The translations under genes and the position numbers were made by a program. This document shows, piece by piece, positions 1 through 64,000 of a DNA stretch of 64,000 bases. The notes under the pieces are model-generated. The model was not told the origin of the DNA and searched no databases. It saw only the letters and a list, made by a program, of their open reading frames with translations. This DNA comes from Falsiroseomonas bella. GTDB lineage: Bacteria > Pseudomonadota > Alphaproteobacteria > Acetobacterales > Acetobacteraceae. The stretch covers positions 620,001-684,000 of the forward strand of contig NZ_QGNA01000001.1 in the NCBI RefSeq assembly GCF_003173615.1, read 5' to 3'. Position 1 is the stretch's first letter. Every line of letters starts with the position of its first letter.

Positions 1-292
1 GATGCTGCGCAAGCCGCGCAAGCTGCCGGGCCTGACCATCGGGCTGAACTACGCCCTCGAATACGGCACCGATCGCATCGAGATGCAGGCCGATGCCGTG
101 CAGAAGGGCCAGCGCGTGGTGGTGCTGGACGACCTGCTCGCCACCGGCGGCACGATGTCGGCCGGCATCTCCCTGCTGCGCCAGGCCGGCGCGGTCGTGC
201 CCTGCGCGGCCTGCCTGATCGAGCTGACCTTCCTCAAGGGGCGCGATCGCCTCGATGTCCCGTTCGAAGCGCTCGTCGCCTACGACAGCTGA
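1..292 (+). CDS. apt: adenine phosphoribosyltransferase, C-terminal part
   Basis: This is the 3' end of a gene cut by the window edge; about 96 residues remain. The PRPP-binding signature [13 protein letters not shown] is intact at residues 39-51 of the visible part, and the [11 protein letters not shown] stretch before it is typical of Apt. The enzyme makes AMP from adenine and PRPP in purine salvage in the cytoplasm. The stop lies inside the start region of the downstream sensor kinase, so the two frames overlap by 38 bases if the kinase starts at 255. The family call is firm; the N-terminus cannot be seen. Confidence 0.93.
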
Positions 293-2270
293 TCCGGCGG
301 CGCCCGACGGCGCCGCCGCGATCGCCGAGGCCGCGCGCTTCGCCGAGGCGATCGCGACGGCGGTCGCCGCCGCGCCGACGGGTGTGGTGATCTCCGATCC
401 CAACCTGCCGGACTGCCCTATCGTCTTCGCCAACCCCGCCTTCCACCGCATCACCGGCTATCCGCCGGAGGAGGTGCTGGGCCGGAACTGCCGCTTCCTC
501 CAGGGCCCCGGCAGCGCGCCTGCCTCGGTCGCGGCGATCCGGCAGGCCATTGCGGAGGCGCGGGCGATCGACATCAGGCTGGTGAACTACCGCCGCGATG
601 GCACCCGGTTCGTCAACGAGTTGCACATCTCCCCCGTGCGCGACGCCGCCGGGAAGCTGCTGTATTTCCTCGGCATCCAGCACGACGTGACCGAGCGCGT
701 GAAGGCCGAGGAGGCCGCCCGCCGCGCACGCCGCGCCGCGGAGCGCGCCAACGCCGAGAAATCCGAGTTCCTCGCCTTCGTCAGCCATGAGGTGCGAACG
801 CCGCTGAACGGCGTGCTCGGCACGCTTTCGCTGCTGCTCGACACGCCGCTCGATGCCGAGCAGCGCGCCTATGCCGAGACGGCGCGGCGGTCGGGCGAGA
901 CGCTGCTCTGGACCGTCAACGAGCTGCTGGACCTCTCGCGCATCGAGGCCGGCAAGCTCGATCTGGAGGAGATCGGCTTCGAGCTGGCCCAGCCGGTGCG
1001 GGACGTGCTGTCGCTGCAGGCGGCCGCGGCGGCGGACAAGGGGCTTCGGCTGACCGCGAATCTCGACGCCACGCTGCCGGCGCGGGTCATGGGCGATCCG
1101 GGGCGCCTGAAGCAGGTGCTGATGAACCTGGTGGACAATGCCATCAAGTTCACCGCCGCCGGCAGCGTCGAGATCAGCGTGCGGCGCGACGGGGCGCGGA
1201 TGGATTTCGCCGTGCGCGACACCGGGCCGGGAATCAGCCCCGCACTGCGCCGGCGGCTGTTCCGCCGCTTCCAGCAGGCCGATGCCGGCACCGCGCGGCG
1301 CCACGGTGGCTCCGGGCTCGGCCTGATGATCTGCCGCCGCCTGGTCGGGCTGATGGGCGGCGAGATCGGGCTGGAGAGCGAGCCCGGCAGCGGCAGCGTC
1401 TTCCGCTTCGCCCTGCCGCTGCGCGAGGCACCGGCCGAGGCCCCGGCGGAGCAAGCTGCCCCCGCTGTCGCGCCGCTGCCGCCGCGCCGCGCGGGCGAGG
1501 AACCCTTCGCCCGCCTGCTGCTGGCCGAGGACAGCGAGGCGAGCCAGCTCGTCGCCGCCGCCATCCTGCGCAAGGCCGGCTACGAGGTGGACCTGGTGCG
1601 CGACGGGGAAAGCGCGGTGGAGGCGGCGGCGAGCGGGGCCTATGACGCGATCCTGATGGATGTCCGCATGCCGGGCCTCGACGGCCACGCGGCGACGCGC
1701 CGCATCCGCGCGCTGGAAGGGCCGGCGGGGCGGGTGCGCATCCTGGCCCTCACCGCGTCCGCCATGCCGGCCGATGTGGAGCGCAGCCTGGCCGCCGGGA
1801 TGGACGCGCATCTGACCAAGCCGGTGGACCGGGCAGGGCTGCTCGGGGCGGTCGCCGCCCTGCTCGGCGCCGCGCCGGCGCGGCCGAGGGTGGCGGCGCC
1901 GCTGGCGGAGCCCGGTCCCGCCCATGCCCTGCTGGTGCGGGACACGCTGGAGGAGCTGCGCGCGGCGGTCGGTCCCGGGCGCCTGCCCGACCTGATCGGC
2001 GTCTTCGCCGCCGAGACGCTGGCGCGGCTGCGCCGCCTGCGTGAGGAACCGGCGCTCGAGGCGGTGGAGGCGGAGGCGCATGCCCTGCAATCGGCCGCCG
2101 GCACCTTCGGCGCCGCCGCCCTGCGGGAGGCCGCGACGGCACTGGAACGGGCCGCCGCCGGGGGCGATGCCGCAGCGGTGCGGGAGGCTGTCTCGGCCCT
2201 GCCGCGGCTGGTCGAGCGGACCCTGCAGGTGCTCTCCCGCGCTGCCGGCGTGACCGCGGGCCGGGACTGA
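255..2270 (+). CDS. LOV-domain hybrid histidine kinase (LOV-HisKA-HATPase-REC-HPt)
   Basis: A 671-residue soluble sensor. Residues about 35-146 form a PAS domain of the LOV class: GRNCRFLQG at 76-84 supplies Cys79, the flavin-adduct cysteine, and Asn111, Asn121 and Gln142 sit where LOV domains contact the flavin ring. A HisKA box follows with phospho-acceptor His178 ([10 protein letters not shown]), then the N box around 291-300, and G boxes DTGPGI (about 322) and GGSGLGL (about 351). A receiver domain with Asp469 (LMDVRMPG) and an HPt-like end with His609 (AHALQSAAG) complete a phosphorelay. No membrane segments are seen. The ATG at 255 overlaps apt; a later start would still keep the LOV domain. 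The output partner is not encoded next to it. Confidence 0.93.
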
Positions 2271-2275
2271 GCCAC

Positions 2276-2303
2276 GGCCCGCCCCGGGCCTCTTTCCCCC
2301 TTT
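2276..2303 (+). terminator. putative Rho-independent terminator after the LOV kinase
   Basis: A GGCCCG / CGGGCC stem (2276-2281 with 2285-2290, loop CCC) starts six bases after the kinase stop and is followed by a pyrimidine run, TCTTTCCCCCTTT. The tail is mixed T and C rather than pure T, so termination strength is uncertain. Confidence 0.5.
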
Positions 2304-2368
2304 CGCCACCTTTTGGCCCCATTCGCGCGGTCTAGGTGTCGCTTCGAACCGAGGGGAGGCCAGAGGGG

Positions 2369-3364
2369 ATGACCCATCCATTCGCCACCCGCCGGGGTGT
2401 GATCGCCGGCCTTCTGGCCGTTGCGGCGGCCCGGCCGCTGGCTGCGGCGACCGCCGTGCCGGAAGCCGCCACGCTGCTCGCCCCCGGCCCGGAGGAGGGT
2501 GCCGCCGCCACCTATGCACAGCGGGCGGCGCGCGGCCTCGCGCGCGGGCTGGTGCATGCCGCCGCCATGCGGGTCAGCGTGCTGGGCGGGGCGGACGGCA
2601 TCACGGCCGCGAACCGCTTCGCGGTGACCGCGCCGGCCGATGGCCGCATGTTGCTCGCGCTGCCCGGCCAGTCGGCCCAGGCGCTGCTGATCGGCGATCC
2701 GCGCGCCCGCTTCGAGCCGCGCCAATGGCCGGCGGTCACCGCCAGCCTGGTGCCCGCCCTGCTGGCCGGCCGCGGCCCGCTGGCCGCTGCGCACCCGCCC
2801 CGGCTGGCGCTGGCCGGGCCCGGCGCGCCGGAGGTGGCGGGGCTGCTCGCCCTCGAGATGCTCGGCCGCGCGGCCACGCCGGTCTTCCTGCCGGCCGCCA
2901 TGGCGCCGGAGGCCGCGGTCGCCGTCGGGTCCGCCGACGCGATCGTGCTGACCGGCGGGGGTGCCGTCGCGCGCGCGGCGGCGCTGGGGCTGACGCCCTG
3001 GTTCGCCTTCGACCTCGCCGCCGGCGGGCGCGATCCGCACCTGCCCGATGTGCCTGCCCTGGGCGAGTTGCTGGCCGATCCGGCGCATCCCGACCTGCTG
3101 GCCGGCTGCCGCGCCGCGGCCGCCGCGATGCGCGCGCGCGCCGTCGTGGTGCTGCCGACCCTGACCCCGGCCGACTCCGTCGCGCTATGGCGCGAAGCCG
3201 CGCGCCGATGGGGCGAGGCAGAGCCGGATGCGGCCGAAGCCGGCGCGCATCGCGTGCATGCCCAGGCGGCCGCGGACCTGCTCGCCACGCTTTGCCCCGC
3301 GCCGGGCGGCGTGCTGGCCTATCGCGAGTGGCTCCACCGCAGGCTGGCCTTCCAGGCCGGCTGA
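2369..3364 (+). CDS. divergent Bug/TctC-like extracytoplasmic solute receptor
   Basis: A 331-residue exported protein. The ATG at 2369 follows GAGGGGAGGCC and opens a twin-arginine-like signal (RRGVIAGLLAVAAARPLAAA). The mature part resembles Bug/TctC receptors in the region VLGGADGITAANRF ... PADGRMLLALPG, which corresponds to the ligand-loop and P-A-D-G segments of the family, but the rest is divergent and very alanine-rich. Bug proteins bind carboxylates for TTT transporters in the periplasm. No tctA or tctB lies beside it; the next gene is a convergent AbrB-family membrane protein. The family assignment is tentative. Confidence 0.5.
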   Translation: MTHPFATRRGVIAGLLAVAAARPLAAATAVPEAATLLAPGPEEGAAATYAQRAARGLARGLVHAAAMRVSVLGGADGITAANRFAVTAPADGRMLLALPGQSAQALLIGDPRARFEPRQWPAVTASLVPALLAGRGPLAAAHPPRLALAGPGAPEVAGLLALEMLGRAATPVFLPAAMAPEAAVAVGSADAIVLTGGGAVARAAALGLTPWFAFDLAAGGRDPHLPDVPALGELLADPAHPDLLAGCRAAAAAMRARAVVVLPTLTPADSVALWREAARRWGEAEPDAAEAGAHRVHAQAAADLLATLCPAPGGVLAYREWLHRRLAFQAG

Positions 3365-3380
3365 GGCGGCCCCGGCTGCT

Positions 3381-4433
3381 CTACGCGAGGCGCAGTCGCA
3401 CCAGCAGCCGCCAGATCGGCAGCACGAAGAGGTTGCAGGTCAACGTCCGCACCAGGTGGAAGCCCAGCACCAGCGGCACGCCGACCTCCAGCGCCTTCGC
3501 CGTGATCGTCATCTCCGGCATGCCGCCCGGCGACATGCCGAGCACCGCCGCCGCCAGCGGCAGGCCCGAGACGGCGCCGAGGCCGATCGCCAGCAGCGCC
3601 ATCAGCGCGATCAGCAGCAGCGTGGTCAGCAGCGCGGTCTGCGCCACGCGGCGCGAGGAGAGGATGAAGCTGCGGCTCATCCGCCCGCCGAGCGCCATGC
3701 CCATGCCGATCTGCGCCGCATCCACCATCCAGACGGGCACCCCCGAGGGCAGCGCGCCGAAGGCCGAGAGCAGGATCACCAGCACGCAGGGCCCGATCAT
3801 CCAGGGATTGGCGAGGCCCGTCCGCGTCATCGCCAGCGCCGCCGCCGTGCCCAGGGCGACCAGCAGCGCCAGGCCGCCGAGATGCAGCTCCGGCCGTTCG
3901 GTGAAGAACACGCCGGCGCCGCCATGCGGCGCGAGCCAGGTGACGAGCGGCGGCACCACCACCACGACCACCATCACCCGGATGGTCTGCGCCAGCGTCA
4001 CCGCCGGCACCGAGACGCCCGCGCGCTGCGCCAGGATCGCCATCACGATCACGCCACCGGGGACGGAGGCGTAGTAGCCGGTCTCCGAATCGGTGCCCGC
4101 CATGCGGGCAAACACGCGCGCGGTCAGCGCGCCGGCCATGATGGCCAGGAAGGCACCCAGCACCAGCCAGGGCAGTGCCAGCGCCAGCGCCGCCATCACC
4201 GGCTGGGTGAAGGTCTGGCCCAGCCCGAGCCCGAGGAAGATCAGCGCGATCGGGCGCGTCGGCTTGGCCACCGCGGCCCGTTCGGTCCAGGCCAGCGCGC
4301 CGGTCGCCGCCATCGCGCCCAGCATCCAGGCCAGCGGGACGTGCAGCAGCGAGAACAGCGTGCCACCCAGCACGGCGGCCGCGGCGGTCCACAGATAAGG
4401 CAGCGAGCGGGGATCGAGCAGGCGCGACAACAC
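3381..4433 (-). CDS. AbrB-family membrane protein (putative transporter)
   Basis: About 350 residues if the GTG at 4433 is the start; no better start with a ribosome site was found, so the N-terminus is uncertain. The protein is almost entirely hydrophobic, with about ten membrane segments. It shows the internal duplication of the AbrB family: each half carries a PGG motif in a similar setting (SVPGGVIVMAILAQ and SPGGMPEMTITAKAL). Members were once labelled ammonia monooxygenase, but they are membrane proteins of unclear substrate. It ends 16 bases from the convergent Bug-like gene. A role in moving small organic acids is only a guess. Confidence 0.8.
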   Translation of the reverse strand: MLSRLLDPRSLPYLWTAAAAVLGGTLFSLLHVPLAWMLGAMAATGALAWTERAAVAKPTRPIALIFLGLGLGQTFTQPVMAALALALPWLVLGAFLAIMAGALTARVFARMAGTDSETGYYASVPGGVIVMAILAQRAGVSVPAVTLAQTIRVMVVVVVVPPLVTWLAPHGGAGVFFTERPELHLGGLALLVALGTAAALAMTRTGLANPWMIGPCVLVILLSAFGALPSGVPVWMVDAAQIGMGMALGGRMSRSFILSSRRVAQTALLTTLLLIALMALLAIGLGAVSGLPLAAAVLGMSPGGMPEMTITAKALEVGVPLVLGFHLVRTLTCNLFVLPIWRLLVRLRLA

Positions 4434-4582
4434 TTGGGGGGTTCCGGCGCCACCTTCGGCCGGCCCGCCGGGCGCGTCAAACCGGCGGAGTTCAACCCTT
4501 CCTTCATCCCTGTCGCATAGGCTGAGGGATGGCCGCGCGATGATCCTGCGCGCGGCGTCGCCAGGCCAGGACGGCGCCAAGG

Positions 4583-4864
4583 ATGGTCCGCGCCGCCATG
4601 ATCCCCGATCCCGCCGCCCCCGCCCCGCTCCGCGCCCTCGCCCGCCAGCCAGAGGCGCCTCGTGCCGCGCCCGAGGAGGCGCCCGCATCGCCCGCGCCGC
4701 CGGTGCCCAATCCGAGCCTGCGGATCGACACCGCGCTGAACCTGGTCGTGCTGGAGTTCCGCGACGCGAAGGGCGAGGTGCGCTCCATCCCGACCGCGCG
4801 CGAGCTCGATGCCTATCGGACCGCGCCGCCCGAGGCGACACCCGCGCTCGACGTCCAGCGCTGA
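4583..4864 (+). CDS. FlaG-like flagellar protein
   Basis: A 93-residue protein with a Pro/Ala-rich first half and a conserved second half, PSLRIDTALNLVVLEFRDAKGEVRSIP followed by ELDAYR (about residues 44-79). This matches the FlaG/YvyC pattern: a predicted beta hairpin, then a short acidic helix. FlaG proteins influence filament length or capping in other bacteria. It faces the DUF1217 gene tail to tail with a 19-base gap at the edge of the flagellar island, which supports a flagellar role. There is a second in-frame ATG at 4598. The call rests on a short region. Confidence 0.62.
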   Translation: MVRAAMIPDPAAPAPLRALARQPEAPRAAPEEAPASPAPPVPNPSLRIDTALNLVVLEFRDAKGEVRSIPTARELDAYRTAPPEATPALDVQR

Positions 4865-4883
4865 CGCCGCCGGGAGCGGATGG

Positions 4884-5648
4884 TCAGACGGTGCGACGCA
4901 GTCCCATCGCCAGGGTCGCGATGCCGTTCGCGCTGCCCGAGCCATCAAGCAGGCTCGCCATCGGCGCGCCCGTCTGCGTCGCCGAAAGCTGCGCGACGTA
5001 GCGCTGCGCCATGCGCGACACCGCCTTCGGATCCTTGAGATCGGCGACGTCGATACGGCGCGTCAGCAGGTCGCGCTGCTGCTCGAAGCTCAGCAGGCCG
5101 AACTGCTCGGGCAGGCCGAGAGCGCCGCGCGCGACCGTCGCCAGGGCGCGATCCGACATGAGCTGGGCGATGGTGGAGGCGTTGCCGGCCATGCGCTTGA
5201 AATACAGCGCCTCCCGCAGGCCGGGATTGGCGTCGCCCATCGCTTTCTCGTAACGGTTGGTCAGCGCGCCGCTGACGATCCGCTCCACCAGCGCGCCATC
5301 GGCCAGCGGCGCGGTGGTGCCGCCGGCGAAGGCCTGGGCGAGCTGCTTCCAGCGCGGATCGGTCAGCCGGTTCACCAGGCTGCCCTCCGCGGCGGGATCC
5401 TCCGTGAGGACCTTGCGCAGCATGGCGCGCTTGTCGATCTCGGATTCGAGCTGGAAGGCCTCCAGCACGACGGTGAGGGTGCGGCGGTCCTTCAGCAGCG
5501 CCTCGGCATCGGCGATCTGCGGCGCGCGTTCGCGGAAGCGGGCCATGTCGGCGGCGACGTCGCGGCGGGCGGCGAAGCGGTCCTGCAGCGCCGCGCCCTG
5601 GCGCTCCGCCACCGACAGCGCATTGAGGCCGCCGATGCCCGCCAGCAT
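4884..5648 (-). CDS. DUF1217-family flagellar-cluster protein
   Basis: A 254-residue soluble protein, rich in helix, that matches the DUF1217 family found beside flagellin genes in alphaproteobacteria. Recognisable parts are the RYEKAMGDANPGLREALYFKR stretch and the LLSFEQQRDLLTRRIDVADLKDP segment near the C-terminus. The function is unknown. The ATG lies one base beyond the flaF stop, so the two are surely co-transcribed, as the last gene of the leftward flagellar run. Confidence 0.85.
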   Translation of the reverse strand: MLAGIGGLNALSVAERQGAALQDRFAARRDVAADMARFRERAPQIADAEALLKDRRTLTVVLEAFQLESEIDKRAMLRKVLTEDPAAEGSLVNRLTDPRWKQLAQAFAGGTTAPLADGALVERIVSGALTNRYEKAMGDANPGLREALYFKRMAGNASTIAQLMSDRALATVARGALGLPEQFGLLSFEQQRDLLTRRIDVADLKDPKAVSRMAQRYVAQLSATQTGAPMASLLDGSGSANGIATLAMGLRRTV

Positions 5649-5649
5649 C

Positions 5650-6033
5650 TCAGGCCGCGCCGGCGACGAAGGGAAGCGGCGTGGCGGCGGCAGCGGCCTG
5701 CTGCGCCTCCAGCCCCGCGATCATGTCCCGGTGCAGGGCGATCAGCGCGTCCAGGCCGCCCTCGTCGGCCATGCGCGCATCCACCTCCCGCTGGGCCCAG
5801 AGGCCGAGCGAGATGAGCCGGCCCTTGAGATCGGGCGGCAGCGCATTTCCGGGTTGGGCGAGATCCGCGATCAGCAGCGACCAAAGCCGGTGCGCCTTGT
5901 GCAGCGCCGCCATGCGCGAAGGGACGTCCGTCGCCCCGGCAAGCAGGCCGTTCACGTAGCGGAAGGCGCGCAGCTCGATCTCGCGCGGGTTCGCGGCGGC
6001 GTTCTGCTGGGCGGCGTAGCGTGCGTGCATCAT
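5650..6033 (-). CDS. flaF: flagellar biosynthesis regulator FlaF
   Basis: A 127-residue protein with the FlaF core NPREIELRAFRYVNGLL and the segment WSLLIADLAQPGNALP. In Caulobacter FlaF is needed for flagellin secretion and acts against FlbT in controlling flagellin mRNA; that role is family knowledge. Here it lies directly after flagellin, 67 bases away, with a strong GC hairpin between the two, and is followed at once by the DUF1217 gene. Two adjacent ATG codons open the frame, with no clear ribosome site. The C-terminal 15 residues are Ala/Pro-rich and unlikely to be essential. Confidence 0.92.
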   Translation of the reverse strand: MMHARYAAQQNAAANPREIELRAFRYVNGLLAGATDVPSRMAALHKAHRLWSLLIADLAQPGNALPPDLKGRLISLGLWAQREVDARMADEGGLDALIALHRDMIAGLEAQQAAAAATPLPFVAGAA

Positions 6034-6066
6034 GCGGCGGCGGCGCTTTCCCTGGCGCGAGGATGG

Positions 6067-6093
6067 GCGCGGGGGCCGTGCTGGCCCCCGCGC
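6067..6093 (-). terminator. strong GC hairpin between flagellin and flaF
   Basis: A perfect 11-base inverted repeat (GCGCGGGGGCC at 6067-6077, GGCCCCCGCGC at 6083-6093, loop GTGCT) begins seven bases after the flagellin stop. There is no T run on the minus strand, so it may protect the abundant flagellin mRNA 3' end or weaken read-through into flaF rather than act as a full terminator. Confidence 0.6.
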
Positions 6094-6099
6094 GTGTGA

Positions 6100-7251
6100 T
6101 CAACGGAACAAGCTGAGCAGCGACTGGCTCTGCTGGTTCGCGATGGAGAGCGACTGCGTCGCCAGCTGCTGGCGCGTCTGCAGGCTGGTGAGGCGCGCCG
6201 ATTCCTCGGCGAGGTCCGCATCCACCAGCGCGCCGAGGCCTTCCTTCAGCGAGTCGTTCAGCTTGGTCGTGAAGTCCTGCAGCCCTTCCACCTGGCGCAG
6301 CGCGGCGCCGATGGTGGCGAGCCGCGTGCCCATCGTGTCGATCGCACCTTCCACCGCGGCGATCGCGCCCGTGCCGCCCGGCAGCGTGCCGGCGGTGGCG
6401 CCGCCCGAGGCAAAGGTGGCCGTGATCGCGCCGATGTTGCCGTTGACGACCAGGCGCCCCTGGTTGTCCAGGCTCGCGTCGAAGCCTTCCTGCTGCATGC
6501 GGCCGATCAGCTTGGAGACCGCCTGCAGCGGCGAATCCGTCGCGGTGATCTGCACGTCGTACACGTCGGTCGTCGCGGTCGGCGTCTGGGTCAGCGGCGC
6601 GGAGCCGTCGCTGAACTCGAAGACGTAGGTGTTGCCGCCCTGCGTGAACTGGATGAAGTCCGCATTCGCCGCGGCGAAGGTGGCGTCGAAGGTCAGGGTG
6701 CGGCCGCCGGTCGCCGCCGTCAGGCCGGCCAGCGCCAGGCCCGCCGAGGTGCTGTTGGTGCCTGTCACCGCCGTGGTCGTGCCGTTGATGTCGCGCACGA
6801 CGTTCAGGTTGTTGTCCGTCACGCCCGTGACGCCCGCGACGCCCGAGGTCAGCAGGTTCACGCCGTTGAATGTCGCGGTGCGGGCATAGGCATCGATGTT
6901 CGCCAGCGCGTTGGTGATCTGCGCGTTGATCTGGTTGACGTCCACACCCTGCTGCTGGCCCTGCGTGACGGTCTGCTTCAGCTTGCCCAGCTCGTCGCTG
7001 ATCTTCGTCGCCGCGTCGCGCGCGACGGTCAGGGCCGCCTTGCCGAAGGACAGGCTGTCCTTCACTGCCGACATGCCGTTGAGGTCGGCGCGCATGTTCT
7101 GCGCGATCGCGAAGACCGCGGGGTCGTGGTTCGCCTGGCTGATGCGGAAGCCGCTCTCGATGCGGGCCTGGGTGGTGCCCATGTCTTTCGAGATGGAGCT
7201 CAGCGAGCGGATCGCCGCCATCGCGGCGACATTGGTGTTGACGGAGGACAT
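6100..7251 (-). CDS. fliC: flagellin
   Basis: A 383-residue flagellin, the subunit of the extracellular filament. The N-terminal D0/D1 region (SSVNTNVAAMAAIRSLSSI, then RIESGFRISQANHDPAVFAIAQ) and the C-terminal helix ending in SIANQQSQSLLSLFR are typical; the middle, about residues 150-290, is the variable surface domain, rich in Thr and Gly. Like other flagellins it lacks a signal peptide and is exported by the flagellar machine. A strong ribosome site (AGGAGAGAGGA) precedes the ATG. A weak sigma-54-like site (CGGCTCTCCCTTCGC on the minus strand, 7278-7292) lies 27 bases upstream. flbT and flaF flank it, as in Caulobacter relatives. Confidence 0.97.
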   Translation of the reverse strand: MSSVNTNVAAMAAIRSLSSISKDMGTTQARIESGFRISQANHDPAVFAIAQNMRADLNGMSAVKDSLSFGKAALTVARDAATKISDELGKLKQTVTQGQQQGVDVNQINAQITNALANIDAYARTATFNGVNLLTSGVAGVTGVTDNNLNVVRDINGTTTAVTGTNSTSAGLALAGLTAATGGRTLTFDATFAAANADFIQFTQGGNTYVFEFSDGSAPLTQTPTATTDVYDVQITATDSPLQAVSKLIGRMQQEGFDASLDNQGRLVVNGNIGAITATFASGGATAGTLPGGTGAIAAVEGAIDTMGTRLATIGAALRQVEGLQDFTTKLNDSLKEGLGALVDADLAEESARLTSLQTRQQLATQSLSIANQQSQSLLSLFR

Positions 7252-7416
7252 GGTCCTCTCTCCTGGTCCTGCGTTCCGCGAAGGGAGAGCCGTCTTGGCG
7301 ACCTTCCGCGGTGGCGGCGCGGCCTGGGCCGCACCGGGAGGCGGCGCCCGACGCGGCGCCGCTTGATCATCCTGCCTTCAGCGGGTGAAGGAAGCGTGAA
7401 GGCCGGGCGAGAAACC

Positions 7417-7902
7417 CTATTGCGCGGCGTGGTGCAGCGCGGGGCGCGGCATCGCCGACGCGCCGGCACCGGCAGCCACGCCGGGCGGCAGCGCCGAGCC
7501 GCTCTGCGGGTCGAGGTTCAGCACCGCCGCCTCGTGCCGGATGACATGGCGAACGAGGCGGAGCGCCTGATACCATTCGTCCTGCTCGGCCAGCGCCAGC
7601 GCGCGTTCCAGCAGTTGCCGCGCCATGTTGGAGGTCGTCGCCTCCTGGAACTCGGCGACGAGGCGGTGCGCATCGGCCATCGCCATCTCCCGCTCCTCCT
7701 CCGGCCCGACATAGGCGCATTGCATGGCGAAATAGATGCGCCGCGCCGGCGTGTTCGCCGTCTCGGGCGACATCACCTGCTTGCCGAACAGGAAGCGCGC
7801 CCGCGCCACCAGCTCCACCCGCGTGCGGCTGCGGAAGCGCAGCGAGGCGCCGTTGACGACCAGCAGGTCGCCTGCGCGCAGTTCGAGCACCAGTGTGGAC
7901 AT
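7417..7902 (-). CDS. flbT: flagellin mRNA regulator FlbT
   Basis: A 161-residue protein. The ATG at 7902 is chosen because GGAGAGTGGC lies just upstream and the conserved FlbT sequence starts immediately (LVLELRAGDLLVVNGASLRF). Further family sequence includes FLFGKQVMSPETANTPARRIYF. In Caulobacter FlbT binds the 5' leader of flagellin mRNA and promotes its decay until the hook is finished; that is family knowledge. It sits 165 bases upstream of flagellin on the same strand. That 165-base gap holds the flagellin leader and no gene. Confidence 0.93.
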   Translation of the reverse strand: MSTLVLELRAGDLLVVNGASLRFRSRTRVELVARARFLFGKQVMSPETANTPARRIYFAMQCAYVGPEEEREMAMADAHRLVAEFQEATTSNMARQLLERALALAEQDEWYQALRLVRHVIRHEAAVLNLDPQSGSALPPGVAAGAGASAMPRPALHHAAQ

Positions 7903-8100
7903 GCCACTCTCCAATCCTGTCGGCGGGGCAGCGGGGGGAAGCCGCCCTGCCGGCAGCCGGCCTTTGCCGGCGACTGCGCGATCTTCGCCGCCACGCGGAC
8001 CACCGCGTGCCCGATCCTCGGGAGATGCCGCGGCGGACAGTCTCGCCGCATTGCACGTCGCCATCCTGCACCGCGGCGGCTTAACCGGGGCTGAAGGCGA

Positions 8101-9141
8101 TCAGCGCAGCAGCGCCGCGAGGGACAGGCGCGAGAGCGTCGCCGTAGCCTCGTAGGAGGCCTGCAGCCGAAGCTCCGTCTGGCGCAGCGCGGCGGAGACG
8201 GCGGCGAGATCCACCTCCTCGATGCCGCCGAGCTGCCCGCGCAGCGCGACCAGCAGGTTCTCATGCCGCTCCCGGCCCTGCTCCACCCGCTGCTCCGCCG
8301 CGCCGAGCGCGCTGCGCTCCTGCGTCAGGCCGCGCCCTGCGGCGGACAGGTCGTCCGCCACGCCCGCGAGCAGCGCGTCATAGCCGCCGACCTGCGCGGC
8401 GGAGGCGGGGGTCAGCGCGGCCAGCGTCGCCAGGCCGCGCAACAGCTCCCGCCCCCAGGATGCGGCGACGGCGCCGCCCTGGTCCTGGCTGGCAAGAACG
8501 CCCCATTCCACGCGCTCGCCATCGGCCAGTTGCAGCGCGCGCCGCGGCTCGGTCAGCGCCGGGCCTTCCAGATGCGCGCTGAAGGGGCGCGTCGCCGGGT
8601 CGCTGGCGATCAGCGCGGTGTCCGCGAGCACGGCGGCGGCGTTGCCGGGGTTCAGCGTCGCGACCGCGGCGGCGATGGCGGTGGCCATCGCGCCGGTCGC
8701 GATCGAAGCATCGTCGGGCACGGGGATGCCGCCAAGATCGGTGCCGGAGAAGAGATAGTCGCCGTCATGGCGCGTGTTGAGCAGGGAGGCGGCTTCCTCC
8801 AGCGCCGAGCGCGCGCGGCGCGCCAGCGTCTCGACGCCGGACGCACCGAAGGTGCGGCTGCGCTGCGCTTCCGCGGAGAGGTCCGCCGCGATGCCTTCCA
8901 GCCGCGCCAGCACTTCCTGCGTCGTGTCCATGCGCGCCAGCGCGGTGTCGGCGGCGCCGACATAGGCCTCTCGCCGCGCGATCTCGCCGCGCAGGCTGAT
9001 GGCGCGCCGTGCCTCGGCGCCCAGGTCGCCGTGCGCCTGGCCGACGAAGCCGGTGGCGACCTGGCGCGTCATCACGCCGAGCTCCTGCCGCAGGCGGATC
9101 TGGTCGAGCGCCATGCCGCCCAGCGTCGAGATCATCGCCAT
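8101..9141 (-). CDS. flgL: flagellar hook-filament junction protein FlgL
   Basis: A 346-residue protein of the flagellin/FlgL superfamily. The N-terminal helix (MISTLGGMALDQIRLRQELGVMTRQVATG) and C-terminal helix (RQTELRLQASYEATATLSRLSLAALL) frame a variable centre, and the SLLNTRHDGDYLFSGTDLGG segment is typical of FlgL. It joins hook to filament together with FlgK. ACAGGAGGGC precedes the ATG. It lies 16 bases downstream of flgK, so they are one transcript. The order after flgK separates it from flagellin. Confidence 0.92.
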   Translation of the reverse strand: MAMISTLGGMALDQIRLRQELGVMTRQVATGFVGQAHGDLGAEARRAISLRGEIARREAYVGAADTALARMDTTQEVLARLEGIAADLSAEAQRSRTFGASGVETLARRARSALEEAASLLNTRHDGDYLFSGTDLGGIPVPDDASIATGAMATAIAAAVATLNPGNAAAVLADTALIASDPATRPFSAHLEGPALTEPRRALQLADGERVEWGVLASQDQGGAVAASWGRELLRGLATLAALTPASAAQVGGYDALLAGVADDLSAAGRGLTQERSALGAAEQRVEQGRERHENLLVALRGQLGGIEEVDLAAVSAALRQTELRLQASYEATATLSRLSLAALLR

Positions 9142-9157
9142 AAGGCGGCCCTCCTGT

Positions 9158-10684
9158 TCACCTCACCGACCCGAGCAGCGCGTCCCACATCGCCTGCACC
9201 GTGGCGATCACGCGCGCGTTGATCGTGTAGGCGTTCTGCAGCTCCACCATCGCCGCCACCTCGCGGTCCACATCCACGCCGGAGCGCTGCTGCATCCGCG
9301 TGCCCAGCAGTTCGCCCATCGCGCCGGCGCGCTCGCGCGCGGCCTCGGCCTCGGCGCGCGCGCCGGACTGCGTCGCGACCAGCGCGCCGCCATAGGCCTC
9401 GAGCGAGGCGAGGCCCGACAGGGTCGAGACCAGAGAGCCGTCCGGCCCTAGGGCGGCGGTGGGGATGCCCGGATGCGCGCTGCCCGCGGCCACGTTGGCG
9501 CCGAAGGTGAAGTCCAGCACGCGGTCGAGCAGCACGGCGAAGCCGGCGGGACCGCCCGGCGGGTTGGGCGCGAAGGCCGTGGCGCCGCCAGGCACCGCGA
9601 CCACCGCATGCGTGCCGTTGCGCACCAGCGCGGGATCGGCGGCGACCGCGGGGTTCACCCCGATCGCCGCGGCGAAGCCGAGCACCGGGCCGCCGGCATA
9701 GGGCAGCGTCACATCCGGCACGGTGCCGGCGCCGTCGGTGAACAGGCGCAGGCCCTGCGCCTCGAAGCGCGCGGCGGTGTGCGCGGCGGCCAGGTCGAGC
9801 TCCGCCTGCATGCGCGGCAGCGTCAGGTCGCGCAGCTCGGCGGCCGCAGCCATGCGACCGCCGATCACGCGGCGCGTCACGTCCTCGCCGCGCAGCATCA
9901 GACCGGGCAGCGTGCCCGCGCCGCCATGCCAGGCGCCGGTGCCCACGGTGGCGGGCGTGACGGAGAAGGCCGGCGCGCCATCCAGCGGCAGCACCATGCC
10001 GCCGCGCGCGACGACGGTGATCTCGCCCATCGTCCCGCGGATCACGCCGATGTCGAGGGACTGCGCGAGGCGGCCGAGCGCTAGGTCGCGCTTGTCCTCG
10101 AGATCGGCGGCGGTGCGGCCGGCGGAGAGCTCGCGGCGGATGTCGGTGGTCAGGCCGGCGATCTCGGCCAGCGCGGCATTCGCCGCCGCCGCTTCCTGGA
10201 CCAGCGCGTCATGCGCGGCCTGGCGCGTCTCCTCCAGCGCGCGCGCGACGCCGTTGAAGCGCGCGGCGAGGTCGCCGGATGCGGTGACGACGGCGCTGCG
10301 GCGGATCGGATCCTCCGGCGCCTCGCGCAGGTCGATGAAGGCGGCGCGCAGCGTGGAGAGCAGGCCGCCGACGCTATCGCCATCCTCCGGCCTGCCATGC
10401 GCCGTCTCGACCGCGCCGAGCAGGTCGGTGCGCAGCGCCGCCGCGGCCAGATCACCGCCCGCGCGCATCTCGGCGGCTTGGAGCGCCAGGTCCACATCGC
10501 GCGCGGCGGGCAGGCTGCGCACGCCGATGCCGGTGCCCTCGGCCGAGAGCGCCTTGCCTTCCAGGATTTTTCGGGTGTGGCCTTCCGTGCCGGCATTCGC
10601 AATGTCGTCCGCCGTGCGCGCCATCTGCCGGTCGAGCAACCGCAGCCCGCTGCGCGCGACGGAGAGGGCGAGATCGAGGGTCAT
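9158..10684 (-). CDS. flgK: flagellar hook-associated protein FlgK
   Basis: A 508-residue hook-filament junction protein. The N-terminal rod-type motif (SVARSGLRLLDRQMARTADDIANAGTEGHTRK) and the C-terminal helix (SGVDVDREVAAMVELQNAYTINARVIATVQAMWDALLGSVR) are both diagnostic of FlgK. It is exported by the flagellar apparatus and has no signal peptide. The ATG follows GAGAAGG. The 155-base gap to flgE upstream holds multi-hairpin element R1 and no gene. Confidence 0.95.
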   Translation of the reverse strand: MTLDLALSVARSGLRLLDRQMARTADDIANAGTEGHTRKILEGKALSAEGTGIGVRSLPAARDVDLALQAAEMRAGGDLAAAALRTDLLGAVETAHGRPEDGDSVGGLLSTLRAAFIDLREAPEDPIRRSAVVTASGDLAARFNGVARALEETRQAAHDALVQEAAAANAALAEIAGLTTDIRRELSAGRTAADLEDKRDLALGRLAQSLDIGVIRGTMGEITVVARGGMVLPLDGAPAFSVTPATVGTGAWHGGAGTLPGLMLRGEDVTRRVIGGRMAAAAELRDLTLPRMQAELDLAAAHTAARFEAQGLRLFTDGAGTVPDVTLPYAGGPVLGFAAAIGVNPAVAADPALVRNGTHAVVAVPGGATAFAPNPPGGPAGFAVLLDRVLDFTFGANVAAGSAHPGIPTAALGPDGSLVSTLSGLASLEAYGGALVATQSGARAEAEAARERAGAMGELLGTRMQQRSGVDVDREVAAMVELQNAYTINARVIATVQAMWDALLGSVR

Positions 10685-10710
10685 CCCAAACCCTTCTCAG
10701 CAAAGCACTG

Positions 10711-10835
10711 GCGGCCGGCGACCGGCCGGCCGAGCGCGCGCATGCGCGCCGCGCCCGGACTGTCCGCGCCGACAAGCGCGGCAGTGCCTGGCGCGAAGCC
10801 AAGCGGCCGGAGGCCGCGCCCGGCGTCTGAGGGCA
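10711..10835 (+). repeat. multi-hairpin intergenic element R1
   Basis: Lies between flgE and flgK, with its 3' tag (CGGCGTCTGAGGGCA) pointing opposite to flgK transcription. Stems include GGCCGG/CCGGCC with loop CGA (10713-10727), CCGCGC/GCGCGG, and GCGGCC/GGCCGC with loop GGA (10803-10817), preceded by AAGCCAAGC as in R2 and R3. It aligns with R2-R4 in stem order and tag but not in arm sequence. Confidence 0.7.
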
Positions 10836-10839
10836 CTCG

Positions 10840-12207
10840 CTATCTCCGCATGTTGATGGTGTCCTGCAGCATCTCGTCTGCCGCGGTCACGATGCGCGTG
10901 TTCGAGGTGTAGGCGCGCTGCGCGAGGATCAGCTTCGAGAACTCGCCGGCGATGTCGACGTTGGATCGCTCCACCGCGCCCGTCACCAGCTTGCCCACGC
11001 CGTTCGAGGCGGCATCCGTCACGCGGGCCTCGCCGCTCTCCACCGTGCGCATGAAGGCCTGGCCGTCCAGGCGCTGCAGCCGGTCCGGATCGTTGAAGGC
11101 AACCACCGGCACGCGCGCGACGATGCGCGTCTGGCCGTTGTCGTAGTTCACCGCGACATCGCCATTCTCCCGCACGATCACGCCGGAATAGGCGCCGAGC
11201 GGCACGCCGTCCTGGCTGAGGTCGCGCACGCCGTATTCGGTGCCGGCATAGTTGGTCAGACCGGTCGGCACGCCATAGCCACCAAGCCGGAGCGAGATGT
11301 CCTGGTTGCCGAAGCCGTAATCGGCGGTGAAGCCAAGGGACGCCGGATCGCCGACGGCCAGCGGCGCCGGCACTGTGCCCGTGGTCGCCGAGAGCGGCAC
11401 GATGGAGGAGACGGTGCCCGGCGGCGCGGTGACCGCCGGCGGGCCGGCGCTGATCACGCCGCCGAAGTTCACGTCCACGAAGCGCCCGTTCGCGGGCGCC
11501 AGCGTGTCGCCCGCCGGCGTGATGCGCAGGCGCCAGGTGTCGTCGTCCAGCTTCCACCAGTCCAGCGTCACCTGGCGCTGGTTGCCGAGCGCATCGAAGA
11601 TCTGCAGCACGGAGGAGACGGGCGGTTCCGCCGGCGCCCAGGGCGCGGCGGCGGGGACGGCCGCCACCTGCGGCACGTTGAAGGGCAGGTTGGCGGCCAA
11701 GTCGATCCGGCTGGTCGGCACGGGGTTGTAGACCAGCTCCGTGATGCGGATCGGCGCCAGCGCGGTGCGGTCCGGCTCGCCGGTCGGCAGCATGCGCCAG
11801 CCCTCGAGGTAGTAGCTCGATCCGTTCACCATGTAGCCGTCTCGGTCGAGCGCGAAGTCGCCGGCGCGGGTGAAGAACTGCCGCTCGTCGAACAGCGGGT
11901 TGCCGATCGTGCCGCCGCGCGACTGCGCGACGGAGAAGAAGCCCTGCCCGGCGATCGCCATGGCGAGCGGGTTCTCCACCTGCTCGATCGCGCCCTGCAC
12001 GGTGTTGGTGTAGTCCGGCCGCGCCTCCACGCTGCCGGGCATGTGCAGGCGGAGCGTGGAACGCGTGAGCCAGCTCGTGAAGTTGGTGTCAACGCGCTTG
12101 AAGCCGACGGTCTGGCTGTTGGCGACATTGTCCGACACATGGCCGAGTGCGCGCGACTGCGCGGTCAGGCCGCTGATCGCGGTGGTCATCGAGCCGAGCA
12201 GCGACAT
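10840..12207 (-). CDS. flgE: flagellar hook protein FlgE
   Basis: A 455-residue hook subunit. The ATG at 12207 begins the conserved rod-class N-terminus (MSLLGSMTTAISGLTAQSRA, then VSDNVANSQTVGFKRVDTNF); the longer upstream frame has no family sequence. The C-terminus (SNVDIAGEFSKLILAQRAYTSNTRIVTAADEML) is the matching coiled segment. A consensus sigma-54 promoter lies about 43 bases upstream, and GAGGATC precedes the start at suitable spacing. It heads the leftward flagellar run and faces fliK. Confidence 0.95.
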   Translation of the reverse strand: MSLLGSMTTAISGLTAQSRALGHVSDNVANSQTVGFKRVDTNFTSWLTRSTLRLHMPGSVEARPDYTNTVQGAIEQVENPLAMAIAGQGFFSVAQSRGGTIGNPLFDERQFFTRAGDFALDRDGYMVNGSSYYLEGWRMLPTGEPDRTALAPIRITELVYNPVPTSRIDLAANLPFNVPQVAAVPAAAPWAPAEPPVSSVLQIFDALGNQRQVTLDWWKLDDDTWRLRITPAGDTLAPANGRFVDVNFGGVISAGPPAVTAPPGTVSSIVPLSATTGTVPAPLAVGDPASLGFTADYGFGNQDISLRLGGYGVPTGLTNYAGTEYGVRDLSQDGVPLGAYSGVIVRENGDVAVNYDNGQTRIVARVPVVAFNDPDRLQRLDGQAFMRTVESGEARVTDAASNGVGKLVTGAVERSNVDIAGEFSKLILAQRAYTSNTRIVTAADEMLQDTINMRR

Positions 12208-12249
12208 CCGGGATGATCCTCGTTGGCGGATTCGTTCGGGACCGGGATC

Positions 12250-12264
12250 GCAACCCGCGTGCCA
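12250..12264 (-). promoter_or_regulatory. sigma-54 promoter of flgE
   Basis: On the minus strand the sequence reads TGGCACGCGGGTTGC, a full match to the TGGCACG-N4-TTGC consensus with correct spacing. Transcription would begin near 12238, giving a leader of about 31 bases that includes GAGGATC before the flgE ATG. Confidence 0.85.
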
Positions 12265-12360
12265 GCTTCGGCGCGGCTGATGCGCGACAAGGCTTGCCGC
12301 CCGCCGGCAGGATTTGCCCGGCGGCGGCGCGTGATTGCCGGCTCGCGCCGCGGAGCGCGC

Positions 12361-12374
12361 GGCACGGCGCTTGC
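12361..12374 (+). promoter_or_regulatory. sigma-54 promoter facing fliK
   Basis: GGCACGGCGCTTGC matches the -24/-12 consensus with correct spacing; only the base before GG differs (C for T). Transcription would begin near 12386, only three bases before the ATG at 12389, so fliK may be nearly leaderless or start further in. Confidence 0.72.
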
Positions 12375-12388
12375 GCAGGCGGCGCCGC

Positions 12389-13948
12389 ATGGACGCGTTG
12401 CCCCCCCTGTCGCCCCAGCCCGTGATGCCCGCCGCCCCGGCGGCGCAAGACGGTGCCGATGCCGCCGGCTTCGCCGTGCTGCTGGCCGGACTCGTCGCGC
12501 CAACCACGGAGGCACCGGCGCTGGGTACCGGATTGATCGCGCCGTCGCCCGTCGCGCCGGCGGTGCTGCCGCCTGCCACGCCTGAACTCGCGGTGGCGCT
12601 GCCGTCGCTGCCGCTCTCCGCGCCGATCATCCTTGTCGAACAGGAGGCGGTCGAGACCGCGCCGGAGCATGTCGCTGCGATGCCCGTCGCGGAGGAGGCG
12701 GCGAAGGAGGACAGCACGGCGGTCGTTGAAGAAGCACCGGTCCTCGTCGCCGCTCCGACCGTCGCGATGCCGGTGGCGACGCCGCTCGCTTCGCCGCTCG
12801 CGCCGCCGCCGCCGGCACCCGTTGCCTCTGCGGTCGCACCGGCGGAGGAGCCGGGCGTCGCAGCCGCGCCGCAGCCGAGCCTGCGCGCCGAGCCCACGCC
12901 GGCCGCGCCGCCACGTCAGGCGCAAGTCGCGCCGGCGTCCGATTCGCCTTCGCCTGCTCTGCCGCCGGCCGTGACGGGCGCAGCGCCGCCCTCGGCCGCG
13001 ACGGAGCCCGCGCAACCCGCGGCCCCGCCGCCCGTCGTTACAGCTGCGCCACCGGAAGCACCCAAGGTCGCCGCGCCGGAGCCGACGGTCTCGCCGCGCG
13101 CCGATGCGCCGGCCGTCGCTGCGCCCGCGCCCTTGCCGCCGCGCGAGGCGGAGGTCGCCTCGCCCCTCCTCGCCGCACGGCCGGAGGGAGCGGCTGCGCC
13201 CGTGGCGCCGCCCGCGCCCGCACCGCGTACCCCAGCATCGGCGGTTACCGCGACGGCACCGCTCGCGGCGCCCGAGGACGCGCCCGCGATCCCGCCGCCC
13301 GCCACCGCGCCTGTCGTGCCATCGCCCGCCGTCGCGCTGTCACCGGCGGCGCAGGAGGCGGAGCCGGCGGTGCAGCTTCCCGCACCGGTCGCCACGCCTG
13401 CCGCGGTGGAGCCGGAGCGCAGCCGGCGCGTCGCCTCGCCCGATCCATCGCCCGAGGTGGAGACGGCGGCCTGGCAGCCGCCCGCGCCGCCCACCGCGGA
13501 TGCGCCCGCGCCCCCCGCGCCCGCGCCGGCCCGCGCGGCGGCGCCCGTGCCCTGGCCGGCACGCCAGGTCGCGCCCTTCGTGGTGGCGCTCGCGCTCGGT
13601 CCCGATTCCCGTCTGGAACTGACGCTCGAACCAGGCGAGCTCGGACGCGTCGAGGTCGCCATCGAGCGCAGCGGGGGCGAGGCGATGGTCAGCCTGCGCG
13701 CCGAGCGCGCCGATACGCTCGCGCTGCTGCAGCGCGACCGCGCCGAGCTGGAACGCGCGCTCTCCGATGCGGGGCTTGGCGGCGAGGGCCGCGGCGCAAG
13801 CCTCTCCTTCGGCCTGGGCGGCGAGGGATCGGCGCGCCGCGAGCGGCGCGAGGCACGACACCAGGCGCCGCCCGCGCCGCAGCGCGACATCGTCGCCGCA
13901 TCCCCTTCCGGCAGCGCGTCGCGCGGCCTGATCGACCTCGCCATCTGA
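12389..13948 (+). CDS. fliK: flagellar hook-length control protein FliK
   Basis: About 519 residues from the ATG at 12389. The first 400 or so residues are low-complexity Pro/Ala, as is common in FliK rulers from GC-rich bacteria. The C-terminal domain carries the family signature (LELTLEPGELGRVEVAIERSG, then VSLRAERADTLALLQRDRAELERALSDAG). FliK measures the hook and switches export to filament proteins. The start is uncertain: the sigma-54 site places transcription onset almost at 12389, and GTG 12421 or ATG 12424 are alternatives. It heads the rightward flagellar operon, 16 bases before flgD. Confidence 0.88.
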   Translation: MDALPPLSPQPVMPAAPAAQDGADAAGFAVLLAGLVAPTTEAPALGTGLIAPSPVAPAVLPPATPELAVALPSLPLSAPIILVEQEAVETAPEHVAAMPVAEEAAKEDSTAVVEEAPVLVAAPTVAMPVATPLASPLAPPPPAPVASAVAPAEEPGVAAAPQPSLRAEPTPAAPPRQAQVAPASDSPSPALPPAVTGAAPPSAATEPAQPAAPPPVVTAAPPEAPKVAAPEPTVSPRADAPAVAAPAPLPPREAEVASPLLAARPEGAAAPVAPPAPAPRTPASAVTATAPLAAPEDAPAIPPPATAPVVPSPAVALSPAAQEAEPAVQLPAPVATPAAVEPERSRRVASPDPSPEVETAAWQPPAPPTADAPAPPAPAPARAAAPVPWPARQVAPFVVALALGPDSRLELTLEPGELGRVEVAIERSGGEAMVSLRAERADTLALLQRDRAELERALSDAGLGGEGRGASLSFGLGGEGSARRERREARHQAPPAPQRDIVAASPSGSASRGLIDLAI

Positions 13949-13964
13949 TGAAGGAATCCGCGCG

Positions 13965-14621
13965 ATGAGCGGCAGCCTCTCCGTTTCCGCCACCGGCGGT
14001 AGCGCCGCGCGCCCGACGGGCCCGCGCCTCTCCGCCGATCTCGGCACCTTCCTGACGCTGCTGACGACGCAGCTGCGCAACCAGGACCCGACCAAGCCGA
14101 TGGACACGGAAACGCTGACCCAGCAGCTGGTGCAGTTCGCCAGCGTGGAGCAGCAGCTTGCCGGCAACCAGACGCTGGAACGCCTGCTGACGCTGCAGCA
14201 GGCCGGGCAGCTTGCCGAGACCGCGTCGCTGATCGGGCGGCGCGTGACGGTGGAAAGCGACACGCTGCCGCTGCAGGACGGACAGGCGGAGGTGGTGCTG
14301 CCCGCCGCCGGCGCCGCCCGTAGCGCCGTGATCGAGGTGCAGGATTCCACCGGCGCCGCGCTGCGGCGCGAGACGGTGACGCTCGGTGCCGGTGCGCGGA
14401 GCTGGATCTGGGACGGCCGCGACGATCGCGGCACGCGCCGCGGCGACGGCGCCTATCGCGTGGTGGTGACCGGCCGCGCCGAGGACGGCACCGACCTGCC
14501 GATGACCGCGACCGTCGCCGGCCGCGTGACCGGCGCGGCGCGCAGCGAGGGCGAGCTGGTGCTGCGCCTGGGCGCCGCGACCATCGGCTTCGACAGGCTG
14601 CGGGAAGTGCCGGGCTCTTAA
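13965..14621 (+). CDS. flgD: flagellar hook capping protein FlgD
   Basis: A 218-residue hook scaffolding cap. The N-terminal hallmark TFLTLLTTQLRNQDPTKPMD with TETLTQQLVQFASVEQ (about residues 28-63) is diagnostic. The rest is a Tudor/Ig-like beta region with WIWDGRDDRGTRRGDGAYRV, the FLGD Ig motif. It guides assembly of FlgE subunits outside the cell. It follows fliK closely, so hook growth and length control are encoded together. Confidence 0.95.
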   Translation: MSGSLSVSATGGSAARPTGPRLSADLGTFLTLLTTQLRNQDPTKPMDTETLTQQLVQFASVEQQLAGNQTLERLLTLQQAGQLAETASLIGRRVTVESDTLPLQDGQAEVVLPAAGAARSAVIEVQDSTGAALRRETVTLGAGARSWIWDGRDDRGTRRGDGAYRVVVTGRAEDGTDLPMTATVAGRVTGAARSEGELVLRLGAATIGFDRLREVPGS

Positions 14622-14732
14622 CTCCGCCGTTACCGCTCCCCGGCAAGAAATGCCGCCGAAGGACGGCGGAGCAGGGTTGCCGGGCATGTATGGCGCAAGA
14701 GGCGCAAGGGCACAGTCGGCCGCGGGGCGCGC

Positions 14733-16415
14733 ATGGGCGGGCTGATCGCGCAGCTGCGCGGCTTCGGTCCGTTGCGCCTGGCCGCGCTGGCCGGCGTGGG
14801 CGTCGCGCTGCTCGGGTTGCTGGCCTTCCTGGCGCTGCGCGCGGCGGACCCGCCGATGGCTCTGCTCTATGGGGAGCTCGAGCAGCGCGACGCGGCGCAG
14901 GTGGTGGCCGCGCTGGAACGCCAGCGCATCCCGCATCGCCTGGCCGGCGGCGGCAGCCAGGTGCTGGTGCCGGAAGCCGAGGTGGCCCGTGTCCGCCTGC
15001 TGCTGGCGCGCGAGGGCCTGCCTTCCGGCGGCTCCGTCGGCTACGAGATCTTCGACCGCGGCGAGCGGCTGACGACCACGCCCTTCCAGCAGGACATCAA
15101 CCGCCTGCGCGCGCTGGAAGGCGAGCTGTCGCGCACCATCCGTGGCCTGAATGGCGTGCGGCAGGCGCGCGTGCACCTGGTGCTGCCGCGGCGCGAGCCC
15201 TTCTCGCGCGAGCGGGGGGAGGCGCAGGCCTCCGTCGTGCTCACCATGGTCGGCGCGCAGCGCCTCGACCGGGAGGGCGTGCAGGCGGTGCTGCACCTCG
15301 TCTCCACCGCGGTGCCGGGGCTGCGCCCGCAGAACGTCTCCATCGTGGACAGCCGCGGCGAGCTGCTGGCGCGCGGCGGGCAGCCGATCTCCGGCCCCGC
15401 GGCCGCGCAGACCGCCGACGAGCTCCGCCGCGGGCAGGAGCTGCGCCTCGCGCGTGCCGTGGAAGACCTGCTGGAACGCACCCTCGGGCCGGGCCGCGTG
15501 CGCGCGGAAGCGGCGGTCGAGCTCGATTTCGACCGCGTGCAGACGCAGGAGGAGCGCTTCGACCCCGAGAACCAGGTGCCGCGCAGCACGCAATCCACGC
15601 AGGAGACCAGCCGCAGCACCGAGCCGGGGAATGTCTCCGTGCAGAACCAGCTGCCGGGCGGGGCGAACGAGCAGGGCGGCGCGCGCACCGACCAGTCGCG
15701 CCAGGAGGAGACGACGAATTTCGAGATCGGCCGCACCACGCGCAACACGACGCGCGAGCAGCCCTCGGTCCGGCGCATCTCCGTCGCGGTGCTGGTGGAT
15801 GGCGTGTGGGAGCCGGTGGAGGGTGCCCCGCCGCGCTGGCGCGAGCGAAATGCGGACGAGCTGGAGCGGATCGCTGCGCTGGCCCGCTCCGCCGTCGGCT
15901 TCGACGAGCGGCGCGGCGACAAGGTGGAGGTGGTGAGCCTGCGCTTCGCGGAGCCGCCGCCGGCCGATCTCGCGCCCGAGGGTTTCGTCATCCTCGGCCA
16001 GACCGTGCCGCCGGCGCTGATGGGGCGCATCGTCGAAAGCGCGATCCTGGCGCTCGTGGCGCTGGTGGCGATCCTGCTGCTCGGCCGGCCGCTGGTCGGG
16101 CGTCTCGGCGTGGCGCTGGCGCCGCCGCCCGCGCTCGCCGCCGCCGGCGCTGGCGCCCTGCCGGGCGGGGTGGAGGCGCAGGGCGTGCTGCCCGGCGGCG
16201 GGCCGGCCGCGCTCGCCGCGGGCGGCAGCCCCGCGCTGCCCGGTGCCGCGGGCGAGGGTGCCGCGCCCGCGGATGACCGGATGGTCAATGTCGAGCGCGT
16301 GGACGGGCAGATGCGTGCCTCCGCGCTGCAGGCGCTGGCCGATCTCGTGGACGCCAACCCCGACCAGAGCGCGGCCGTGCTGCGCCGCTGGCTGACGCCG
16401 CAGGACGATGATTGA
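14733..16415 (+). CDS. fliF: flagellar MS-ring protein FliF
   Basis: A 560-residue membrane protein that forms the MS ring under the rod. A transmembrane helix lies at about residues 16-38 and another at about 430-450. The periplasmic part contains the YscJ/FliF segment [21 protein letters not shown] and [33 protein letters not shown]. The C-terminal tail ([24 protein letters not shown]) is the FliG-binding helix. The stop overlaps the fliG start (TGATG). A weak sigma-54-like site (TGGCGCAAGAGGCGC, 14691-14705) lies in the 111-base gap after flgD. Confidence 0.96.
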
Positions 16416-17419
16416 TGGCGTATGGCAAGGGACTGACCGGGCCGCAGAAGGCCGCGACGCTGATGCTGGCGCTGCGCGAGGAGCAGGCCGCCAAGGTCTT
16501 CGCGTTGCTGCACGAGGACGAGATCCGCGACCTGTCCATCGCCATGGCGGCGCTGGGAACCGTTCCGTCGGGCCAAGTGGAGGAGGTGGCGCGGGAGTTC
16601 ACGGCGGCGCTCGGCCAGACCGGGCATCTCGTCGGCTCCTTCGAGGTGACGGAGCGGCTGCTGCTGAAGTCGTTGCCGAAGGAACGCGTGCACCAGATCA
16701 TGGAGGAGATCCGCGGCCCCGCCGGCCGCACCATGTGGGACAAGCTGGGCAACGTGAACGAGGCGGTGCTCGCGAACTACCTCAAGAACGAATACCCGCA
16801 GACCGTCGCCGTCGTGCTGTCCAAGGTGCGGCCGGACCATGCCGCGCGCGTGCTGGCGCTGCTGCCGGAAGCCTTCGCCATGGAAGTGGTGATGCGGATG
16901 CTGCGCATGGAGACGGTGCAGAAGGAGGCGCTGGAGGGCGTGGAGCGCACGCTGCGCCTGGAGTTCATGTCCAACCTCGCCCGCGGCTCGCGCCGCGACG
17001 CGCATGAGGTGATGGCGGAGATCTTCAACAACCTCGACCGCGCCGCCGAGACGCGCATCCTGGCCGCGCTGGAGGAGCGCAACCGCGAGAGCGCCGAGAA
17101 GATCCGCGCGCTGATGTTCACCTTCGACGACCTGCAGCGACTGGACCAGGCCGGCATCCAGGTGCTGCTGCGCAGCGTGCCGAAGGACAAGCTGGTGCTG
17201 GCGCTGAAGGGCGCTTCGGAGAACCTGCGCGACATGTTCTTCCGCAACCTGTCGGAGCGCGCGGCGAAGCTGCTGAAGGACGACCTGGCGGCGCTCGGTC
17301 CGGTGCGCCTGCGCGACGTGGACGAGGCGCAGGCCACCATCGTCGGGCAGGCCAAGGACCTGGCCGCGCAGGGCCAGATCCAGCTGGCCGACGGCCGCGA
17401 GGACGAGATGATCGCATGA
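16415..17419 (+). CDS. fliG: flagellar motor switch protein FliG
   Basis: A 334-residue rotor protein. The ATG at 16415 overlaps the fliF stop and is preceded by AGGACGA; an in-frame TTG at 16412 is less likely. The middle domain contains [25 protein letters not shown], including the EHPQ-type motif as EYPQ. The C-terminal torque domain contains [24 protein letters not shown] and the charged helix [16 protein letters not shown]. It links the MS ring to the C ring and works with stator proteins not encoded here. The start of fliH overlaps its stop. Confidence 0.97.
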
Positions 17420-18042
17420 GGACCGCGCACCGCCTCTCCGCCTTCGCGCTGCCGCTGCCGGACCTGTCGCGCCCGCCACCGGTGGATGCGCCGCCGCCGC
17501 CCGATCCCGCGCTGCTGCAGGCGGCGCGCGAGGAGGGCGAGGCCGATGGCCATGCGCGCGGCTTCGCCGAGGGGCTGGAGGAAGGGCTGCGGCGCCAGGC
17601 CGCCGCGCAGCAGGCCGCGATCGCCGCAAGCCTCGCGCAGGTTGCGGCCGCGCTGCAGGAGGCGGCGGAGCGCGGTCGCATGGTGGCGGAGGAGGCGGCC
17701 GATGCGCTGGCGACCACACTGCTCGCCGCCATGGACGCCGCGCTGCCGGCAGAGGTCGCGCGCTGCGGCGCGCCCCTGATCGCGCGCGTTGCGGCGGAGT
17801 TGCTGCCGGCGCTCGCCGACCGCCCGGAGGCGACGATCTTCGTGGCGCCAGCGCTGGTGGAAGGCGTGGCGCGCCGCCTGTCGCAGGGGCCGGCGGTGGA
17901 AGCGGACGACGGGGTGCCGGAAGGCGATGCGCGCATCGCGTGGCGCGACGGCGCCTGCCTCGTGCAACTGGAGACGCGACGGGATGCGGTGCGCGCTGCG
18001 CTGCGCGCCGCAGGGTTCGAGATCGGGAGCGAGGACGCATGA
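17416..18042 (+). CDS. fliH: flagellar export regulator FliH
   Basis: A 208-residue protein between fliG and fliN. A Pro-rich N-terminus is followed by a helix with GxxxG-like spacing ([23 protein letters not shown], about residues 40-62) and a long Ala-rich coiled coil, both FliH-like. The C-terminal part resembles the FliH/HrpE domain. FliH holds the export ATPase FliI at the basal body; fliI is not in this window. Overall similarity is low, as is usual for FliH, so the call leans on gene order. The frame overlaps fliN by four bases (ATGA). Confidence 0.8.
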
Positions 18043-18362
18043 GCGGCGAGCAGGGGTTCGAACCGGTCCCGGTGACGGAGGCGCAGCAGGGCGCGGCATC
18101 GCCCGGCCAGCGTGACCTCGATGCAGTGTACGACATCCCGGTGCAGGTCAGCGCCGTGCTCGGCCGCGCCACGATGCAGGTGAGCCAGCTGCTCAAGCTC
18201 GGCCGCGGCGCGGTGGTGGAGCTGGACCGCAAGCTGGGCGAGGCGGTGGACATCTATGTCAACAACCGCCTCGTCGCGCGCGGCGAGGTGGTGATGGTGG
18301 ACGACAACCGGCTCGGCGTGACGATGACCGAGATCGTCAAGGCCGATCGCGGGGGGCAGTGA
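18039..18362 (+). CDS. fliN: flagellar motor switch protein FliN
   Basis: A 107-residue SpoA-family protein of the C ring. The ATG at 18039 overlaps the fliH stop. The SpoA core is clear: YDIPVQVSAVLGRATMQVSQLLKLGRGAVVELD, then VDIYVNNRLVARGEVVMVDDNRLGVTMTEI. It has the short length typical of FliN rather than FliM or FliY. The transcript then meets element R2 before flbD. Confidence 0.95.
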   Translation: MSGEQGFEPVPVTEAQQGAASPGQRDLDAVYDIPVQVSAVLGRATMQVSQLLKLGRGAVVELDRKLGEAVDIYVNNRLVARGEVVMVDDNRLGVTMTEIVKADRGGQ

Positions 18363-18385
18363 GCGCCATGAGGATCGGGCATGAC

Positions 18386-18474
18386 ATGCGGCCTGCAAGG
18401 CAGGCCGAGGCCGCGAATGCGGCCCGCCGCACATGCGGCGCAAGCCAAGCCGGCGGAGGCCGGCGCTTGAGGCA
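18386..18474 (+). repeat. multi-hairpin intergenic element R2
   Basis: Fills most of the gap between fliN and flbD. Stems in order: GGCCTGC/GCAGGCC with loop AAG (18390-18406), GGCCGC/GCGGCC with loop GAAT (18409-18424), GCCGC/GCGGC with loop ACAT (18426-18439), then AAGCCAAGC and GCCGGC/GCCGGC with loop GGAG (18449-18464), ending in the tag CGGCGCTTGAGGCA. It stops six bases before the flbD ATG, so it occupies the place where a ribosome site would be. Confidence 0.78.
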
Positions 18475-18480
18475 CCAATA

Positions 18481-19854
18481 ATGTCCCGTCTTCTCATCGT
18501 CGGGTCGCTGGAAGGCGAGCTTGGCGCGGCGGCGCGCGTGGCGATCGCGCGTGGCGCGAAGCTGGCGCATGCGGAGGGTGTCGCGGCGGGCCTCGGGCGC
18601 CTGCGGGCGGAAGGTGCCGATCTCGCGCTGGTGGACCTGCGCCACGACGTCGCATGGCTGGTGCAGGCGCTGGCGGCCGAGCGCATTGCCTGCCCTGTGG
18701 TGGCGTGCGGCCATGCGGAGGACGCGGACGCCGCGGTGCGCGCCATCGAGGCCGGTGCGCGCGACTTCCTGCCGCTGCCGCCCGATGCGGACCTGATCGT
18801 CGCCATGCTGGAAGCCGCCGGCGCGGAGCCCGCGCCGGAAGGCCCGATCGCGCGCGACCCGGCGATGCTGACGCTCCTGGCCCGCGCCGCGCAGCTGGCC
18901 CGCGCGGAGGCGAGCCTGCTGATCACCGGGGAAAGCGGCACCGGCAAGGAGGTGCTGGCGCGGCACATCCATGCGCTCAGCCGCCGTGCGCGCGGGCCCT
19001 TCGTCGCGCTGAACTGCGCGGCGCTGCCGGAGACGCTGCTCGAATCCGAGCTGTTCGGCCACGAGAAGGGCGCCTTCAGCGGCGCGGTGGCGGCCAGGAA
19101 AGGGAAATTCGAGCAGGCCGATGGCGGCACGCTGCTGCTGGACGAGATCGGCGAGATGGATCCCCGCCTGCAGGCCAAGATCCTGCGCGTCATCCAGGAG
19201 CGGGAGGTGGACCGGCTGGGCGGCACGGCGCCGGTGAAGGTGGATGTGCGGCTGCTGGCGGCGACGCATCGCGACCTCGCCGCGGACGTTGCCAAGGGCC
19301 GGTTCCGCGAGGATCTCTATTTCCGCCTGAACGTGCTGGCGCTGCACATCCCGCCGCTGCGCGGCCGGCCGGCCGACATCCTGCCGCTCGCCGAGCATTT
19401 CGCCGCGCGCTATGCGCGCGCCAACGGGCTGCCGCTGCGCGCCGTTTCGCCGCTGGCCCGCGCGGCGCTGGCCGCGCATACCTGGCCAGGCAATGTGCGC
19501 GAGCTGGAGAACTGCATCCACCGCGCCGTGCTGCTCGCCGAGGGAACGGAGATCGGCCCCGAGGTGATCGAGTTGACGCCGCCGCGCACACAAGAAGCGT
19601 TCGCTGACGCGCCCGTCGCGCAGGCGCCCGCGGCGCCGCGCGTCACCGGCCTCGTCGGCCGGAAGGTCGAGGAGGTGGAGCAGGAGCTGATCCTGGAGAC
19701 GCTGTCGCACTGCCTTGGCAACCGCACGCGCGCGGCCGAGATCCTCGGCATCTCCATCCGCACGCTGCGCAACAAGCTGCAGGAGTACCGCGCCGCCGGA
19801 ATTGCGGTGCCGCCCGCGCCGGGCCAGGCGCCGATCCCGCTGCCCTACGCCTGA
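18481..19854 (+). CDS. flbD: sigma-54-dependent flagellar activator FlbD
   Basis: A 457-residue enhancer-binding protein. Residues 1-115 form a receiver-like domain that keeps an aspartate (VDLRHD, Asp52) but lacks the N-terminal acidic pair and the usual lysine, as in FlbD proteins that are controlled by FliX rather than phosphorylation. The AAA+ domain has Walker A GESGTGK (150-156), Walker B LLLDEIGEM (about 218-226) and the sigma-54 contact loop as GAFSGA (197-202), with Ser in place of Thr. A Fis-type HTH ends the protein (NRTRAAEILGISIRTLRNKL). It probably drives the sigma-54 promoters at 12.25 and 12.36 kb. fliX was not seen. Confidence 0.93.
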   Translation: MSRLLIVGSLEGELGAAARVAIARGAKLAHAEGVAAGLGRLRAEGADLALVDLRHDVAWLVQALAAERIACPVVACGHAEDADAAVRAIEAGARDFLPLPPDADLIVAMLEAAGAEPAPEGPIARDPAMLTLLARAAQLARAEASLLITGESGTGKEVLARHIHALSRRARGPFVALNCAALPETLLESELFGHEKGAFSGAVAARKGKFEQADGGTLLLDEIGEMDPRLQAKILRVIQEREVDRLGGTAPVKVDVRLLAATHRDLAADVAKGRFREDLYFRLNVLALHIPPLRGRPADILPLAEHFAARYARANGLPLRAVSPLARAALAAHTWPGNVRELENCIHRAVLLAEGTEIGPEVIELTPPRTQEAFADAPVAQAPAAPRVTGLVGRKVEEVEQELILETLSHCLGNRTRAAEILGISIRTLRNKLQEYRAAGIAVPPAPGQAPIPLPYA

Positions 19855-19857
19855 CGC

Positions 19858-21924
19858 ATGCGCACGATCGTACTGCCGCATTGGGTCGGGCTTGCGAAGC
19901 CCTCGGGCGACGTGGCGCTCGGGCTCGGCGTCGTGATGCTGGTCGCGGTGCTGGTGGTGCCGCTGCCGCCCTGGTTGCTGGATGTCGGGCTAGCGTTGTC
20001 CATCACCGCCTCGGTGCTGGTGCTGATGGTCTCGCTCTTCATGCACCGGCCGCTGGACTTCACGGCCTTTCCCACCGTGCTGCTGCTGGCGACGCTGCTG
20101 CGCCTGGCGCTGAACGTCGCGACCACGCGCGCCATCCTGACCTCCGGCCATGAAGGCGAGCAGGCGGCGGGCGCGGTCATCTCGGCCTTCGGCGGCTTCC
20201 TGATGGGCGGCGACGTGCTGGTGGGGCTGATCGTCTTCGCGATCCTGCTGGTGGTGAATTTCGTCGTCGTGACGAAGGGCTCCGGCCGCATCGCGGAAGT
20301 GGCCGCGCGCTTCAGCCTGGATGCGATGCCGGGCAAGCAGATGGCGATCGACGCCGACCTCTCCGCCGGCATCATCACGGAGGCCGAGGCCCGCACCCGC
20401 CGCAAGGAGCTGGAGGAGGAAAGCAGCTTCTACGGCGCCATGGACGGCGCCGCCAAATTCGTCCGCGGCGACGCCATCGCGGGCCTCGTCACCACCTTCA
20501 TCAACCTGCTCGCTGGCATCGCCATCGGCACGCTGCGCCACGGCCTGCCCTTCGGCGAGGCGGTGGCGACCTTCTCCTTCCTCACCGTGGGCGACGGCCT
20601 CGTCGGCCAGATCCCGGCGCTGCTGGTCTCGGTCGCGGCCGGCATCGTGGTGACCAAGGGCGGCGTGGAGGGCCGCGCGGACAAGGCGCTCGCTTTGCAG
20701 CTCGGCGGCGCGAAGCCGCTGGCGCTCGCGGCCGGCGCGGCGGGCTTCATGGCGCTGCTGCCGGGGATGCCGATGCTGCCCTTCCTCGGCCTGGCCGGCG
20801 CCGCCGCGTGGCTCGCGCGGGAGCAATGGCGCGCCGACCGGCGCAAGGAAGCAGAGGCCGCGGCACCGCCGCCCGCGCCATCCGAGCCGCCGCCGGCCGA
20901 TGCGCTGAAGATGGACCTGCTGCGGCTCGAGCTCGGCTATGGGCTGCTCAGCCTCGCGGCCGGCGACGCGCCGCGGCTGTCGGAGCAGATCCGCGCGCTG
21001 CGCCGCACGACGGCGCAGGAGATGGGCTTCGTGCTGCCCTCCGTGCGCATCCAGGACAATCTGCAGCTTCCGCCCGACACCTATGTGGTCCGCGTGAAGG
21101 AGATCGAGGCCGGGCGCGGCGTGCTGAAGCCGCCGCTGCATCTCGCCATCGATCCCTCCGGTAACCCGCCGCCGATCCAGGGCGAGCGTGTGCAGGAGCC
21201 AAGCTTCGGCCTGCCCGCCGCCTGGATCGAGGAATCGCGGCGCGAGGAGGCTCTGGCGCTGGGCTGCACCGTGGTGGATTCCGCCGGCGTGCTGGCGACG
21301 CACCTGACCGAGATCGTGCGCGACACCATGCCGGAGCTGCTCTCCTTCGCGGAGACCCAGAAGCTGCTGGACGAGCTGCCGCCCGAGCATCGGCGCCTGG
21401 TCTCCGACCTGATCCCGGCGCAGGCCAGCATGGGCACGGTGCAGCGCGTGCTGCAGGCGCTGCTGGCCGAGCGCGTCTCCATCCGCGACCTGCCGACCAT
21501 CCTCGAGGGCATCCAGGAAGCCGCCGCCATCGGAACGCGCAGCCTGCCGGGCATCGTGGCGACGGTTCGCGCGCGGCTGGCACGGCAGATCAGCGACGCC
21601 GCGCGCGCGCCGCATGGCGCTATCCCGATCGTCTCGCTCGCCGCGGAATGGGAACGCGACTTCGCCGAATCCCTGGTCGGGCCGGGCGAGGAGAAGCAGC
21701 TCGCCATGGCGCCCTCGCGCCTGTCGGACTTCATGGCGGCGCTGCGCGCGGCCTTCGACGCGGCGAGCGCGCAGGGCGAGCCGGCGGTGCTGGTCTGCTC
21801 CGGCGGCATCCGCGCGCATGTGCGCGCCGTGGTCGAGCGCTTCCGGCCGCAGACCGTGGTTCTCGCCCATGCCGAGATCCACCCGCGCGCGCGCATCCGC
21901 ACCGTGGGGACGGTCGCCGGATGA
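19858..21924 (+). CDS. flhA: flagellar export gate protein FlhA
   Basis: A 688-residue export-gate membrane protein. The first 330 residues hold about eight membrane segments and the family signature LLRLALNVATTRAIL (about residues 80-94), followed by the conserved cytoplasmic loop (ARFSLDAMPGKQMAIDADLSAG). The C-terminal cytosolic domain receives export substrates. It starts four bases after flbD. flhB and the other gate genes are not in the window. Confidence 0.97.
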   Translation: MRTIVLPHWVGLAKPSGDVALGLGVVMLVAVLVVPLPPWLLDVGLALSITASVLVLMVSLFMHRPLDFTAFPTVLLLATLLRLALNVATTRAILTSGHEGEQAAGAVISAFGGFLMGGDVLVGLIVFAILLVVNFVVVTKGSGRIAEVAARFSLDAMPGKQMAIDADLSAGIITEAEARTRRKELEEESSFYGAMDGAAKFVRGDAIAGLVTTFINLLAGIAIGTLRHGLPFGEAVATFSFLTVGDGLVGQIPALLVSVAAGIVVTKGGVEGRADKALALQLGGAKPLALAAGAAGFMALLPGMPMLPFLGLAGAAAWLAREQWRADRRKEAEAAAPPPAPSEPPPADALKMDLLRLELGYGLLSLAAGDAPRLSEQIRALRRTTAQEMGFVLPSVRIQDNLQLPPDTYVVRVKEIEAGRGVLKPPLHLAIDPSGNPPPIQGERVQEPSFGLPAAWIEESRREEALALGCTVVDSAGVLATHLTEIVRDTMPELLSFAETQKLLDELPPEHRRLVSDLIPAQASMGTVQRVLQALLAERVSIRDLPTILEGIQEAAAIGTRSLPGIVATVRARLARQISDAARAPHGAIPIVSLAAEWERDFAESLVGPGEEKQLAMAPSRLSDFMAALRAAFDAASAQGEPAVLVCSGGIRAHVRAVVERFRPQTVVLAHAEIHPRARIRTVGTVAG

Positions 21925-21947
21925 AGTCCCTGGATGTCCGCCATCCC

Positions 21948-22060
21948 ATGCGGCCCGCGGAGCGGGCCGAGCCGCCGAATGGCGGCCGCGCCAAGTGGCG
22001 CGAGCCAAGCACGCGGATGCGTGCGCCGGCGCCTGAGGGCGGAATGCGCCAGCATTCCGC
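21948..22060 (+). repeat. multi-hairpin intergenic element R3
   Basis: Fills the 145-base gap between flhA and flhF. Stems in order: GGCCCGC/GCGGGCC with loop GGA (21952-21968), GCCGCC/GGCGGC with loop GAAT (21971-21986), CGCGCCA/TGGCGCG with loop AG (21987-22002), GCACGC/GCGTGC with loop GGAT (22009-22024), tag GCGCCTGAGGGC, and a terminal 9-base stem GCGGAATGC/GCATTCCGC (22039-22060). The flhF ATG is nine bases further on. Confidence 0.78.
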
Positions 22061-22069
22061 AACGCCGAT

Positions 22070-22957
22070 ATGAGGCTTCGCACGATCCGCGCGGCGCGCA
22101 TGGGCGAGGCGATGGCGACGCTGCGCGCCGAGCTCGGCGAGGAGGCCGTGATCCTCGGCACGCGCCACGTCGCGGGCGGCGTCGAAGTCACCGCGGCGCT
22201 GGAGAGCGGCGACGACGAGCCGCTGGTCATCGCGCCGGATGCGCCGCACGCGGCCGCCATCCCGGCCGCGCTGCGGCGCCACAACCTGCCGCATGCGCTG
22301 GCGCAGCGCCTCGCGGGCGGAACGCTGGAAGCGGCGATCGCACGGACCTTCCGGTTCGAGGCGCTACCGCTCTCGGCCGCGCCGCTGCTGCTCTCGGGGC
22401 CGCCCGGCGCGGGCAAGACGACGAGCTGCGCAAAGCTCGCCACGCGGCTCGTGCTCGGCGGCACGAGGCCCTTGCTGATCACCGCCGATGGGCGGCGCGC
22501 CGGTGCGGCGGAGCAGCTCGCCGCCTTCGCACGCGTGCTGGACCTGCCGCTGGCCATCGCGAATTCGCCCGCGGCGCTGGCCAAGGCGCTGGCGCGGCGC
22601 GCGGCGGGCCAGCCGGCGCTGGTGGACCTGCCAGGCTGCGATCCCTTCGACGATGCCGCGGCGCGCCGCCACGCCGCGCTGGTGGAGGCCGCGCGTGGCA
22701 CGCCGGTGCTCGTGCTGCCGGCCGGCCTGGATGCCGAGGAAGCGGCCGAGACGGCGCGCGCATTTCATCTGCTCGGCTGCCGGCACCTGCTGCCGACGCG
22801 CCTCGATGCGGCGCGGCGGCTCGGCGGCGTGCTGGCCGCGGCGGCGGCGGCCGACCTCGCCTTCACCGAGGCCGGCACCGGCATGGATGTGGCCGACGGC
22901 TTGACTCCGCTGGCAGCGGCCTGGCTCGCGCAGCGGCTTTCGCAGGGGGTGTCGTGA
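22070..22957 (+). CDS. flhF: FlhF-like SRP-family GTPase
   Basis: A 295-residue protein, shorter than typical FlhF (about 380-480). The N-terminal segment (MGEAMATLRAELGEEAVILGTRHV) matches the conserved FlhF start. The P-loop GPPGAGKTT is at 110-118, and TRLDAARRLGG stands where SRP GTPases have the TKLD guanine-specificity motif. The DTAG-type motif appears as DLPG, so catalysis may be altered. FlhF marks the pole for flagellar assembly. It overlaps the following FleN-like ATPase gene by four bases, the usual FlhF-FleN pairing that sets flagellar position and number. Confidence 0.87.
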   Translation: MRLRTIRAARMGEAMATLRAELGEEAVILGTRHVAGGVEVTAALESGDDEPLVIAPDAPHAAAIPAALRRHNLPHALAQRLAGGTLEAAIARTFRFEALPLSAAPLLLSGPPGAGKTTSCAKLATRLVLGGTRPLLITADGRRAGAAEQLAAFARVLDLPLAIANSPAALAKALARRAAGQPALVDLPGCDPFDDAAARRHAALVEAARGTPVLVLPAGLDAEEAAETARAFHLLGCRHLLPTRLDAARRLGGVLAAAAAADLAFTEAGTGMDVADGLTPLAAAWLAQRLSQGVS

Positions 22958-23691
22958 CGGCGCAAGTGATCGCGGTGGCGTCCGGCAAGGGCGGCGTGGG
23001 CAAGACCTGGTTCGCCATCACGCTGACGCATGCGCTGGCGCAGCACGGCCGGCGCGTGGTGCTGCTCGACGCCGATCTGGGCCTGGCCAACGCCGATGTG
23101 CAGCTCGGCCTCGCGCCCACGCAGGATCTCGGCGCCGTGCTGGCCGGCCGCGCGAGCGCCGAGGCGGCGCTCATCGCGCATCCCGCGGGGTTCTATCTGC
23201 TGCCGGGCCGCTCCGGCTCCGGTGCGCTGGCCGAGCTCGGCGCGGCGGAGCGCGATGCGGTGCTGGCGCTGACGCGGCATCTCTGCGCCGGCTTCCAGCA
23301 TGTCGTGCTCGACATCGGCGCCGGCGTCGGCGCAGCGCAGCGCAGCCTGCTCGCCGCCGCCGACATTCCGCTGGTTCTCGCCACGGAGGAGCCGACCAGC
23401 CTGACGGACGCCTACGCCGTGCTGAAGCTGCTGGCGCGCGATGCGCCGGAGCGCGCGCCGCGCCTTGTCGTGAACCTCGCGCCGAGCGCCGTCGCGGCGC
23501 AGCGCGTGCATGGCGCGCTGGACGCGGCGACGCGCCGCTTCCTCGGGCGCGGCCTGGCGCAGGGCGGCCACATACGGCGCGACGCGAAGGTGCCGGAGGC
23601 GATCCGCGCGCAGACCCCGCTGCTGACGCGCCACCCGACCAGCGCCGCGGCGGCGGATGTCAGCGCGATCGCGCGCTCACTCGCGGCGTAG
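22954..23691 (+). CDS. fleN: FleN/MinD-like ParA-family ATPase
   Basis: A 245-residue ATPase with a GTG start overlapping the flhF stop. The deviant Walker A SGKGGVGKTW is at about residues 9-18, followed by the VLLDADLGLANADVQLGL segment typical of MinD/FleN proteins. In polar flagellates FleN limits flagellar number by opposing FlhF; it also restrains the flagellar master regulator in some bacteria. It ends the rightward flagellar operon and overlaps the convergent methyltransferase gene by 15 bases. The specific FleN label rests on the flhF partnership. Confidence 0.88.
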   Translation: MTAQVIAVASGKGGVGKTWFAITLTHALAQHGRRVVLLDADLGLANADVQLGLAPTQDLGAVLAGRASAEAALIAHPAGFYLLPGRSGSGALAELGAAERDAVLALTRHLCAGFQHVVLDIGAGVGAAQRSLLAAADIPLVLATEEPTSLTDAYAVLKLLARDAPERAPRLVVNLAPSAVAAQRVHGALDAATRRFLGRGLAQGGHIRRDAKVPEAIRAQTPLLTRHPTSAAAADVSAIARSLAA

Positions 23692-24879
23692 AAGAAAAAG
23701 CACGCCGCGCACCGGCGCGCCCTTCTCCTCGCGCAGCACCGTCTCCTGCCGCGCGATCTCCAGGAGGCCCGCAGCGGCGGCCAGGCGGGCCACATGCGCG
23801 GGGTCGTGGCGGTAGCGCAGCCCGGCGCCGAGCGCGAAGGGCGAGTCCTCGCCGGCCTCGATGCTGAAGGCGGCGATGCCGCCGGGGGCGAGCGCGCCGG
23901 CGATGCCTTGAAACGCGGGCGCGAGGTCGCCGAGGTAGTTCAGCACATCGGCCGCCGCGACCAGGTCGAAGCGGTCGCGCTGGCGCGGCAGCCATTCGAC
24001 AAGATCGGCTTCTTCCAGCGCATCGTAGAGCTTGCGCCTTCCCGCTTCCGCCAGCATGCGCGGCGACAGGTCGAGCCCCGTCATCCGCTTCGCGAAGGGT
24101 TGCAGCGCCACGCCCGACAGGCCGGTGCCGCAGCCAAGGTCGAGCACGCGCCGCGATCCGTCCGCCGCCACCCCCGCATCGCGCAGCATCTGCGCGAGCA
24201 GCGCCGGCGTGCGGTAGCCCAGCCTTCCTTCCAGCTCTGCGTCGAAGCGCGGCGCGTACTGGTCGAACAGATCCTTCACATAGGAAGCGGGGGCACGATC
24301 CGGCGGCGCTTCCTCGCCGAGTCCGGCCAGCAGGAAGCGTGCCTGCGCCAGCAACGGCGCCGGCGCGGGCAGCGCCAGCACGCGGCGCGCCGCTTCCGCC
24401 GCGCCAGGATCCTTCGCCTCGCGCAGCGCATGGGCCAAGGCCAGCCAGGGCTCGGGCGCATCGGGGGCGATCGTCACGGCGCGGCGCAGCGGCGCCAGCG
24501 CGCCGACGGCATCACCCGCCGCGGTCAGCGCCTGGCCCAGGTTGCGCAGCGTGACCGCATCATCCGGCCGGCGCGCCAGCGCGGCCCGCAGCGCCGCCAC
24601 CGCTTCGCCGATGCGCCCGGCCTCGGCCAGGGTGGCGCCGTGATTGGCCAGGAAGATCGGGCTGTCCGGCCGCTCCGCCACGGCGCGGCGGGACAGTTCC
24701 AGGGCGCGTGCCGTGTCGCCGCGCTGCCGCGCCACGATGCCGAGCAGGTTCAGCGCATTGCCGTTGCGCGGCTGCTGCGAAAGCACCTTGCGATACAGAC
24801 GCGCCGCCCCGTCCAGGTCGCCCTGCGCATGCCGCGCCGTGCCCTCGCGCAGGAGCTCGTCAACCGAGGCTTGCGCCAT
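23677..24879 (-). CDS. TPR-repeat SAM-dependent methyltransferase
   Basis: A 400-residue fusion. Residues about 1-190 hold four or five tetratricopeptide repeats (for example GDLDGAARLYRKVL and GDTARALELSRRAVAERPDS). A class I methyltransferase follows, with motif I RVLDLGCGTGLSG at about 244-256 and the partner segment MTGLDLSPRMLAEA. The substrate is unknown; TPR methyltransferases of this layout usually act on proteins or small molecules bound by the TPR arm. Its stop overlaps the end of fleN, so the transcripts converge, and any flagellar link is only positional. Confidence 0.85.
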   Translation of the reverse strand: MAQASVDELLREGTARHAQGDLDGAARLYRKVLSQQPRNGNALNLLGIVARQRGDTARALELSRRAVAERPDSPIFLANHGATLAEAGRIGEAVAALRAALARRPDDAVTLRNLGQALTAAGDAVGALAPLRRAVTIAPDAPEPWLALAHALREAKDPGAAEAARRVLALPAPAPLLAQARFLLAGLGEEAPPDRAPASYVKDLFDQYAPRFDAELEGRLGYRTPALLAQMLRDAGVAADGSRRVLDLGCGTGLSGVALQPFAKRMTGLDLSPRMLAEAGRRKLYDALEEADLVEWLPRQRDRFDLVAAADVLNYLGDLAPAFQGIAGALAPGGIAAFSIEAGEDSPFALGAGLRYRHDPAHVARLAAAAGLLEIARQETVLREEKGAPVRGVLFLLRRE

Positions 24880-24908
24880 GCGTCCCCGCTCCGCGAAGCT
24901 GGCCCGGC

Positions 24909-26084
24909 ATGCTTGGCGCCCTCTCCTCCCTCGTCCGGCCCGGGCGCGACCTGCGCGTGGATTTCGTACGGGGGCTGGCGCTCTGGTTCATCTTCATCGA
25001 CCACACGCCCGGCAATCTGCTCGGCAAGCTCACGCTGCGCAACGTGGCCCTGATGGATGCCACGGAGGTCTTCGTGCTGCTGGCCGGGTACGCCTCGGGG
25101 CTCGCCTATGGCCGGCTGCTGGAGCGGGAGGGCTGGGCGCCCGCGGCGGCGCGGGTGGCGGGCCGGGTCGGCACGCTCTACGTCGCGCACATCTTCCTCT
25201 TCGTCGTCTTCACGGCGCAGGTGGGCTATTCCGCCGCGCTGCTGGATCACGCCGCCTATCTGGACGAGCTCGCCCTCGATCCCTTCGGGCAGGAGCCCTA
25301 CCGCGCCATGCTGGAGGCGCTGCTGCTGCGCTATCAGCCGCATTTCCTGGACATCCTGCCGCTCTACATCGCCGTGCTGGCGATGTTCGCGCTGGCGCTG
25401 CCGCTGGTGGCGCGGCCGCTGCTGCTGCTGGGCCTGTCGCTTGGGCTCTACCTGATCGCACGCGGGCTGGACCTGGCGCCGCCGGGCTGGGGCGATGCCG
25501 AATGGTTCTTCAACCCGCTCGCCTGGCAGCTGCTGTTCGCGATCGGCGTGGTGCTGGCGCGCGCCGACCCGGCCTGGCTGGCGCGGCGCCTGCCCTGGAA
25601 CCGCTGGGTCGCGGCGCTGGCGGTGCTGGCGCTGGTCGCCGTGGCGGTGCTGCTGAACCTTGTCTGGCACGGTCCGGCGCGGGGGTGGGAGCCGCCCGCG
25701 GCGCTCGCCGCCTGGCTCGCCGGGGTGGACAAGACCGGCCTGCACCCGGCGCGGCTGGCCACCGTGCTGCTCGCGGCCTGGCTGGTGGCGCATCTGCTGC
25801 CGGCGCAGGCGGGTTTCCTCTCCGGCCGGCTGGCCGCGCTCTTCGTGCTGATGGGCCAGCAGAGCCTGCCGGTCTTCTGTTCCGGCATCTTCCTGTCGTT
25901 CCTCGGGCGGCTCGCGATAGAGGTCTCGGCCGGCCTGCCCATGCAGGTCGCGGTCAACCTCGCGGGGCTGGCGGCACTGGTGGCGGTCGGCGCCGTCTCG
26001 GCCTGGTATGGCGGGGAGGGCAGCCGGCGCCGCAAGCCGCCGGCGCCCGGCTTGCCGGCCCAGCCCGGCGCGGTTACCGGTTGA
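24909..26084 (+). CDS. opgC: OpgC-domain membrane acyltransferase
   Basis: A 391-residue inner-membrane protein with about ten hydrophobic segments. The start at 24909 is chosen because family sequence begins soon after (GRDLRVDFVRGLALWFIFIDHTPGN). The segment DATEVFVLLAGYASGLAYGR and the YLDELALDPF loop match the OpgC domain, which transfers succinyl groups to osmoregulated periplasmic glucans. An SGNH hydrolase gene begins six bases after its stop, a partner arrangement common for acyl-transfer proteins. opgH lies 28 kb away. Confidence 0.83.
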   Translation: MLGALSSLVRPGRDLRVDFVRGLALWFIFIDHTPGNLLGKLTLRNVALMDATEVFVLLAGYASGLAYGRLLEREGWAPAAARVAGRVGTLYVAHIFLFVVFTAQVGYSAALLDHAAYLDELALDPFGQEPYRAMLEALLLRYQPHFLDILPLYIAVLAMFALALPLVARPLLLLGLSLGLYLIARGLDLAPPGWGDAEWFFNPLAWQLLFAIGVVLARADPAWLARRLPWNRWVAALAVLALVAVAVLLNLVWHGPARGWEPPAALAAWLAGVDKTGLHPARLATVLLAAWLVAHLLPAQAGFLSGRLAALFVLMGQQSLPVFCSGIFLSFLGRLAIEVSAGLPMQVAVNLAGLAALVAVGAVSAWYGGEGSRRRKPPAPGLPAQPGAVTG

Positions 26085-26089
26085 GCGCG

Positions 26090-26845
26090 ATGCGCCGCCT
26101 GGCTGCCACCCTACCGCTGGTTCTCGCCCTGTGGGGGCTGCCGCCAGCCGCCGCCGCCGGGCCCGAGCCCGCCTGTGATGTCACACCGGAGCTGATCGAG
26201 GCAGCGCCGCTGCCCGGCACCTTCGCCGCCATCGCCCGCGGCGAGCTTCGGATCATGGTGGTGGGCAGCGCCTCCACGGCGGGCGGCGGCACCTCGGGGC
26301 CGGAGGCCACCTGGCCCGCGCGGCTGCAGGCGAGGCTGGCCACGCGGCTGTCGCCGGTGGTGGTGCGGCTGGAGAGCTTCGGCCGACGCGGCTCCACGGC
26401 CGCGGACCACGCCAGGATCATCGCGGCCGAGGCGGCGCGCTTCCGCCCGCACCTGATCATCTGGCAGCTGGGCACCGTGGAGGCGGCGCGCGGCCTGCCG
26501 GCTGAGGAGATGTCGGAAGCCGTCCAGGACGCCGCCGCGCGCCTGCGCGCCGCGCGCGGCGAGCTGACCGACCTGATCCTGATGGACATGCAGTTCTCGC
26601 GCTTCTTCCGCGCCAACGCGAATGTCGAGGCCTATCGCGACCAGTTGCGCATCGCCGCCGCCGCCGCCGGCGCGCAGCTGTTCAGCCGCTGGTCCATCAT
26701 GCAGCACTGGGCCGAAACGGACACGGTGGACCTGGAGCGCGCACCGCGGGAGCGCCGCATGGCGGTCGCCGATGCCCTGCATGACTGCCTGGCACGCGCG
26801 CTCGTTGCGTTCATCCGGCAGGGCGTGGCGGATATGCGCCGCTGA
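26090..26845 (+). CDS. secreted SGNH/GDSL-family hydrolase
   Basis: A 251-residue protein with a clean signal peptide (RRLAATLPLVLALWGLPPAAAA). Block I appears as VVGSASTAG, with Ser in the catalytic position, preceding a glycine-rich loop; LIIWQLGTVEA corresponds to block III (the GxN block, here without the Asn); VADALHDC near the C-terminus supplies a possible catalytic Asp-x-x-His variant. It is therefore a divergent member acting outside the cytoplasm. It is co-transcribed with opgC, so it may remove or add acyl groups on an envelope glycan. The substrate is inferred from context only. Confidence 0.65.
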   Translation: MRRLAATLPLVLALWGLPPAAAAGPEPACDVTPELIEAAPLPGTFAAIARGELRIMVVGSASTAGGGTSGPEATWPARLQARLATRLSPVVVRLESFGRRGSTAADHARIIAAEAARFRPHLIIWQLGTVEAARGLPAEEMSEAVQDAAARLRAARGELTDLILMDMQFSRFFRANANVEAYRDQLRIAAAAAGAQLFSRWSIMQHWAETDTVDLERAPRERRMAVADALHDCLARALVAFIRQGVADMRR

Positions 26846-26898
26846 GATGCAGCGCGTCGGACACACCCATGCTGGGAAGGGAGGAACCGCCAGCAGGC

Positions 26899-27117
26899 AT
26901 GGACGCTCCTTCCCGGATGAGCGCGCAGCTTCGACCGGCGGAGGCGCCGCCCCCGGCGGCGCGCTCTCCTGACAGCGAAACGGACCCCGCCGCCGACGCG
27001 GCACTCGGCAGCTGGCTGCGCCGGGAACTCGGCCGCCTCTACGACGCCGCGCTCACCGAGCCGCTGCCGGAGGCACTGACGGCGCTGCTGGACGCCGGGC
27101 GGCAGGACCGTGAATAG
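26899..27117 (+). CDS. NepR-like anti-sigma factor (orphan)
   Basis: A 72-residue protein from the ATG at 26899; in-frame ATGs at 26869 and 26917 are alternatives. The C-terminal half reads LGSWLRRELGRLYDAALTEPLPEALTALL, which follows the NepR pattern: two amphipathic helices joined by an E-P-x-P hinge, with conserved L-R, L-Y-D and E-P-x-P positions. NepR proteins hold the general stress sigma factor EcfG until phosphorylated PhyR removes them. No phyR or ecfG is adjacent, which is unusual. A weak EcfG-like site (GGAAC at 26883, CGCT 16 bases later) overlaps the start region. The call rests on about 30 residues. Confidence 0.6.
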   Translation: MDAPSRMSAQLRPAEAPPPAARSPDSETDPAADAALGSWLRRELGRLYDAALTEPLPEALTALLDAGRQDRE

Positions 27118-27135
27118 GGCGCGGTCGCCGGCGCC

Positions 27136-28806
27136 TCAGAACAGCCCCTCCACATTCCCGGCCGCATCCAGCGTGATCGTCTCCGCGGCGGGGCGGCGCG
27201 GCAGGCCCGGCATCGTCATGATCTCCCCGCAGATCGCCACCACGAAGCCCGCGCCGGCGGAGAGGCGCACGTCGCGCAGCGGCAGCGCATGGCCGCTTGG
27301 CGCGCCGAGCGCGGTCGGGTCCACGCTGAAGGAATACTGCGTCTTCGCCACGCAGACCGGCAGGTGTCCGAAGCCTTCCTGCTCCCACCGCGCCAGGCGC
27401 TGCGCGACCGGCGCCGGAATGGTCACCTCCGCGGCGCGATAGATCTCGCGCGCGATGGTGCGCAGCTTCTCGGCCAGCGGCATCGCATCCGGGTAGAGCG
27501 GGGCGAAGCGCGCCGCGCCGCGATCGAGCCGCGCCTTCACCGCCCGGGCCAGGTCCATCGCCCCCTCGGCGCCGTCGGCCCAGTGCGTGCAGAGGATCGC
27601 CTCGGTGTCGAGCCGCGCCATCGCCTGCTGGATCGCCGCGATCTCCGCTGCCGTGTCGGAGGTGAAGCGGTTCAGCGCCACCACCACCGGCAGGCCGAAC
27701 TTGTGCATGTTCTCGACATGGCGGGCGAGGTTCACCACGCCGCGCTCCACCGCCGCCACGTCCTCCCGCCCCAGATCGGCTTTGGCCACGCCGCCGTGCA
27801 TCTTGAGCGCGCGAACGGTCGCGACGACGACGCAGGCCCCCGGCTCCAGCCCGGCCAAGCGGCACTTGATGTCCAGGAACTTCTCCGCGCCGAGATCGGC
27901 GCCGAAGCCCGCTTCCGTGACCACCACATCGGCCAGGCCGAGGCCGAGGCGCGTGGCGACGACGCTGTTGCAACCATGCGCGATGTTGGCGAAGGGGCCG
28001 CCATGCACCAGCGCCGGGGAGCCCGCGATGGTCTGCACCAGGTTTGGCGACAGCGCATCCTTCAGCAGCACCGCCATGGCGCCGTCCGCCTTGAGGTCCG
28101 CCGCGGTCACCGCCTTCCCGTCCCGCGTGCGGCCCACGATCATCCGGCCGAGCCGCGCCTTGAGGTCGGCGAGGTCACGCGCCAGGCAGAACACCGCCAT
28201 CACCTCGGACGCCACGGTGATGTCGAACCCGTCCTCCCGCACCACGCCCTGCGTCGCGCCGCCGAGGCCGACGACGCAGTCGCGCAGGTTGCGGTCGTTC
28301 ATGTCCATCGCCCGCCGCCAGGTGACGCGCCGCGGATCGAGGCCGAGCTCGTTTCCCCAGTAGAGGTGATTGTCGAGCATCGCGGAGAGCAGGTTGTTGG
28401 CGCTGGTGATCGCGTGGAAGTCGCCCGTGAAGTGGAGGTTGATGTCCTCCATCGGCAGCACCTGCGCGTAGCCGCCGCCCGTGGCGCCGCCCTTCACCCC
28501 GAAGCACGGCCCGAGCGAGGGCTCGCGCAGCGCGATCATGGTGCGGCTGCCGAGCGCGTTCAGCGCATCGCCGAGGCCGATGGTGGTGGTGGTCTTGCCC
28601 TCCCCGGCCGGGGTCGGGCTGATGCCCGTCACCAGCACCAGCTTGCCGGCCGGGCGGGCGGAGGCCTCCGCGACGAAGTCCTGGGACAGCTTGGCCTTGT
28701 ACTTGCCGTAGGGCTCGAGCGCCGAATCGGGGATGCCGGCCCTCGCGGCGATTTCGGCGATCGGGCGGAGCGTCGCGGCGCGCGCGATATCGAGGTCCGT
28801 CGGCAT
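27136..28806 (-). CDS. fhs: formate-tetrahydrofolate ligase
   Basis: A 556-residue cytoplasmic enzyme that makes 10-formyl-THF from formate, THF and ATP. The P-loop region is [19 protein letters not shown] at about residues 64-82, followed by [23 protein letters not shown] and [20 protein letters not shown], all signatures of Fhs. The ATG at 28806 is chosen because the upstream frame has no family sequence. It feeds one-carbon units to purine, methionine and serine metabolism; metF lies 6 kb away. The gene stands alone, divergent from a MipA/OmpV gene. Confidence 0.97.
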
Positions 28807-28889
28807 GGCCGCGCTTTTCTCCGGATTGTGCAGGGCGTCCCGCGGGCGCTTATCCGGCCGGGAGCGAAAGGTAAAGCGGTGGAACTCGG

Positions 28890-28912
28890 GCGCCGAGACA
28901 CCATCTCGGCGC
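28890..28912. promoter_or_regulatory. inverted repeat between fhs and the mipA-like gene
   Basis: GCGCCGAGA (28890-28898) and TCTCGGCGC (28904-28912) form a perfect 9-base inverted repeat with a CACCA spacer, in the 131-base divergent gap. It could be an operator for either gene or a leader hairpin of fhs. No riboswitch core was recognised. Confidence 0.4.
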
Positions 28913-28937
28913 GAAATCCAGGGTGGACCTCCTTTCG

Positions 28938-29750
28938 ATGAACCGACTCCTGCGCGGGCTCGCCGCATTGCTGCCGTGCCTTCTCGCAGCGCCCGCATGG
29001 GCACAGACAGGCCTCGCCCCGCAGGCCGCCCCGGCCCTGGGCCAGCCGCAGCAGGACCGGTGGCGGGTCGGCATCGCCATCGGCGCGCTGCTCTCCCCGG
29101 ACTATCTCGGCTCCAACGATTTCATCGTCCGGCCGCTGGCGTCGCCCGACATTCGCTCGCCGAACGACACCTTCTTCCTGTCCTTCCGCGACGGGCTCGG
29201 CACCACCTTGCTGCGGGACGGTGGCTTGAGCGCCGGGCTGGTGCTGAAGCCGCGCTTCGGCCGCGACCAGGACGACAACGCGGCCCTCGCGGGCATGGGC
29301 GACATCCGCATCTCCGGCGAGGGTGGCGCCTTCCTGTCCTACGGCACGCGTGAATGGCTCGCCCGCGGCGAGGTGCGGCAGGCCTTCGGCGGCTATTCGG
29401 GCGTTGTGGCCGAAGCCCGGCTCGACCGTATCTTCCGGCCACGGCAGGACCTGATCCTGTCCACCGGACCGCGGCTGTCCTGGGGCAATTCCGGCTTCGC
29501 CGAGACCTGGTTCGGCGTGGACCCCTCGCAGTCGCAAAGAAGCGGCTACGCCGTGTTCACGCCGAACGACTACTGGTTCGCGGCGGTCGCGGGCGGCGCG
29601 ACCTGGGTGATCAACGACCGATGGGCGTTGATCGCCTTCGGTGAGGTCGGCCAGATCTTCGGCGATTCCGCCGACAGCCCGCTGGTGCAGCGCGGCAGCG
29701 CGACCCAGGGCGTGGTCGGGCTGACATTGGCCTACCGCTTCTGGCCGTGA
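28938..29750 (+). CDS. MipA/OmpV-family outer-membrane protein
   Basis: A 270-residue beta-barrel protein. The signal peptide ([21 protein letters not shown]) is cleaved near residue 22. The mature part has the family features: [19 protein letters not shown], then [25 protein letters not shown], and a C-terminal aromatic end ([10 protein letters not shown]) suited to outer-membrane insertion. MipA of E. coli scaffolds murein enzymes, but many members have unknown roles. The ATG at 28938 is preferred over an in-frame GTG at 28923. Confidence 0.87.
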
Positions 29751-29781
29751 CACCAGGCGTCGCCCGGCGCGTTGCGCGCGC

Positions 29782-29991
29782 ATGGCGAGCCCCTGCATCG
29801 ATGTCTGCCGCTACGACAGCGCCACCGGCTGGTGCTTCGGCTGCGGCATGACGAAGCCCGAGAAGAAGCGCTGGAAGAAGGACAAGGAGGGGCGGCCGGC
29901 GCTGCGCTCCGCCCTGGCCGCGCGCCTGGCCGAGCTTGGCGCGGCCGGTTGGCCCACCGGCAAGGCAGCGCGCAAGGCCGGCAAGGGGTGA
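29782..29991 (+). CDS. DUF1289-family small Cys-rich protein
   Basis: A 69-residue protein with the DUF1289 signature SPCIDVCRYDSATGWCFGCG at residues 3-22, where the four cysteines could bind a metal or an Fe-S cluster, followed by a Lys-rich tail. The family is widespread in proteobacteria and has no established function. It lies 31 bases after the MipA-like gene and may be co-transcribed. Confidence 0.85.
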   Translation: MASPCIDVCRYDSATGWCFGCGMTKPEKKRWKKDKEGRPALRSALAARLAELGAAGWPTGKAARKAGKG

Positions 29992-30021
29992 TGGACCCGG
30001 AGATTCCCGGAATGGCAAGGC

Positions 30022-30037
30022 GTTGCAATGATGCAAC
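30022..30037. promoter_or_regulatory. palindrome upstream of the ompW FNR box
   Basis: GTTGCA-ATGA-TGCAAC is a perfect inverted repeat (extendable to CGTTGCA/TGCAACG) that ends 24 bases before the FNR-type box. It looks like an operator for a second regulator of ompW. The regulator cannot be named from sequence. Confidence 0.4.
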
Positions 30038-30061
30038 GGTATGCTGCATCGCGGTAGTGTC

Positions 30062-30075
30062 TTGATTTAGGTCAA
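30062..30075 (+). promoter_or_regulatory. FNR/FixK-type box upstream of ompW
   Basis: TTGATTTAGGTCAA matches the FNR/FixK consensus TTGAT-N4-ATCAA at nine of ten positions. It is centred about 82 bases before the ompW ATG, so a promoter with the box near -41.5 would begin transcription near 30110. OmpW is FNR-regulated in enterobacteria, which fits oxygen control. Confidence 0.72.
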
Positions 30076-30150
30076 GGTTCTCCGAACCCGCTGGTTGAAG
30101 TCTCCCTGCCGCGGTCGCGCAGAGACAGGCCGCGGATCGGAAGGCTCAAG

Positions 30151-30792
30151 ATGAACGTCAAGATGATCGCCGCGGCCCTGGCCCTCGCCACCGCGGCCGC
30201 GCCGGCGCTGGCGCAGGACGCGCGCGGCAAGCGGGCGGGCGACTTCGTGCTCGGCGCGGGGCTGATCGGCGTGCTGCCCGTCTCCGGCGGCAGCACCAGC
30301 ATCGGCGGCACCCCGAGCGCGAGCGATTCGGTGACGCCGCAGCTCGATTTCACCTACTACATCTCGCCGAACATCGCGCTGAACCTGATCGCCGCCACGT
30401 CCCGCCACGATGTGGAGGTGCAGAACGTGCCCGGCGCCGGCACGATCGACCTGGGCCGGGTCTGGGCCCTGCCGCCCACCCTGACGCTGCAGTACCACCC
30501 GCTGCCGGCCTCGCGCTTCAGCCCCTATATCGGCGTCGGGTTGAACTACACCGTGTTCTACGGCGAGGGCGGCGGGCGCAGCGCCGGCATCAACTCGGTG
30601 GATGTCGAGAATGCCTGGGGCTGGGCGCTGAATGCCGGCGTGGACTACGAGATCACGCCCAACTGGCTCGCCAACCTCGACGTGAAGCGCATCTGGCTGA
30701 GCCCGGATGTGCGGGTGAATGGCGGGGCCGTGACCGGCCAGGCCGATCTCGATCCCTGGGTCATCGGCGTGAGTGTCCGCTACCGGTTCTGA
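30151..30792 (+). CDS. ompW: OmpW-family outer-membrane protein
   Basis: A 213-residue protein with a signal peptide ending at APALAQ (about residue 22). The mature part follows the OmpW pattern of an eight-stranded barrel: GDFVLGAGLIGVLPVSG, LDFTYYISPNIALNLIAAT, LQYHPLPASRFSPYIGVGLNYT and a C-terminal GVSVRYRF. OmpW forms a small hydrophobic channel and is often induced at low oxygen or under stress. An FNR-type box and a second palindrome lie upstream, so oxygen-dependent expression is likely. Confidence 0.92.
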   Translation: MNVKMIAAALALATAAAPALAQDARGKRAGDFVLGAGLIGVLPVSGGSTSIGGTPSASDSVTPQLDFTYYISPNIALNLIAATSRHDVEVQNVPGAGTIDLGRVWALPPTLTLQYHPLPASRFSPYIGVGLNYTVFYGEGGGRSAGINSVDVENAWGWALNAGVDYEITPNWLANLDVKRIWLSPDVRVNGGAVTGQADLDPWVIGVSVRYRF

Positions 30793-30884
30793 TCTCCCGG
30801 GCGGCATAGGCCGACGCGGTTGGCAGAGGGGGGCGGGGCGCGGTAGAAGCCCGGCCTCCACTCCCTCCGCCGGAAGTCCTGCCC

Positions 30885-32564
30885 ATGCCTGCGTGGCAAT
30901 ACGTCTATGTGATGAAAGACCTCACCAAGTCCTATCCGGGCGGGCGCGAGGTCTTCAAGGGCATCACCCTCTCCTTCCTGCCCGACGCCAAGATCGGCGT
31001 GCTCGGCCCGAACGGGGCCGGCAAGTCCACGCTGATGAAGATCATGGCCGGCCTCGACAAGGAATTCGGCGGCGAGGCCTGGGCCGCGGAGGGGGCGCGC
31101 GTCGGCTACCTGCCGCAGGAGCCGCACCTCAACCCCGACAAGACGGTCGGCGAGAACGTCATGGAGGCGTTCACCGAGCTCAACGCGCAGATGAAGCGCT
31201 TCAACGAGATCTCGGAGGCCTTCGCCAACGAGATGTCGGAGGACGAGATGAACGCCCTGCTCGCCGAGCAGGCCGCGCTGCAGGAGAAGATCGACGCCGC
31301 CGAGGGATGGGAGATGGAGCGGCGGGTGGAGATCGCGCTGGACGCGCTGCGCTGCCCGCCCTTCGACAGCCCGGTGGCGCATCTCTCGGGCGGCGAGCGC
31401 CGGCGCGTCGCGCTGTGCAAGCTGCTGCTGGAAAAGCCCGACCTGCTGCTGCTGGACGAGCCGACCAACCACCTCGATGCCGAAAGCGTCGCCTGGCTGG
31501 AGAAGACGCTGCGCGAATGGCAGGGCGCGGTGCTGGTCGTCACCCATGACCGCTACTTCCTGGACAACGTGACCAACTGGATCCTGGAAGTGGATCGCGG
31601 GCGCGGCTTCCCGTACCAGGGGAACTACAGTTCCTACCTCGACCAGAAGCGCAAGCGCCTGCAGCAGGAGGAGCGCGAGGAGAGCGCGCGGCAGCGCCAG
31701 CTTGCTCGGGAGCAGGAGTGGATCGGGCGTTCCCCGGCCGCGCGCCAGGCCAAGTCCAAGGCGCGCATCACCGCCTATGAGGACCTGCTGGCCAAGAGCC
31801 AGGAGAAAGGCATCGGCGAGGCCGAGATCGTGATCCCGCCCGCGCCGCGCCTCGGCAACCTGGTCATCCAGGCAGAGAAGCTGCGCAAGGGCTACGGCAA
31901 CCGCCTGCTGATCGAGGACCTCGACTTCAAGCTGCCGCCGGGCGGCATCGTCGGCATCATCGGGCCCAACGGCGCGGGCAAGTCCACGCTGTTCAAGATG
32001 ATCACCGGCGTCGAGCAGCCCGACGGCGGCAAGCTGACCATCGGTGACAGCGTGAAGCTCGGCTACGTGGACCAGTCGCGCGACAGCCTCGACGACAACA
32101 AGACCGTCTGGCAGGAAATCTCGGACGGGATGGACCAGATCACCATCGGCAAGCGCACCATCCCGTCGCGCGCCTACGTCGCCGCCTTCAACTTCAAGGG
32201 CGCCGACCAGCAGAAGCGCGTGGGCATCCTCTCGGGCGGCGAGCGCAACCGCGTGCACCTGGCAAAGATGCTGAAGCGCGAGCACAACGTGCTGCTGCTG
32301 GACGAGCCGACCAACGACCTCGACGTGGACACGCTGCGCGCGCTGGAAGACGCGCTCGAGGATTTCGCGGGCTGCGCGGTGGTGATCAGCCACGACCGCT
32401 GGTTCCTCGACCGTCTCGCGACCCACATCCTCGCCTTCGAGGGCGACAGCCATGTCGAGTGGTTCGAGGGCAATTTCGAGGCCTATGAGAACGACAAGCG
32501 CCGCCGTCTCGGCGCCGCCGCCACCGAGCCGCACCGGCTGAAGTACAAGCCGCTCGCCAGGTGA
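30885..32564 (+). CDS. ettA: energy-dependent translational throttle protein EttA
   Basis: A 559-residue ABC-F protein with two ATPase cassettes and no membrane domain. Walker A motifs GPNGAGKST occur at about residues 45 and 363, and signature motifs LSGGERRRVAL and LSGGERNRVHLA precede the two Walker B sites (LLLDEPTNHLD and LLLDEPTNDLD). The linker between the cassettes carries the basic P-site tRNA-interaction motif. EttA binds the ribosomal E site and gates the first elongation steps by energy status. The length is normal. The downstream acetyltransferase start overlaps its stop. Confidence 0.96.
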   Translation: MPAWQYVYVMKDLTKSYPGGREVFKGITLSFLPDAKIGVLGPNGAGKSTLMKIMAGLDKEFGGEAWAAEGARVGYLPQEPHLNPDKTVGENVMEAFTELNAQMKRFNEISEAFANEMSEDEMNALLAEQAALQEKIDAAEGWEMERRVEIALDALRCPPFDSPVAHLSGGERRRVALCKLLLEKPDLLLLDEPTNHLDAESVAWLEKTLREWQGAVLVVTHDRYFLDNVTNWILEVDRGRGFPYQGNYSSYLDQKRKRLQQEEREESARQRQLAREQEWIGRSPAARQAKSKARITAYEDLLAKSQEKGIGEAEIVIPPAPRLGNLVIQAEKLRKGYGNRLLIEDLDFKLPPGGIVGIIGPNGAGKSTLFKMITGVEQPDGGKLTIGDSVKLGYVDQSRDSLDDNKTVWQEISDGMDQITIGKRTIPSRAYVAAFNFKGADQQKRVGILSGGERNRVHLAKMLKREHNVLLLDEPTNDLDVDTLRALEDALEDFAGCAVVISHDRWFLDRLATHILAFEGDSHVEWFEGNFEAYENDKRRRLGAAATEPHRLKYKPLAR

Positions 32565-33079
32565 GCATCGGGCTGCATGGCGCGCCGCGCACGCTGAACA
32601 CGGCGCGCCTCTCCCTCCTTCCGCCGGCGCCGGAGCAGCTGCCCGACCTCATCCGCCTCAAGGCCGACGAAGCCGTCTTCGGCTTCATGCTGCACGGCGT
32701 GCGCACGCCCGCGCGCACGAAGGAGGAGCTCGAGGACGACATCGAGTTCTGGCTGGTGCGCGGCTACGGCACCTGGAGCGTCTTCGAGCGGGAGACCGGC
32801 ACCTTCCTCGGCATCTGCGGGCTGATGGAACGGCCCGACGGGCGCGGCGTGGCGCTGCGCTTCGCGCTCTGGCCGGAGTGCCGCGGCAAGGGCTATGCGC
32901 GGGAAGCGGCGGCGGCCGCGCTGGCCTTCGGCCACCGCGCCGGCCTCAAGCGGATCATCGCGGTGGCGCGGGAGACGAACCTGTCCTCTCGCGGCGTGCT
33001 GACGGATATCGGCATGCGCGAATGCGGCGAGTTCCGCCACCAGGGCCACCGGATGCTGGTGTTCGAGAGTCTTCGTTAG
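32561..33079 (+). CDS. GNAT-family N-acetyltransferase
   Basis: A 172-residue acetyltransferase of the RimJ/RimL-like group. Recognisable parts are LNTARLSLLPPAPEQLPDLIRL at the start, GVALRFALWPECRGKGYAREAA (acetyl-CoA-binding loop, with R-G-K-G-Y-A at about 108-113) and VARETNLSSRGVLTDIGM near the end. The substrate is unknown. The GTG start overlaps the ettA stop by four bases, so it is translated from the ettA message. Confidence 0.85.
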   Translation: MSIGLHGAPRTLNTARLSLLPPAPEQLPDLIRLKADEAVFGFMLHGVRTPARTKEELEDDIEFWLVRGYGTWSVFERETGTFLGICGLMERPDGRGVALRFALWPECRGKGYAREAAAAALAFGHRAGLKRIIAVARETNLSSRGVLTDIGMRECGEFRHQGHRMLVFESLR

Positions 33080-33109
33080 GCCTCATGCGCCGGCGGCAGT
33101 CCCGGCGCG

Positions 33110-33748
33110 TCAGCCGCCTGCGCGCGCCGCCATCTGCTGGATCTGGTTGCGCATCGCCTGCAGCAGCGCCGCGACCTGACCGCCGTTGCGGGTGATCACG
33201 CTGCTGTATTCGCTGCGCGTGGTCAGCCGCAGGCTCGTTCCCTCGGCGATGACGTCCACGACCTTGGGCTGGCCGCCGATCTCCGCCACGCGCCAGTCCA
33301 GCCCGAAGGCCGGGTTGCCCGGCCGCTCCACCACGGTGTTGACCAGCGCATCCTCCTCGGTGCGCGCCTGTGTCCGGCCAAGCGTGAAGCGCACGCCCTG
33401 GTATTCGCCGAAGCGCGACGAGAGGTTGTGGATCAGCACCTGCTCGAAGAGCTTGAGGTATTCCTGCTGCTGCTCGGGCGTCGCCTGGCGCCACCAGCGG
33501 CCCAGGATGAAACGCCCGACGCCTTCCACGTCCACGGCGCGGCGCAGGATCTCCGCCACCCGCTCGCGCCGCTGCGCGACCGACTGGCCGGCGGCGTTGA
33601 TCGCGCCGACAAGCTGCTCCCCGGTCTGCTGGATGAAGGCCGTGGCGCGCCCGATATCCACCTGCTGCGCCATGCCCCCCCGAAGCGGCAGGCCGGTTGC
33701 GACCGCAGCGGCGGCGACCAGGAGAAGGCGGCGGGGCGTGGACGTCAT
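33110..33748 (-). CDS. mlaC: MlaC-type periplasmic phospholipid carrier
   Basis: A 212-residue exported protein with a signal peptide after TPRRLLLVAAAAVATGLPLRGG. The ATG at 33748 is preceded by AGAGGATGACG. The MlaC/Ttg2D core is clear: RVAEILRRAVDVEGVGRFILGRWWRQATPEQQQEYLKLFEQVLI, and GLDWRVAEIGGQPKVVDVIAEGTSL. MlaC carries phospholipids between MlaA in the outer membrane and the MlaFEDB pump. It follows mlaA by 38 bases; mlaB, D, E and F must lie elsewhere. Confidence 0.93.
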   Translation of the reverse strand: MTSTPRRLLLVAAAAVATGLPLRGGMAQQVDIGRATAFIQQTGEQLVGAINAAGQSVAQRRERVAEILRRAVDVEGVGRFILGRWWRQATPEQQQEYLKLFEQVLIHNLSSRFGEYQGVRFTLGRTQARTEEDALVNTVVERPGNPAFGLDWRVAEIGGQPKVVDVIAEGTSLRLTTRSEYSSVITRNGGQVAALLQAMRNQIQQMAARAGG

Positions 33749-33786
33749 CGCGTCATCCTCTCTGCTGCGGCAGGTCTCGACCGCCA

Positions 33787-34581
33787 TCAACGGCGCGGGC
33801 CCTCGATGCCGGTGCCGGCGCCGAAGCCGGTGCCGCGGGCGGCGGGCGATTCGAGACTCTGGTTGCTGATCTCGTTGGCGCGGCGCTGCCGGTAGGCGCT
33901 GCGCAGCGCGGCATACGGGTCGAGGGAGCCCTCGCGCAGGGCATCGAGCGGCTCGATCAGCCCTTCGCGCGTGTCCACGGCGCCCAAGGCACCGCGGCTG
34001 ATCGTCACCGTCTCGATCAGTTCGCCACCGCTCAACCAGGAGAACGGGTCGCTCGCCAGACCCATTGCGGCGCCGCTCAGGTCGCGCGGATTGGATGGCC
34101 CGAGCACCGGAACGAACAGGTAGGGACCCTCCGGGAAGCCCCAGACCGCCAGGGTCTGGCCGAAATCCTCGGTGTGGCCGAGCAGGCCGAAATCCTTCGC
34201 CACGTCGAAGATGCCGCCGATGCCGAGGGTGGTGTTGAGCAGGAACCGCCCGGCCGTGGTGCCGGCGCGCTGCGTCTCGCCCTGCAGCACGTCGTTCACG
34301 AGGATGATCGGGGATCGCAGATTCGCCAGCACGTTGCGGATCGCGGTGCGCACCTCGGGCGGCAGGAAGATACGGTATGCTTCCGCAGCCGGGCGAAGGA
34401 TCAGCGTGTCCAGCCCGTCATTGACGATATACATGGCCCGGTTCAAGGGCTCGATCGGATCGTTGTTGGCCTCGAACTCGGCCACCGCCTCGGGGTCGGT
34501 CGGGTCCGGCCGTGTCGCGCAGGCGCCAAGCGCCAGCGCGGCGCCGAGGGCGAGCGCAACGGGAAGGCGATACGCGGGCAT
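33787..34581 (-). CDS. mlaA: MlaA (VacJ) outer-membrane lipoprotein
   Basis: A 264-residue lipoprotein. The ATG at 34581 opens a signal peptide with lipobox LALGAC (cysteine at about residue 20). The MlaA hallmark DPIEPLNRAMYIVNDGLDTLILRPAAEAYR follows, then FLLNTTLGIGGIFDVAKDFGL and the conserved WGFPEGPYLFVPVLGPSNPRD. It removes mislocalised phospholipids from the outer leaflet of the outer membrane. It is divergent from metF; a TATAAG hexamer 17 bases from TTCCGC in that gap (minus strand, near 34676) is a possible promoter. Confidence 0.95.
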   Translation of the reverse strand: MPAYRLPVALALGAALALGACATRPDPTDPEAVAEFEANNDPIEPLNRAMYIVNDGLDTLILRPAAEAYRIFLPPEVRTAIRNVLANLRSPIILVNDVLQGETQRAGTTAGRFLLNTTLGIGGIFDVAKDFGLLGHTEDFGQTLAVWGFPEGPYLFVPVLGPSNPRDLSGAAMGLASDPFSWLSGGELIETVTISRGALGAVDTREGLIEPLDALREGSLDPYAALRSAYRQRRANEISNQSLESPAARGTGFGAGTGIEGPRR

Positions 34582-34773
34582 GCGCGTGCGGCTCAAGGGG
34601 ACCTCCGGGCGGATATCCGGCGGGGGGGCACCGGACGGTCGCGCCCCGGGACTTCCAAGTGGCGCGGCGGCGCCCTTATAAGCGCCCGCGCGCCGTAGCG
34701 GAACGGTCGTGCTGTTGCGGCGTGTTGCGGGCCGTTGGCGCAGCGTGCCGAGATCGCGGGGGAGTATGCGCGG

Positions 34774-35709
34774 ATGAACATGGCCTTGTCTGGCACGCTG
34801 CAGCGCTGGCTGACCGGCCCGCGCGTGGCCGGCTTGCCGCAGCCCACCGAACTGCCGCCGCCCAAGCTCTCCTTCGAATTCTTCCCGCCGAAGAACGAGA
34901 CGCTGGAGCAGCAGCTCTGGACCGCGATCCGCCGGCTGGAGCCGCTTGCCCCGCGCTTCGTCTCCGTCACCTACGGCGCCGGCGGGTCCACCCGCGCGCG
35001 CACGCACGAAACCGTGTCCCGCCTCGCGCGGGAGACCTCGCTGACGCCGGCGGCGCATCTCACCTGCGTCGGCGCCACCTGCGAGGAGGTGGACGAGGTG
35101 GCGCGCGGCTATCTCGCGGCCGGGGTGCGCCACATCGTCGCGCTCCGCGGCGATCCGCCCGCCGGCGCCAGCGAATACACGCCCCATCCGGGCGGCTACG
35201 CCCAGGCCGAGGACCTGGTGCGCGGCCTCCGCCGCATCGCCGATTTCGACATCAGCGTCGGGGCCTATCCCGAGACGCATCCCGCCGCGACCTCCGCCGA
35301 TGCAGACCTCGACTTCCTCAAGCGCAAGATCGATGCCGGCGCCACGCGGGCCATCACCCAGTATTTCTTCGACACCGACATCTATCTGCGGTTCCTGGAT
35401 CGCTGCGCGGCGGCGGGCATCACCGTCCCGATCGTGCCGGGCATCCTGCCGGTCTCAAACTTCAAGCAGGTGCAGAAGTTCAGCGCGATGTGCGGCGCCT
35501 CGGTTCCCGCCTGGATGGCGCGCCTGTTCGACGGTCTGGACGAGGACGCAGAGACGCGCCGCCTGATCGCCGCCGTCGTCGCGGCGGAACAGGTGCGGCT
35601 GCTGCAGGCCAACGGGGTGGACGAGTTCCACTTCTACACCCTGAACCGCGCCGACCTGACCTATGCCATCGCGCATCTGCTGGGGGTGCGGCCGCAGTCG
35701 GCCGGCTGA
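34774..35709 (+). CDS. metF: methylenetetrahydrofolate reductase
   Basis: A 311-residue flavoenzyme that reduces 5,10-methylene-THF to 5-methyl-THF for methionine synthesis. The ATG at 34774 lies nine bases after GGGGAG. The family signatures are PKLSFEFFPPKNE near residue 30, VSVTYGAGGSTR near 65, RHIVALRGDPP near 120, and ITQYFFDTDIYLRFLDRC near 195. The length is normal. No methionine or SAM riboswitch was recognised in the 190-base gap to mlaA. Confidence 0.96.
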   Translation: MNMALSGTLQRWLTGPRVAGLPQPTELPPPKLSFEFFPPKNETLEQQLWTAIRRLEPLAPRFVSVTYGAGGSTRARTHETVSRLARETSLTPAAHLTCVGATCEEVDEVARGYLAAGVRHIVALRGDPPAGASEYTPHPGGYAQAEDLVRGLRRIADFDISVGAYPETHPAATSADADLDFLKRKIDAGATRAITQYFFDTDIYLRFLDRCAAAGITVPIVPGILPVSNFKQVQKFSAMCGASVPAWMARLFDGLDEDAETRRLIAAVVAAEQVRLLQANGVDEFHFYTLNRADLTYAIAHLLGVRPQSAG

Positions 35710-35813
35710 GGCGGCCCAGTGACCGGAGGGGCGCCGGCCCCGAAGGTGCGGATCGGCCCGCCCGACATCCAGGGAGTCGCCCCGGGCCGGGGCGCATGTG
35801 CCAGGCTGGCCGC

Positions 35814-36398
35814 ATGTCGGCCAGTCCGAAGCTGCCCTTCCACCTGACGCGCGATGAATTCCTGGCCTGGTGCCCGGATGACGGCCAGCGCTGGCAGTTG
35901 CTGGACGGCGAGCCGGTGGCCATGGCGCCGGCCCGGTTCGGGCACGCCGCGCTGCAGTCCGAGGCCTCCCGCCTGCTGTCCAATCACCTCGCCGCGCGCG
36001 GCAGCCCCTGCGTGGTGCTGACGGCGCCCGGCGTCGTGCCGCATTTCCGCGCCGGGGTGAATTTCCGCGTGCCCCACCTGGGCGTCACCTGCACGCCGGT
36101 GCCGCCCGATGCGGTCTTCCTCCCGGCGCCCGTCCTGCTGGTTGAGATCCTCTCGCCCGGCAACGAACGCGACAGCTGGGCGAATGTCTGGGCCTACACG
36201 ACCATCCCGAGCGTGCGGGAGATCCTGGTCCTGCATACGAGGGAAGTCCGCGCGGAGCTGCTGCGACGCCAGCCGGACGGCAACTGGCCCGCCAACTCGC
36301 TGCAGGTGACGCAGGGCGAGCTGGTGCTGGACAGCCTCGGCTTCGCCGGCCCGGTCGGCGCGCTCTACCGGACGGCCGGCATCAGCGGAACAGGTTGA
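35814..36398 (+). CDS. Uma2-family (DUF820) endonuclease-like protein
   Basis: A 194-residue protein with the Uma2 layout. The N-terminal LTRDEFLAWCPDDGQRWQLLDGEPVAMAP segment corresponds to the usual ELIDGE stretch, and the core PPDAVFLPAPVLLVEILSPGNERDSWANVWAYTTIPSVREILVL carries the P-D ... E-x-L-S-P signature of the PD-(D/E)XK fold. The usual lysine after the SP motif is replaced, so activity is uncertain. The family role is not known; members are often found in many copies in cyanobacteria. It stands alone after metF. Confidence 0.8.
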   Translation: MSASPKLPFHLTRDEFLAWCPDDGQRWQLLDGEPVAMAPARFGHAALQSEASRLLSNHLAARGSPCVVLTAPGVVPHFRAGVNFRVPHLGVTCTPVPPDAVFLPAPVLLVEILSPGNERDSWANVWAYTTIPSVREILVLHTREVRAELLRRQPDGNWPANSLQVTQGELVLDSLGFAGPVGALYRTAGISGTG

Positions 36399-36816
36399 AC
36401 TTCTCCGCCAGGAACAGCGTGCCGAACAGCGTGCCCGCGAAGATCAGCAGGTGGTTCCGGATGGCCTCCTTCCGATAGACCATCGCCGGCGGCGGCTCCG
36501 GCAAGGCGGAGGCGGCGAGTGCGGCCAGGCCCCGCGGCTCCTGCTCGGGTGGCGGCGCGGCAGGGGTGGCGGCAGCGACGGCGTCGGCCACCGCGGCCTG
36601 GGCCTCGGACGGCGTCAGGCAGGGGCCGAGATAGACGAAGCGCCGCGCCGCCTCCTCGGGCCCGATCGTGCTGCCGTCCCACAGCACCCAATGGCGCAGA
36701 TGCGTGTTCCACCCGATCGGCAGCGGATGCCCGCCGGCTTCCTCCGACCGGCTCACCCAGTGCCAGGGCCGGTTGGGGTCGGCGGGCTCGCCGAGGCGGG
36801 AATCGGGCCAGGACAT
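36382..36816 (-). CDS. hypothetical protein with C-terminal membrane helix
   Basis: A 144-residue protein of no recognised family. The first 70 residues are rich in Trp and Gly (PWHWVSRSEEAGGHPLPIGWNTHLRHWVLWDG), suggesting a small beta domain. A Pro/Ala linker follows, and a single hydrophobic helix at about residues 122-138 (LLIFAGTLFGTLFLAEKF) ends the chain. It overlaps the end of the Uma2 gene by 17 bases on the opposite strand. Coding is supported by strong codon bias and a well-formed tail anchor. Confidence 0.65.
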   Translation of the reverse strand: MSWPDSRLGEPADPNRPWHWVSRSEEAGGHPLPIGWNTHLRHWVLWDGSTIGPEEAARRFVYLGPCLTPSEAQAAVADAVAAATPAAPPPEQEPRGLAALAASALPEPPPAMVYRKEAIRNHLLIFAGTLFGTLFLAEKFNLFR

Positions 36817-36882
36817 CGCATCACCCAGGCTGTTGCCAGGTCAGCCTAGATCACCTCGGCGCCTGGCCGTAACCCCGTGCGG

Positions 36883-37821
36883 TCAGCAGGCCGGTCGCAA
36901 GCGGTCGTACACCGGGCGCAGCAGGAAGGGGCTCAGGAAGAGCGGGAACTGGCACAGCGCGAAGAACAGCAGGATGCGCGGCTCCGTCGCGGCCGGCAGC
37001 ACCGCCAGGTAAAGTGCCATGTTGCGGTTGCCGCTGAGCAGCCCGGTCGCGAGCGCGACGCGCGGCCCGGCCGGCCAGGTCACCAGCGCCGTCAGCGCGT
37101 TCAGGCCGAAATTGCCGAGGAAGGCCAGCGCCAGGCCGCCCGCCACCCAGGCCGGCTCGGCCAGCAGCTTGGCCAGCATGCCGTCCATCACGCCGATGCC
37201 GTACATCACCAGCAGCACCACGACCGTACCGTCCACCATGCCGGACCAGTCCGCCAGCCGTGCCGGCGCCACCACCCGCCGGATGATGAGCGCCAGGATC
37301 AGCGGCAGCAGCACGATCAGCGTCAGCCGCGCCATCAGCCCGCCGATCGAGATGGCGAGGTCGATGCCGAGCAGGCCGAGCGCCAGCGGCGGCGCCGTGA
37401 AGGGCACGAGCAGCGTGGAGATCACCGCCACGACCAGCGAGATCGAAGCATCCAGCCCCACCAGTCGCGCAAAAGCCGGCGAGGAGGTGGCGGCGCAGCC
37501 CGTCGCCATGATCACCAGCGCCGCGCCGAGCGGCCCGTCCAGCCCGACCAACCGCGTCAGCGCGAAGACGATCAGCGGGCAGGCCAACAGGATCCAGGCG
37601 ATCAGCGCCGCCACCAGCAGCGGTCGGCGCAGATAGCCCAGCACCTGGCCGAGATCGATCCGCAGCATCACCAGCGTCATCAGCCCGGCGACGGTGATGG
37701 TCAGCGTCTCTCGCAGCAGCGCGGCGAGCGGCGGCACGGCCACGCCCACGAAGATGCAGCCGGCGAGCAGCGGCCCGCCGTGCCGCGCCGCCCATTCGAG
37801 AAAAGACCTGATCGGAGACAA
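36883..37821 (-). CDS. SBF/BASS-like sodium-dependent transporter
   Basis: About 312 residues if the TTG at 37821 is the start; no ATG or GTG lies nearby, so the N-terminus is uncertain. The protein has about nine or ten membrane helices. MTLVMLRIDLGQVLGYLRRPLLVAALI and the helix break ALVIMATGCAATSSPAFARLVGLD recall the SBF fold, and GNFGLNALTALVTWPAGPRVALATGLLSGNRNMAL corresponds to the second crossing region. Substrates of such proteins range from bile acids to organic acids. It is divergent from the pentapeptide gene, 58 bases away. Confidence 0.6.
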   Translation of the reverse strand: MSPIRSFLEWAARHGGPLLAGCIFVGVAVPPLAALLRETLTITVAGLMTLVMLRIDLGQVLGYLRRPLLVAALIAWILLACPLIVFALTRLVGLDGPLGAALVIMATGCAATSSPAFARLVGLDASISLVVAVISTLLVPFTAPPLALGLLGIDLAISIGGLMARLTLIVLLPLILALIIRRVVAPARLADWSGMVDGTVVVLLVMYGIGVMDGMLAKLLAEPAWVAGGLALAFLGNFGLNALTALVTWPAGPRVALATGLLSGNRNMALYLAVLPAATEPRILLFFALCQFPLFLSPFLLRPVYDRLRPAC

Positions 37822-37879
37822 GGGACCGGGGGTTCGGGCGCGGTTGGAGACGTTCGATCTGTGTTCTATATCCTGGGGT

Positions 37880-38377
37880 GTGTTCCCGCGCCATCTCCTC
37901 CCGCTCGTCGCGTTGGCCCTGCTTGCCGCGCCGCCCGCCCTTGCGGCCTGCACCGATCCGGCCGGGCCCGAGGTCGTCTGGCGGCGCTGCCTGCTGGATG
38001 GGCGGGACCTGTCCGGCGCCAATCTGGCGGGCGCGGTGCTGCGCGACACGTCGCTGCAGCGGGCCCGGCTGGTGGGGGCGAATCTTACGGGCGCCGACGC
38101 CTTCAATGCGCGCTTCGTCTCTTCCGATCTCACGGATGTGGACATGAGCGGCGCGACCTTGCGGGAGGTGGACTTCACCCGGGCCGTGCTGCGCAACGCG
38201 AAGCTGGCCGGGGCGGATCTGCGCCGCGCCAGGCTGTTCCGCGCGGACCTCACCGGCGCCGATCTCACCGGCGCCAATCTGGAGGGCGCCGATCTCTCCC
38301 ACACCGTGCTGGCCGGCGTGCGCTGGACCGACGGGCAGCGCGTCTGCGCCGCCGGCAGCGTGGGTGCCTGCCAATGA
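37880..38377 (+). CDS. exported pentapeptide-repeat protein
   Basis: A 165-residue protein from a GTG start at 37880. A signal peptide (RHLLPLVALALLAAPPALAAC) is followed by about twenty A-(D/N)-L-x-x units, such as DLSGANLAGAVL and ADLTGADLTGANLEGADL, which fold as a right-handed square helix. Two cysteines near the start and two near the end could form disulfides in the periplasm. The role is unknown. The helicase start overlaps its stop (ATGA), so the two are translationally coupled, which is an odd pairing for a periplasmic protein. Confidence 0.82.
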   Translation: MFPRHLLPLVALALLAAPPALAACTDPAGPEVVWRRCLLDGRDLSGANLAGAVLRDTSLQRARLVGANLTGADAFNARFVSSDLTDVDMSGATLREVDFTRAVLRNAKLAGADLRRARLFRADLTGADLTGANLEGADLSHTVLAGVRWTDGQRVCAAGSVGACQ

Positions 38378-40578
38378 GTGATTACCTCGCGAAGCTGAAC
38401 CCGGAGCAGCGCGAGGCCGTCGAGACGCTGGACGGGCCGCTGCTGGTGCTGGCGGGTGCCGGCACCGGCAAGACCCGCGTGCTGACCACGCGCTTCGCCC
38501 ACATCCTGATGAGCGGCAAGGCACGGCCGTGGGAGGTGCTGGCCGTCACCTTCACCAACAAGGCCGCGCGCGAGATGCGCGAGCGCGTCGCGCACATCCT
38601 CGGCCGGCCGGTTGAGGGTCTCTGGCTCGGCACCTTCCACGCGCTCTGCGCACGCATGCTGCGCCGGCATGCGGAGCTGGTCGGGCTGAAGAGCAGCTTC
38701 ACCATCCTCGACGCCGACGACCAGCTTCGCCTGCTGAAGCAGGTGATGGAGGCCGAGCGTGTGGACCTGAAGCGCTGGCCCGCGCAGGGGATGATGGCGA
38801 TCATCCAGCGCTGGAAGGACCGGGGCCTGACGCCCGCGCGCGTCACGCCGGCGGAGGACACGGACTACGCCGCCAATCGCGGCCGCGCACTGTATGAGGC
38901 GTATCAGGAGCGGCTGCGCGCGCTGAACGCCGCGGATTTCGGCGATTTGCTGCTGCACATGACGGAGATCCTGCGCACGCATCCCGAGGTGCTGGCGGAT
39001 TACCACCGCGCCTTCCGCTACATCCTGGTCGACGAGTACCAGGACACCAACCTGGTGCAGTACTACTGGCTGCGCCTGCTCGCGCAGCGGCCCGATCCGC
39101 AGCCGCAGAACATCTGCTGCGTCGGCGACGACGACCAGTCGATCTATTCCTGGCGCGGCGCCGAGATCGAGAACATCCTTCGCTTCGAGAAGGATTTCCG
39201 GGGCGCGAAGATCGTGCGCCTGGAGGCGAACTACCGTTCCACGCGCCCGATCCTCGGCGCCGCATCCGGGCTCATCGCGCGCAACACCGGCCGGCTCGGC
39301 AAGACCTTGCGGCCCGGGCGCAACGACGCCGATGGGGAGAAGGTGCGCGTCGTCTCTCTCTGGGACAGCGAGGAGGAGGCGCGCATGGTGGGCGAGCGCA
39401 TCGAATCGCTGCGCCGCTCCGGCCATTCGCTCAACGAGGTCGCGATCCTGGTGCGCGCGGGCTTCCAGACCCGCAGCTTCGAGGAACGGCTGATCGTGCT
39501 CGGCCTGCCCTATCGCGTGGTGGGCGGGCTGAAATTCTACGAGCGCGCCGAGATCCGCGATGCGATGGCCTATCTGCGCGTGCTGAACCAGCCCGCCGAC
39601 GACCTGGCCTTCGAGCGCATCGTCAACACGCCGAAGCGGGGCCTCGGCGAGTCCGGCATGCGCGCGCTGCACGAATTGGCGCGCGCCGAGCGCATCCCGC
39701 TGCACGACGCCGCCGCCCGCATCACCGAAGGCGACGCGCTGAAGCCCAAGCCGCGCAATGCGCTGCGCGAGCTGATCCAGGGCTTCGCGCGCTGGCGGCA
39801 GGTGAATGCGAAGGAAGGCCATGTCGTCGCCGCGGCGACGGTGCTGGAGGAAAGCGGCTATACCGCCATGTGGCAGGCGGATCGCAGCCCGGAAGCGCCC
39901 GGCCGGCTCGAGAACCTGAAGGAATTGCTGCGTGCGATGGGCGAGTTCCAGAACCTCGCCGGCTTCCTCGACCATGTCGCGCTGGTGATGGAGAATGACG
40001 AGAACGCCGAGGGCGAGCGGCTGCAGATCATGACGCTGCACGCCGCGAAGGGGCTGGAATTCGACACCGTCTTCCTGCCTGGCTGGGAGGAAGGGCTGTT
40101 CCCCTCCCAGCGCAGCCTGGACGAGGGCGGGGAGAAGTCGCTGGAGGAGGAGCGGCGCCTCGCCTATGTCGGCATCACCCGCGCGCGGAAGCACGCCATC
40201 ATCAGCCACGCCGCGAACCGCCGCATCTACGGCAACTGGTCGCCCGCCATTCCCTCCCGCTTCCTCGACGAATTGCCGGAGGAGATGATCATGCGCGAAG
40301 GCGCCTCCGCCTCGCGCGGCATGCGCGACACGCCCTCGGTCTTCGGCGGTGGCGGGCTGCTCGCGCGCCGCCCGCGCGTGATCGAGGCCGGCGCCTGGGA
40401 AGTGAAGGAGCGCCCGGCGCATTCCGCGAGCTTCGCGCGCGGGGAGCGCGTGTTCCACGACAAGTTCGGCTACGGCACCGTGCTGCAGGTGGAGGACGAC
40501 CGGCTGGAGGTCGCCTTCGACAAGGCGGACACCAAGCGCGTGCTGGACCGGTTCCTGCGCAAGGCGAGCGAGGCGTGA
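38374..40578 (+). CDS. UvrD/PcrA-type superfamily 1 DNA helicase
   Basis: A 734-residue helicase. The ATG at 38374 is where family sequence begins (YLAKLNPEQREAVETLDGPLLVLAGAGTGKTRVL). Walker A is AGAGTGKT, motif II is VDEYQDTN, motif III is GDDDQSIYSWRGA, motif IV region is EANYRS, and motif VI is LAYVGITRARK. The C-terminal tail (HDKFGYGTVLQVEDDRLEVAFD) is the Tudor-like domain of PcrA/UvrD. It acts in DNA repair and in clearing RNA polymerase or replication blocks. The length fits. prmA starts at its stop. Confidence 0.95.
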   Translation: MSDYLAKLNPEQREAVETLDGPLLVLAGAGTGKTRVLTTRFAHILMSGKARPWEVLAVTFTNKAAREMRERVAHILGRPVEGLWLGTFHALCARMLRRHAELVGLKSSFTILDADDQLRLLKQVMEAERVDLKRWPAQGMMAIIQRWKDRGLTPARVTPAEDTDYAANRGRALYEAYQERLRALNAADFGDLLLHMTEILRTHPEVLADYHRAFRYILVDEYQDTNLVQYYWLRLLAQRPDPQPQNICCVGDDDQSIYSWRGAEIENILRFEKDFRGAKIVRLEANYRSTRPILGAASGLIARNTGRLGKTLRPGRNDADGEKVRVVSLWDSEEEARMVGERIESLRRSGHSLNEVAILVRAGFQTRSFEERLIVLGLPYRVVGGLKFYERAEIRDAMAYLRVLNQPADDLAFERIVNTPKRGLGESGMRALHELARAERIPLHDAAARITEGDALKPKPRNALRELIQGFARWRQVNAKEGHVVAAATVLEESGYTAMWQADRSPEAPGRLENLKELLRAMGEFQNLAGFLDHVALVMENDENAEGERLQIMTLHAAKGLEFDTVFLPGWEEGLFPSQRSLDEGGEKSLEEERRLAYVGITRARKHAIISHAANRRIYGNWSPAIPSRFLDELPEEMIMREGASASRGMRDTPSVFGGGGLLARRPRVIEAGAWEVKERPAHSASFARGERVFHDKFGYGTVLQVEDDRLEVAFDKADTKRVLDRFLRKASEA

Positions 40579-41495
40579 TGCGCGACACCTATTCCGGCCC
40601 GCGCGACCGCCGCGCCGATCCGCTCGAGACGATCTGGCTGGATGCGCTGCCCGAGGATGCGGTCCCGCCCTATGAGGCTGCGCTGCAGACCGTCTGCCGC
40701 TCCGTCGCGCTGTTCCGCGACGAGGCGACCGACACGTGGCGCCTCGAGGGCGTGCGGCCGCAGGGCGCGGGGGAGGAGGAGCTGGCGGGCGCGCTGGCAC
40801 TCGCCGCCGTCGTCACCGGCCATGACGCGGCGCTGCAGGCGGCGCCGGTGGAGGCGGAGGGCTGGCTCGCCCGCACCGCGCAGGCTTTCGGCGAGCAGGA
40901 GATCGGCGGCGACTTTCTCATCCGCCCGACCCATCTCCCCGCGACGCGCGTGTATGGCCGCACGGTGCTGGTGCTGGATGCGGGCATCGCCTTCGGCTCC
41001 GGCGAGCATGCCTCGACCCGCGGCTGCCTGGTCGCCTTTGCGCGTGCGCAGAAGGACCGGCGGCGCATGCGGCGCATCCTCGATCTCGGCACCGGGTCGG
41101 GCATCCTTGCGATGGCCGCGGCGAAGCGGCGCAGGCGCCCGGTGCTGGCCACCGACATCGAGCCCTGGAGCGTGCGCGTCGCCGAGCAGAACGCGGCCAT
41201 GAACGGCGTGGGCAGGCTGGTCCGCGCGCGCCTCGCCGATGGCTGGGGCGAGCGCCATGTGCGGGGCGGGCGGCCCTATGACCTGGTCTTCGCCAACATC
41301 CTCGCCCGCCCGCTCTGCGCCATGGCGAAGCACATGGCGAACGGGCTTGCACCGGGCGGCACGGCGATCCTGGCCGGGCTGCTCGGCACCCAGGCGCGCA
41401 TGGTGCTGGCGGCGCATCGCCGCCACGGCCTCAGGCTGGAACGCGCGCTGCCCGTCGGCCCCTGGACCACGCTGGTGCTGCGCAAGGCGGCCTGA
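40578..41495 (+). CDS. prmA: ribosomal protein L11 methyltransferase
   Basis: A 305-residue SAM-dependent enzyme that trimethylates ribosomal protein L11. The substrate-recognition N-terminus is followed by the PrmA signature AFGSGEHASTRGCLV, motif I LDLGTGSGILAMAAAK, and DLVFANILARPLCAMA, the N-I-L-A motif in place of the usual NPPY. The ATG at 40578 shares its first base with the helicase stop, and an in-frame GTG lies three bases earlier. No gene is seen in the 177-base gap that follows. Confidence 0.93.
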   Translation: MRDTYSGPRDRRADPLETIWLDALPEDAVPPYEAALQTVCRSVALFRDEATDTWRLEGVRPQGAGEEELAGALALAAVVTGHDAALQAAPVEAEGWLARTAQAFGEQEIGGDFLIRPTHLPATRVYGRTVLVLDAGIAFGSGEHASTRGCLVAFARAQKDRRRMRRILDLGTGSGILAMAAAKRRRRPVLATDIEPWSVRVAEQNAAMNGVGRLVRARLADGWGERHVRGGRPYDLVFANILARPLCAMAKHMANGLAPGGTAILAGLLGTQARMVLAAHRRHGLRLERALPVGPWTTLVLRKAA

Positions 41496-41513
41496 CGCCG
41501 ACGGCTGCGCGCC

Positions 41514-41552
41514 AAGCCCCTTGCGAGGGCTTGCCGGGCCGCTTCGCGGGCC
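41514..41552. terminator. hairpin pair between convergent prmA and FG-GAP genes
   Basis: AAGCCC/GGGCTT (41514-41519 with 41527-41532) and GGCCGC/GCGGGCC around TTC (41537-41552) form two adjacent GC hairpins 19 bases after the prmA stop. They have no T run. The stems and loop recall elements R1-R4 read on the minus strand, but the TGAGGGC tag is absent. A transcription end point is the simplest reading. Confidence 0.42.
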
Positions 41553-41672
41553 TGCCGGCCTTCGCGCCGCCGGACGGCACGCTGCCGGTGAAGGACAGGC
41601 GGCATCGGAGACGCGAGCACGTCGCGACCAGCATCGGCCTCGTCGTGCGCGCGGCTGGGCGAGGCGCGCGCT

Positions 41673-44600
41673 TCAGACCAGCCAGTCCGTCTGGCCGAAA
41701 ACCACATAGGCTGCGCCGTTGGCGAAATCGACTTCGCTGCGGCCCGGCGCGCCGACCAGCACGTCGTCCAGGCCATCGGCGTTCACGTCGCCCGCCGCGC
41801 TGACGGAATAGCCGGTGGAGCCGCCCGCTTCGCCGACGATCTTCACGCCGTCGCTGCTGGTGCCGGCGGCGACCTGCGCGAGATCCACGACCGCGCCTCC
41901 GGCCTTGCCGAAGACGATGTAGGCCGCGTTGATGAAGGGGGCACCGACCAGCAGGTCGCCCAGCCCGTCGCCGTTCAAGTCGCCGGCCGCGCTCACCGAC
42001 AAGCCCGTGTCGTTGATGCCCGCCTCGCCGACGATCTTGAAGCCCTGCGTGCTGCCGCCGCCAGCGATGTCGATCAGGTCCACCGCGCCGCCATCGGCCT
42101 TGCCGAACACCACATAGGCGCCCGGACCGGGCGCGCCGACCACCACATCCGCCAGACCGTCGCCATTCACATCGCCCGCAGCGCTGACCGAGAAGCCGGC
42201 GAAGGCGCTGTTCAACGGTTCGCCGAGAATCTTGAAGCCCAGCGAACTGCTGCCGCCGGCGACGTCGAGCAGGTCCACCTCGCCGCCGTCTTCCTTGCCG
42301 AACACGATATAGGCCGCGCCGCTGTTGCTTGCGCCGGGGCGGTCGTGAAACCGCGCGCCGACGATGATGTCCGCCAGCCCGTCGCCGTTCACGTCGCCGG
42401 CGATGCCTACCGCGGAGCCCAGGCCATCCTGCGCCGCCTCGGCGAGGATCTTGAAGCCGAGCCCGCCCGTGCCGGCGGCCACCTCCGCAAGGTCCACGGC
42501 ATCCGCATCCGCCTTGCCGAACACCACATAGGCCGCGCCGGCAAGCGACTTGTCTCCCACGTCGAGGTCGGGGGCGCCGAGCACGATGTCCGCCAGCCCG
42601 TCGCCGTTCACGTCGCCGCCGCCGCCGAGCGACGAACCTGCCTGTCCGCCACCGAAGTCGGCGTTCGCCTCGCCGATGATCCTGAAGCCGGGCGGGCCGC
42701 CATCGGCGCCGACATCGCCGAGGTTCGCCGTGCCGACGCGGTCGCCGCCGAACAGGACATAGGCTGCACCGCCGCCATTGACCAAGGTGCTGTCGAACCG
42801 TGCCGCGACGAGCACATCCGCCAGCCCGTCGCCGTTCACGTCGCCGGCGTTGCCGACCGCTTCGCCCGAGGCATCCTGCAGCGGGTTTACGATGTGGGTG
42901 CCGAGCGTGCCGTCGCCTCCCTTGACGTCGACGAGATCCACCGTCGCGCCGTCTTCCTTCCCGAAGACGATGTAGGCAGCCGTCGTATCGGCGGCATCGG
43001 CGGGGAAGGTGCCGATGATGAGGTCCGCCTTGCCGTCGCCGTCCACGTCGCCGCCGCCGCCCACGCCATAGCCGGCCTGCTCGAAGAAGACCGTGCCCAG
43101 GATCTTGAAGCCCAGCGTGCTGGTGCCGGTGGCGATCGCGGCGAGGCTCACCGGCGCGTAGCCTTCGGGCCGGCCGCGGATGGTGACGCTGATCGTCTCC
43201 TGGTCCGTTCCGTCGAGGGAGAGGACGGTCAGCGTGTCCGTCAGCGTCTCCCCGTTGCTCAGCGCCTGCACCGCCTCCAGGTCGTTCGCGAGCAGGTAGC
43301 CCCAGGCGCCGCTCGTCGCATCGAAGGTGAAGGTGCCGTAAAGCCCGTCGAGCGATCCAGGATCAGCGAAGCGCGCCTCGCCCGCATCCACGTCCGCCAC
43401 GTCGAGGTCGCCCGAGGCGGCCAGCGTGCCGTCCTCGTACACCGTGCCGGTCGCGGTGCCGGAGATCGACGCGGCATCGTTCACCGCGGCGACCGCGATG
43501 TTCACGAGCTGCGTCGTGACGCCGCCGCGGCCGTCGCTGATCGTCACGGTGAAGCTGTCGGGGCCGTTGTCGTTGCTGCCGGGCGTATAGACGAAGGCCC
43601 CCGTCCCGGCCGTGACGATGACCGTGCCACGCGCCGGCCCATCGCCGGCCTCGACCGTGTAGGTCAGCGGATCGAGGTCGGGATCGGCGGCGAGCACCGC
43701 GCCGGCGATCGACGTGTCCTCGTCGCCGCTGCCGCCGGTGAAGCCTTCAGCCACCGGCGGCGCATTGGGATCCGCGGGATCGTCGGTGCTCAGCACCAGG
43801 TCGGCCACCGACCAGCCGATCGTGGCGTCCACCGCGGAGCCGAAGGTGACATGCGTGCTGCCGCCGGCCTCGAAGGCCGCGAAGAAGGCCGCGGCATCGC
43901 CGGTGAACGCCAGGCCGCCGACCCAGATGGCCTCGTTGCGGTAGTCCACCCGCACCGTCGTGCCGTGCGCCAGCACGCCCAGGTTGAGCTCGCCCGCCGA
44001 GCCGTCCTGCACGAAGCCGCCCTGCGCTGCGCCGTTCACGTCGCGCAGGGTGCGGCCGTCGCTGTCGAGCAGCACTTCCGCCGCGCGGCGATCGTGCACG
44101 GAGACGGTGAAGGAGACCTCGGCCAGCACCTTGCCGAGCCGCACCGCGATGTCGATCGACTCGCCGCCGTTCAGCCGCGTCGCCCCGCCATTCGGATCGA
44201 AGCCGCTGCCGCCGAGGAAGCCGAAGCCCGTGGCGTTGGAGAACACCACGCGGTTGCCGGTCTCGCTGCCGTCCAGCGTGGCGCCGGAGAGGGTGGCCCC
44301 GTTGCTTCGCCCGAAGCCGGAGATGGCCACCATGTCGTCGGAGGCATCGAGCGTGCCGGTCACGTCCATGAGCCGCCCGCCGCCGGCGATGTCCGCCAGG
44401 TTCTGCGCGGTCACGCCGGCGCCGACACGCAGGTCGCCGGTGCTGTCCACCTTGCCGACATCGGCAGCGTTCACGCCGTCCGACAGGTCCACGCCGAGCG
44501 CCGCCTGCTGCGCGGCCGTGCCGGTGAAGGCGAGCAACTGCTGCCACTCGCTGCCGGTGGTGTCGTAGGTGCCCCAGGGAAAGGTCCGGGTGAAGAAGTC

Positions 44601-44696
44601 GCCGGCATCGTCCAGGGTCTCGATCTGCGGCCCGGTGTTGCCGCCGCCTTCGAAGCGCACCGCGCGCGTGCCGAACCAGATCTGTTGTGTAGCCAT
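41673..44696 (-). CDS. large FG-GAP/VCBS-repeat exoprotein
   Basis: A 1007-residue acidic protein from the ATG at 44696 (an upstream in-frame ATG at 44726 is possible). The N-terminal 330 residues look like an adhesin head of unknown family. Cadherin-like and VCBS segments follow (about 330-510: PVAEGFTGGSGDEDTSIAGAVL; SISGTATGTVYEDGTLAASG). Seven FG-GAP repeats close it, each with a calcium motif such as DVNGDGLADIIVGA. These repeats form an integrin-alpha-like propeller. No signal peptide is seen, so type I secretion or a C-terminal signal is likely; no secretion genes are adjacent. Confidence 0.85.
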   Translation of the reverse strand: MATQQIWFGTRAVRFEGGGNTGPQIETLDDAGDFFTRTFPWGTYDTTGSEWQQLLAFTGTAAQQAALGVDLSDGVNAADVGKVDSTGDLRVGAGVTAQNLADIAGGGRLMDVTGTLDASDDMVAISGFGRSNGATLSGATLDGSETGNRVVFSNATGFGFLGGSGFDPNGGATRLNGGESIDIAVRLGKVLAEVSFTVSVHDRRAAEVLLDSDGRTLRDVNGAAQGGFVQDGSAGELNLGVLAHGTTVRVDYRNEAIWVGGLAFTGDAAAFFAAFEAGGSTHVTFGSAVDATIGWSVADLVLSTDDPADPNAPPVAEGFTGGSGDEDTSIAGAVLAADPDLDPLTYTVEAGDGPARGTVIVTAGTGAFVYTPGSNDNGPDSFTVTISDGRGGVTTQLVNIAVAAVNDAASISGTATGTVYEDGTLAASGDLDVADVDAGEARFADPGSLDGLYGTFTFDATSGAWGYLLANDLEAVQALSNGETLTDTLTVLSLDGTDQETISVTIRGRPEGYAPVSLAAIATGTSTLGFKILGTVFFEQAGYGVGGGGDVDGDGKADLIIGTFPADAADTTAAYIVFGKEDGATVDLVDVKGGDGTLGTHIVNPLQDASGEAVGNAGDVNGDGLADVLVAARFDSTLVNGGGAAYVLFGGDRVGTANLGDVGADGGPPGFRIIGEANADFGGGQAGSSLGGGGDVNGDGLADIVLGAPDLDVGDKSLAGAAYVVFGKADADAVDLAEVAAGTGGLGFKILAEAAQDGLGSAVGIAGDVNGDGLADIIVGARFHDRPGASNSGAAYIVFGKEDGGEVDLLDVAGGSSSLGFKILGEPLNSAFAGFSVSAAGDVNGDGLADVVVGAPGPGAYVVFGKADGGAVDLIDIAGGGSTQGFKIVGEAGINDTGLSVSAAGDLNGDGLGDLLVGAPFINAAYIVFGKAGGAVVDLAQVAAGTSSDGVKIVGEAGGSTGYSVSAAGDVNADGLDDVLVGAPGRSEVDFANGAAYVVFGQTDWLV

Positions 44697-44818
44697 CCTG
44701 CAACTATCCCGTTTCCGCAACGGCATGTTGCCTGATGCGATGGGAGGCCGGAAGATCGCTTTGTCGGGTGCCGGGCCGCAGTGCGTCCGGCGCCGTCAGG
44801 CCCTGGCGGCGCGGCGCT

Positions 44819-45265
44819 TCATGCGGGGCTGGCCGGCGCCAGGTGGCGGATCGGCAGGCCGATGGCCTCCGCCACCAGCGTGCGGTGGCACTGCGCGGGA
44901 TCGGCTTCGAGGCAGAGCAGGCAGACCGGTTCGCGCGCCGCGCGCGCCTTCAGCTCGGCCAGTGCCGCCTGCGGCTCCACCCCGGCGAGATGCGCGGCGA
45001 AGATGCGCCGCATCGCCTCGGGCTTGCCGCTGCGCGCCGCCTGTCGTCCGGCCGCCGGCGTCCCGAGGGCGGGCATGTGCGCGTAACCGATCCCGGCCTC
45101 CGCCAGGGCGGCGGACAGCGCGCGCTTGGCGAAGCCGGGACGGCGACTGTTCGCCAGCGCGCGCACATCCACCACGGTCGTGATGCCGGCCTGCCGCAGC
45201 GCCGCGACGAGCGCCGCCGGCGTCGCCTCCTCGTAGCCGATGGTGGCGACGGCCGGCCCGGTCAC
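44819..45265 (-). CDS. DUF488-family protein
   Basis: A 148-residue protein with a GTG start. It opens with ATIGYEEATPAALVAALRQAGITTVVDVRALANSRRPGFAK and ends with EPVCLLCLEADPAQCHRTLVAEAI, both diagnostic of DUF488, a Rossmann-like family with a conserved C-x-E-x-D-x-x-x-C-H-R motif. The function is not established. It follows the malic enzyme gene on the same strand by 30 bases and may be its operon partner. Confidence 0.88.
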   Translation of the reverse strand: MTGPAVATIGYEEATPAALVAALRQAGITTVVDVRALANSRRPGFAKRALSAALAEAGIGYAHMPALGTPAAGRQAARSGKPEAMRRIFAAHLAGVEPQAALAELKARAAREPVCLLCLEADPAQCHRTLVAEAIGLPIRHLAPASPA

Positions 45266-45295
45266 GCCGTCACTTCGTCGCCGCGGCGTGCGCCA

Positions 45296-47605
45296 TCATT
45301 TGGTTGCCGCGGCATGTGCCGCGAGACACGCCACGTCCAGGATCTGGTTCACCCCCGCCTGCATCGGCACGATCTGGGCCGAATGCGTCAGCCCGGTCAG
45401 CAGCGGGCCGATCACCTGCGAGCTGGTCAGCTTCGGCACCGCCTTGGTGAGCACATGCGCCGCATGCAGCCCCGGCATGATCAGCACATTCGCCGGCCCG
45501 GTCAGGCGGCAGAAGGGATAAAGCGCCGCGCGCAGAGCGGGATCAAGCGCGACATCGGCCGCCATCTCCCCGTCGAACTCGAAATCCGCGCCGCGCTCGG
45601 CCAGCAGCTTCACCGCGTCGCGGATCGAGCCTGGGATGCTGCCCTTCGGATCGCCGAAGGTGGAGAAGGAGAGGAAGGCCACGCGCGGCTCCAGCCCCAG
45701 CCGCCGCGCCGCCGCCGCCGAGCCGCGCGCGATGGCGGCCAGCGTCTCGGCGTTCGGGCGCTCATGGATCGCGGTGTCCGCCACCAGCACCGTGCCGGCG
45801 CGGCGCGAGACGACGATCGAAAGCCCGAAGACCGAGCGGCCGGGAACGGGGTCGATCGCCATGGAGATGCCCTCCATCGCGACGGAATAGGACCGCGTGC
45901 TGCCGGTGACGATCGCATCGGCATCGCCGCATGCCACCATGCAGGCGGCGAAGACGTTGCGGTCCTGGTTCACCAGGCGCTGGCAGTCGCGGAACAGGAA
46001 GCCGTCGCGCTGCTTGCGCTTGTAGAGGAACTCCGCGTAGCGGACGTTGGAATCGGAGACGCGCGCATTCTGGATCTCGATTCCCGCCGGCAGCGGAATG
46101 CCGAGCGCCGCGGTGATCGCGTTGATCCGGTCCTCCCGCCCGACCAGCACCGGCGTGCCGTAGCCGGCATTGAGGAAGGCGATCGCCGCGCGGATCACCT
46201 TCTCCTCCTCGCCTTCGGCGAAGACGACGCGCTTCGGGTTGTTGCGCACCGACTCCGCGATCGCCTCCAGCGCGCCGACCGTCGCGTCCAGCCGGTTCGC
46301 CAGGTCGCGGGCGTAGCGGTGCAGGTCGGCCAGCGGCTTGCGCGCCACGCCCGATTCCATGGCCGCCTTCGCCACCGCCGGCGAGACGCGGCTGATCAGG
46401 CGCGGGTCGAAGGCGTTGGGGATGATGTATTCCGGGCCGAAGCGCAGCGACTTGCCGGCGCCGGCGCCCGCCACTTCCTCCGGCACGTCCTCCCGCGCCA
46501 GCATGGCCAGCGCCTCGGCCGCCGCGATCTTCATCGCGTCGTTGATCGTGCTGGCGCGGACGTCCAGCGCGCCGCGGAAGATGAAGGGAAAGCCGAGGAC
46601 GTTGTTGACCTGGTTCGGATAGTCCGACCGGCCCGTGGCGACGATCGCGTCGGGCCGGGCGGAGCGCGCCTCGTCCGGCGTGATCTCGGGGTCGGGGTTG
46701 GCCATGGCGAAGATGATCGGCTTCGGCGCCATGGCGCGGACCATGTCGGGCGTCAGCGCGCCCTTCACCGACAGGCCGAAGAACACGTCGGCGCCGTCCA
46801 GCGCCTGGGACAGCGTGCGCGCCGGCGTCTCCACCGCATGCGCCGACTTCCACTGGTTCATGCCCTCGGTCCGGCCGCGCCAGATCACGCCCTTGGTGTC
46901 GCACAGCAGAACATTCTCGGGCCGCATGCCCATCGCCTTCACCAGCTCGGCGCAGGCGATGGAGGCCGCACCCGCGCCGTTGATCACCAGCTTAGTCGTC
47001 TTGATGTCGCGCCCGGTCAGGTGGATGGCGTTGATCAGCCCGGCCGCGGCGACGATCGCGGTCCCATGCTGGTCGTCATGGAAGACCGGGATGTCCATCA
47101 GCTCGCGCAGGCGCTGCTCGATGACGAAGCATTCGGGCGCCTTGATGTCCTCGAGGTTGATGCCGCCGAAGCTGGGCCCGAGGTAGCGCACCGAGTTGAC
47201 GAAGGCGTCCACGTCCTCGGTGTCCACGCAGAGGTCGATGGAATCGACGTCGGCGAAGCGCTTGAACAGCGCCGCCTTGCCCTCCATCACCGGCTTGGAG
47301 GCCAGCGCGCCGAGATTGCCGAGGCCGAGCACCGCGGTGCCGTTGGACACGACCGCAACGAAATTGCCCTTCGCCGTGTAGTCGTAGGCAAGCTTCTTGT
47401 CGCGATGGATGTGCAGGCAGGGCTCCGCCACGCCCGGACTGTAGGCGAGCGACAGGTCCCGCGCGGTGATCAGCGGCTTGGTCAGGCGGATCTCCAGCTT
47501 GCCGGGGCGCCCCTCGGCATGCATGGCCAGCGCTTCCTCCGCCGTGATCCGGGCCGTGCGTGTGTCCCCGACAATCTCGCCAGGCGTCTTGCGCGCGTCG
47601 TCCAT
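45296..47605 (-). CDS. maeB: NADP-dependent malic enzyme with phosphotransacetylase-like domain
   Basis: A 769-residue two-domain enzyme of the MaeB type. The malic domain occupies about residues 1-430, with [34 protein letters not shown] and the NADP-binding [18 protein letters not shown]. The C-terminal half, to about 765, is a phosphotransacetylase-like regulatory domain ([31 protein letters not shown]). It decarboxylates malate to pyruvate and makes NADPH. GGAGAAAG precedes the ATG. The 114-base gap upstream holds no gene. Confidence 0.96.
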
Positions 47606-47719
47606 CGTTCCGGCTTTCTCCCCAACCTCAGGGACACTTATGAGGCCGGGCGCGTCGCGGCGGAAGCCGGGCGCTTCGCAGGTGCGGCGATGGGGGGCCT
47701 GCAGGGCGGGCGGGCCGCC

Positions 47720-49051
47720 TCAGCCTTCCATCGCTTCGGGCGTGGCGGCGGGGCGCAGCAGGGCGAAGGCCAGCAGGATGGCAAGAAGCAGTGCGCCGGC
47801 GAGCGCCGGGGCCCGCCAGTCTCCCGCCAGCACCCGGTTGGCCAGCAGCGCGGCGCAGACCAGGGCGCCCGCGGCGGGCACGATCGCCGGAACCTCGAAG
47901 CCGCCATGCGGTTCGCCGGCCCGGCGCTGCAGCACCAGCAGGGCCACGTTCACCACGCTGAACACGCCGAGCAGCAGCAGCACCGTCGCCGCGGCGAGCT
48001 GGCCGATATCGCCCGCCAGCACCAGCGCCAGCACCACCGGCAGCAGCGCCAGGATCGCCACATGCGGCGTGTGCCGCCGCGGATGGATGCGGGTCAGCGC
48101 GGGCGGGAACAGCCCGTGCCGCGCCATGCCCAGCAGCAGGCGCGAGGCGGTGACGTAGTTCAGCAGCCCGGTATTCGCCACCGCGAAGAGGGTGATGGCG
48201 GCATAGCCCCACTCCGGGAACCAGGGCGCGGCGCGCGCCATGACCGCCACCAGCGGGCCGGGCGCGACCGCAAGCTCCTGCCACGGCACGACGGAGACGG
48301 CGGTGATCGCCACGGCGATGTAGAGCGCCGTCGCGGTGAGCATCGCCGCGATGATGCCGATCGGCAGGGTACGGCGCGGGTTGCGCGCCTCCTCCGCGAC
48401 GTTCAGCGTGTCCTCGAAGCCGATGAAGGCGAAGAAGGTCAGGATCGCGCCGGTCATCAGGAAGGACAGGCCGATGCCCTCGCCGGTCGGCGTCTCCAGC
48501 AGCGGCCGGCTGCCCCACCAGCCGATGCCGACCACGATCACCAGCACCAGGCCGCAGGCCTCGATGACGGTGCAGACGATGTTCACCCACATGCTCTCGC
48601 GGATGCCGCGCAGCACGATGCCGGCCAGCAGCAGCACGAAGCCGATCGCCACCGCGACTGCCGGCACGGCCTGCAGTCCCGTGAGCGCGAGCAGGTTCGC
48701 CGCCACGACTCGCGACTGAGTCGCGACCGAGGTGAGGCCGGAAGCCATCACCGCCAGGCCCACCACCCAGGTCAGCAGCGGCATGGCGAAGGCGCGCCCG
48801 GTGACGTAGGCAGCGCCGCCCGCCCGCGGATAGCGGCTGCCGAGCGAAGCGTAGGACAGGCCTGTCAGCAGCGCCGCGACCATCGCCACCAGAAAGCCGA
48901 GCCAGACGGCCGAGCCCAGTTCGCCCGCCGCGCGCCCGACCAGGCCGTAGATACCGGCGCCGAGCATCCCGCCGAGCGTATACGCGAACAGCTGGAAGGG
49001 CCCGATGCTGCGCTGCAGACCCGGCTGGGCGACGACACCCTGCTCCGCCAT
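47720..49051 (-). CDS. APC-family amino acid permease
   Basis: A 443-residue inner-membrane transporter with about twelve helices. The APC start is clear (FQLFAYTLGGMLGAGIYGLVGRAAGELG), including the G-A-G-I-Y helix break, and FFAFIGFEDTLNVAEEARNPRRTLPIGI is the conserved loop before helix 7. It probably imports an amino acid or amine by proton symport; the substrate is unknown. It is divergent from TTT operon 1, with a 130-base gap. Confidence 0.9.
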   Translation of the reverse strand: MAEQGVVAQPGLQRSIGPFQLFAYTLGGMLGAGIYGLVGRAAGELGSAVWLGFLVAMVAALLTGLSYASLGSRYPRAGGAAYVTGRAFAMPLLTWVVGLAVMASGLTSVATQSRVVAANLLALTGLQAVPAVAVAIGFVLLLAGIVLRGIRESMWVNIVCTVIEACGLVLVIVVGIGWWGSRPLLETPTGEGIGLSFLMTGAILTFFAFIGFEDTLNVAEEARNPRRTLPIGIIAAMLTATALYIAVAITAVSVVPWQELAVAPGPLVAVMARAAPWFPEWGYAAITLFAVANTGLLNYVTASRLLLGMARHGLFPPALTRIHPRRHTPHVAILALLPVVLALVLAGDIGQLAAATVLLLLGVFSVVNVALLVLQRRAGEPHGGFEVPAIVPAAGALVCAALLANRVLAGDWRAPALAGALLLAILLAFALLRPAATPEAMEG

Positions 49052-49181
49052 GCGTCAAGGCCCTCCTCAGTACGAGACGCGCCGGCCGGCCGGCCGGTTT
49101 CGCGCGCGCCGTTTGCGCCCGTGGTGCGGCTGTCCTAGGCTTTCCGCAACACCGCAGACCGATCGATTCCGGGGAGGAACC

Positions 49182-50156
49182 ATGAGCCTGCATCGTCGCA
49201 ACCTGTTCACCGCCGCCCTCGGCCTTTCCGCAGCCGGCATGATGGGCTCGCCCGCCTGGGCGCAGCAGCGTTTCGCCAACATCTACATGTTCGTCCCAGC
49301 CGGCCCGGGCGGCGGCTGGGACGGCCTCGGCCGCGCCATCGAGCAGGTGGCCCGCGGCGCCGGCCTGGTCGGAAACTTCCAGTTCGAGAATGTCGGCGGC
49401 GCCGGCGGCATGGTGGGCCTGCCGCGCTTCGCGTCGCAGCGCCGCGGCCGCGCGGACAGCCTGATGGTCGGCGGCTCGGTGATGGTCGGCGCGGGCATCA
49501 CCAACAAGTCGCCGATGACGATCAAGGACGTGGTGCCGATCGCGCGCATGACGGAGGAGATCGGCGTGGTCGTCGTGCCCTCCTCCTCCGAGTTCCAGAA
49601 CATGGGGCAGCTGCTGCAGGCGCTGCGCACGAACCCCGGCGCGGTGGCGGTGGGCGGCGGCTCGGCCGGCGGCACCGACCACATCACGCTCGGCCTGATC
49701 CTGAAGGCGCTCGGGCGCAACCCGCGGGAGGCCTCCTATGTCGCCTTCGCCGGCGGCGGCCCGGCCCAGGCCGCGATCATCGGCGGCCAGGTGAAGGCCG
49801 GCATCTCCGGCTATTCGGAGTTCGCCGAGCAGATCAAGGCGGGCCGTATGCGCGCGCTGGCCACGACGGGCGAGCGCCGGTCCGATCCGAACGTGCCGAC
49901 GCTCAAGGAGAGCGGGGTGGATGTCGTCACCTCCAACTGGCGCGGCGTGTTCGGCGCGCCCGGCATCAATGCCAGCCAGCGCCAGGCGCTGACCGACCTG
50001 ATGACGGCGATCCATGCGTTGCCGGCCTGGAAGCAGACCCTCGAGACGCGCGGCTGGGACGACGCCTTCCTCGCCGGTGCGCCGTTCGCGGAGTATCTGA
50101 ACCGCGACATCACCTCCACCGAGGAGGTGCTCCGCGACCTCGGCCTCGCGACGTGA
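49182..50156 (+). CDS. tctC: TTT extracytoplasmic receptor (Bug family), operon 1
   Basis: A 324-residue periplasmic binding protein. The ATG follows GGGGAGG, and the signal is twin-arginine-like (SLHRRNLFTAALGLSAAGMMGSPAWAQ). Bug features are the first ligand loop (MFVPAGPGGGWDGLGRAIEQ), VENVGGAGGMVGLPRF, and GGGSAGGTDHITLGL. Bug receptors usually bind di- or tricarboxylates; the ligand is not predictable. It heads a tctCBA operon and overlaps tctB by four bases. Confidence 0.93.
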   Translation: MSLHRRNLFTAALGLSAAGMMGSPAWAQQRFANIYMFVPAGPGGGWDGLGRAIEQVARGAGLVGNFQFENVGGAGGMVGLPRFASQRRGRADSLMVGGSVMVGAGITNKSPMTIKDVVPIARMTEEIGVVVVPSSSEFQNMGQLLQALRTNPGAVAVGGGSAGGTDHITLGLILKALGRNPREASYVAFAGGGPAQAAIIGGQVKAGISGYSEFAEQIKAGRMRALATTGERRSDPNVPTLKESGVDVVTSNWRGVFGAPGINASQRQALTDLMTAIHALPAWKQTLETRGWDDAFLAGAPFAEYLNRDITSTEEVLRDLGLAT

Positions 50157-50653
50157 CGAAGGCGCGGCCGGACCGCGCGGATCTCGGTGCCGGGCTCGCC
50201 GTTCTGGGGCTCGGCGGGGTCGCGGTCTGGCAGGCGCTGGCGATCCCGACCTCGCCGCTCTACGCGCAGGTCGGGCCGAAGCTCGTTCCCTGGCTGGTCG
50301 CCGCCGGGCTGCTGGTGCTCGGCGCGCTGCTGACGGCGGCGGCGCTGCGCGGCGGCTGGTCGGCGGACATCCCGGAGATCGCGGAGGCGCCGCCGCCCAA
50401 TCCGCGCTCTCTGGCGCTGCTGCTGGCGGGGCTGCTGGCGAACCTGGTGCTGATCGGGCCGCTCGGCTTCACCCTCGCCGCCACGGTGCAGTTCACGCTG
50501 GTGGCGGCCGCCTTCGGCTCCCGCGCGTATCTGCGCAACGCCGTGATCGCCTTCGTCGTGGCGCTCGGCGCCTACACGCTCTTCGTCAAGCTGCTCGGCG
50601 TGAACATCGGCGCGGGCCTGGTCGAGGGCCTGGTGTTCGGAACGCCGGAGTGA
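50153..50653 (+). CDS. tctB: TTT small membrane subunit, operon 1
   Basis: A 166-residue membrane protein with four predicted helices, starting with GTG inside the end of tctC. The pattern [43 protein letters not shown] is typical of TctB, where the P-x-x-x-P segment follows the first helix. It works with TctA. Unlike operon 2, where tctB and tctA overlap, a 130-base insert with element R4 separates it from tctA. Confidence 0.9.
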
Positions 50654-50670
50654 TCGCGCGGCGCCATACT

Positions 50671-50778
50671 CCGGGCCGCGAACGCGGCCCCGCGCACGAC
50701 GCGCGCAACGGCGCCGTCGCGACAGTGCGTCGGCGCGCAAGGCAAGCCACCGAAGGTGGCGCGCGCCGCCTGAGGGCA
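50671..50778 (+). repeat. multi-hairpin intergenic element R4
   Basis: Sits between tctB and tctA. Stems: GGGCCGCG/CGCGGCCC with loop AA (50673-50690), CGCGC/GCGCG (50691-50705), the palindrome ACGGCGCCGT (50708-50717), then CAAGGCAA and GCCACC/GGTGGC with loop GAA (50746-50760), ending with the tag GCCGCCTGAGGGCA. The tctA ATG is five bases downstream, so the tag overlaps the place for ribosome binding. Confidence 0.78.
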
Positions 50779-50783
50779 GGATA

Positions 50784-52283
50784 ATGGATGCCATCGCCGG
50801 CCTCTCGATGGGCTTCGCCAATGCGCTGAGCCTGAGCAACCTCGGCTGGGCGCTGCTCGGCTGCTTCCTCGGCACCGCGATCGGCGTGCTGCCGGGGCTC
50901 GGCCCCGCGCTGACCATCGCGCTGCTGCTGCCGATCACCTTCAGCGTCAGCGCCACCGGCGCCTTCATCCTGTTCTGCGGCATCTTCTACGGCGCGATGT
51001 ATGGCGGTTCGACCACCTCGATCCTGCTCAACACGCCAGGCGAATCGGGCTCGATCATCACCGCGCTCGAAGGGGCGAAGATGGCGCGGAACGGCCGCGC
51101 CGGGCCGGCGCTGGCCACCTCCGCCATCGGCAGCTTCGTCGCCGGCACGGTCGGCACGCTCGGCATCGCCTTCCTCGGCCCCGTGATCGTGGAACTCGCG
51201 CTGAAGCTCGGCCCGGCCGAGTATTTCTCCCTCATGGTGCTGTGCTTCGTCACCGTCTCCGCCGTGCTGGGCGGCAGCGCGCTGCGCGGCCTGACAAGCC
51301 TGTTCTTCGGCCTGCTGCTCGGCCTGGTGGGCATCGACCTGCAGACCGGCCAGCCGCGCCTGACCTTCGGCGTCCCCGAATTGCTGGATGGCGTGAACGT
51401 GGTGCTGGTCGCGGTCGCGCTGTTCGCGGTGGGGGAGACGCTCTACCTCGCCTGGCGCCATGTGGAGGGCAAGGCGGAGGTGCTGCCCGTCGGTCGCATC
51501 ATGATGTCGCGCAGCGACTGGAAGCGCAGCTTCTGGCCCTGGATCCGCGGCGCCGGCCTCGGCTTCCCCTTCGGCGTGATGCCGGCGGGCGGAACCGAGA
51601 TGCCGACCATGCTGAGCTACTACGCCGAGCGGAAGCTAGCCCCGCCCGAAGCGCAGAAGGAGTTCGGCACCACCGGCGCAATCGAGGGCGTGGCGGGGCC
51701 GGAGGCGGCGAACAACGCCGCGGCGGCGGGCGTGCTGGTGCCGATGCTCACCCTCGGCCTGCCGACCAGCGCGACGGCCGCGATCATGCTGAGCGCCTTC
51801 CAGAGCTACGGCATCCAGCCGGGGCCGATGCTGTTCACCACGCAGGGCGAGCTGGTCTGGACGCTGATCGCCTCGCTGTTCATCGCGAACGTCATGCTCG
51901 TGGTGCTGAACCTGCCGCTGGTCGGGCTCTGGGCGCGCATCCTCAAGATCCCGCAGCCGCAGCTCTACGCCGGCATCCTGATCTTCGCGACGATCGGCAC
52001 CTACGGCATCAGCAATTCGGTGGTGGACCTGGTGCTGCTGTATGGCATCGGGATCATTGCGATGTTCATGCGCCGCTTCGACTTCCCGGTGGCGCCGGTG
52101 GTGATCGGCATGATCCTGGGCCCGATGGCCGAGCAGGCGATGCGGCAGGCACTGACCATCAGCCAGGGCGACTGGTCCACCTTCGTCACGCGGCCGGCGA
52201 GCCTGGTGATCCTGCTGGTGGCGGTGGCGGCGCTGCTCGGCCCGAAGCTGTACGGGGCCTGGCTGCGGCGGATGGCGGGGTAG
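50784..52283 (+). CDS. tctA: TTT large membrane subunit, operon 1
   Basis: A 499-residue membrane protein with about twelve helices. The TctA signatures are [60 protein letters not shown] (the S-T-T-S-I-L-L-N-x-P-G motif) and [30 protein letters not shown]. It is the permease subunit coupling substrate import to the proton gradient. The operon seems to end here; a toxin-antitoxin pair follows. Confidence 0.95.
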
Positions 52284-52290
52284 CCGCCGT

Positions 52291-52319
52291 TGTGCTTGAA
52301 ATGCACAGCGCGGCTGTGC
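52291..52319 (+). promoter_or_regulatory. three-half-site operator of the HTH-CcdA/CcdB operon
   Basis: TGTGC (52291), GCACA (52303) and TGTGC (52315) are spaced exactly 12 bases apart. They make two overlapping inverted repeats, the second perfect over seven bases (GCACAGC-GCG-GCTGTGC, 52303-52319). A -35-like TTGAAA (52296-52301) lies between them. The array ends 12 bases before the antitoxin ATG, the place expected for autorepression by the antitoxin. Confidence 0.68.
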
Positions 52320-52330
52320 GATCAAAGCAT

Positions 52331-52747
52331 ATGACGCTGGCTGATTATCTGCGCCGGACCGGTACGACGCTGAGCGCCTTCGGCCAGCGCGTCGGGGTTT
52401 GTCATTCGACGGTCCAGCGTTGGGCGACCGGCCAGGCTGCGCCACGCGACAAGGGAATGATGGAGGCGGTCGCGCGGGCGACCGGTGGTGCCGTTACGGC
52501 AGGGGACTTTTTCCCGAGCGGCGAGCTGGCACGCACGTACGGCCTCGCCGAGACCCAGGCCCCCTTGGCCGCCGAAGCCCGCGCCCTCGGCCTCGATCCC
52601 GACGCAATCGCCGCCAAGGCGATCCAGGACGCCATTCGCGCCGAGAAGGCCCGCCGCTGGCAGGAGGAGAACCGGGCGGCGCTCGACGCCCAGAACGCCT
52701 GGATCGAGAAGCACGGATTGCCGCTGGCGAAACATCGGATGTTCTGA
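52331..52747 (+). CDS. HTH-CcdA fusion antitoxin
   Basis: A 138-residue protein. Residues 1-62 form a Cro/XRE-like helix-turn-helix (LSAFGQRVGVCHSTVQRWATGQAAPRDKGMMEAV). Residues about 78-138 match the CcdA toxin-binding arm: AEARALGLDPDAIAAKAIQDAI, then RRWQEENRAALDAQNAWIEKHGLPLA. Classical CcdA uses a ribbon-helix-helix for DNA binding, so the DNA-binding part is replaced here. The ATG at 52331 is preferred over one at 52301, which lies inside the operator. The CcdB-like toxin begins four bases after its stop. Confidence 0.82.
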   Translation: MTLADYLRRTGTTLSAFGQRVGVCHSTVQRWATGQAAPRDKGMMEAVARATGGAVTAGDFFPSGELARTYGLAETQAPLAAEARALGLDPDAIAAKAIQDAIRAEKARRWQEENRAALDAQNAWIEKHGLPLAKHRMF

Positions 52748-52751
52748 TCCG

Positions 52752-53051
52752 GTGCCGCGCTACGACTTGCATCGAATTCCTCGGGGTGGCGGCTATCTGC
52801 TCAACCTCCAGCACGACCTGCACGCCCACCTCTCCACGCGCGTGGTTGCGCCGCTTCTGCCGGCGGCGGGGGCACCCCCGCCGGCGCGGGGCCTCAATCC
52901 GCAATTCGAGCTGGAAGACGGGCCGCACATCCTCTTTCCGCAATTCATGGCTGCCGTGCCGAAGCGGGAACTTGGCCCCGTGGTCGGCACCCTGGATGCT
53001 CATCGCGACGACATCACGCGCGCCCTGGACCTGTTGCTGACCGGCTTCTGA
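52752..53051 (+). CDS. CcdB-family toxin
   Basis: A 99-residue protein with a GTG start, matching CcdB: YDLHRIPRGGGYLLNLQHDLHAHLSTRVVAPLLP, then LNPQFELEDGPHILFPQFMAAVPKRELG and the C-terminal DDITRALDLLLTGF. CcdB poisons DNA gyrase; the C-terminal W-G-I end of the F-plasmid toxin is replaced here by TGF, as in chromosomal relatives. It is neutralised by the upstream antitoxin. Its location on the chromosome after a transporter operon suggests a transferred or resident module. Confidence 0.85.
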   Translation: MPRYDLHRIPRGGGYLLNLQHDLHAHLSTRVVAPLLPAAGAPPPARGLNPQFELEDGPHILFPQFMAAVPKRELGPVVGTLDAHRDDITRALDLLLTGF

Positions 53052-53147
53052 GCGCGGCGGATCACGAACTCGTTCAGTCTGTTTCCGCCGTGTTTCCGCG
53101 CCGGCCTCGCGCTTGATCCGTTGCGCGCCCCACCCGAAATCGGGGGC

Positions 53148-53870
53148 ATGATCGACGCCAAGCAGCTTCTCGACCGCTTCCTCGGTGCGCAGGGCGGCAA
53201 CCGCCCGCCAGGCGCGCCGGCCGCGCCCGGCGCGGGCTTCCAGCTTCCCGGCGGGCTTTCCGACATCACGCGCCATGTGCCGGGCGGTGCTGCCGGGCTC
53301 GCCGCCGGGGCAGGCCTGCTCGCGACGATGCTGGGCGGCAAGAAGCTGCGGAAGATGACCGGCGGCGCGATCGGCTATGGCGGCGCGGCGGCGCTCGGCG
53401 CGCTGGCCTATCGAGCCTGGCAGAACTGGCAGGCGCAGCAGGGTGCGCAGCCCGCGTCCGGCACGCCGCAGCCCGCCTCGGATCGCTTTCTGCCAAGCGC
53501 AGCCCCCGCCGCCGACGGCACGCCCTTCGAGCTCGCCCTGGTCCGCACCATGGTCGCGGCGGCCAAGGCCGACGGGCATGTGGACGCCGCCGAGCAGCGC
53601 GCGATCTTCGAGGCGGTGGAGCGCGCCGGGCTGGACGCCGAAGCCAAGGCCTTCGTCTTCGACCTGCTGCGCCGCGACATCCCCTTCGAGGAGATCGCCG
53701 CTGGCGCCGCGACGCCCGAGCAGGCGGCGGAGCTCTACCTCGCCGCGCGGCTCGCCATCGACCCGGACGAGGCGTCCGAACGCGCCTGGCTCGCGGCGCT
53801 CGCGCATCGGCTGTCGCTGCCGGACGGCCTCGTCGCGCAGATCGAGGCCGAGGCGCAGCGCGTGGGCTGA
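53148..53870 (+). CDS. DUF533/TerB-like membrane-associated protein
   Basis: A 240-residue protein. It begins with MIDAKQLLDRFLG, typical of DUF533. A glycine/alanine-rich hydrophobic stretch (GGAAGLAAGAGLLATMLGGKKLRKMTGGAIGYGGAAALGALAYRAWQNW, about residues 45-95) may associate with membranes. The C-terminal TerB-like helical domain includes MVAAAKADGHVDAAEQRAIFEAVERAGL, with acidic residues that could bind metal. The function is unknown. Confidence 0.82.
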   Translation: MIDAKQLLDRFLGAQGGNRPPGAPAAPGAGFQLPGGLSDITRHVPGGAAGLAAGAGLLATMLGGKKLRKMTGGAIGYGGAAALGALAYRAWQNWQAQQGAQPASGTPQPASDRFLPSAAPAADGTPFELALVRTMVAAAKADGHVDAAEQRAIFEAVERAGLDAEAKAFVFDLLRRDIPFEEIAAGAATPEQAAELYLAARLAIDPDEASERAWLAALAHRLSLPDGLVAQIEAEAQRVG

Positions 53871-53921
53871 TCCCGCGCGGCCTGCCGCACGCCCGCCATC
53901 ATCCTGGCCGATGCCGCGGGC

Positions 53922-55589
53922 GTGACTCATGAGAATCCTGGGCTACGGCGTGCGCTGTTCGGCGCGCTGGTCGCGGCCATCGCCCTGCTGCTGCTCTGGC
54001 TGACCTGGCGCGCCCTCGCGCCGGGCGGCGTGAGCCTGGCGGAATGGCTGATCCTGCTCGCCGTGCTGCTGGTGACGCCCTGGGCGGCGCTCTCGGCCGG
54101 GAACTCGCTGGTGGGGCTCGCCATCCTTCTGGGCTCGCGCGATCCGCCCGGCGCGGTTCTGCCGGCGCTGCGGCAAGCGCGGCCGGGCGTGCCGAACGCC
54201 GTCACCGCGCTCGCCGTCTGCATCCGTAACGAGGACATGCAAGCGGTGCTGCCGCCGCTGGCGCGGCTGCTGGATGATCTGGCGGCGGCGGAAGCCGGCG
54301 ACCGCTTTCGTCTGTGGCTGCTCTCCGACACGCAGGACGCCGCACTGGCCGCGGCCGAGGAAGCGGCGGTGGCGCGCTTCGCCGAGGGGCGCGCGAATGT
54401 CCGCTACCGGCGCCGGACGGAAAACACCGGCTTCAAGGCCGGCAACGTGATGGACTTCCTCGATCATCACGCCACCGACGAAAAATTCTTCATCACGCTC
54501 GACGCCGACAGCGTGATGACGGCCGAGGCCGTGCTGCGCCTGGTCGCGGTGATGGAGGCCGATCCGCGCCTCGGCATCGTGCAGCAGCTCATCGTCGGGC
54601 GGCCCGCCGTCGCGGCCTTCCCGCGGCTGTTCCAGTTCGGCATGCGCGCAGGCATGCGGAGCTGGGCGACGGGGCAGGCCTGGTGGCAGCTCGATGCCGG
54701 GCCCTATTGGGGCCACAACGCGATCATCCGCTGCGAGCCCTTCCGGCAGCATGCGCGGCTGGAGGCGCTGCCGGATGGCAGCCGCATCCTGTCCCACGAC
54801 ATGGTGGAATCGGTGCGGCTGCAGGCCGCCGGCTGGCGCGTGCGCTGCCTGCCGGCGGAAGAGGGCAGCCTGGAGGCGAACCCGCCCGCCATGCCGGAAT
54901 TCATGCGCCGCGATGAGCGCTGGGGTGCCGGCAACATGCAGTATTGGCAGCTGCTGCGCCTGCCGAACTTCACCGCCATGGGCCGCCTGCAACTGCTCCA
55001 GGCGATTCTTCTGTTTCTTGGCGCGCCGCTCTACGCGGCCATCCTGCTGCTTGCCGCGATCAACGCCGTTTCGGGTGGCGGGGCCGGGACGCCGATGTGC
55101 GCGCTGGCGCTCGCGGTCTTCGCGCATTGGCTCTGCTACTTCTCGCCGAAACTCTCCGGCTATGCGCATGCGCTGCTGAAGGGCGAGGTCGCGGCGCGCT
55201 ATGGCGGGCGCATCGCCTTTGCGAAGGGCGCGCTCGCCGAGATCGCCTTCATGCAGCTGTTCGAGCCGCTCTCGACGCTCAACAAGGCAATCTTCCTGGC
55301 GAGCCTGCCCTTCGGCCGCCGCACCGGCTGGGCGCCGCAGAACCGCGCGGAGCGTGGCATTGCCTGGGGCGACGCGGCGCGGCTGCTCTGGCCCCACACC
55401 CTCATAGGCGTTGCGCTGACGCTGGCCTTCGCGACTGTCTCGCCAGCGGCGCTGCTGCTCGCCCTGCCTTTCACGCTGGGTATGGTGCTGGCCGTGCCGC
55501 TCTGCGTGTGGAGCGCCGATCCCGCGCTTTCCGCCTGGCTGCGCGCGCGCCGCATCGCCGCGACGCCGGAGGAACTGGCTACCTCGTGA
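53922..55589 (+). CDS. opgH: glucans biosynthesis glucosyltransferase H
   Basis: A 555-residue membrane glycosyltransferase of family 2, shorter than E. coli OpgH (about 850) because the N-terminal cytoplasmic region is reduced. The catalytic parts are present: ENTGFKAGNVMDF, FITLDADSVMT (the D-x-D-type metal site), GPYWGHNAIIRCEPF and LSHDMVESVRLQAAGW, then RDERWGAGNMQY, corresponding to the Q/R-x-x-R-W motif. It builds the beta-1,2 glucan backbone of osmoregulated periplasmic glucans and exports it. opgG and opgD are not adjacent. The GTG start is uncertain. Its end overlaps the convergent gene by 11 bases. Confidence 0.86.
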   Translation: MTHENPGLRRALFGALVAAIALLLLWLTWRALAPGGVSLAEWLILLAVLLVTPWAALSAGNSLVGLAILLGSRDPPGAVLPALRQARPGVPNAVTALAVCIRNEDMQAVLPPLARLLDDLAAAEAGDRFRLWLLSDTQDAALAAAEEAAVARFAEGRANVRYRRRTENTGFKAGNVMDFLDHHATDEKFFITLDADSVMTAEAVLRLVAVMEADPRLGIVQQLIVGRPAVAAFPRLFQFGMRAGMRSWATGQAWWQLDAGPYWGHNAIIRCEPFRQHARLEALPDGSRILSHDMVESVRLQAAGWRVRCLPAEEGSLEANPPAMPEFMRRDERWGAGNMQYWQLLRLPNFTAMGRLQLLQAILLFLGAPLYAAILLLAAINAVSGGGAGTPMCALALAVFAHWLCYFSPKLSGYAHALLKGEVAARYGGRIAFAKGALAEIAFMQLFEPLSTLNKAIFLASLPFGRRTGWAPQNRAERGIAWGDAARLLWPHTLIGVALTLAFATVSPAALLLALPFTLGMVLAVPLCVWSADPALSAWLRARRIAATPEELATS

Positions 55590-56832
55590 CGACTTCAAGG
55601 AAATCGAGCAGCGCACGCAGGTCCTGGTCGTTGTCCACCCGCTGCACCGGCATCTTCGTCCCCGGCGTCACAATGTCCGGTCCGCGGGTGAACAGGTCCG
55701 CCACCGTCTCCCGCGTCCAGACGATGTCGCCGCGCGCGAGGCGCTCGGAATACTCGTAGCCCGTCACGCTGCCCATGCGGCGGCCGAACAGGTTGTGCAG
55801 ATGCGGCCCGGCCATGTTGCCGCCCTCAGCCGTCAGCGAATGGCAGGCGGCGCAGGCGCGCCAGACGCGCGCACCATGCGGGTCGGCGCCCTCGGGGATC
55901 GCCTGGTCCGCATCGGCGCCGAGCGGGCCGATGGGCCGGCCCGTCGCCACGTCCCAGCGCCGCACGCGGCGATCCGTGCCACCGGTCCAGAGGCTGCGGC
56001 CGTCGGCGGCGAAGATGGCGGACCACACCGGCAGGCCGGGACCTTCCAGCGTGTGGCGCAGCCGCAGCGTGGCGGGATCCCACAGCGTGACGCTGCCGCC
56101 GAGCGAGGCGGCGGCGAGCAGCGCGCCATCCGGCGCCGCCGCCAGCGCGACGACGGGCCGCGCGCCGGCCCGCACCTCCCGCACCACGCCATCGGGCGCG
56201 ACCAGCCGCAGCATCCCGTCCACGCCGCCGACCGCCAACGTGCCGTCCGGCAGCGCCGCGAGCGCGTTCTGCGGGAAGCCGAACTCGGCCAGCACCAGGC
56301 CCGCCTCACCCGCCGGCCACAGCCGCACCGTGCCGTCGAAGCCTGCCGTCGCGAGGGTGCCGTCGGGGCGGAAGGCCACCGCGTTGACATTGCCGCGATG
56401 TCCTTCCAGCACGCGCGCCTCGCCGGTCGCGAGGGTCCACAGGCGCGCCGTGCCGTCCCACGCCGCCGAGGCCAGCTGGCTGCCATTCGGCGAGAGCGCG
56501 AGCGAGGCCACGGGCTCGGTATGGCCTTCCAGCACCCGCGCCGGCTGCAGCCCCGGCCGCGCCGGCCACAGTGCGATGCGCCCATCCTCACCGGCCGAGG
56601 CGAAGCCGCCGCCCGGCAGCGGCGCCAACGCGTTCACCGCCCCGGCATGCCAGCGCACCACCGCGCGGGCGCGCCCCGCCTCCGGGTCCCAGACGATCAT
56701 GGACTGGTCGAAGCCGGCCGAGGCCAGGGCGCCGCCGGAAACGGCCAGCGCCCGCACCGGGCCGCCATGCACGGCTTCCTGCGCGCGGAGGCCCGGCGCA
56801 AGCAGCAACAGGAGCAGAAGCAGGAAACGCAT
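55579..56832 (-). CDS. exported WD40-repeat / cytochrome c fusion
   Basis: A 417-residue periplasmic protein from the ATG at 56832, with signal peptide RFLLLLLLLLAPGLRAQ. Residues about 20-305 hold six or seven WD40-type blades (such as VASLALSPNGSQLASAAWDGTARLW and VNAVAFRPDGTLATAGFDGTVRLW). A class I cytochrome c domain closes the chain, with heme site CAACH at about 327-331 and the distal Met in GTKMPVQRV. Such fusions may sense or transfer electrons; no partner oxidase is nearby. It is divergent from the amidohydrolase gene. Confidence 0.87.
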   Translation of the reverse strand: MRFLLLLLLLLAPGLRAQEAVHGGPVRALAVSGGALASAGFDQSMIVWDPEAGRARAVVRWHAGAVNALAPLPGGGFASAGEDGRIALWPARPGLQPARVLEGHTEPVASLALSPNGSQLASAAWDGTARLWTLATGEARVLEGHRGNVNAVAFRPDGTLATAGFDGTVRLWPAGEAGLVLAEFGFPQNALAALPDGTLAVGGVDGMLRLVAPDGVVREVRAGARPVVALAAAPDGALLAAASLGGSVTLWDPATLRLRHTLEGPGLPVWSAIFAADGRSLWTGGTDRRVRRWDVATGRPIGPLGADADQAIPEGADPHGARVWRACAACHSLTAEGGNMAGPHLHNLFGRRMGSVTGYEYSERLARGDIVWTRETVADLFTRGPDIVTPGTKMPVQRVDNDQDLRALLDFLEVVTR

Positions 56833-56904
56833 GCCGGCAAATTGCCGAACTCGCCGCCGCCTGCAACCATCCCCGCCCTGATCCGCCTGCCAGGAGATCC
56901 GCGC

Positions 56905-57672
56905 GTGACGAAGCATGACGAGGAGGTCGCCTGGGCGCGGCTGACCGCCGCCGAGATCCAGGCGCGCGCCAGGCCCGAGACGGTCGTGCTGATCCCGACC
57001 GCCTCCATCGAGCAGCACGGGCCGCATCTAGCGACGGGCGTGGACATGTGGCTGGCCTCCGCGGTGGCCGAGCGCACGGCGCGCAAGCTGCAGGCGGCCG
57101 GCACGCCGGCACTGGTCACGCCCTGCATCTGGTCGGGCCTCGCCGACCATCACATGCCCTTCGGCGGCACGCTGACGCTCGACATCCACGGCTTCGCCGC
57201 GGTGGTCGGCGGCATCGCGCGCTCCGTCGCGCGGCACGGCTTCCGGCGCATCGGGCTCGTCAACGGCCATGGCGGCAATGTGGAGGCGATCTTCACGGCC
57301 GCGATCGAGCTGACCAAGTCGCTCGGCGTGCCGGTGGTGGGCGTCACCTACTGGCAGGCCGCCGCCGACCGCTTCGCCGCCATCCTGGAAACCCAGACCA
57401 ACGTGCAGCACGCCTGCGAGGCCGAGACCTCCATGGTGATGGCGGTGCAGCCCGACGGCGTGCGCGCCGACAACATCGCGCGCGCCGTGCCGAAGCGCGC
57501 CGTGCCGCCGGCGCCGCCCGGCTTCAAGCGCCATCGCGGCTTCATCGAGATGACGGACACCGGCGTGCTCGGCGATCCCCGCGCGGCCAGCGCGGAAAAG
57601 GGCGAGCGCCTGCTGGAAGCCGCCGCCTCGCGCATCGCGGAGGAGATGGCGCGGCCCGAGCTCTGGGCGTGA
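56905..57672 (+). CDS. creatininase-family amidohydrolase
   Basis: A 255-residue cytoplasmic hydrolase with a GTG start after CAGGAGATCC. The metal-binding signature ASIEQHGPHLATGVDMWLA (Glu, His and Asp ligands at about residues 33-46) and LVNGHGGNVEAIF (about 118) are diagnostic of the creatininase/formamide hydrolase fold, as is CEAETSMVMAV. The substrate could be creatinine, a mycofactocin-type peptide or another cyclic amide; nothing nearby decides. Confidence 0.9.
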   Translation: MTKHDEEVAWARLTAAEIQARARPETVVLIPTASIEQHGPHLATGVDMWLASAVAERTARKLQAAGTPALVTPCIWSGLADHHMPFGGTLTLDIHGFAAVVGGIARSVARHGFRRIGLVNGHGGNVEAIFTAAIELTKSLGVPVVGVTYWQAAADRFAAILETQTNVQHACEAETSMVMAVQPDGVRADNIARAVPKRAVPPAPPGFKRHRGFIEMTDTGVLGDPRAASAEKGERLLEAAASRIAEEMARPELWA

Positions 57673-57674
57673 GG

Positions 57675-59423
57675 CTAAAGCACGAAGTCGCCTGACGAGA
57701 GCTGGCCCGGCGCCAATGCCGCCAGCAGCACGCCATCGCCGCCGCCGAGGTCGAGAGACGTCCCGCCTGGCACGGTCGCGAGCAGGCCCAGCACCTCGGA
57801 CACGGTGAGGCCGAAGCCGGTCAGCACCAGCTTGTCCTGGCCCGGCGCGAAATCCTCGATCCGGTCCCATCCATCGCCGCGACGGAGCACAAAGCTGTCG
57901 GCGCCCGTGCCGCCCAGCAGCGTGTCGGCGCCGCCGCCGCCCTCGATCAGGTCCTTGCCGCCGCGGCCGTCCAGCCGGTCGGCGCCGGCGCCGCCGACCA
58001 GCAGGTTGTGCCCGTCATTGCCGATGCCGATGCCGCCCGAAGCGCCGAGCCACAGCATCTCGACGCCGGCCGGCAGCGTCACCGCCTGCGTCGTCGCCAC
58101 GATCAGGCGGTCCAGCTCCGCGCCGGCCGCCTCGATGACGACGTCGCGCGCATCGTCCACGACGAAGCTGTCGAAGCCCGCGCCGCCGAGCATCGTGTCG
58201 GCGCCCAGGCCGCCGATCAGCATGTCCGCGCCCTCGCGCCCATCGAGCCAGTCATTGCCCGCGCCGCCCTGCAGCCGGTTCCCGGCCTGGTTGCCGGCCA
58301 ACGTGTCGGCGCCGGCGCCGCCGACCGCATTCTCGATCAGCGAAGCGGCGTTGCCCTCGAAGAGCAGGCTGTTGAAGACATTGCCGCGCGCCTTGGTGCC
58401 GTCGCGCGTGTCGAGCGTGGCGAGCTGCGCGGCCGACAGCACGGAGAATCCGCCCGGCGCCAGGTCCACCGAGACACCCTCGCCGTAGTTCGACAGGTCG
58501 TAGGTGTCCACGCCGCCGCCATCCCAGATCGTGAGGAAGACGCGGTTGGCGTTGCCGCCGATGCCGTTGCCCGGCGCGCCCTGGCCGATGCCGTCCACGA
58601 AGCTCTCGCCGGTGGCCGCGTCCCAGCGATAGACCGTGTCGCCCGCGCGGTGCGTGTAGTCGGCGCCGTACATCGCCTGCAGCGCGGCGATGTCGAGCAT
58701 CATCCAGCCCTGCGCGTAGTCGAAGGTGCCGTTGGTGTAGCCCGCGCTGGTCGAGGCGCCGACCTTGGAGCGATAGGACATCACCGTGAATTCCAGGCTG
58801 TCCCATTCCAGCGGCATCGCGCCGTAGCCGTTCCAGCTCTCATGCGGATGCTTCAGGCCCAGCGCATGGCCGAGCTCATGCACCGCCACCATGAACTGGT
58901 AGGTCCCGAGGCGCGGCGAATCGAAGTTGTAGCGCCCGCCGAACCACACATCGCCGCCTTCGCGCCCGTTCGGATAATACGCCCAGGCGGTGGAGGGAGC
59001 CGAGGAGCGGGCGATGCGGATATCCGCCCAGCTGTCCTGCGCCGTCTCGACCAGTTCGAGGCCGGTGAAGGCAAGGACGGAAGGCCCCGGGCTGCCCGGC
59101 CCGGAGGCCACGCCCGCCGCGTCGCCGAGCAGGATCTTGCGCACCGCGTCGCGCATGACGGTGCCGACCTGCGCGAAGCCGCGCGCGGGCTCGGAGGCGC
59201 CGTAGAAGGCTTCGTAGTCGCCCGCGCTGTCGGGGAAGGCGAAGGAGACGGGGTCGCCGAGGCTCCAGGCGAAGCCGCTCAACACCCCGTCCACGCCGGC
59301 ATGGCCGGTCGGGGCCAGGAACAGCCGCGGCGCGGTCGGCACGGCCGCCACGGCGGCGACGCCGAGCGGCGAATCCGGGGAATCGGAGCTGAAGCCGGTG
59401 GAGGCCCAGCACTGCCAGCACAT
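57675..59423 (-). CDS. serralysin-type RTX metalloprotease
   Basis: A 582-residue secreted protease. The zinc site HELGHALGLKH is at residues 182-192, and the Met-turn is VMSYRS, both of the M10B serralysin family. A C-terminal RTX region has glycine-rich calcium-binding nonapeptides (GGAGADTLAG, GGAGNDWLDG, GGLGADTMLGG, GGGGADTLLGG) and ends in a hydrophobic tail typical of type I secretion. There is no signal peptide. No type I exporter or inhibitor gene is beside it. The start is uncertain: the first residues (MCWQCWASTG) lack a clear ribosome site. Confidence 0.9.
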   Translation of the reverse strand: MCWQCWASTGFSSDSPDSPLGVAAVAAVPTAPRLFLAPTGHAGVDGVLSGFAWSLGDPVSFAFPDSAGDYEAFYGASEPARGFAQVGTVMRDAVRKILLGDAAGVASGPGSPGPSVLAFTGLELVETAQDSWADIRIARSSAPSTAWAYYPNGREGGDVWFGGRYNFDSPRLGTYQFMVAVHELGHALGLKHPHESWNGYGAMPLEWDSLEFTVMSYRSKVGASTSAGYTNGTFDYAQGWMMLDIAALQAMYGADYTHRAGDTVYRWDAATGESFVDGIGQGAPGNGIGGNANRVFLTIWDGGGVDTYDLSNYGEGVSVDLAPGGFSVLSAAQLATLDTRDGTKARGNVFNSLLFEGNAASLIENAVGGAGADTLAGNQAGNRLQGGAGNDWLDGREGADMLIGGLGADTMLGGAGFDSFVVDDARDVVIEAAGAELDRLIVATTQAVTLPAGVEMLWLGASGGIGIGNDGHNLLVGGAGADRLDGRGGKDLIEGGGGADTLLGGTGADSFVLRRGDGWDRIEDFAPGQDKLVLTGFGLTVSEVLGLLATVPGGTSLDLGGGDGVLLAALAPGQLSSGDFVL

Positions 59424-59636
59424 GCGGGGGCGGTGTCGCGGAGGATCCGGCGTGGCGGCCCGTCCTCATGACCTGGCCGGCCTCCGCCTCCTGCGGGACG
59501 CGGGGCCACGCGCCGGCGCGCCCCGCATGTCGCATCCTGAAGGACGGCGATGAAGAGTTGGTGAAGCCGCAGGGCGATGGCGTCGCGCGCCCGGCAGATT
59601 GAACGCCGCGCCCGTCCGGGCTAACGGAGGGCCGGC

Positions 59637-59711
59637 TGGGGCGTCGCCAAGCGGTAAGGCAGCGGTTTTTGGTACCGCCATTCCCAGGTTCGAATCCTGG
59701 CGCCCCAACCA
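59637..59711 (+). tRNA. tRNA-Gln (anticodon TTG)
   Basis: A full cloverleaf: acceptor TGGGGCG pairs with CGCCCCA, the D arm is GCCAAGCGGTAAGGC, the anticodon stem GCGGT/ACCGC carries loop TTTTGGT with anticodon TTG, and the T arm is CCAGG-TTCGAAT-CCTGG. The 3' end encodes A-CCA. It decodes CAA and, by wobble, CAG. No integrase gene or duplicated 3' end lies beside it. Confidence 0.96.
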
Positions 59712-59724
59712 GCTTCCAACTGGC

Positions 59725-61104
59725 TCATCCCGCGAACAGCGCGTCCTGCTCCTGCCGGAGCCGCCACAGCAGGCCGTCCGTGGCGATGTCGAGATCCGCG
59801 CAGGTGATGAGCGCCCCGGCCGCGACGGGGCGCCGCAGGCGCTGGCCGACCGCAAGGTAGTAGGGGGCGGGCGCCTCGCCGCGCGCCGGTGCAGCCGGCA
59901 GCAGCAGCGCATCCAGCCCCGGCACGGCATGGCGGTTACCCTCGATGGCCAGCAGGTGCCCCGCCGGCAGGTCGCGCGCGGCACGCGCGACAAGATCCAC
60001 CACCGGCCGGTAGCCCTCCGCCGGGATCACGTGGCGGAGCCGGCCCGCCGCCATGGCGGAGATCGGCGCCTCCACGCCCAGCAGGTGCGAAGGGTTGTAG
60101 ATCAGCGCCCGCCTTCGGTCGCGCGAGACCGGGATGCCCTTGACGGCGAAAAGCTCGCCCGTGCGCCTGTCCGCAAGATCGACCACGACGAAGACGCCGC
60201 CGGCGAAGGAGGCCTCGTCCGGGCGACGCAGGCAGTTGAAGACATCGATGACGCCTGCGCTGTCCAGCAGCCCGCCTGTGCGTCGCAGGCCATAAAGCTC
60301 CGGCAGTTCCGGGGTGCGCGCGAGCGGCGCGTGGAAATCGGGCCGCGCGATGGTGAAGCCCGTGGCGTTCGCCACCAGCGCCATCTCGCAATAATCCGGC
60401 ACGGTGCGCTGCGGCAGCGCAGCCAGCGCCTCCGCGCGCGCGGCGATGGTGGCGGCAGGGTCGTCGCCGAGGGTCATCAGCGCGGCGAGGCCGGGGCTCG
60501 CCACCTCCTCCGCCAGCCAGCGCGTGCGGCCGGTGGCGGGATCGAAGACGTAGTCGTATTCGCTGCTCTTGCCCGCGGCGAGGATCGGCAGGCCGAGCGT
60601 CTCCGCCCAGCTCATCAGGCCGACCAGCAGCGCGGGCTGGTCGCCCTCCACCAGCGTGTAGGACAGGCCTGCCGCGCGCGCTTTCGCCGCCAGCAGCGGG
60701 CCGACGACGCATTCGGATTCCTTCGACACCATCGCGATGTGCTTGCCCGCCGCGATGGCCGCCAGCGCATGCCGCGCCGCGCCCTCCGGATGGCCCGTCG
60801 CCTCCACCACCAGTTCGAGCTCAGGAATGGCGAGCAGGTCGTCGAGCCGCTCGGTCAGCGCGATGGCGCCGGCCGCCAGCGCGGCGCGGATCGCGGCCGG
60901 TCCGTCGCAGCGCGCATGCGGCACGCCGTCCTCGGCCAGCGCCGCGGCGACGCGCATGGTGTCGAGATCCAGCGCGGCGACGATCCGCAGCCCGCGCAGC
61001 CGGCGGGCCTGCGCGATCAGCGACAGGCCGAACTCGCCGCAACCGAGCAGGGCGGCGGTGACCGGCCGCTCCATGGCCGGCCGGAACAGCGTGGTGAACT
61101 GCAC
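59725..61104 (-). CDS. homoserine dehydrogenase-like oxidoreductase with SAF domain
   Basis: A 459-residue protein. An NAD(P)-binding Rossmann domain opens it (VTAALLGCGEFGLSLIAQAR, the G-x-G-x-x-G motif near residues 20-26), followed by a homoserine-dehydrogenase-like centre (LVVEATGHPEGAARHALAAIAAGKHIAMVSKES). A SAF domain closes it (APYYLAVGQRLRRPVAAGALITCADL). Proteins of this layout occur in sugar-acid and apiose-related pathways, but the substrate here is unknown. It is preceded, on the same strand, by a GntR regulator and faces TTT operon 2, so it is probably a catabolic enzyme. Confidence 0.82.
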   Translation of the reverse strand: MQFTTLFRPAMERPVTAALLGCGEFGLSLIAQARRLRGLRIVAALDLDTMRVAAALAEDGVPHARCDGPAAIRAALAAGAIALTERLDDLLAIPELELVVEATGHPEGAARHALAAIAAGKHIAMVSKESECVVGPLLAAKARAAGLSYTLVEGDQPALLVGLMSWAETLGLPILAAGKSSEYDYVFDPATGRTRWLAEEVASPGLAALMTLGDDPAATIAARAEALAALPQRTVPDYCEMALVANATGFTIARPDFHAPLARTPELPELYGLRRTGGLLDSAGVIDVFNCLRRPDEASFAGGVFVVVDLADRRTGELFAVKGIPVSRDRRRALIYNPSHLLGVEAPISAMAAGRLRHVIPAEGYRPVVDLVARAARDLPAGHLLAIEGNRHAVPGLDALLLPAAPARGEAPAPYYLAVGQRLRRPVAAGALITCADLDIATDGLLWRLRQEQDALFAG

Positions 61105-61134
61105 CGTCGTGCTTCCTCCGGAACTGCGCGCCGT

Positions 61135-61848
61135 TCAGGCGGCGTCGCGCTTGTCCTCCGCGCGCTTCGCGGCCCTGCCGATGCGGTCGAGATGCTGGCG
61201 CATCGCAGCCGCCGCGGCCTCCGGGTCGCGCGCGGCGATCGCCGCGGCGATGCGCTTGTGATCCAGCCAGGACCGGCGCATCGCGCCCGGCGCGGCCGTC
61301 GCGCGATGGCTGAGCTCGGACGACTGGCCATACGCCTCGGCGAGCAGCGCGGCGAGGAGGCGATTGCCGGCGGCGCGCTGCAGCGTCGCGTGGAATTCCG
61401 AACCGCAGATGTGGAAGGCGGCGGCGTCATCCAGCGCACGGCCCTGCTCCTCCGCCAACTGCGTCAGCCTGGCGCGCGTCGGCGCATCCGCGTTGCGCGC
61501 GGCGTCGCGCGCCGCGGCGACCTCCAGCACGAGGCGCGCGCCATGCACTTCCTCGGGCGTATAGCGCGCCGCGGGGCCGGGCCGCGCGACCCAGCTGGCC
61601 GCCGGCAGCACGCGGGAGCGCGCGCCCTGCGCCACCTCGACCAGGCCGCGCGCGGCCAGTGCCTGGATGGCGCCGCGCACCGTCTCGCGGCTGACATCGA
61701 GCTGCGCCGCCAGTTCCCGCTCCCCGGGCAGGGCGTCGCCGGGACGCAGCAGGCCGGACGCGATCATGCCGGCGAGCCGGTCCGTGATCTGCTCGCGCAT
61801 CGTGCGCTTCGAGACGGCGGAGCGCAGCAGGTCGAAGCTGTGTTGCAT
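61135..61848 (-). CDS. GntR-family regulator (FCD type)
   Basis: A 237-residue repressor of the FadR/FCD group. The winged helix lies at about residues 18-80 (GLLRPGDALPGERELAAQLDVSRETVRGAIQALAARGLVEV). The C-terminal FCD helical domain includes FHICGSEFHATLQRAAGNRLLAALL and HKRIAAAIAARDPEAAAAAMRQHL, with histidines for metal and ligand binding. It is divergent from TTT operon 2 across a 145-base gap with repeated GGTCC sites, so it probably controls that operon and the SAF oxidoreductase gene. Confidence 0.92.
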   Translation of the reverse strand: MQHSFDLLRSAVSKRTMREQITDRLAGMIASGLLRPGDALPGERELAAQLDVSRETVRGAIQALAARGLVEVAQGARSRVLPAASWVARPGPAARYTPEEVHGARLVLEVAAARDAARNADAPTRARLTQLAEEQGRALDDAAAFHICGSEFHATLQRAAGNRLLAALLAEAYGQSSELSHRATAAPGAMRRSWLDHKRIAAAIAARDPEAAAAAMRQHLDRIGRAAKRAEDKRDAA

Positions 61849-61865
61849 CGCGCAAGCGTAACGCA

Positions 61866-61911
61866 GGACCGGGCGGCCGGTCCACTGGTCCGGTCATCGG
61901 TCCGGTTGACA
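61866..61911 (+). promoter_or_regulatory. GGTCC operator array and -35 box before TTT operon 2
   Basis: GGTCC recurs at 61879, 61887 and 61899, with a GGACC inverted copy at 61866. The last two copies extend to GGTCCGGT and are 12 bases apart. A TTGACA at 61906-61911 abuts the array and is a good -35 box toward the operon; the -10 is unclear. The arrangement suits repression by the divergent GntR regulator. Confidence 0.5.
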
Positions 61912-61993
61912 AGTTTGGTCGGGCTCGTCCAGGCTCCGCGCGGAAGCCGGCGCAAGATCCGGATCGAGCAACGACCTTGGGAAGGAACCGCCA

Positions 61994-63034
61994 ATGACCC
62001 GCATTGCATCGCCTCACGCATCGTCGCGCTTCGTGCCGTCGCGCCGCGGCCTGCTGCTCGGCGCCGGCGCCGCGCTTCTGGCGCGCCCCGCCCTGGCGCA
62101 GTCCTGGCAGCCGGCGCGCCCGGTCGAGTTCATCGTCGCGGCCGGGCCGGGTGGCGGCACCGACCAGTTCGCGCGCATCGTCCAGTCCATCGTGCAGAAG
62201 CACAACCTGATGCGCACGCCGATCATCGTCTCCAACAAGGGCGGCGGCGCGGGCACCGAGGCCTTCGTCTATGGCCGCGGCGCCGCGGGCGACCCGCACA
62301 AGGTGGTGTTCGGCACCAACAACGTCTGGCTGATGCCGCTGGTCACGCGCGTCGGCTACGGCCTGGCGGATCTTCGCCCCGTCGCCTCCATGGCCGCGGA
62401 CGAGTTCATCCTCTGGACCTACACCGATGCACCCTACCGCACGGCGAAGGACCTCGTGGAGGCGGCGCGCGCGCAGAACGGCACCTTCCGCATGGGCGGC
62501 AGCCAGGCGCGCGACACCGACCACATCCTGACCAAGCAGATCGAGCGCGCCACGGGCGTGACCTTCACCTACGTGCCGTTCCGCTCGGGCGGCGAGGTCG
62601 CGATCCAGCTGGCCGGCAAGCATGTCGAGGCCAACACCAACAACCCGGCGGAGAATGTCGCGCAGTGGCGCGCCGGGCGCGTCCGCCCGCTCTGCGTCTT
62701 CAACCCGCAACGCCTGACGCTGACCGAGAAGGTGCATGACGGCGTCGGCTGGTCCGACATCCCGACCTCCACCGAGGCCGGCATCGGCCCCGCCGATTTC
62801 CGCATGCCGCGCACGGTCTGGCTCCCGGCGCGCACGACGGATGCGCAGGCGGCCTTCTGGACCGAGCTGCTGTCCCGCGTGCGGGAGACGCCGGAATGGA
62901 AGGCCTGGCTGCAGGCCGGCAGCCAGGGCGACCTGTGGCAGACCGGCGCGGAGCTCGCCAGCTTCATCCGCGAGGACGAGGCGACGAACCGCGCGCATTT
63001 CCGCGAATACGGCTGGCTTGTCGAGCAGGGCTGA
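61994..63034 (+). CDS. tctC: TTT extracytoplasmic receptor (Bug family), operon 2
   Basis: A 346-residue periplasmic receptor. The twin-arginine-like signal (RRGLLLGAGAALLARPALAQ) ends near residue 36. Ligand-loop motifs are VEFIVAAGPGGGTDQFARIVQ and VSNKGGGAGTEAF, and GGSQARDTDHILTKQI matches the second loop. GGGAAGG precedes the ATG. The binding residues differ from those of the operon 1 receptor, so a different carboxylate or sugar-acid ligand is likely. It probably serves the neighbouring oxidoreductase pathway. Confidence 0.93.
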   Translation: MTRIASPHASSRFVPSRRGLLLGAGAALLARPALAQSWQPARPVEFIVAAGPGGGTDQFARIVQSIVQKHNLMRTPIIVSNKGGGAGTEAFVYGRGAAGDPHKVVFGTNNVWLMPLVTRVGYGLADLRPVASMAADEFILWTYTDAPYRTAKDLVEAARAQNGTFRMGGSQARDTDHILTKQIERATGVTFTYVPFRSGGEVAIQLAGKHVEANTNNPAENVAQWRAGRVRPLCVFNPQRLTLTEKVHDGVGWSDIPTSTEAGIGPADFRMPRTVWLPARTTDAQAAFWTELLSRVRETPEWKAWLQAGSQGDLWQTGAELASFIREDEATNRAHFREYGWLVEQG

Positions 63035-63070
63035 TCCGGTGACGCGTCCGGCCGGCATGGGACACGGGTG

Positions 63071-63562
63071 ATGAGCCGGCCGGACGATCGCCTCGGCGGT
63101 CGCCGCGCCGCCGAGCTCGGCATGGCGCTCGGCGCCGCCGGCTTCGGCGGTGTGGTGGTGCTGGGGGCGCTTCAGCACGACACGGGCTGGGGCCCGACCG
63201 GCCCCGGCGCCGGCTATTTCCCGCTTCGCATCGGCCTGCTGCTGATCGGCGTGGCGGCGATCCTCGCGCTGCTGCAACTGCGCGCCGCCGCGGGCCGCTT
63301 CGCCGAGCCGGGCGCACTGCGGCGCGTGGCGCGGCTGCTGGCGCCGACCCTGGTCTTCGGCATCGCGATCGCGCCGCTCGGCACCTATGTGCCGATGGCG
63401 CTGTTCCTGCTGTGGATGGCGCGCGTCGAGGCGCGGGCCGGCTGGCCCGTGGCGCTGGCCCTGGCGCTCGGCACGCCGGCCGCCTTCTTCCTGCTGTTCG
63501 AGACATGGCTCGGCGTGCCGCTGGCCAAGGGTCCGCTGGAAGAGGCGCTGGGCATCTACTGA
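63071..63562 (+). CDS. tctB: TTT small membrane subunit, operon 2
   Basis: A 163-residue membrane protein with four predicted helices. ATG 63071 is preferred over the GTG at 63068. The TctB pattern includes GWGPTGPGAGYFPLRIGLLLIGVAAILALLQ, with the P-x-x-x-G-Y-F-P loop between helices 1 and 2. Its stop shares a base with the tctA start (TGATG), the normal arrangement, in contrast with the gapped operon 1. Confidence 0.88.
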   Translation: MSRPDDRLGGRRAAELGMALGAAGFGGVVVLGALQHDTGWGPTGPGAGYFPLRIGLLLIGVAAILALLQLRAAAGRFAEPGALRRVARLLAPTLVFGIAIAPLGTYVPMALFLLWMARVEARAGWPVALALALGTPAAFFLLFETWLGVPLAKGPLEEALGIY

Positions 63563-64000
63563 TGGAAGGCCTGCCCGCCCTCCTGCACGGCTTCGAGGTC
63601 GCGCTCACCGCCTATCACCTCGGGCTGATGGTGGCGGGCGTGCTGATCGGCATCCTGGTGGGCGTGCTGCCCGGGCTCGGCGCGCCGAACGGCGTCGCGC
63701 TGCTGATGCCGCTCACCTTCTTCATGCCGCCGGTCAGCGCGATCATCCTGCTGAGCTCGATGTACTGGGGCGCGCTGCTCGGCGGCTCGACCACTTCGAT
63801 CCTGTTCAACATCCCAGGCGAGCCCTCCTCCGTCGCCACCACCTTCGACGGGCATCCGATGGCGAAGCAGGGCCGCGCGGCGGAGGCGCTTTCGCTCGCC
63901 TTCCTCTGCTCGGGCTTCGGCGCGCTGGCGGGCGTGATCACCATCACCATCGTGGCCGACGATATCGCCGAATTCGCGCTGCGCTTCAGCCCGGCGGAAT
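63562..64000 (+). CDS. tctA: TTT large membrane subunit, operon 2, N-terminal part
   Basis: The first 146 residues of a TctA permease cut by the window edge. The start reads MEGLPALLHGFEVALTAYHL, followed by the family motifs GILVGVLPGLGAPNGVALLMPLTFF and [22 protein letters not shown]. It couples uptake to the proton gradient with TctB and the Bug receptor. The remainder, and the end of the operon, cannot be seen. Confidence 0.93.
   Translation, partial: MEGLPALLHGFEVALTAYHLGLMVAGVLIGILVGVLPGLGAPNGVALLMPLTFFMPPVSAIILLSSMYWGALLGGSTTSILFNIPGEPSSVATTFDGHPMAKQGRAAEALSLAFLCSGFGALAGVITITIVADDIAEFALRFSPAE

Follow-up and report, generated by a model that had tools for sequence, protein, structure and literature searches.

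Four intergenic stretches of the window, the whole 64,000-nucleotide segment of DNA analysed here, carry related multi-hairpin elements on the forward strand, which we call R1 to R4. R1 (10685..10839, core 10712-10834, with hairpin 3 in a long form) is bounded by the start of a flgK-type gene (10684, minus strand) and the stop of a flgE-type gene (10840, minus strand), and is antisense to both. R2 (18363..18480; 118 nt, core 18389-18474, tag TGAGG) lies between the stop TGA of a fliN-type gene (18360-18362) and the ATG of a sigma-54 activator gene (18481). R3 occupies 146 nt (21925..22070) at a junction of flhA-type and flhF-type genes and is flanked by two TGA triplets (21922-21924 and 22071-22073); we take the downstream start as 22070 (ORF 22070-22957) because relatives align from there, the codon-usage gene caller having chosen 22100. 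R4 (50654..50783; 130 nt, tag TGAGGG) separates the tctB stop TGA (50651-50653) from the tctA ATG (50784), and its degenerate core matches the model at 50704-50777. The elements were placed with a covariance model, and the neighbours were named by Pfam (FlgK-type and FlgE-type, FliN-type and sigma-54 activator, FHIPEP (FlhA) and SRP54-GTPase (FlhF), and TctB and TctA, for R1 to R4 respectively).

All four share a layout of stem 1, stem 2 with a GAAT-like loop, stem 3, a AAGCCAAGC-like spacer, stem 4 with a GGA, GGAT or GAA loop, and a closing GGCGYCTGAGGGC-like tag, and both the positions and the arrangement proposed in an earlier note on this DNA are thus borne out, with R4 a degenerate copy whose first stems the model recovers loosely. 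In R3, hairpins 1, 2 and 3 (21951-21969, 21971-21986 and 21987-22002) are followed by hairpin 4 (22009-22024) within an outer GCC/GGC pairing (22004-22006 with 22028-22030), the tag (22028-22040) and a fifth hairpin (22041-22058). The model scores R3 at 82.4 bits, R2 at 72.1, R1 at 58.8 and R4 at 33.8 (E 0.0017), the next-best match in the window scoring 17.7, and because the 27 copies on which it was trained include R2 and R3, the independent matches are R1 and R4 only. Taken alone, neither the tag (18 matches at up to two mismatches, 21.5 expected) nor GCCAAGC (20, 19.1 expected) exceeds chance in the window; the two combined do, with 21 exact matches in the genome and none for a reversed control. 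The tag ends 6 nt before the ATG in R2 and in R4, where a second SD-like AGGA lies between tag and tctA ATG, whereas in R3 the fifth hairpin follows the tag and sets its end 29 nt from the ATG at position 22070.

The elements belong to a real family extending far beyond four copies. A search finding only these four had been named as one result that would count against the idea; the covariance model recovers at least 65 in the Roseomonas-like source genome, a lower bound since 150 candidates were scored there. With 14 candidates scored per genome elsewhere, those counts are lower bounds too, and among the matches listed are relatives in Roseomonas-type, Azospirillum-type and Sphingomonas/Erythrobacter-type bacteria. 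Genome G069 has 22 matches, which cover 136-153 of 153 bases at 92-100% identity; several of them touch contig ends, and a few may be one copy split by assembly; copies in general are not independent events. Some tags read GGCGTCTGAGGGC and thus contain CGTC. Plasmids and phages gave no match to one query each, a different copy being used for each. Membership of an Rfam 15 family is rejected at gathering thresholds, at which the whole window returns only a tRNA, and we found no published description of the family in open-licence PMC titles and abstract openings, which is weak evidence of absence.

The stems vary in sequence and still pair, as the earlier note had claimed: in alignments fitted to the covariance model (A3 and A5), 94-97% of cells are paired and the covariation score is 0.43-0.45 compared with 0.10 after shuffling, and covariation is strong against a slid-partner control as well. 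An earlier alignment (A2) gave a biased result because its rows had already been parsed as hairpins. The unbiased test, with copies chosen by primary sequence alone, covers hairpin 4, which passes it. R1 to R4 also fold better than dinucleotide shuffles, with z of -3.0, -3.4, -3.4 and -2.2 respectively on the plus strand and -1.7, -2.4, -2.7 and -1.8 on the minus strand, so that in substance none of the outcomes named beforehand as refuting the idea was obtained. Parsing of 164 listed copies gave 64 with the short form, 78 with long or other forms and 22 without a clear hairpin 2, and in the short-form copies the usual loops are GAAT-like and NNRT. Among the matches listed, the unpaired loops, the spacer and the tag hardly vary between orders, although these copies had been selected on spacer and tag, which leaves the constancy of the loops as the sole free evidence here. 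Paired changes are also seen at single insertions compared between species: CCACC/GGTGG and CCGCC/GGCGG in stem 4 of R4, a single-pair compensation; GCC/GGC and GGC/GCC in the outer pairing of R1, together with paired changes in its stem 4; and paired changes in hairpin 5 of copy L173. When the 3' parts are folded at minimum energy in orthologous copies, the structure is not always that of the model. Covariation between scattered copies shows a constraint on one-strand folding, with RNA and single-stranded DNA not told apart. Since the stems change in pairs while the loops, the spacer and the tag barely vary, we infer that the folded core is probably constrained.

Comparison with related genomes indicates that the elements are insertions. 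R2 is absent from all seven alignable relative loci, where G007 reads TGATG; eight of nine alignable relatives lack R3, with G007 reading ATGA and G013 having a different copy; and R4 is absent from 10 of 12, seven of these ten reading TGATG, and is common to G005 and G009. Where these elements are missing, the two neighbouring genes share bases (TGATG, ATGA) or are separated by a few. R1 is present at the same junction in G007 and apparently absent in G009. Copy L198 is a single 140-nt insert relative to G007, bounded at each end by ATGA, and G009 lacks it too. Filled and empty sites between related genomes, as expected of a bacterial MITE, are seen in these comparisons.

Copies with recognisable ends span about 146 bp (132-221) between target duplications, and imperfect terminal inverted repeats, TACC...GGTA, are seen in copies of G069, G100 and G101 and in part of those of the source genome. 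A TNA triplet lies on both sides of these copies with the centre base equal in 32 of 35 (P ~2.5e-14 if independent), a test that covers copies fitting the end pattern, which itself requires the T and the A. Inspection by eye agrees with 24 of 25 pattern-called pairs, a count that leaves out L318, L327, L328 and four G100 copies; the latter four, with altered ends, look consistent with TNA, and the copies that speak against it are L318 (TTT/TTA), L355 (TAA/TTA), and L327 and L328 (no TNA pair). R2 and R4 are each bordered by TGA at one end and by TAA at the other. Clear inverted repeats were not seen in R1, R2, R4, many other copies and the Sphingomonadales copies inspected. The flanks of 217 copies share no more sequence than re-paired flanks, and no long target duplication came to light when looked for, the shared stretches being close to control. 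The combination of a constant core and divergent ends reverses the pattern of an ordinary MITE.

The genomic settings, drawn from a simple codon-usage caller rather than annotation, bear on what the elements do. The counts start from 70 copies of the source genome, a few cut by locus ends and possibly repeating other rows, and gene pairs were counted over the 66 whose neighbours are both known. The caller gave SD-like starts a bonus that possibly favours the tag; with the bonus removed, the 22 copies described below and their commonest spacing of 8 are unchanged and neighbour counts shift by one. The commonest settings in the source genome are antisense within a co-directional pair (27 of 66) and between convergent genes (20), and about two thirds of copies lie between co-directional genes (43/66, and 103/147 in other genomes). 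Among copies that have a co-oriented upstream gene, its stop lies exactly 26 nt before hairpin 1 in 10 of 37 in the source genome and 5 of 78 elsewhere.

The earlier note implied that the elements are leader RNAs, and cis-acting regulation of downstream genes by a riboswitch, attenuator or thermometer would fit both the near-constant loops with covarying stems and the start codon that follows the tag by 2-12 nt in 22 of the 65 copies whose 3' gene is co-oriented (by exactly 8 in 12 of them). However, the 3' gene is co-oriented in only 19 of 66 copies of the source genome and 46 of 147 others, the same gene lacks the element in most alignable relatives, and the matching TNA flanks of copies with recognisable ends point elsewhere. 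Within co-directional pairs antisense copies outnumber sense copies 91 to 55 (P 0.0036; 27 to 16, P 0.13, in the source genome and 64 to 39, P 0.018, in the others). With both orientations present and antisense the commoner, a sense-only leader is unlikely and we reject it, as orientation to the regulated gene is not constant; regulatory leaders more broadly we consider quite improbable. A role mainly at the 3' ends of transcripts, in termination or mRNA stabilisation as for other 3' UTR repeats, draws on the frequent convergent pairs and on the opposite orientation of the 3' neighbour in 48 of 67 and 104 of 150 copies (source and other genomes); in 19 of those 48 and 47 of those 104 the stop of that neighbour falls within 17 nt of the tag. 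Against this, the copies between co-directional genes sit where termination would be harmful, and the first 16 nt beyond the tag are rich in A (0.30 and 0.37) rather than in T (0.16 and 0.15), so that we regard such a role as unlikely.

A further reading accepts mobility and attributes the pairing to mutation, through palindrome-perfecting template switching or conversion between copies, instead of selection on a folded product. Whole arms do change together at orthologous copies, with L166 and its G007 counterpart carrying GGCCGC/GCGGCC and GCGGCC/GGCCGC between flanks 90 and 99% identical; yet single-pair compensations occur too, as in R4, and palindrome repair alone leaves the near-constant loops, spacer and tag unexplained, and we would give this reading a minor, though not negligible, chance. 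REP or BIME repeats moved by a RAYT (Y1) transposase are likewise short intergenic palindromes, and REPs are described as mostly between unidirectional and convergent genes in the part of PMC3733652 considered, which matches the rarity of the present elements between divergent genes (3/66 and 7/147, compared with 8 among the window's 56 adjacent gene pairs). The several hairpins in place of one and the TNA duplications count against this origin, as does the statement in that source that CGTC repeats are missing from Acetobacteraceae. With no Y1_Tnp (PF01797) match in the source genome (G000), four hairpins and no GTAG tag, we reject a REP/RAYT origin as very improbable.

Comparison with described repeats places the family nearest to MITEs. 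Bacterial MITEs (Correia/NEMIS, ERIC, RUP and YPAL, reviewed in PMC2229807) are, as far as the sections of that review used here describe them, similarly 100-200 bp, mostly intergenic and scattered, with terminal inverted repeats, target duplication and transcripts predicted to fold. They differ in that, for most families, its table gives TA at the ends, where TNA is duplicated here, and the present elements have four to five separate hairpins and an inner core, rather than ends, common to different orders. According to the title of its own paper, cited in PMC10969869, the Chunjie MITE of Geobacter uraniireducens occupies an operon that it leaves undisturbed; compared by that title and a citing passage of PMC10969869, it has another host and another size (178-235 bp), and the passage does not mention stop-start junctions or a ribosome-binding site. 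The CIR repeats of Caulobacter and Brucella, in the account of PMC2229807, share the alphaproteobacterial host class, intergenic position and several hairpins, and are of unknown function; compared by this description, they have GANTC at the loop. Identity with CIR is rejected, GANTC occurring in just 46 of 225 copies with flanks and the usual loops being those given above. GTAG and CGTC REPs are palindromic and intergenic like the present elements, the CGTC type being mostly alphaproteobacterial with no known transposase, and are set apart by their description in the part of PMC3733652 consulted as a single hairpin (8-9 bp stem in the CGTC type) with an unpaired tetranucleotide.

The search for a moving enzyme covered PF01797 in one genome and PF01609 in four. 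PF01609 matched at six loci of G000 and G100, none of which has a TACC/GGTA pair or carries the ends of the element (L373 has one weak unrelated end pair and L375 one unpaired TNATACC), and G069 and G101 have no PF01609 loci. No pair of terminal repeats 600-4000 bp apart was found across the loci examined, and a genome search for the end pattern with two mismatches gave 255 matches and 126 in the control, too loose for use. The IS1031 group of the IS5 family makes a 3-bp TNA target duplication, as here, with ends that start GAGCC and not TACC; among the PF01609 loci, the pattern search and the loci examined, no insertion sequence with the ends of the element was found.

We consider it likely that R1 to R4 are members of a non-autonomous, MITE-like mobile family of alphaproteobacteria, and we read the family as one with an unusually conserved multi-hairpin core whose copies are insertions and not orthologous leaders. 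The complete element would comprise TACC...GGTA ends, the four-hairpin core, the spacer, the tag and often a fifth hairpin, and would insert at TNA with duplication of that triplet, as seen for copies with recognisable ends; the mover may, at a guess, be a DDE transposase acting in trans. Because TGA is a TNA, insertion at a stop-start overlap (ATGA or TGATG) can keep both the upstream stop and the downstream start, which would permit entry into operons, as the filled and empty pairs for R3 and L198 suggest and as is likely for R2 and R4 (TGA/TAA). In the forward orientation, the position of the tag suggests that its TGAGG can serve as ribosome-binding site for the displaced downstream gene, and another SD-like core is present between tag and start in only one of the 22 copies noted above (R4); before the next start of antisense copies an SD-like site is found no more often (15/34) than in genes generally (24/56). 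The folded core may be met as a folded strand by a protein or by the gene-expression machinery. More tentatively, the core could be a functional RNA or folded single-stranded DNA module on a transposable lineage specialised for translationally coupled junctions, in which TNA saves stop and start, the tag is the ribosome-binding site and recognition of the core by a conserved partner keeps operons working; if so, a transposition factor, the ribosome or RNA polymerase would be candidate partners.

The family suggests a route by which a small mobile element may enter tightly packed operons, since the duplicated triplet can be a stop codon, and the element may bring its own ribosome-binding site with it. 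It would also explain hairpins, present in many genomes of alphaproteobacteria, that might otherwise be taken for regulatory leaders, and its scattered copies with filled and empty sites make it feasible to measure how selection acts on folding once a copy has inserted.

The four intergenic multi-hairpin stretches R1 (10685..10839), R2 (18363..18480), R3 (21925..22070) and R4 (50654..50783) are all real, and the layout that an earlier note gave for them holds, as does their grouping into one family; a covariance model trained on 27 short-form copies recovers all four. The family extends well beyond the window. The motif pair GCCAAGC...GGCGYCTGAGGGC has 21 exact matches in the 5.94-Mb genome of F. 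bella and none for a reversed control, and it is present in 21 of the 99 genomes of a sample of relatives, comprising 15 of 15 in the genus (F. bella included), 6 of 44 in the rest of the family, and 0 of 40 outside it. The covariance model finds 65 copies in the F. bella genome at E up to 0.001, and at E up to 1e-5 it matches 16 of 289 genomes in a class sample, F. bella included; in a phylum sample it matches 6 of 299, again including F. bella and all of the same class, the listed negatives covering too little of the 299 to give the share outside that class. With 14 candidates scored per genome, the class and phylum carrier counts are lower bounds. A scan of named species genomes gave at least 113 stretches, and among the matches listed (80 rows) are Roseomonas, Neoroseomonas, Plastoroseomonas, Roseicella, Roseococcus, Acidiphilium, Azospirillum, Nitrospirillum, Sphingomonas, Rhizorhabdus, Erythrobacter and Porphyrobacter, genera placed in the Acetobacteraceae, Azospirillaceae and Sphingomonadales.

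The 5' half consists of a variable hairpin 1, an A, hairpin 2 (loop mostly GAAT, GAAC, GAAG or GACT) and hairpin 3, which has a short form (loop NNRT) and a long form, followed by (A)AGCCAAG. Hairpin 4 has the loop GGA, GGAT, GGAG or others and is closed by an outer GCC/GGC, with the TGAGG-type tag next; some copies have an extra hairpin 5. Stem sequences are free to change between copies. The elements are mosaics. Several copies contain, around hairpin 3, all or parts of a second palindromic unit, roughly TCACGCCGNAGGCGTGCCTTCGGCACG (L002, L003, L009 and L017 in F. bella, and L028 in relative G006, where it is tandemly repeated). The core itself occurs in head-to-tail tandem with short linkers at L165 (G000:C7:374892-375087), L049 and L308, the linkers being A-rich in L165 and L308. 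In five Sphingomonas/Erythrobacter-type records (L067, L075, L090, L092 and L117) hairpin 3 is close to CCGAGCTTATGCGAGG, which would pair only with tandem G-A mismatches.

The family is mobile. The genes flanking R2 (fliN-type/sigma-54 activator), R3 (flhA/flhF-type) and R4 (tctB/tctA) overlap or lie no more than 25 nt apart in most alignable relatives. All seven alignable loci lack R2, a second flagellar cluster counting as one of the seven. R3 is missing from eight of nine relatives and R4 from 10 of 12, with G005 and G009 the two that carry it. The empty sites read TGATG for R2 (G007) and for R4 in seven of the ten, and ATGA for R3 (G007). The ninth R3 relative, G013, carries a different, 196-nt copy (L237) at the same ATGA, with GGCATGA on both sides, which is probably an independent insertion. 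Several relatives (G008, G013, G006, G012 and G004) also have an approximately 75% similar second copy of the R2/R3 flagellar stretch (L247-L251). At L198, in F. bella, there is a single 140-nt insertion relative to G007 with ATGA on both sides; this ATGA contains the upstream stop, and the downstream start is called there without the gene caller's Shine-Dalgarno (SD) bonus and 51 nt later with it. Genome G069 has 22 matches at 92-100% identity (L310-L322, L350-L356), several at contig ends, which point to a recent transposition burst. Its flanks define the ends as TAC(C/T)AAG...CCTGGTA with a TNA on either side, and among the 35 copies in all loci examined whose ends are recognisable, 32 have the same centre base in both TNAs, against an expectation of 29%. 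R3 is flanked by TGA at either end, and R2 and R4 by TGA and TAA.

An Rfam search of the window at the gathering threshold gave no family for R1-R4. We reject a REP/RAYT-type element for the lack of a RAYT in the F. bella genome, and CIR on account of its GANTC site. TNA duplications are known for the IS1031 group of IS5, which offers a lead only; no transposase for the element was found at candidate transposase loci or as end pairs in the examined loci. Part of the copies match miniature transposable elements (MITEs) in their ends, duplication and empty sites. The conserved multi-hairpin core sets them apart, and for this reason we regard the element as a MITE variant. We think it quite probable that this is a MITE-like mobile element with a putative partner enzyme.

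The covarying stems proposed earlier are borne out. In a 63-row alignment 94.4% of cells are paired, with both-side changes in 24 of 29 pairs and a covariation score of 0.447 (shuffled 0.101, slid no higher than 0.061). The corresponding figures for 70 distinct F. bella rows are 96.8%, 22 of 29 and 0.430 (shuffled 0.098, slid no higher than 0.060). Both alignments had been fitted to the covariance model. An unbiased test is provided by hairpin 4 in copies picked by primary sequence, where at least four pairs form in 61 of 83 distinct segments (shuffled mean 4.0, maximum 9) with 36 different first tetramers. Copies kept at one site through species divergence also have paired changes, as in R4 stem 4 (CCACC/GGTGG versus CCGCC/GGCGG), R1 stem 4 and outer stem, and L173 hairpin 5. 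Mutation that perfects palindromes could account for such stems, but not for the constant loops; loops, spacer and tag are near-constant from order to order, the spacer and tag having doubled as search key. We consider this mutational origin unlikely, and favor selection on the folded strand as what keeps the core. Because the TNA count is limited to copies whose ends can be recognised, and the search key included spacer and tag, we hold the MITE-like assignment slightly less firmly, and the mutational origin slightly less improbable, than we otherwise would. The covariation fits RNA and single-stranded DNA alike and does not separate the two.

Only 1 of 70 F. bella copies and 0 of 155 others lie inside a called gene. 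Relative to the element, the 5' and 3' neighbors are opposite/opposite in 27 of 66 F. bella and 64 of 147 other copies, same/opposite in 20 and 37, and same/same in 16 and 39. Divergent gaps are rare, since opposite/same is seen in just 3 and 7, against 8 divergent pairs in the whole window beside 40 co-directional and 8 convergent ones. Between co-directional genes 91 copies are antisense and 55 sense (P 0.0036), the F. bella copies alone (27 versus 16) not being significant. A sense-only leader RNA is made unlikely by these counts, with both orientations present and antisense commoner.

The element inserts, duplicates TNA in the copies with recognisable ends, and has stop-start junctions among its sites. 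As TGA is itself a TNA, an insertion at ATGA or TGATG keeps a TGA for the gene before it and an (A)TGA or TGATG for the gene after it, and breaks neither; such sites could reflect either a preference of the enzyme or the survival of such insertions only. Of the 65 copies whose 3' gene is co-oriented, 22 have its start codon 2-12 nt past the tag, at exactly 8 nt in 12 of the 22, independently of the SD bonus, and a second SD-like core intervenes in only one (R4). A makes up 0.30 and 0.37 of the 16 nt past the tag, a rich share beside the 0.20 and 0.23 ahead of hairpin 1 and the 0.14-0.15 at greater distance. In antisense copies SD-like sites are not enriched (15 of 34, versus 24 of 56 window genes). 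In forward orientation, the TGAGG of the tag may serve the downstream gene as its ribosome-binding site.
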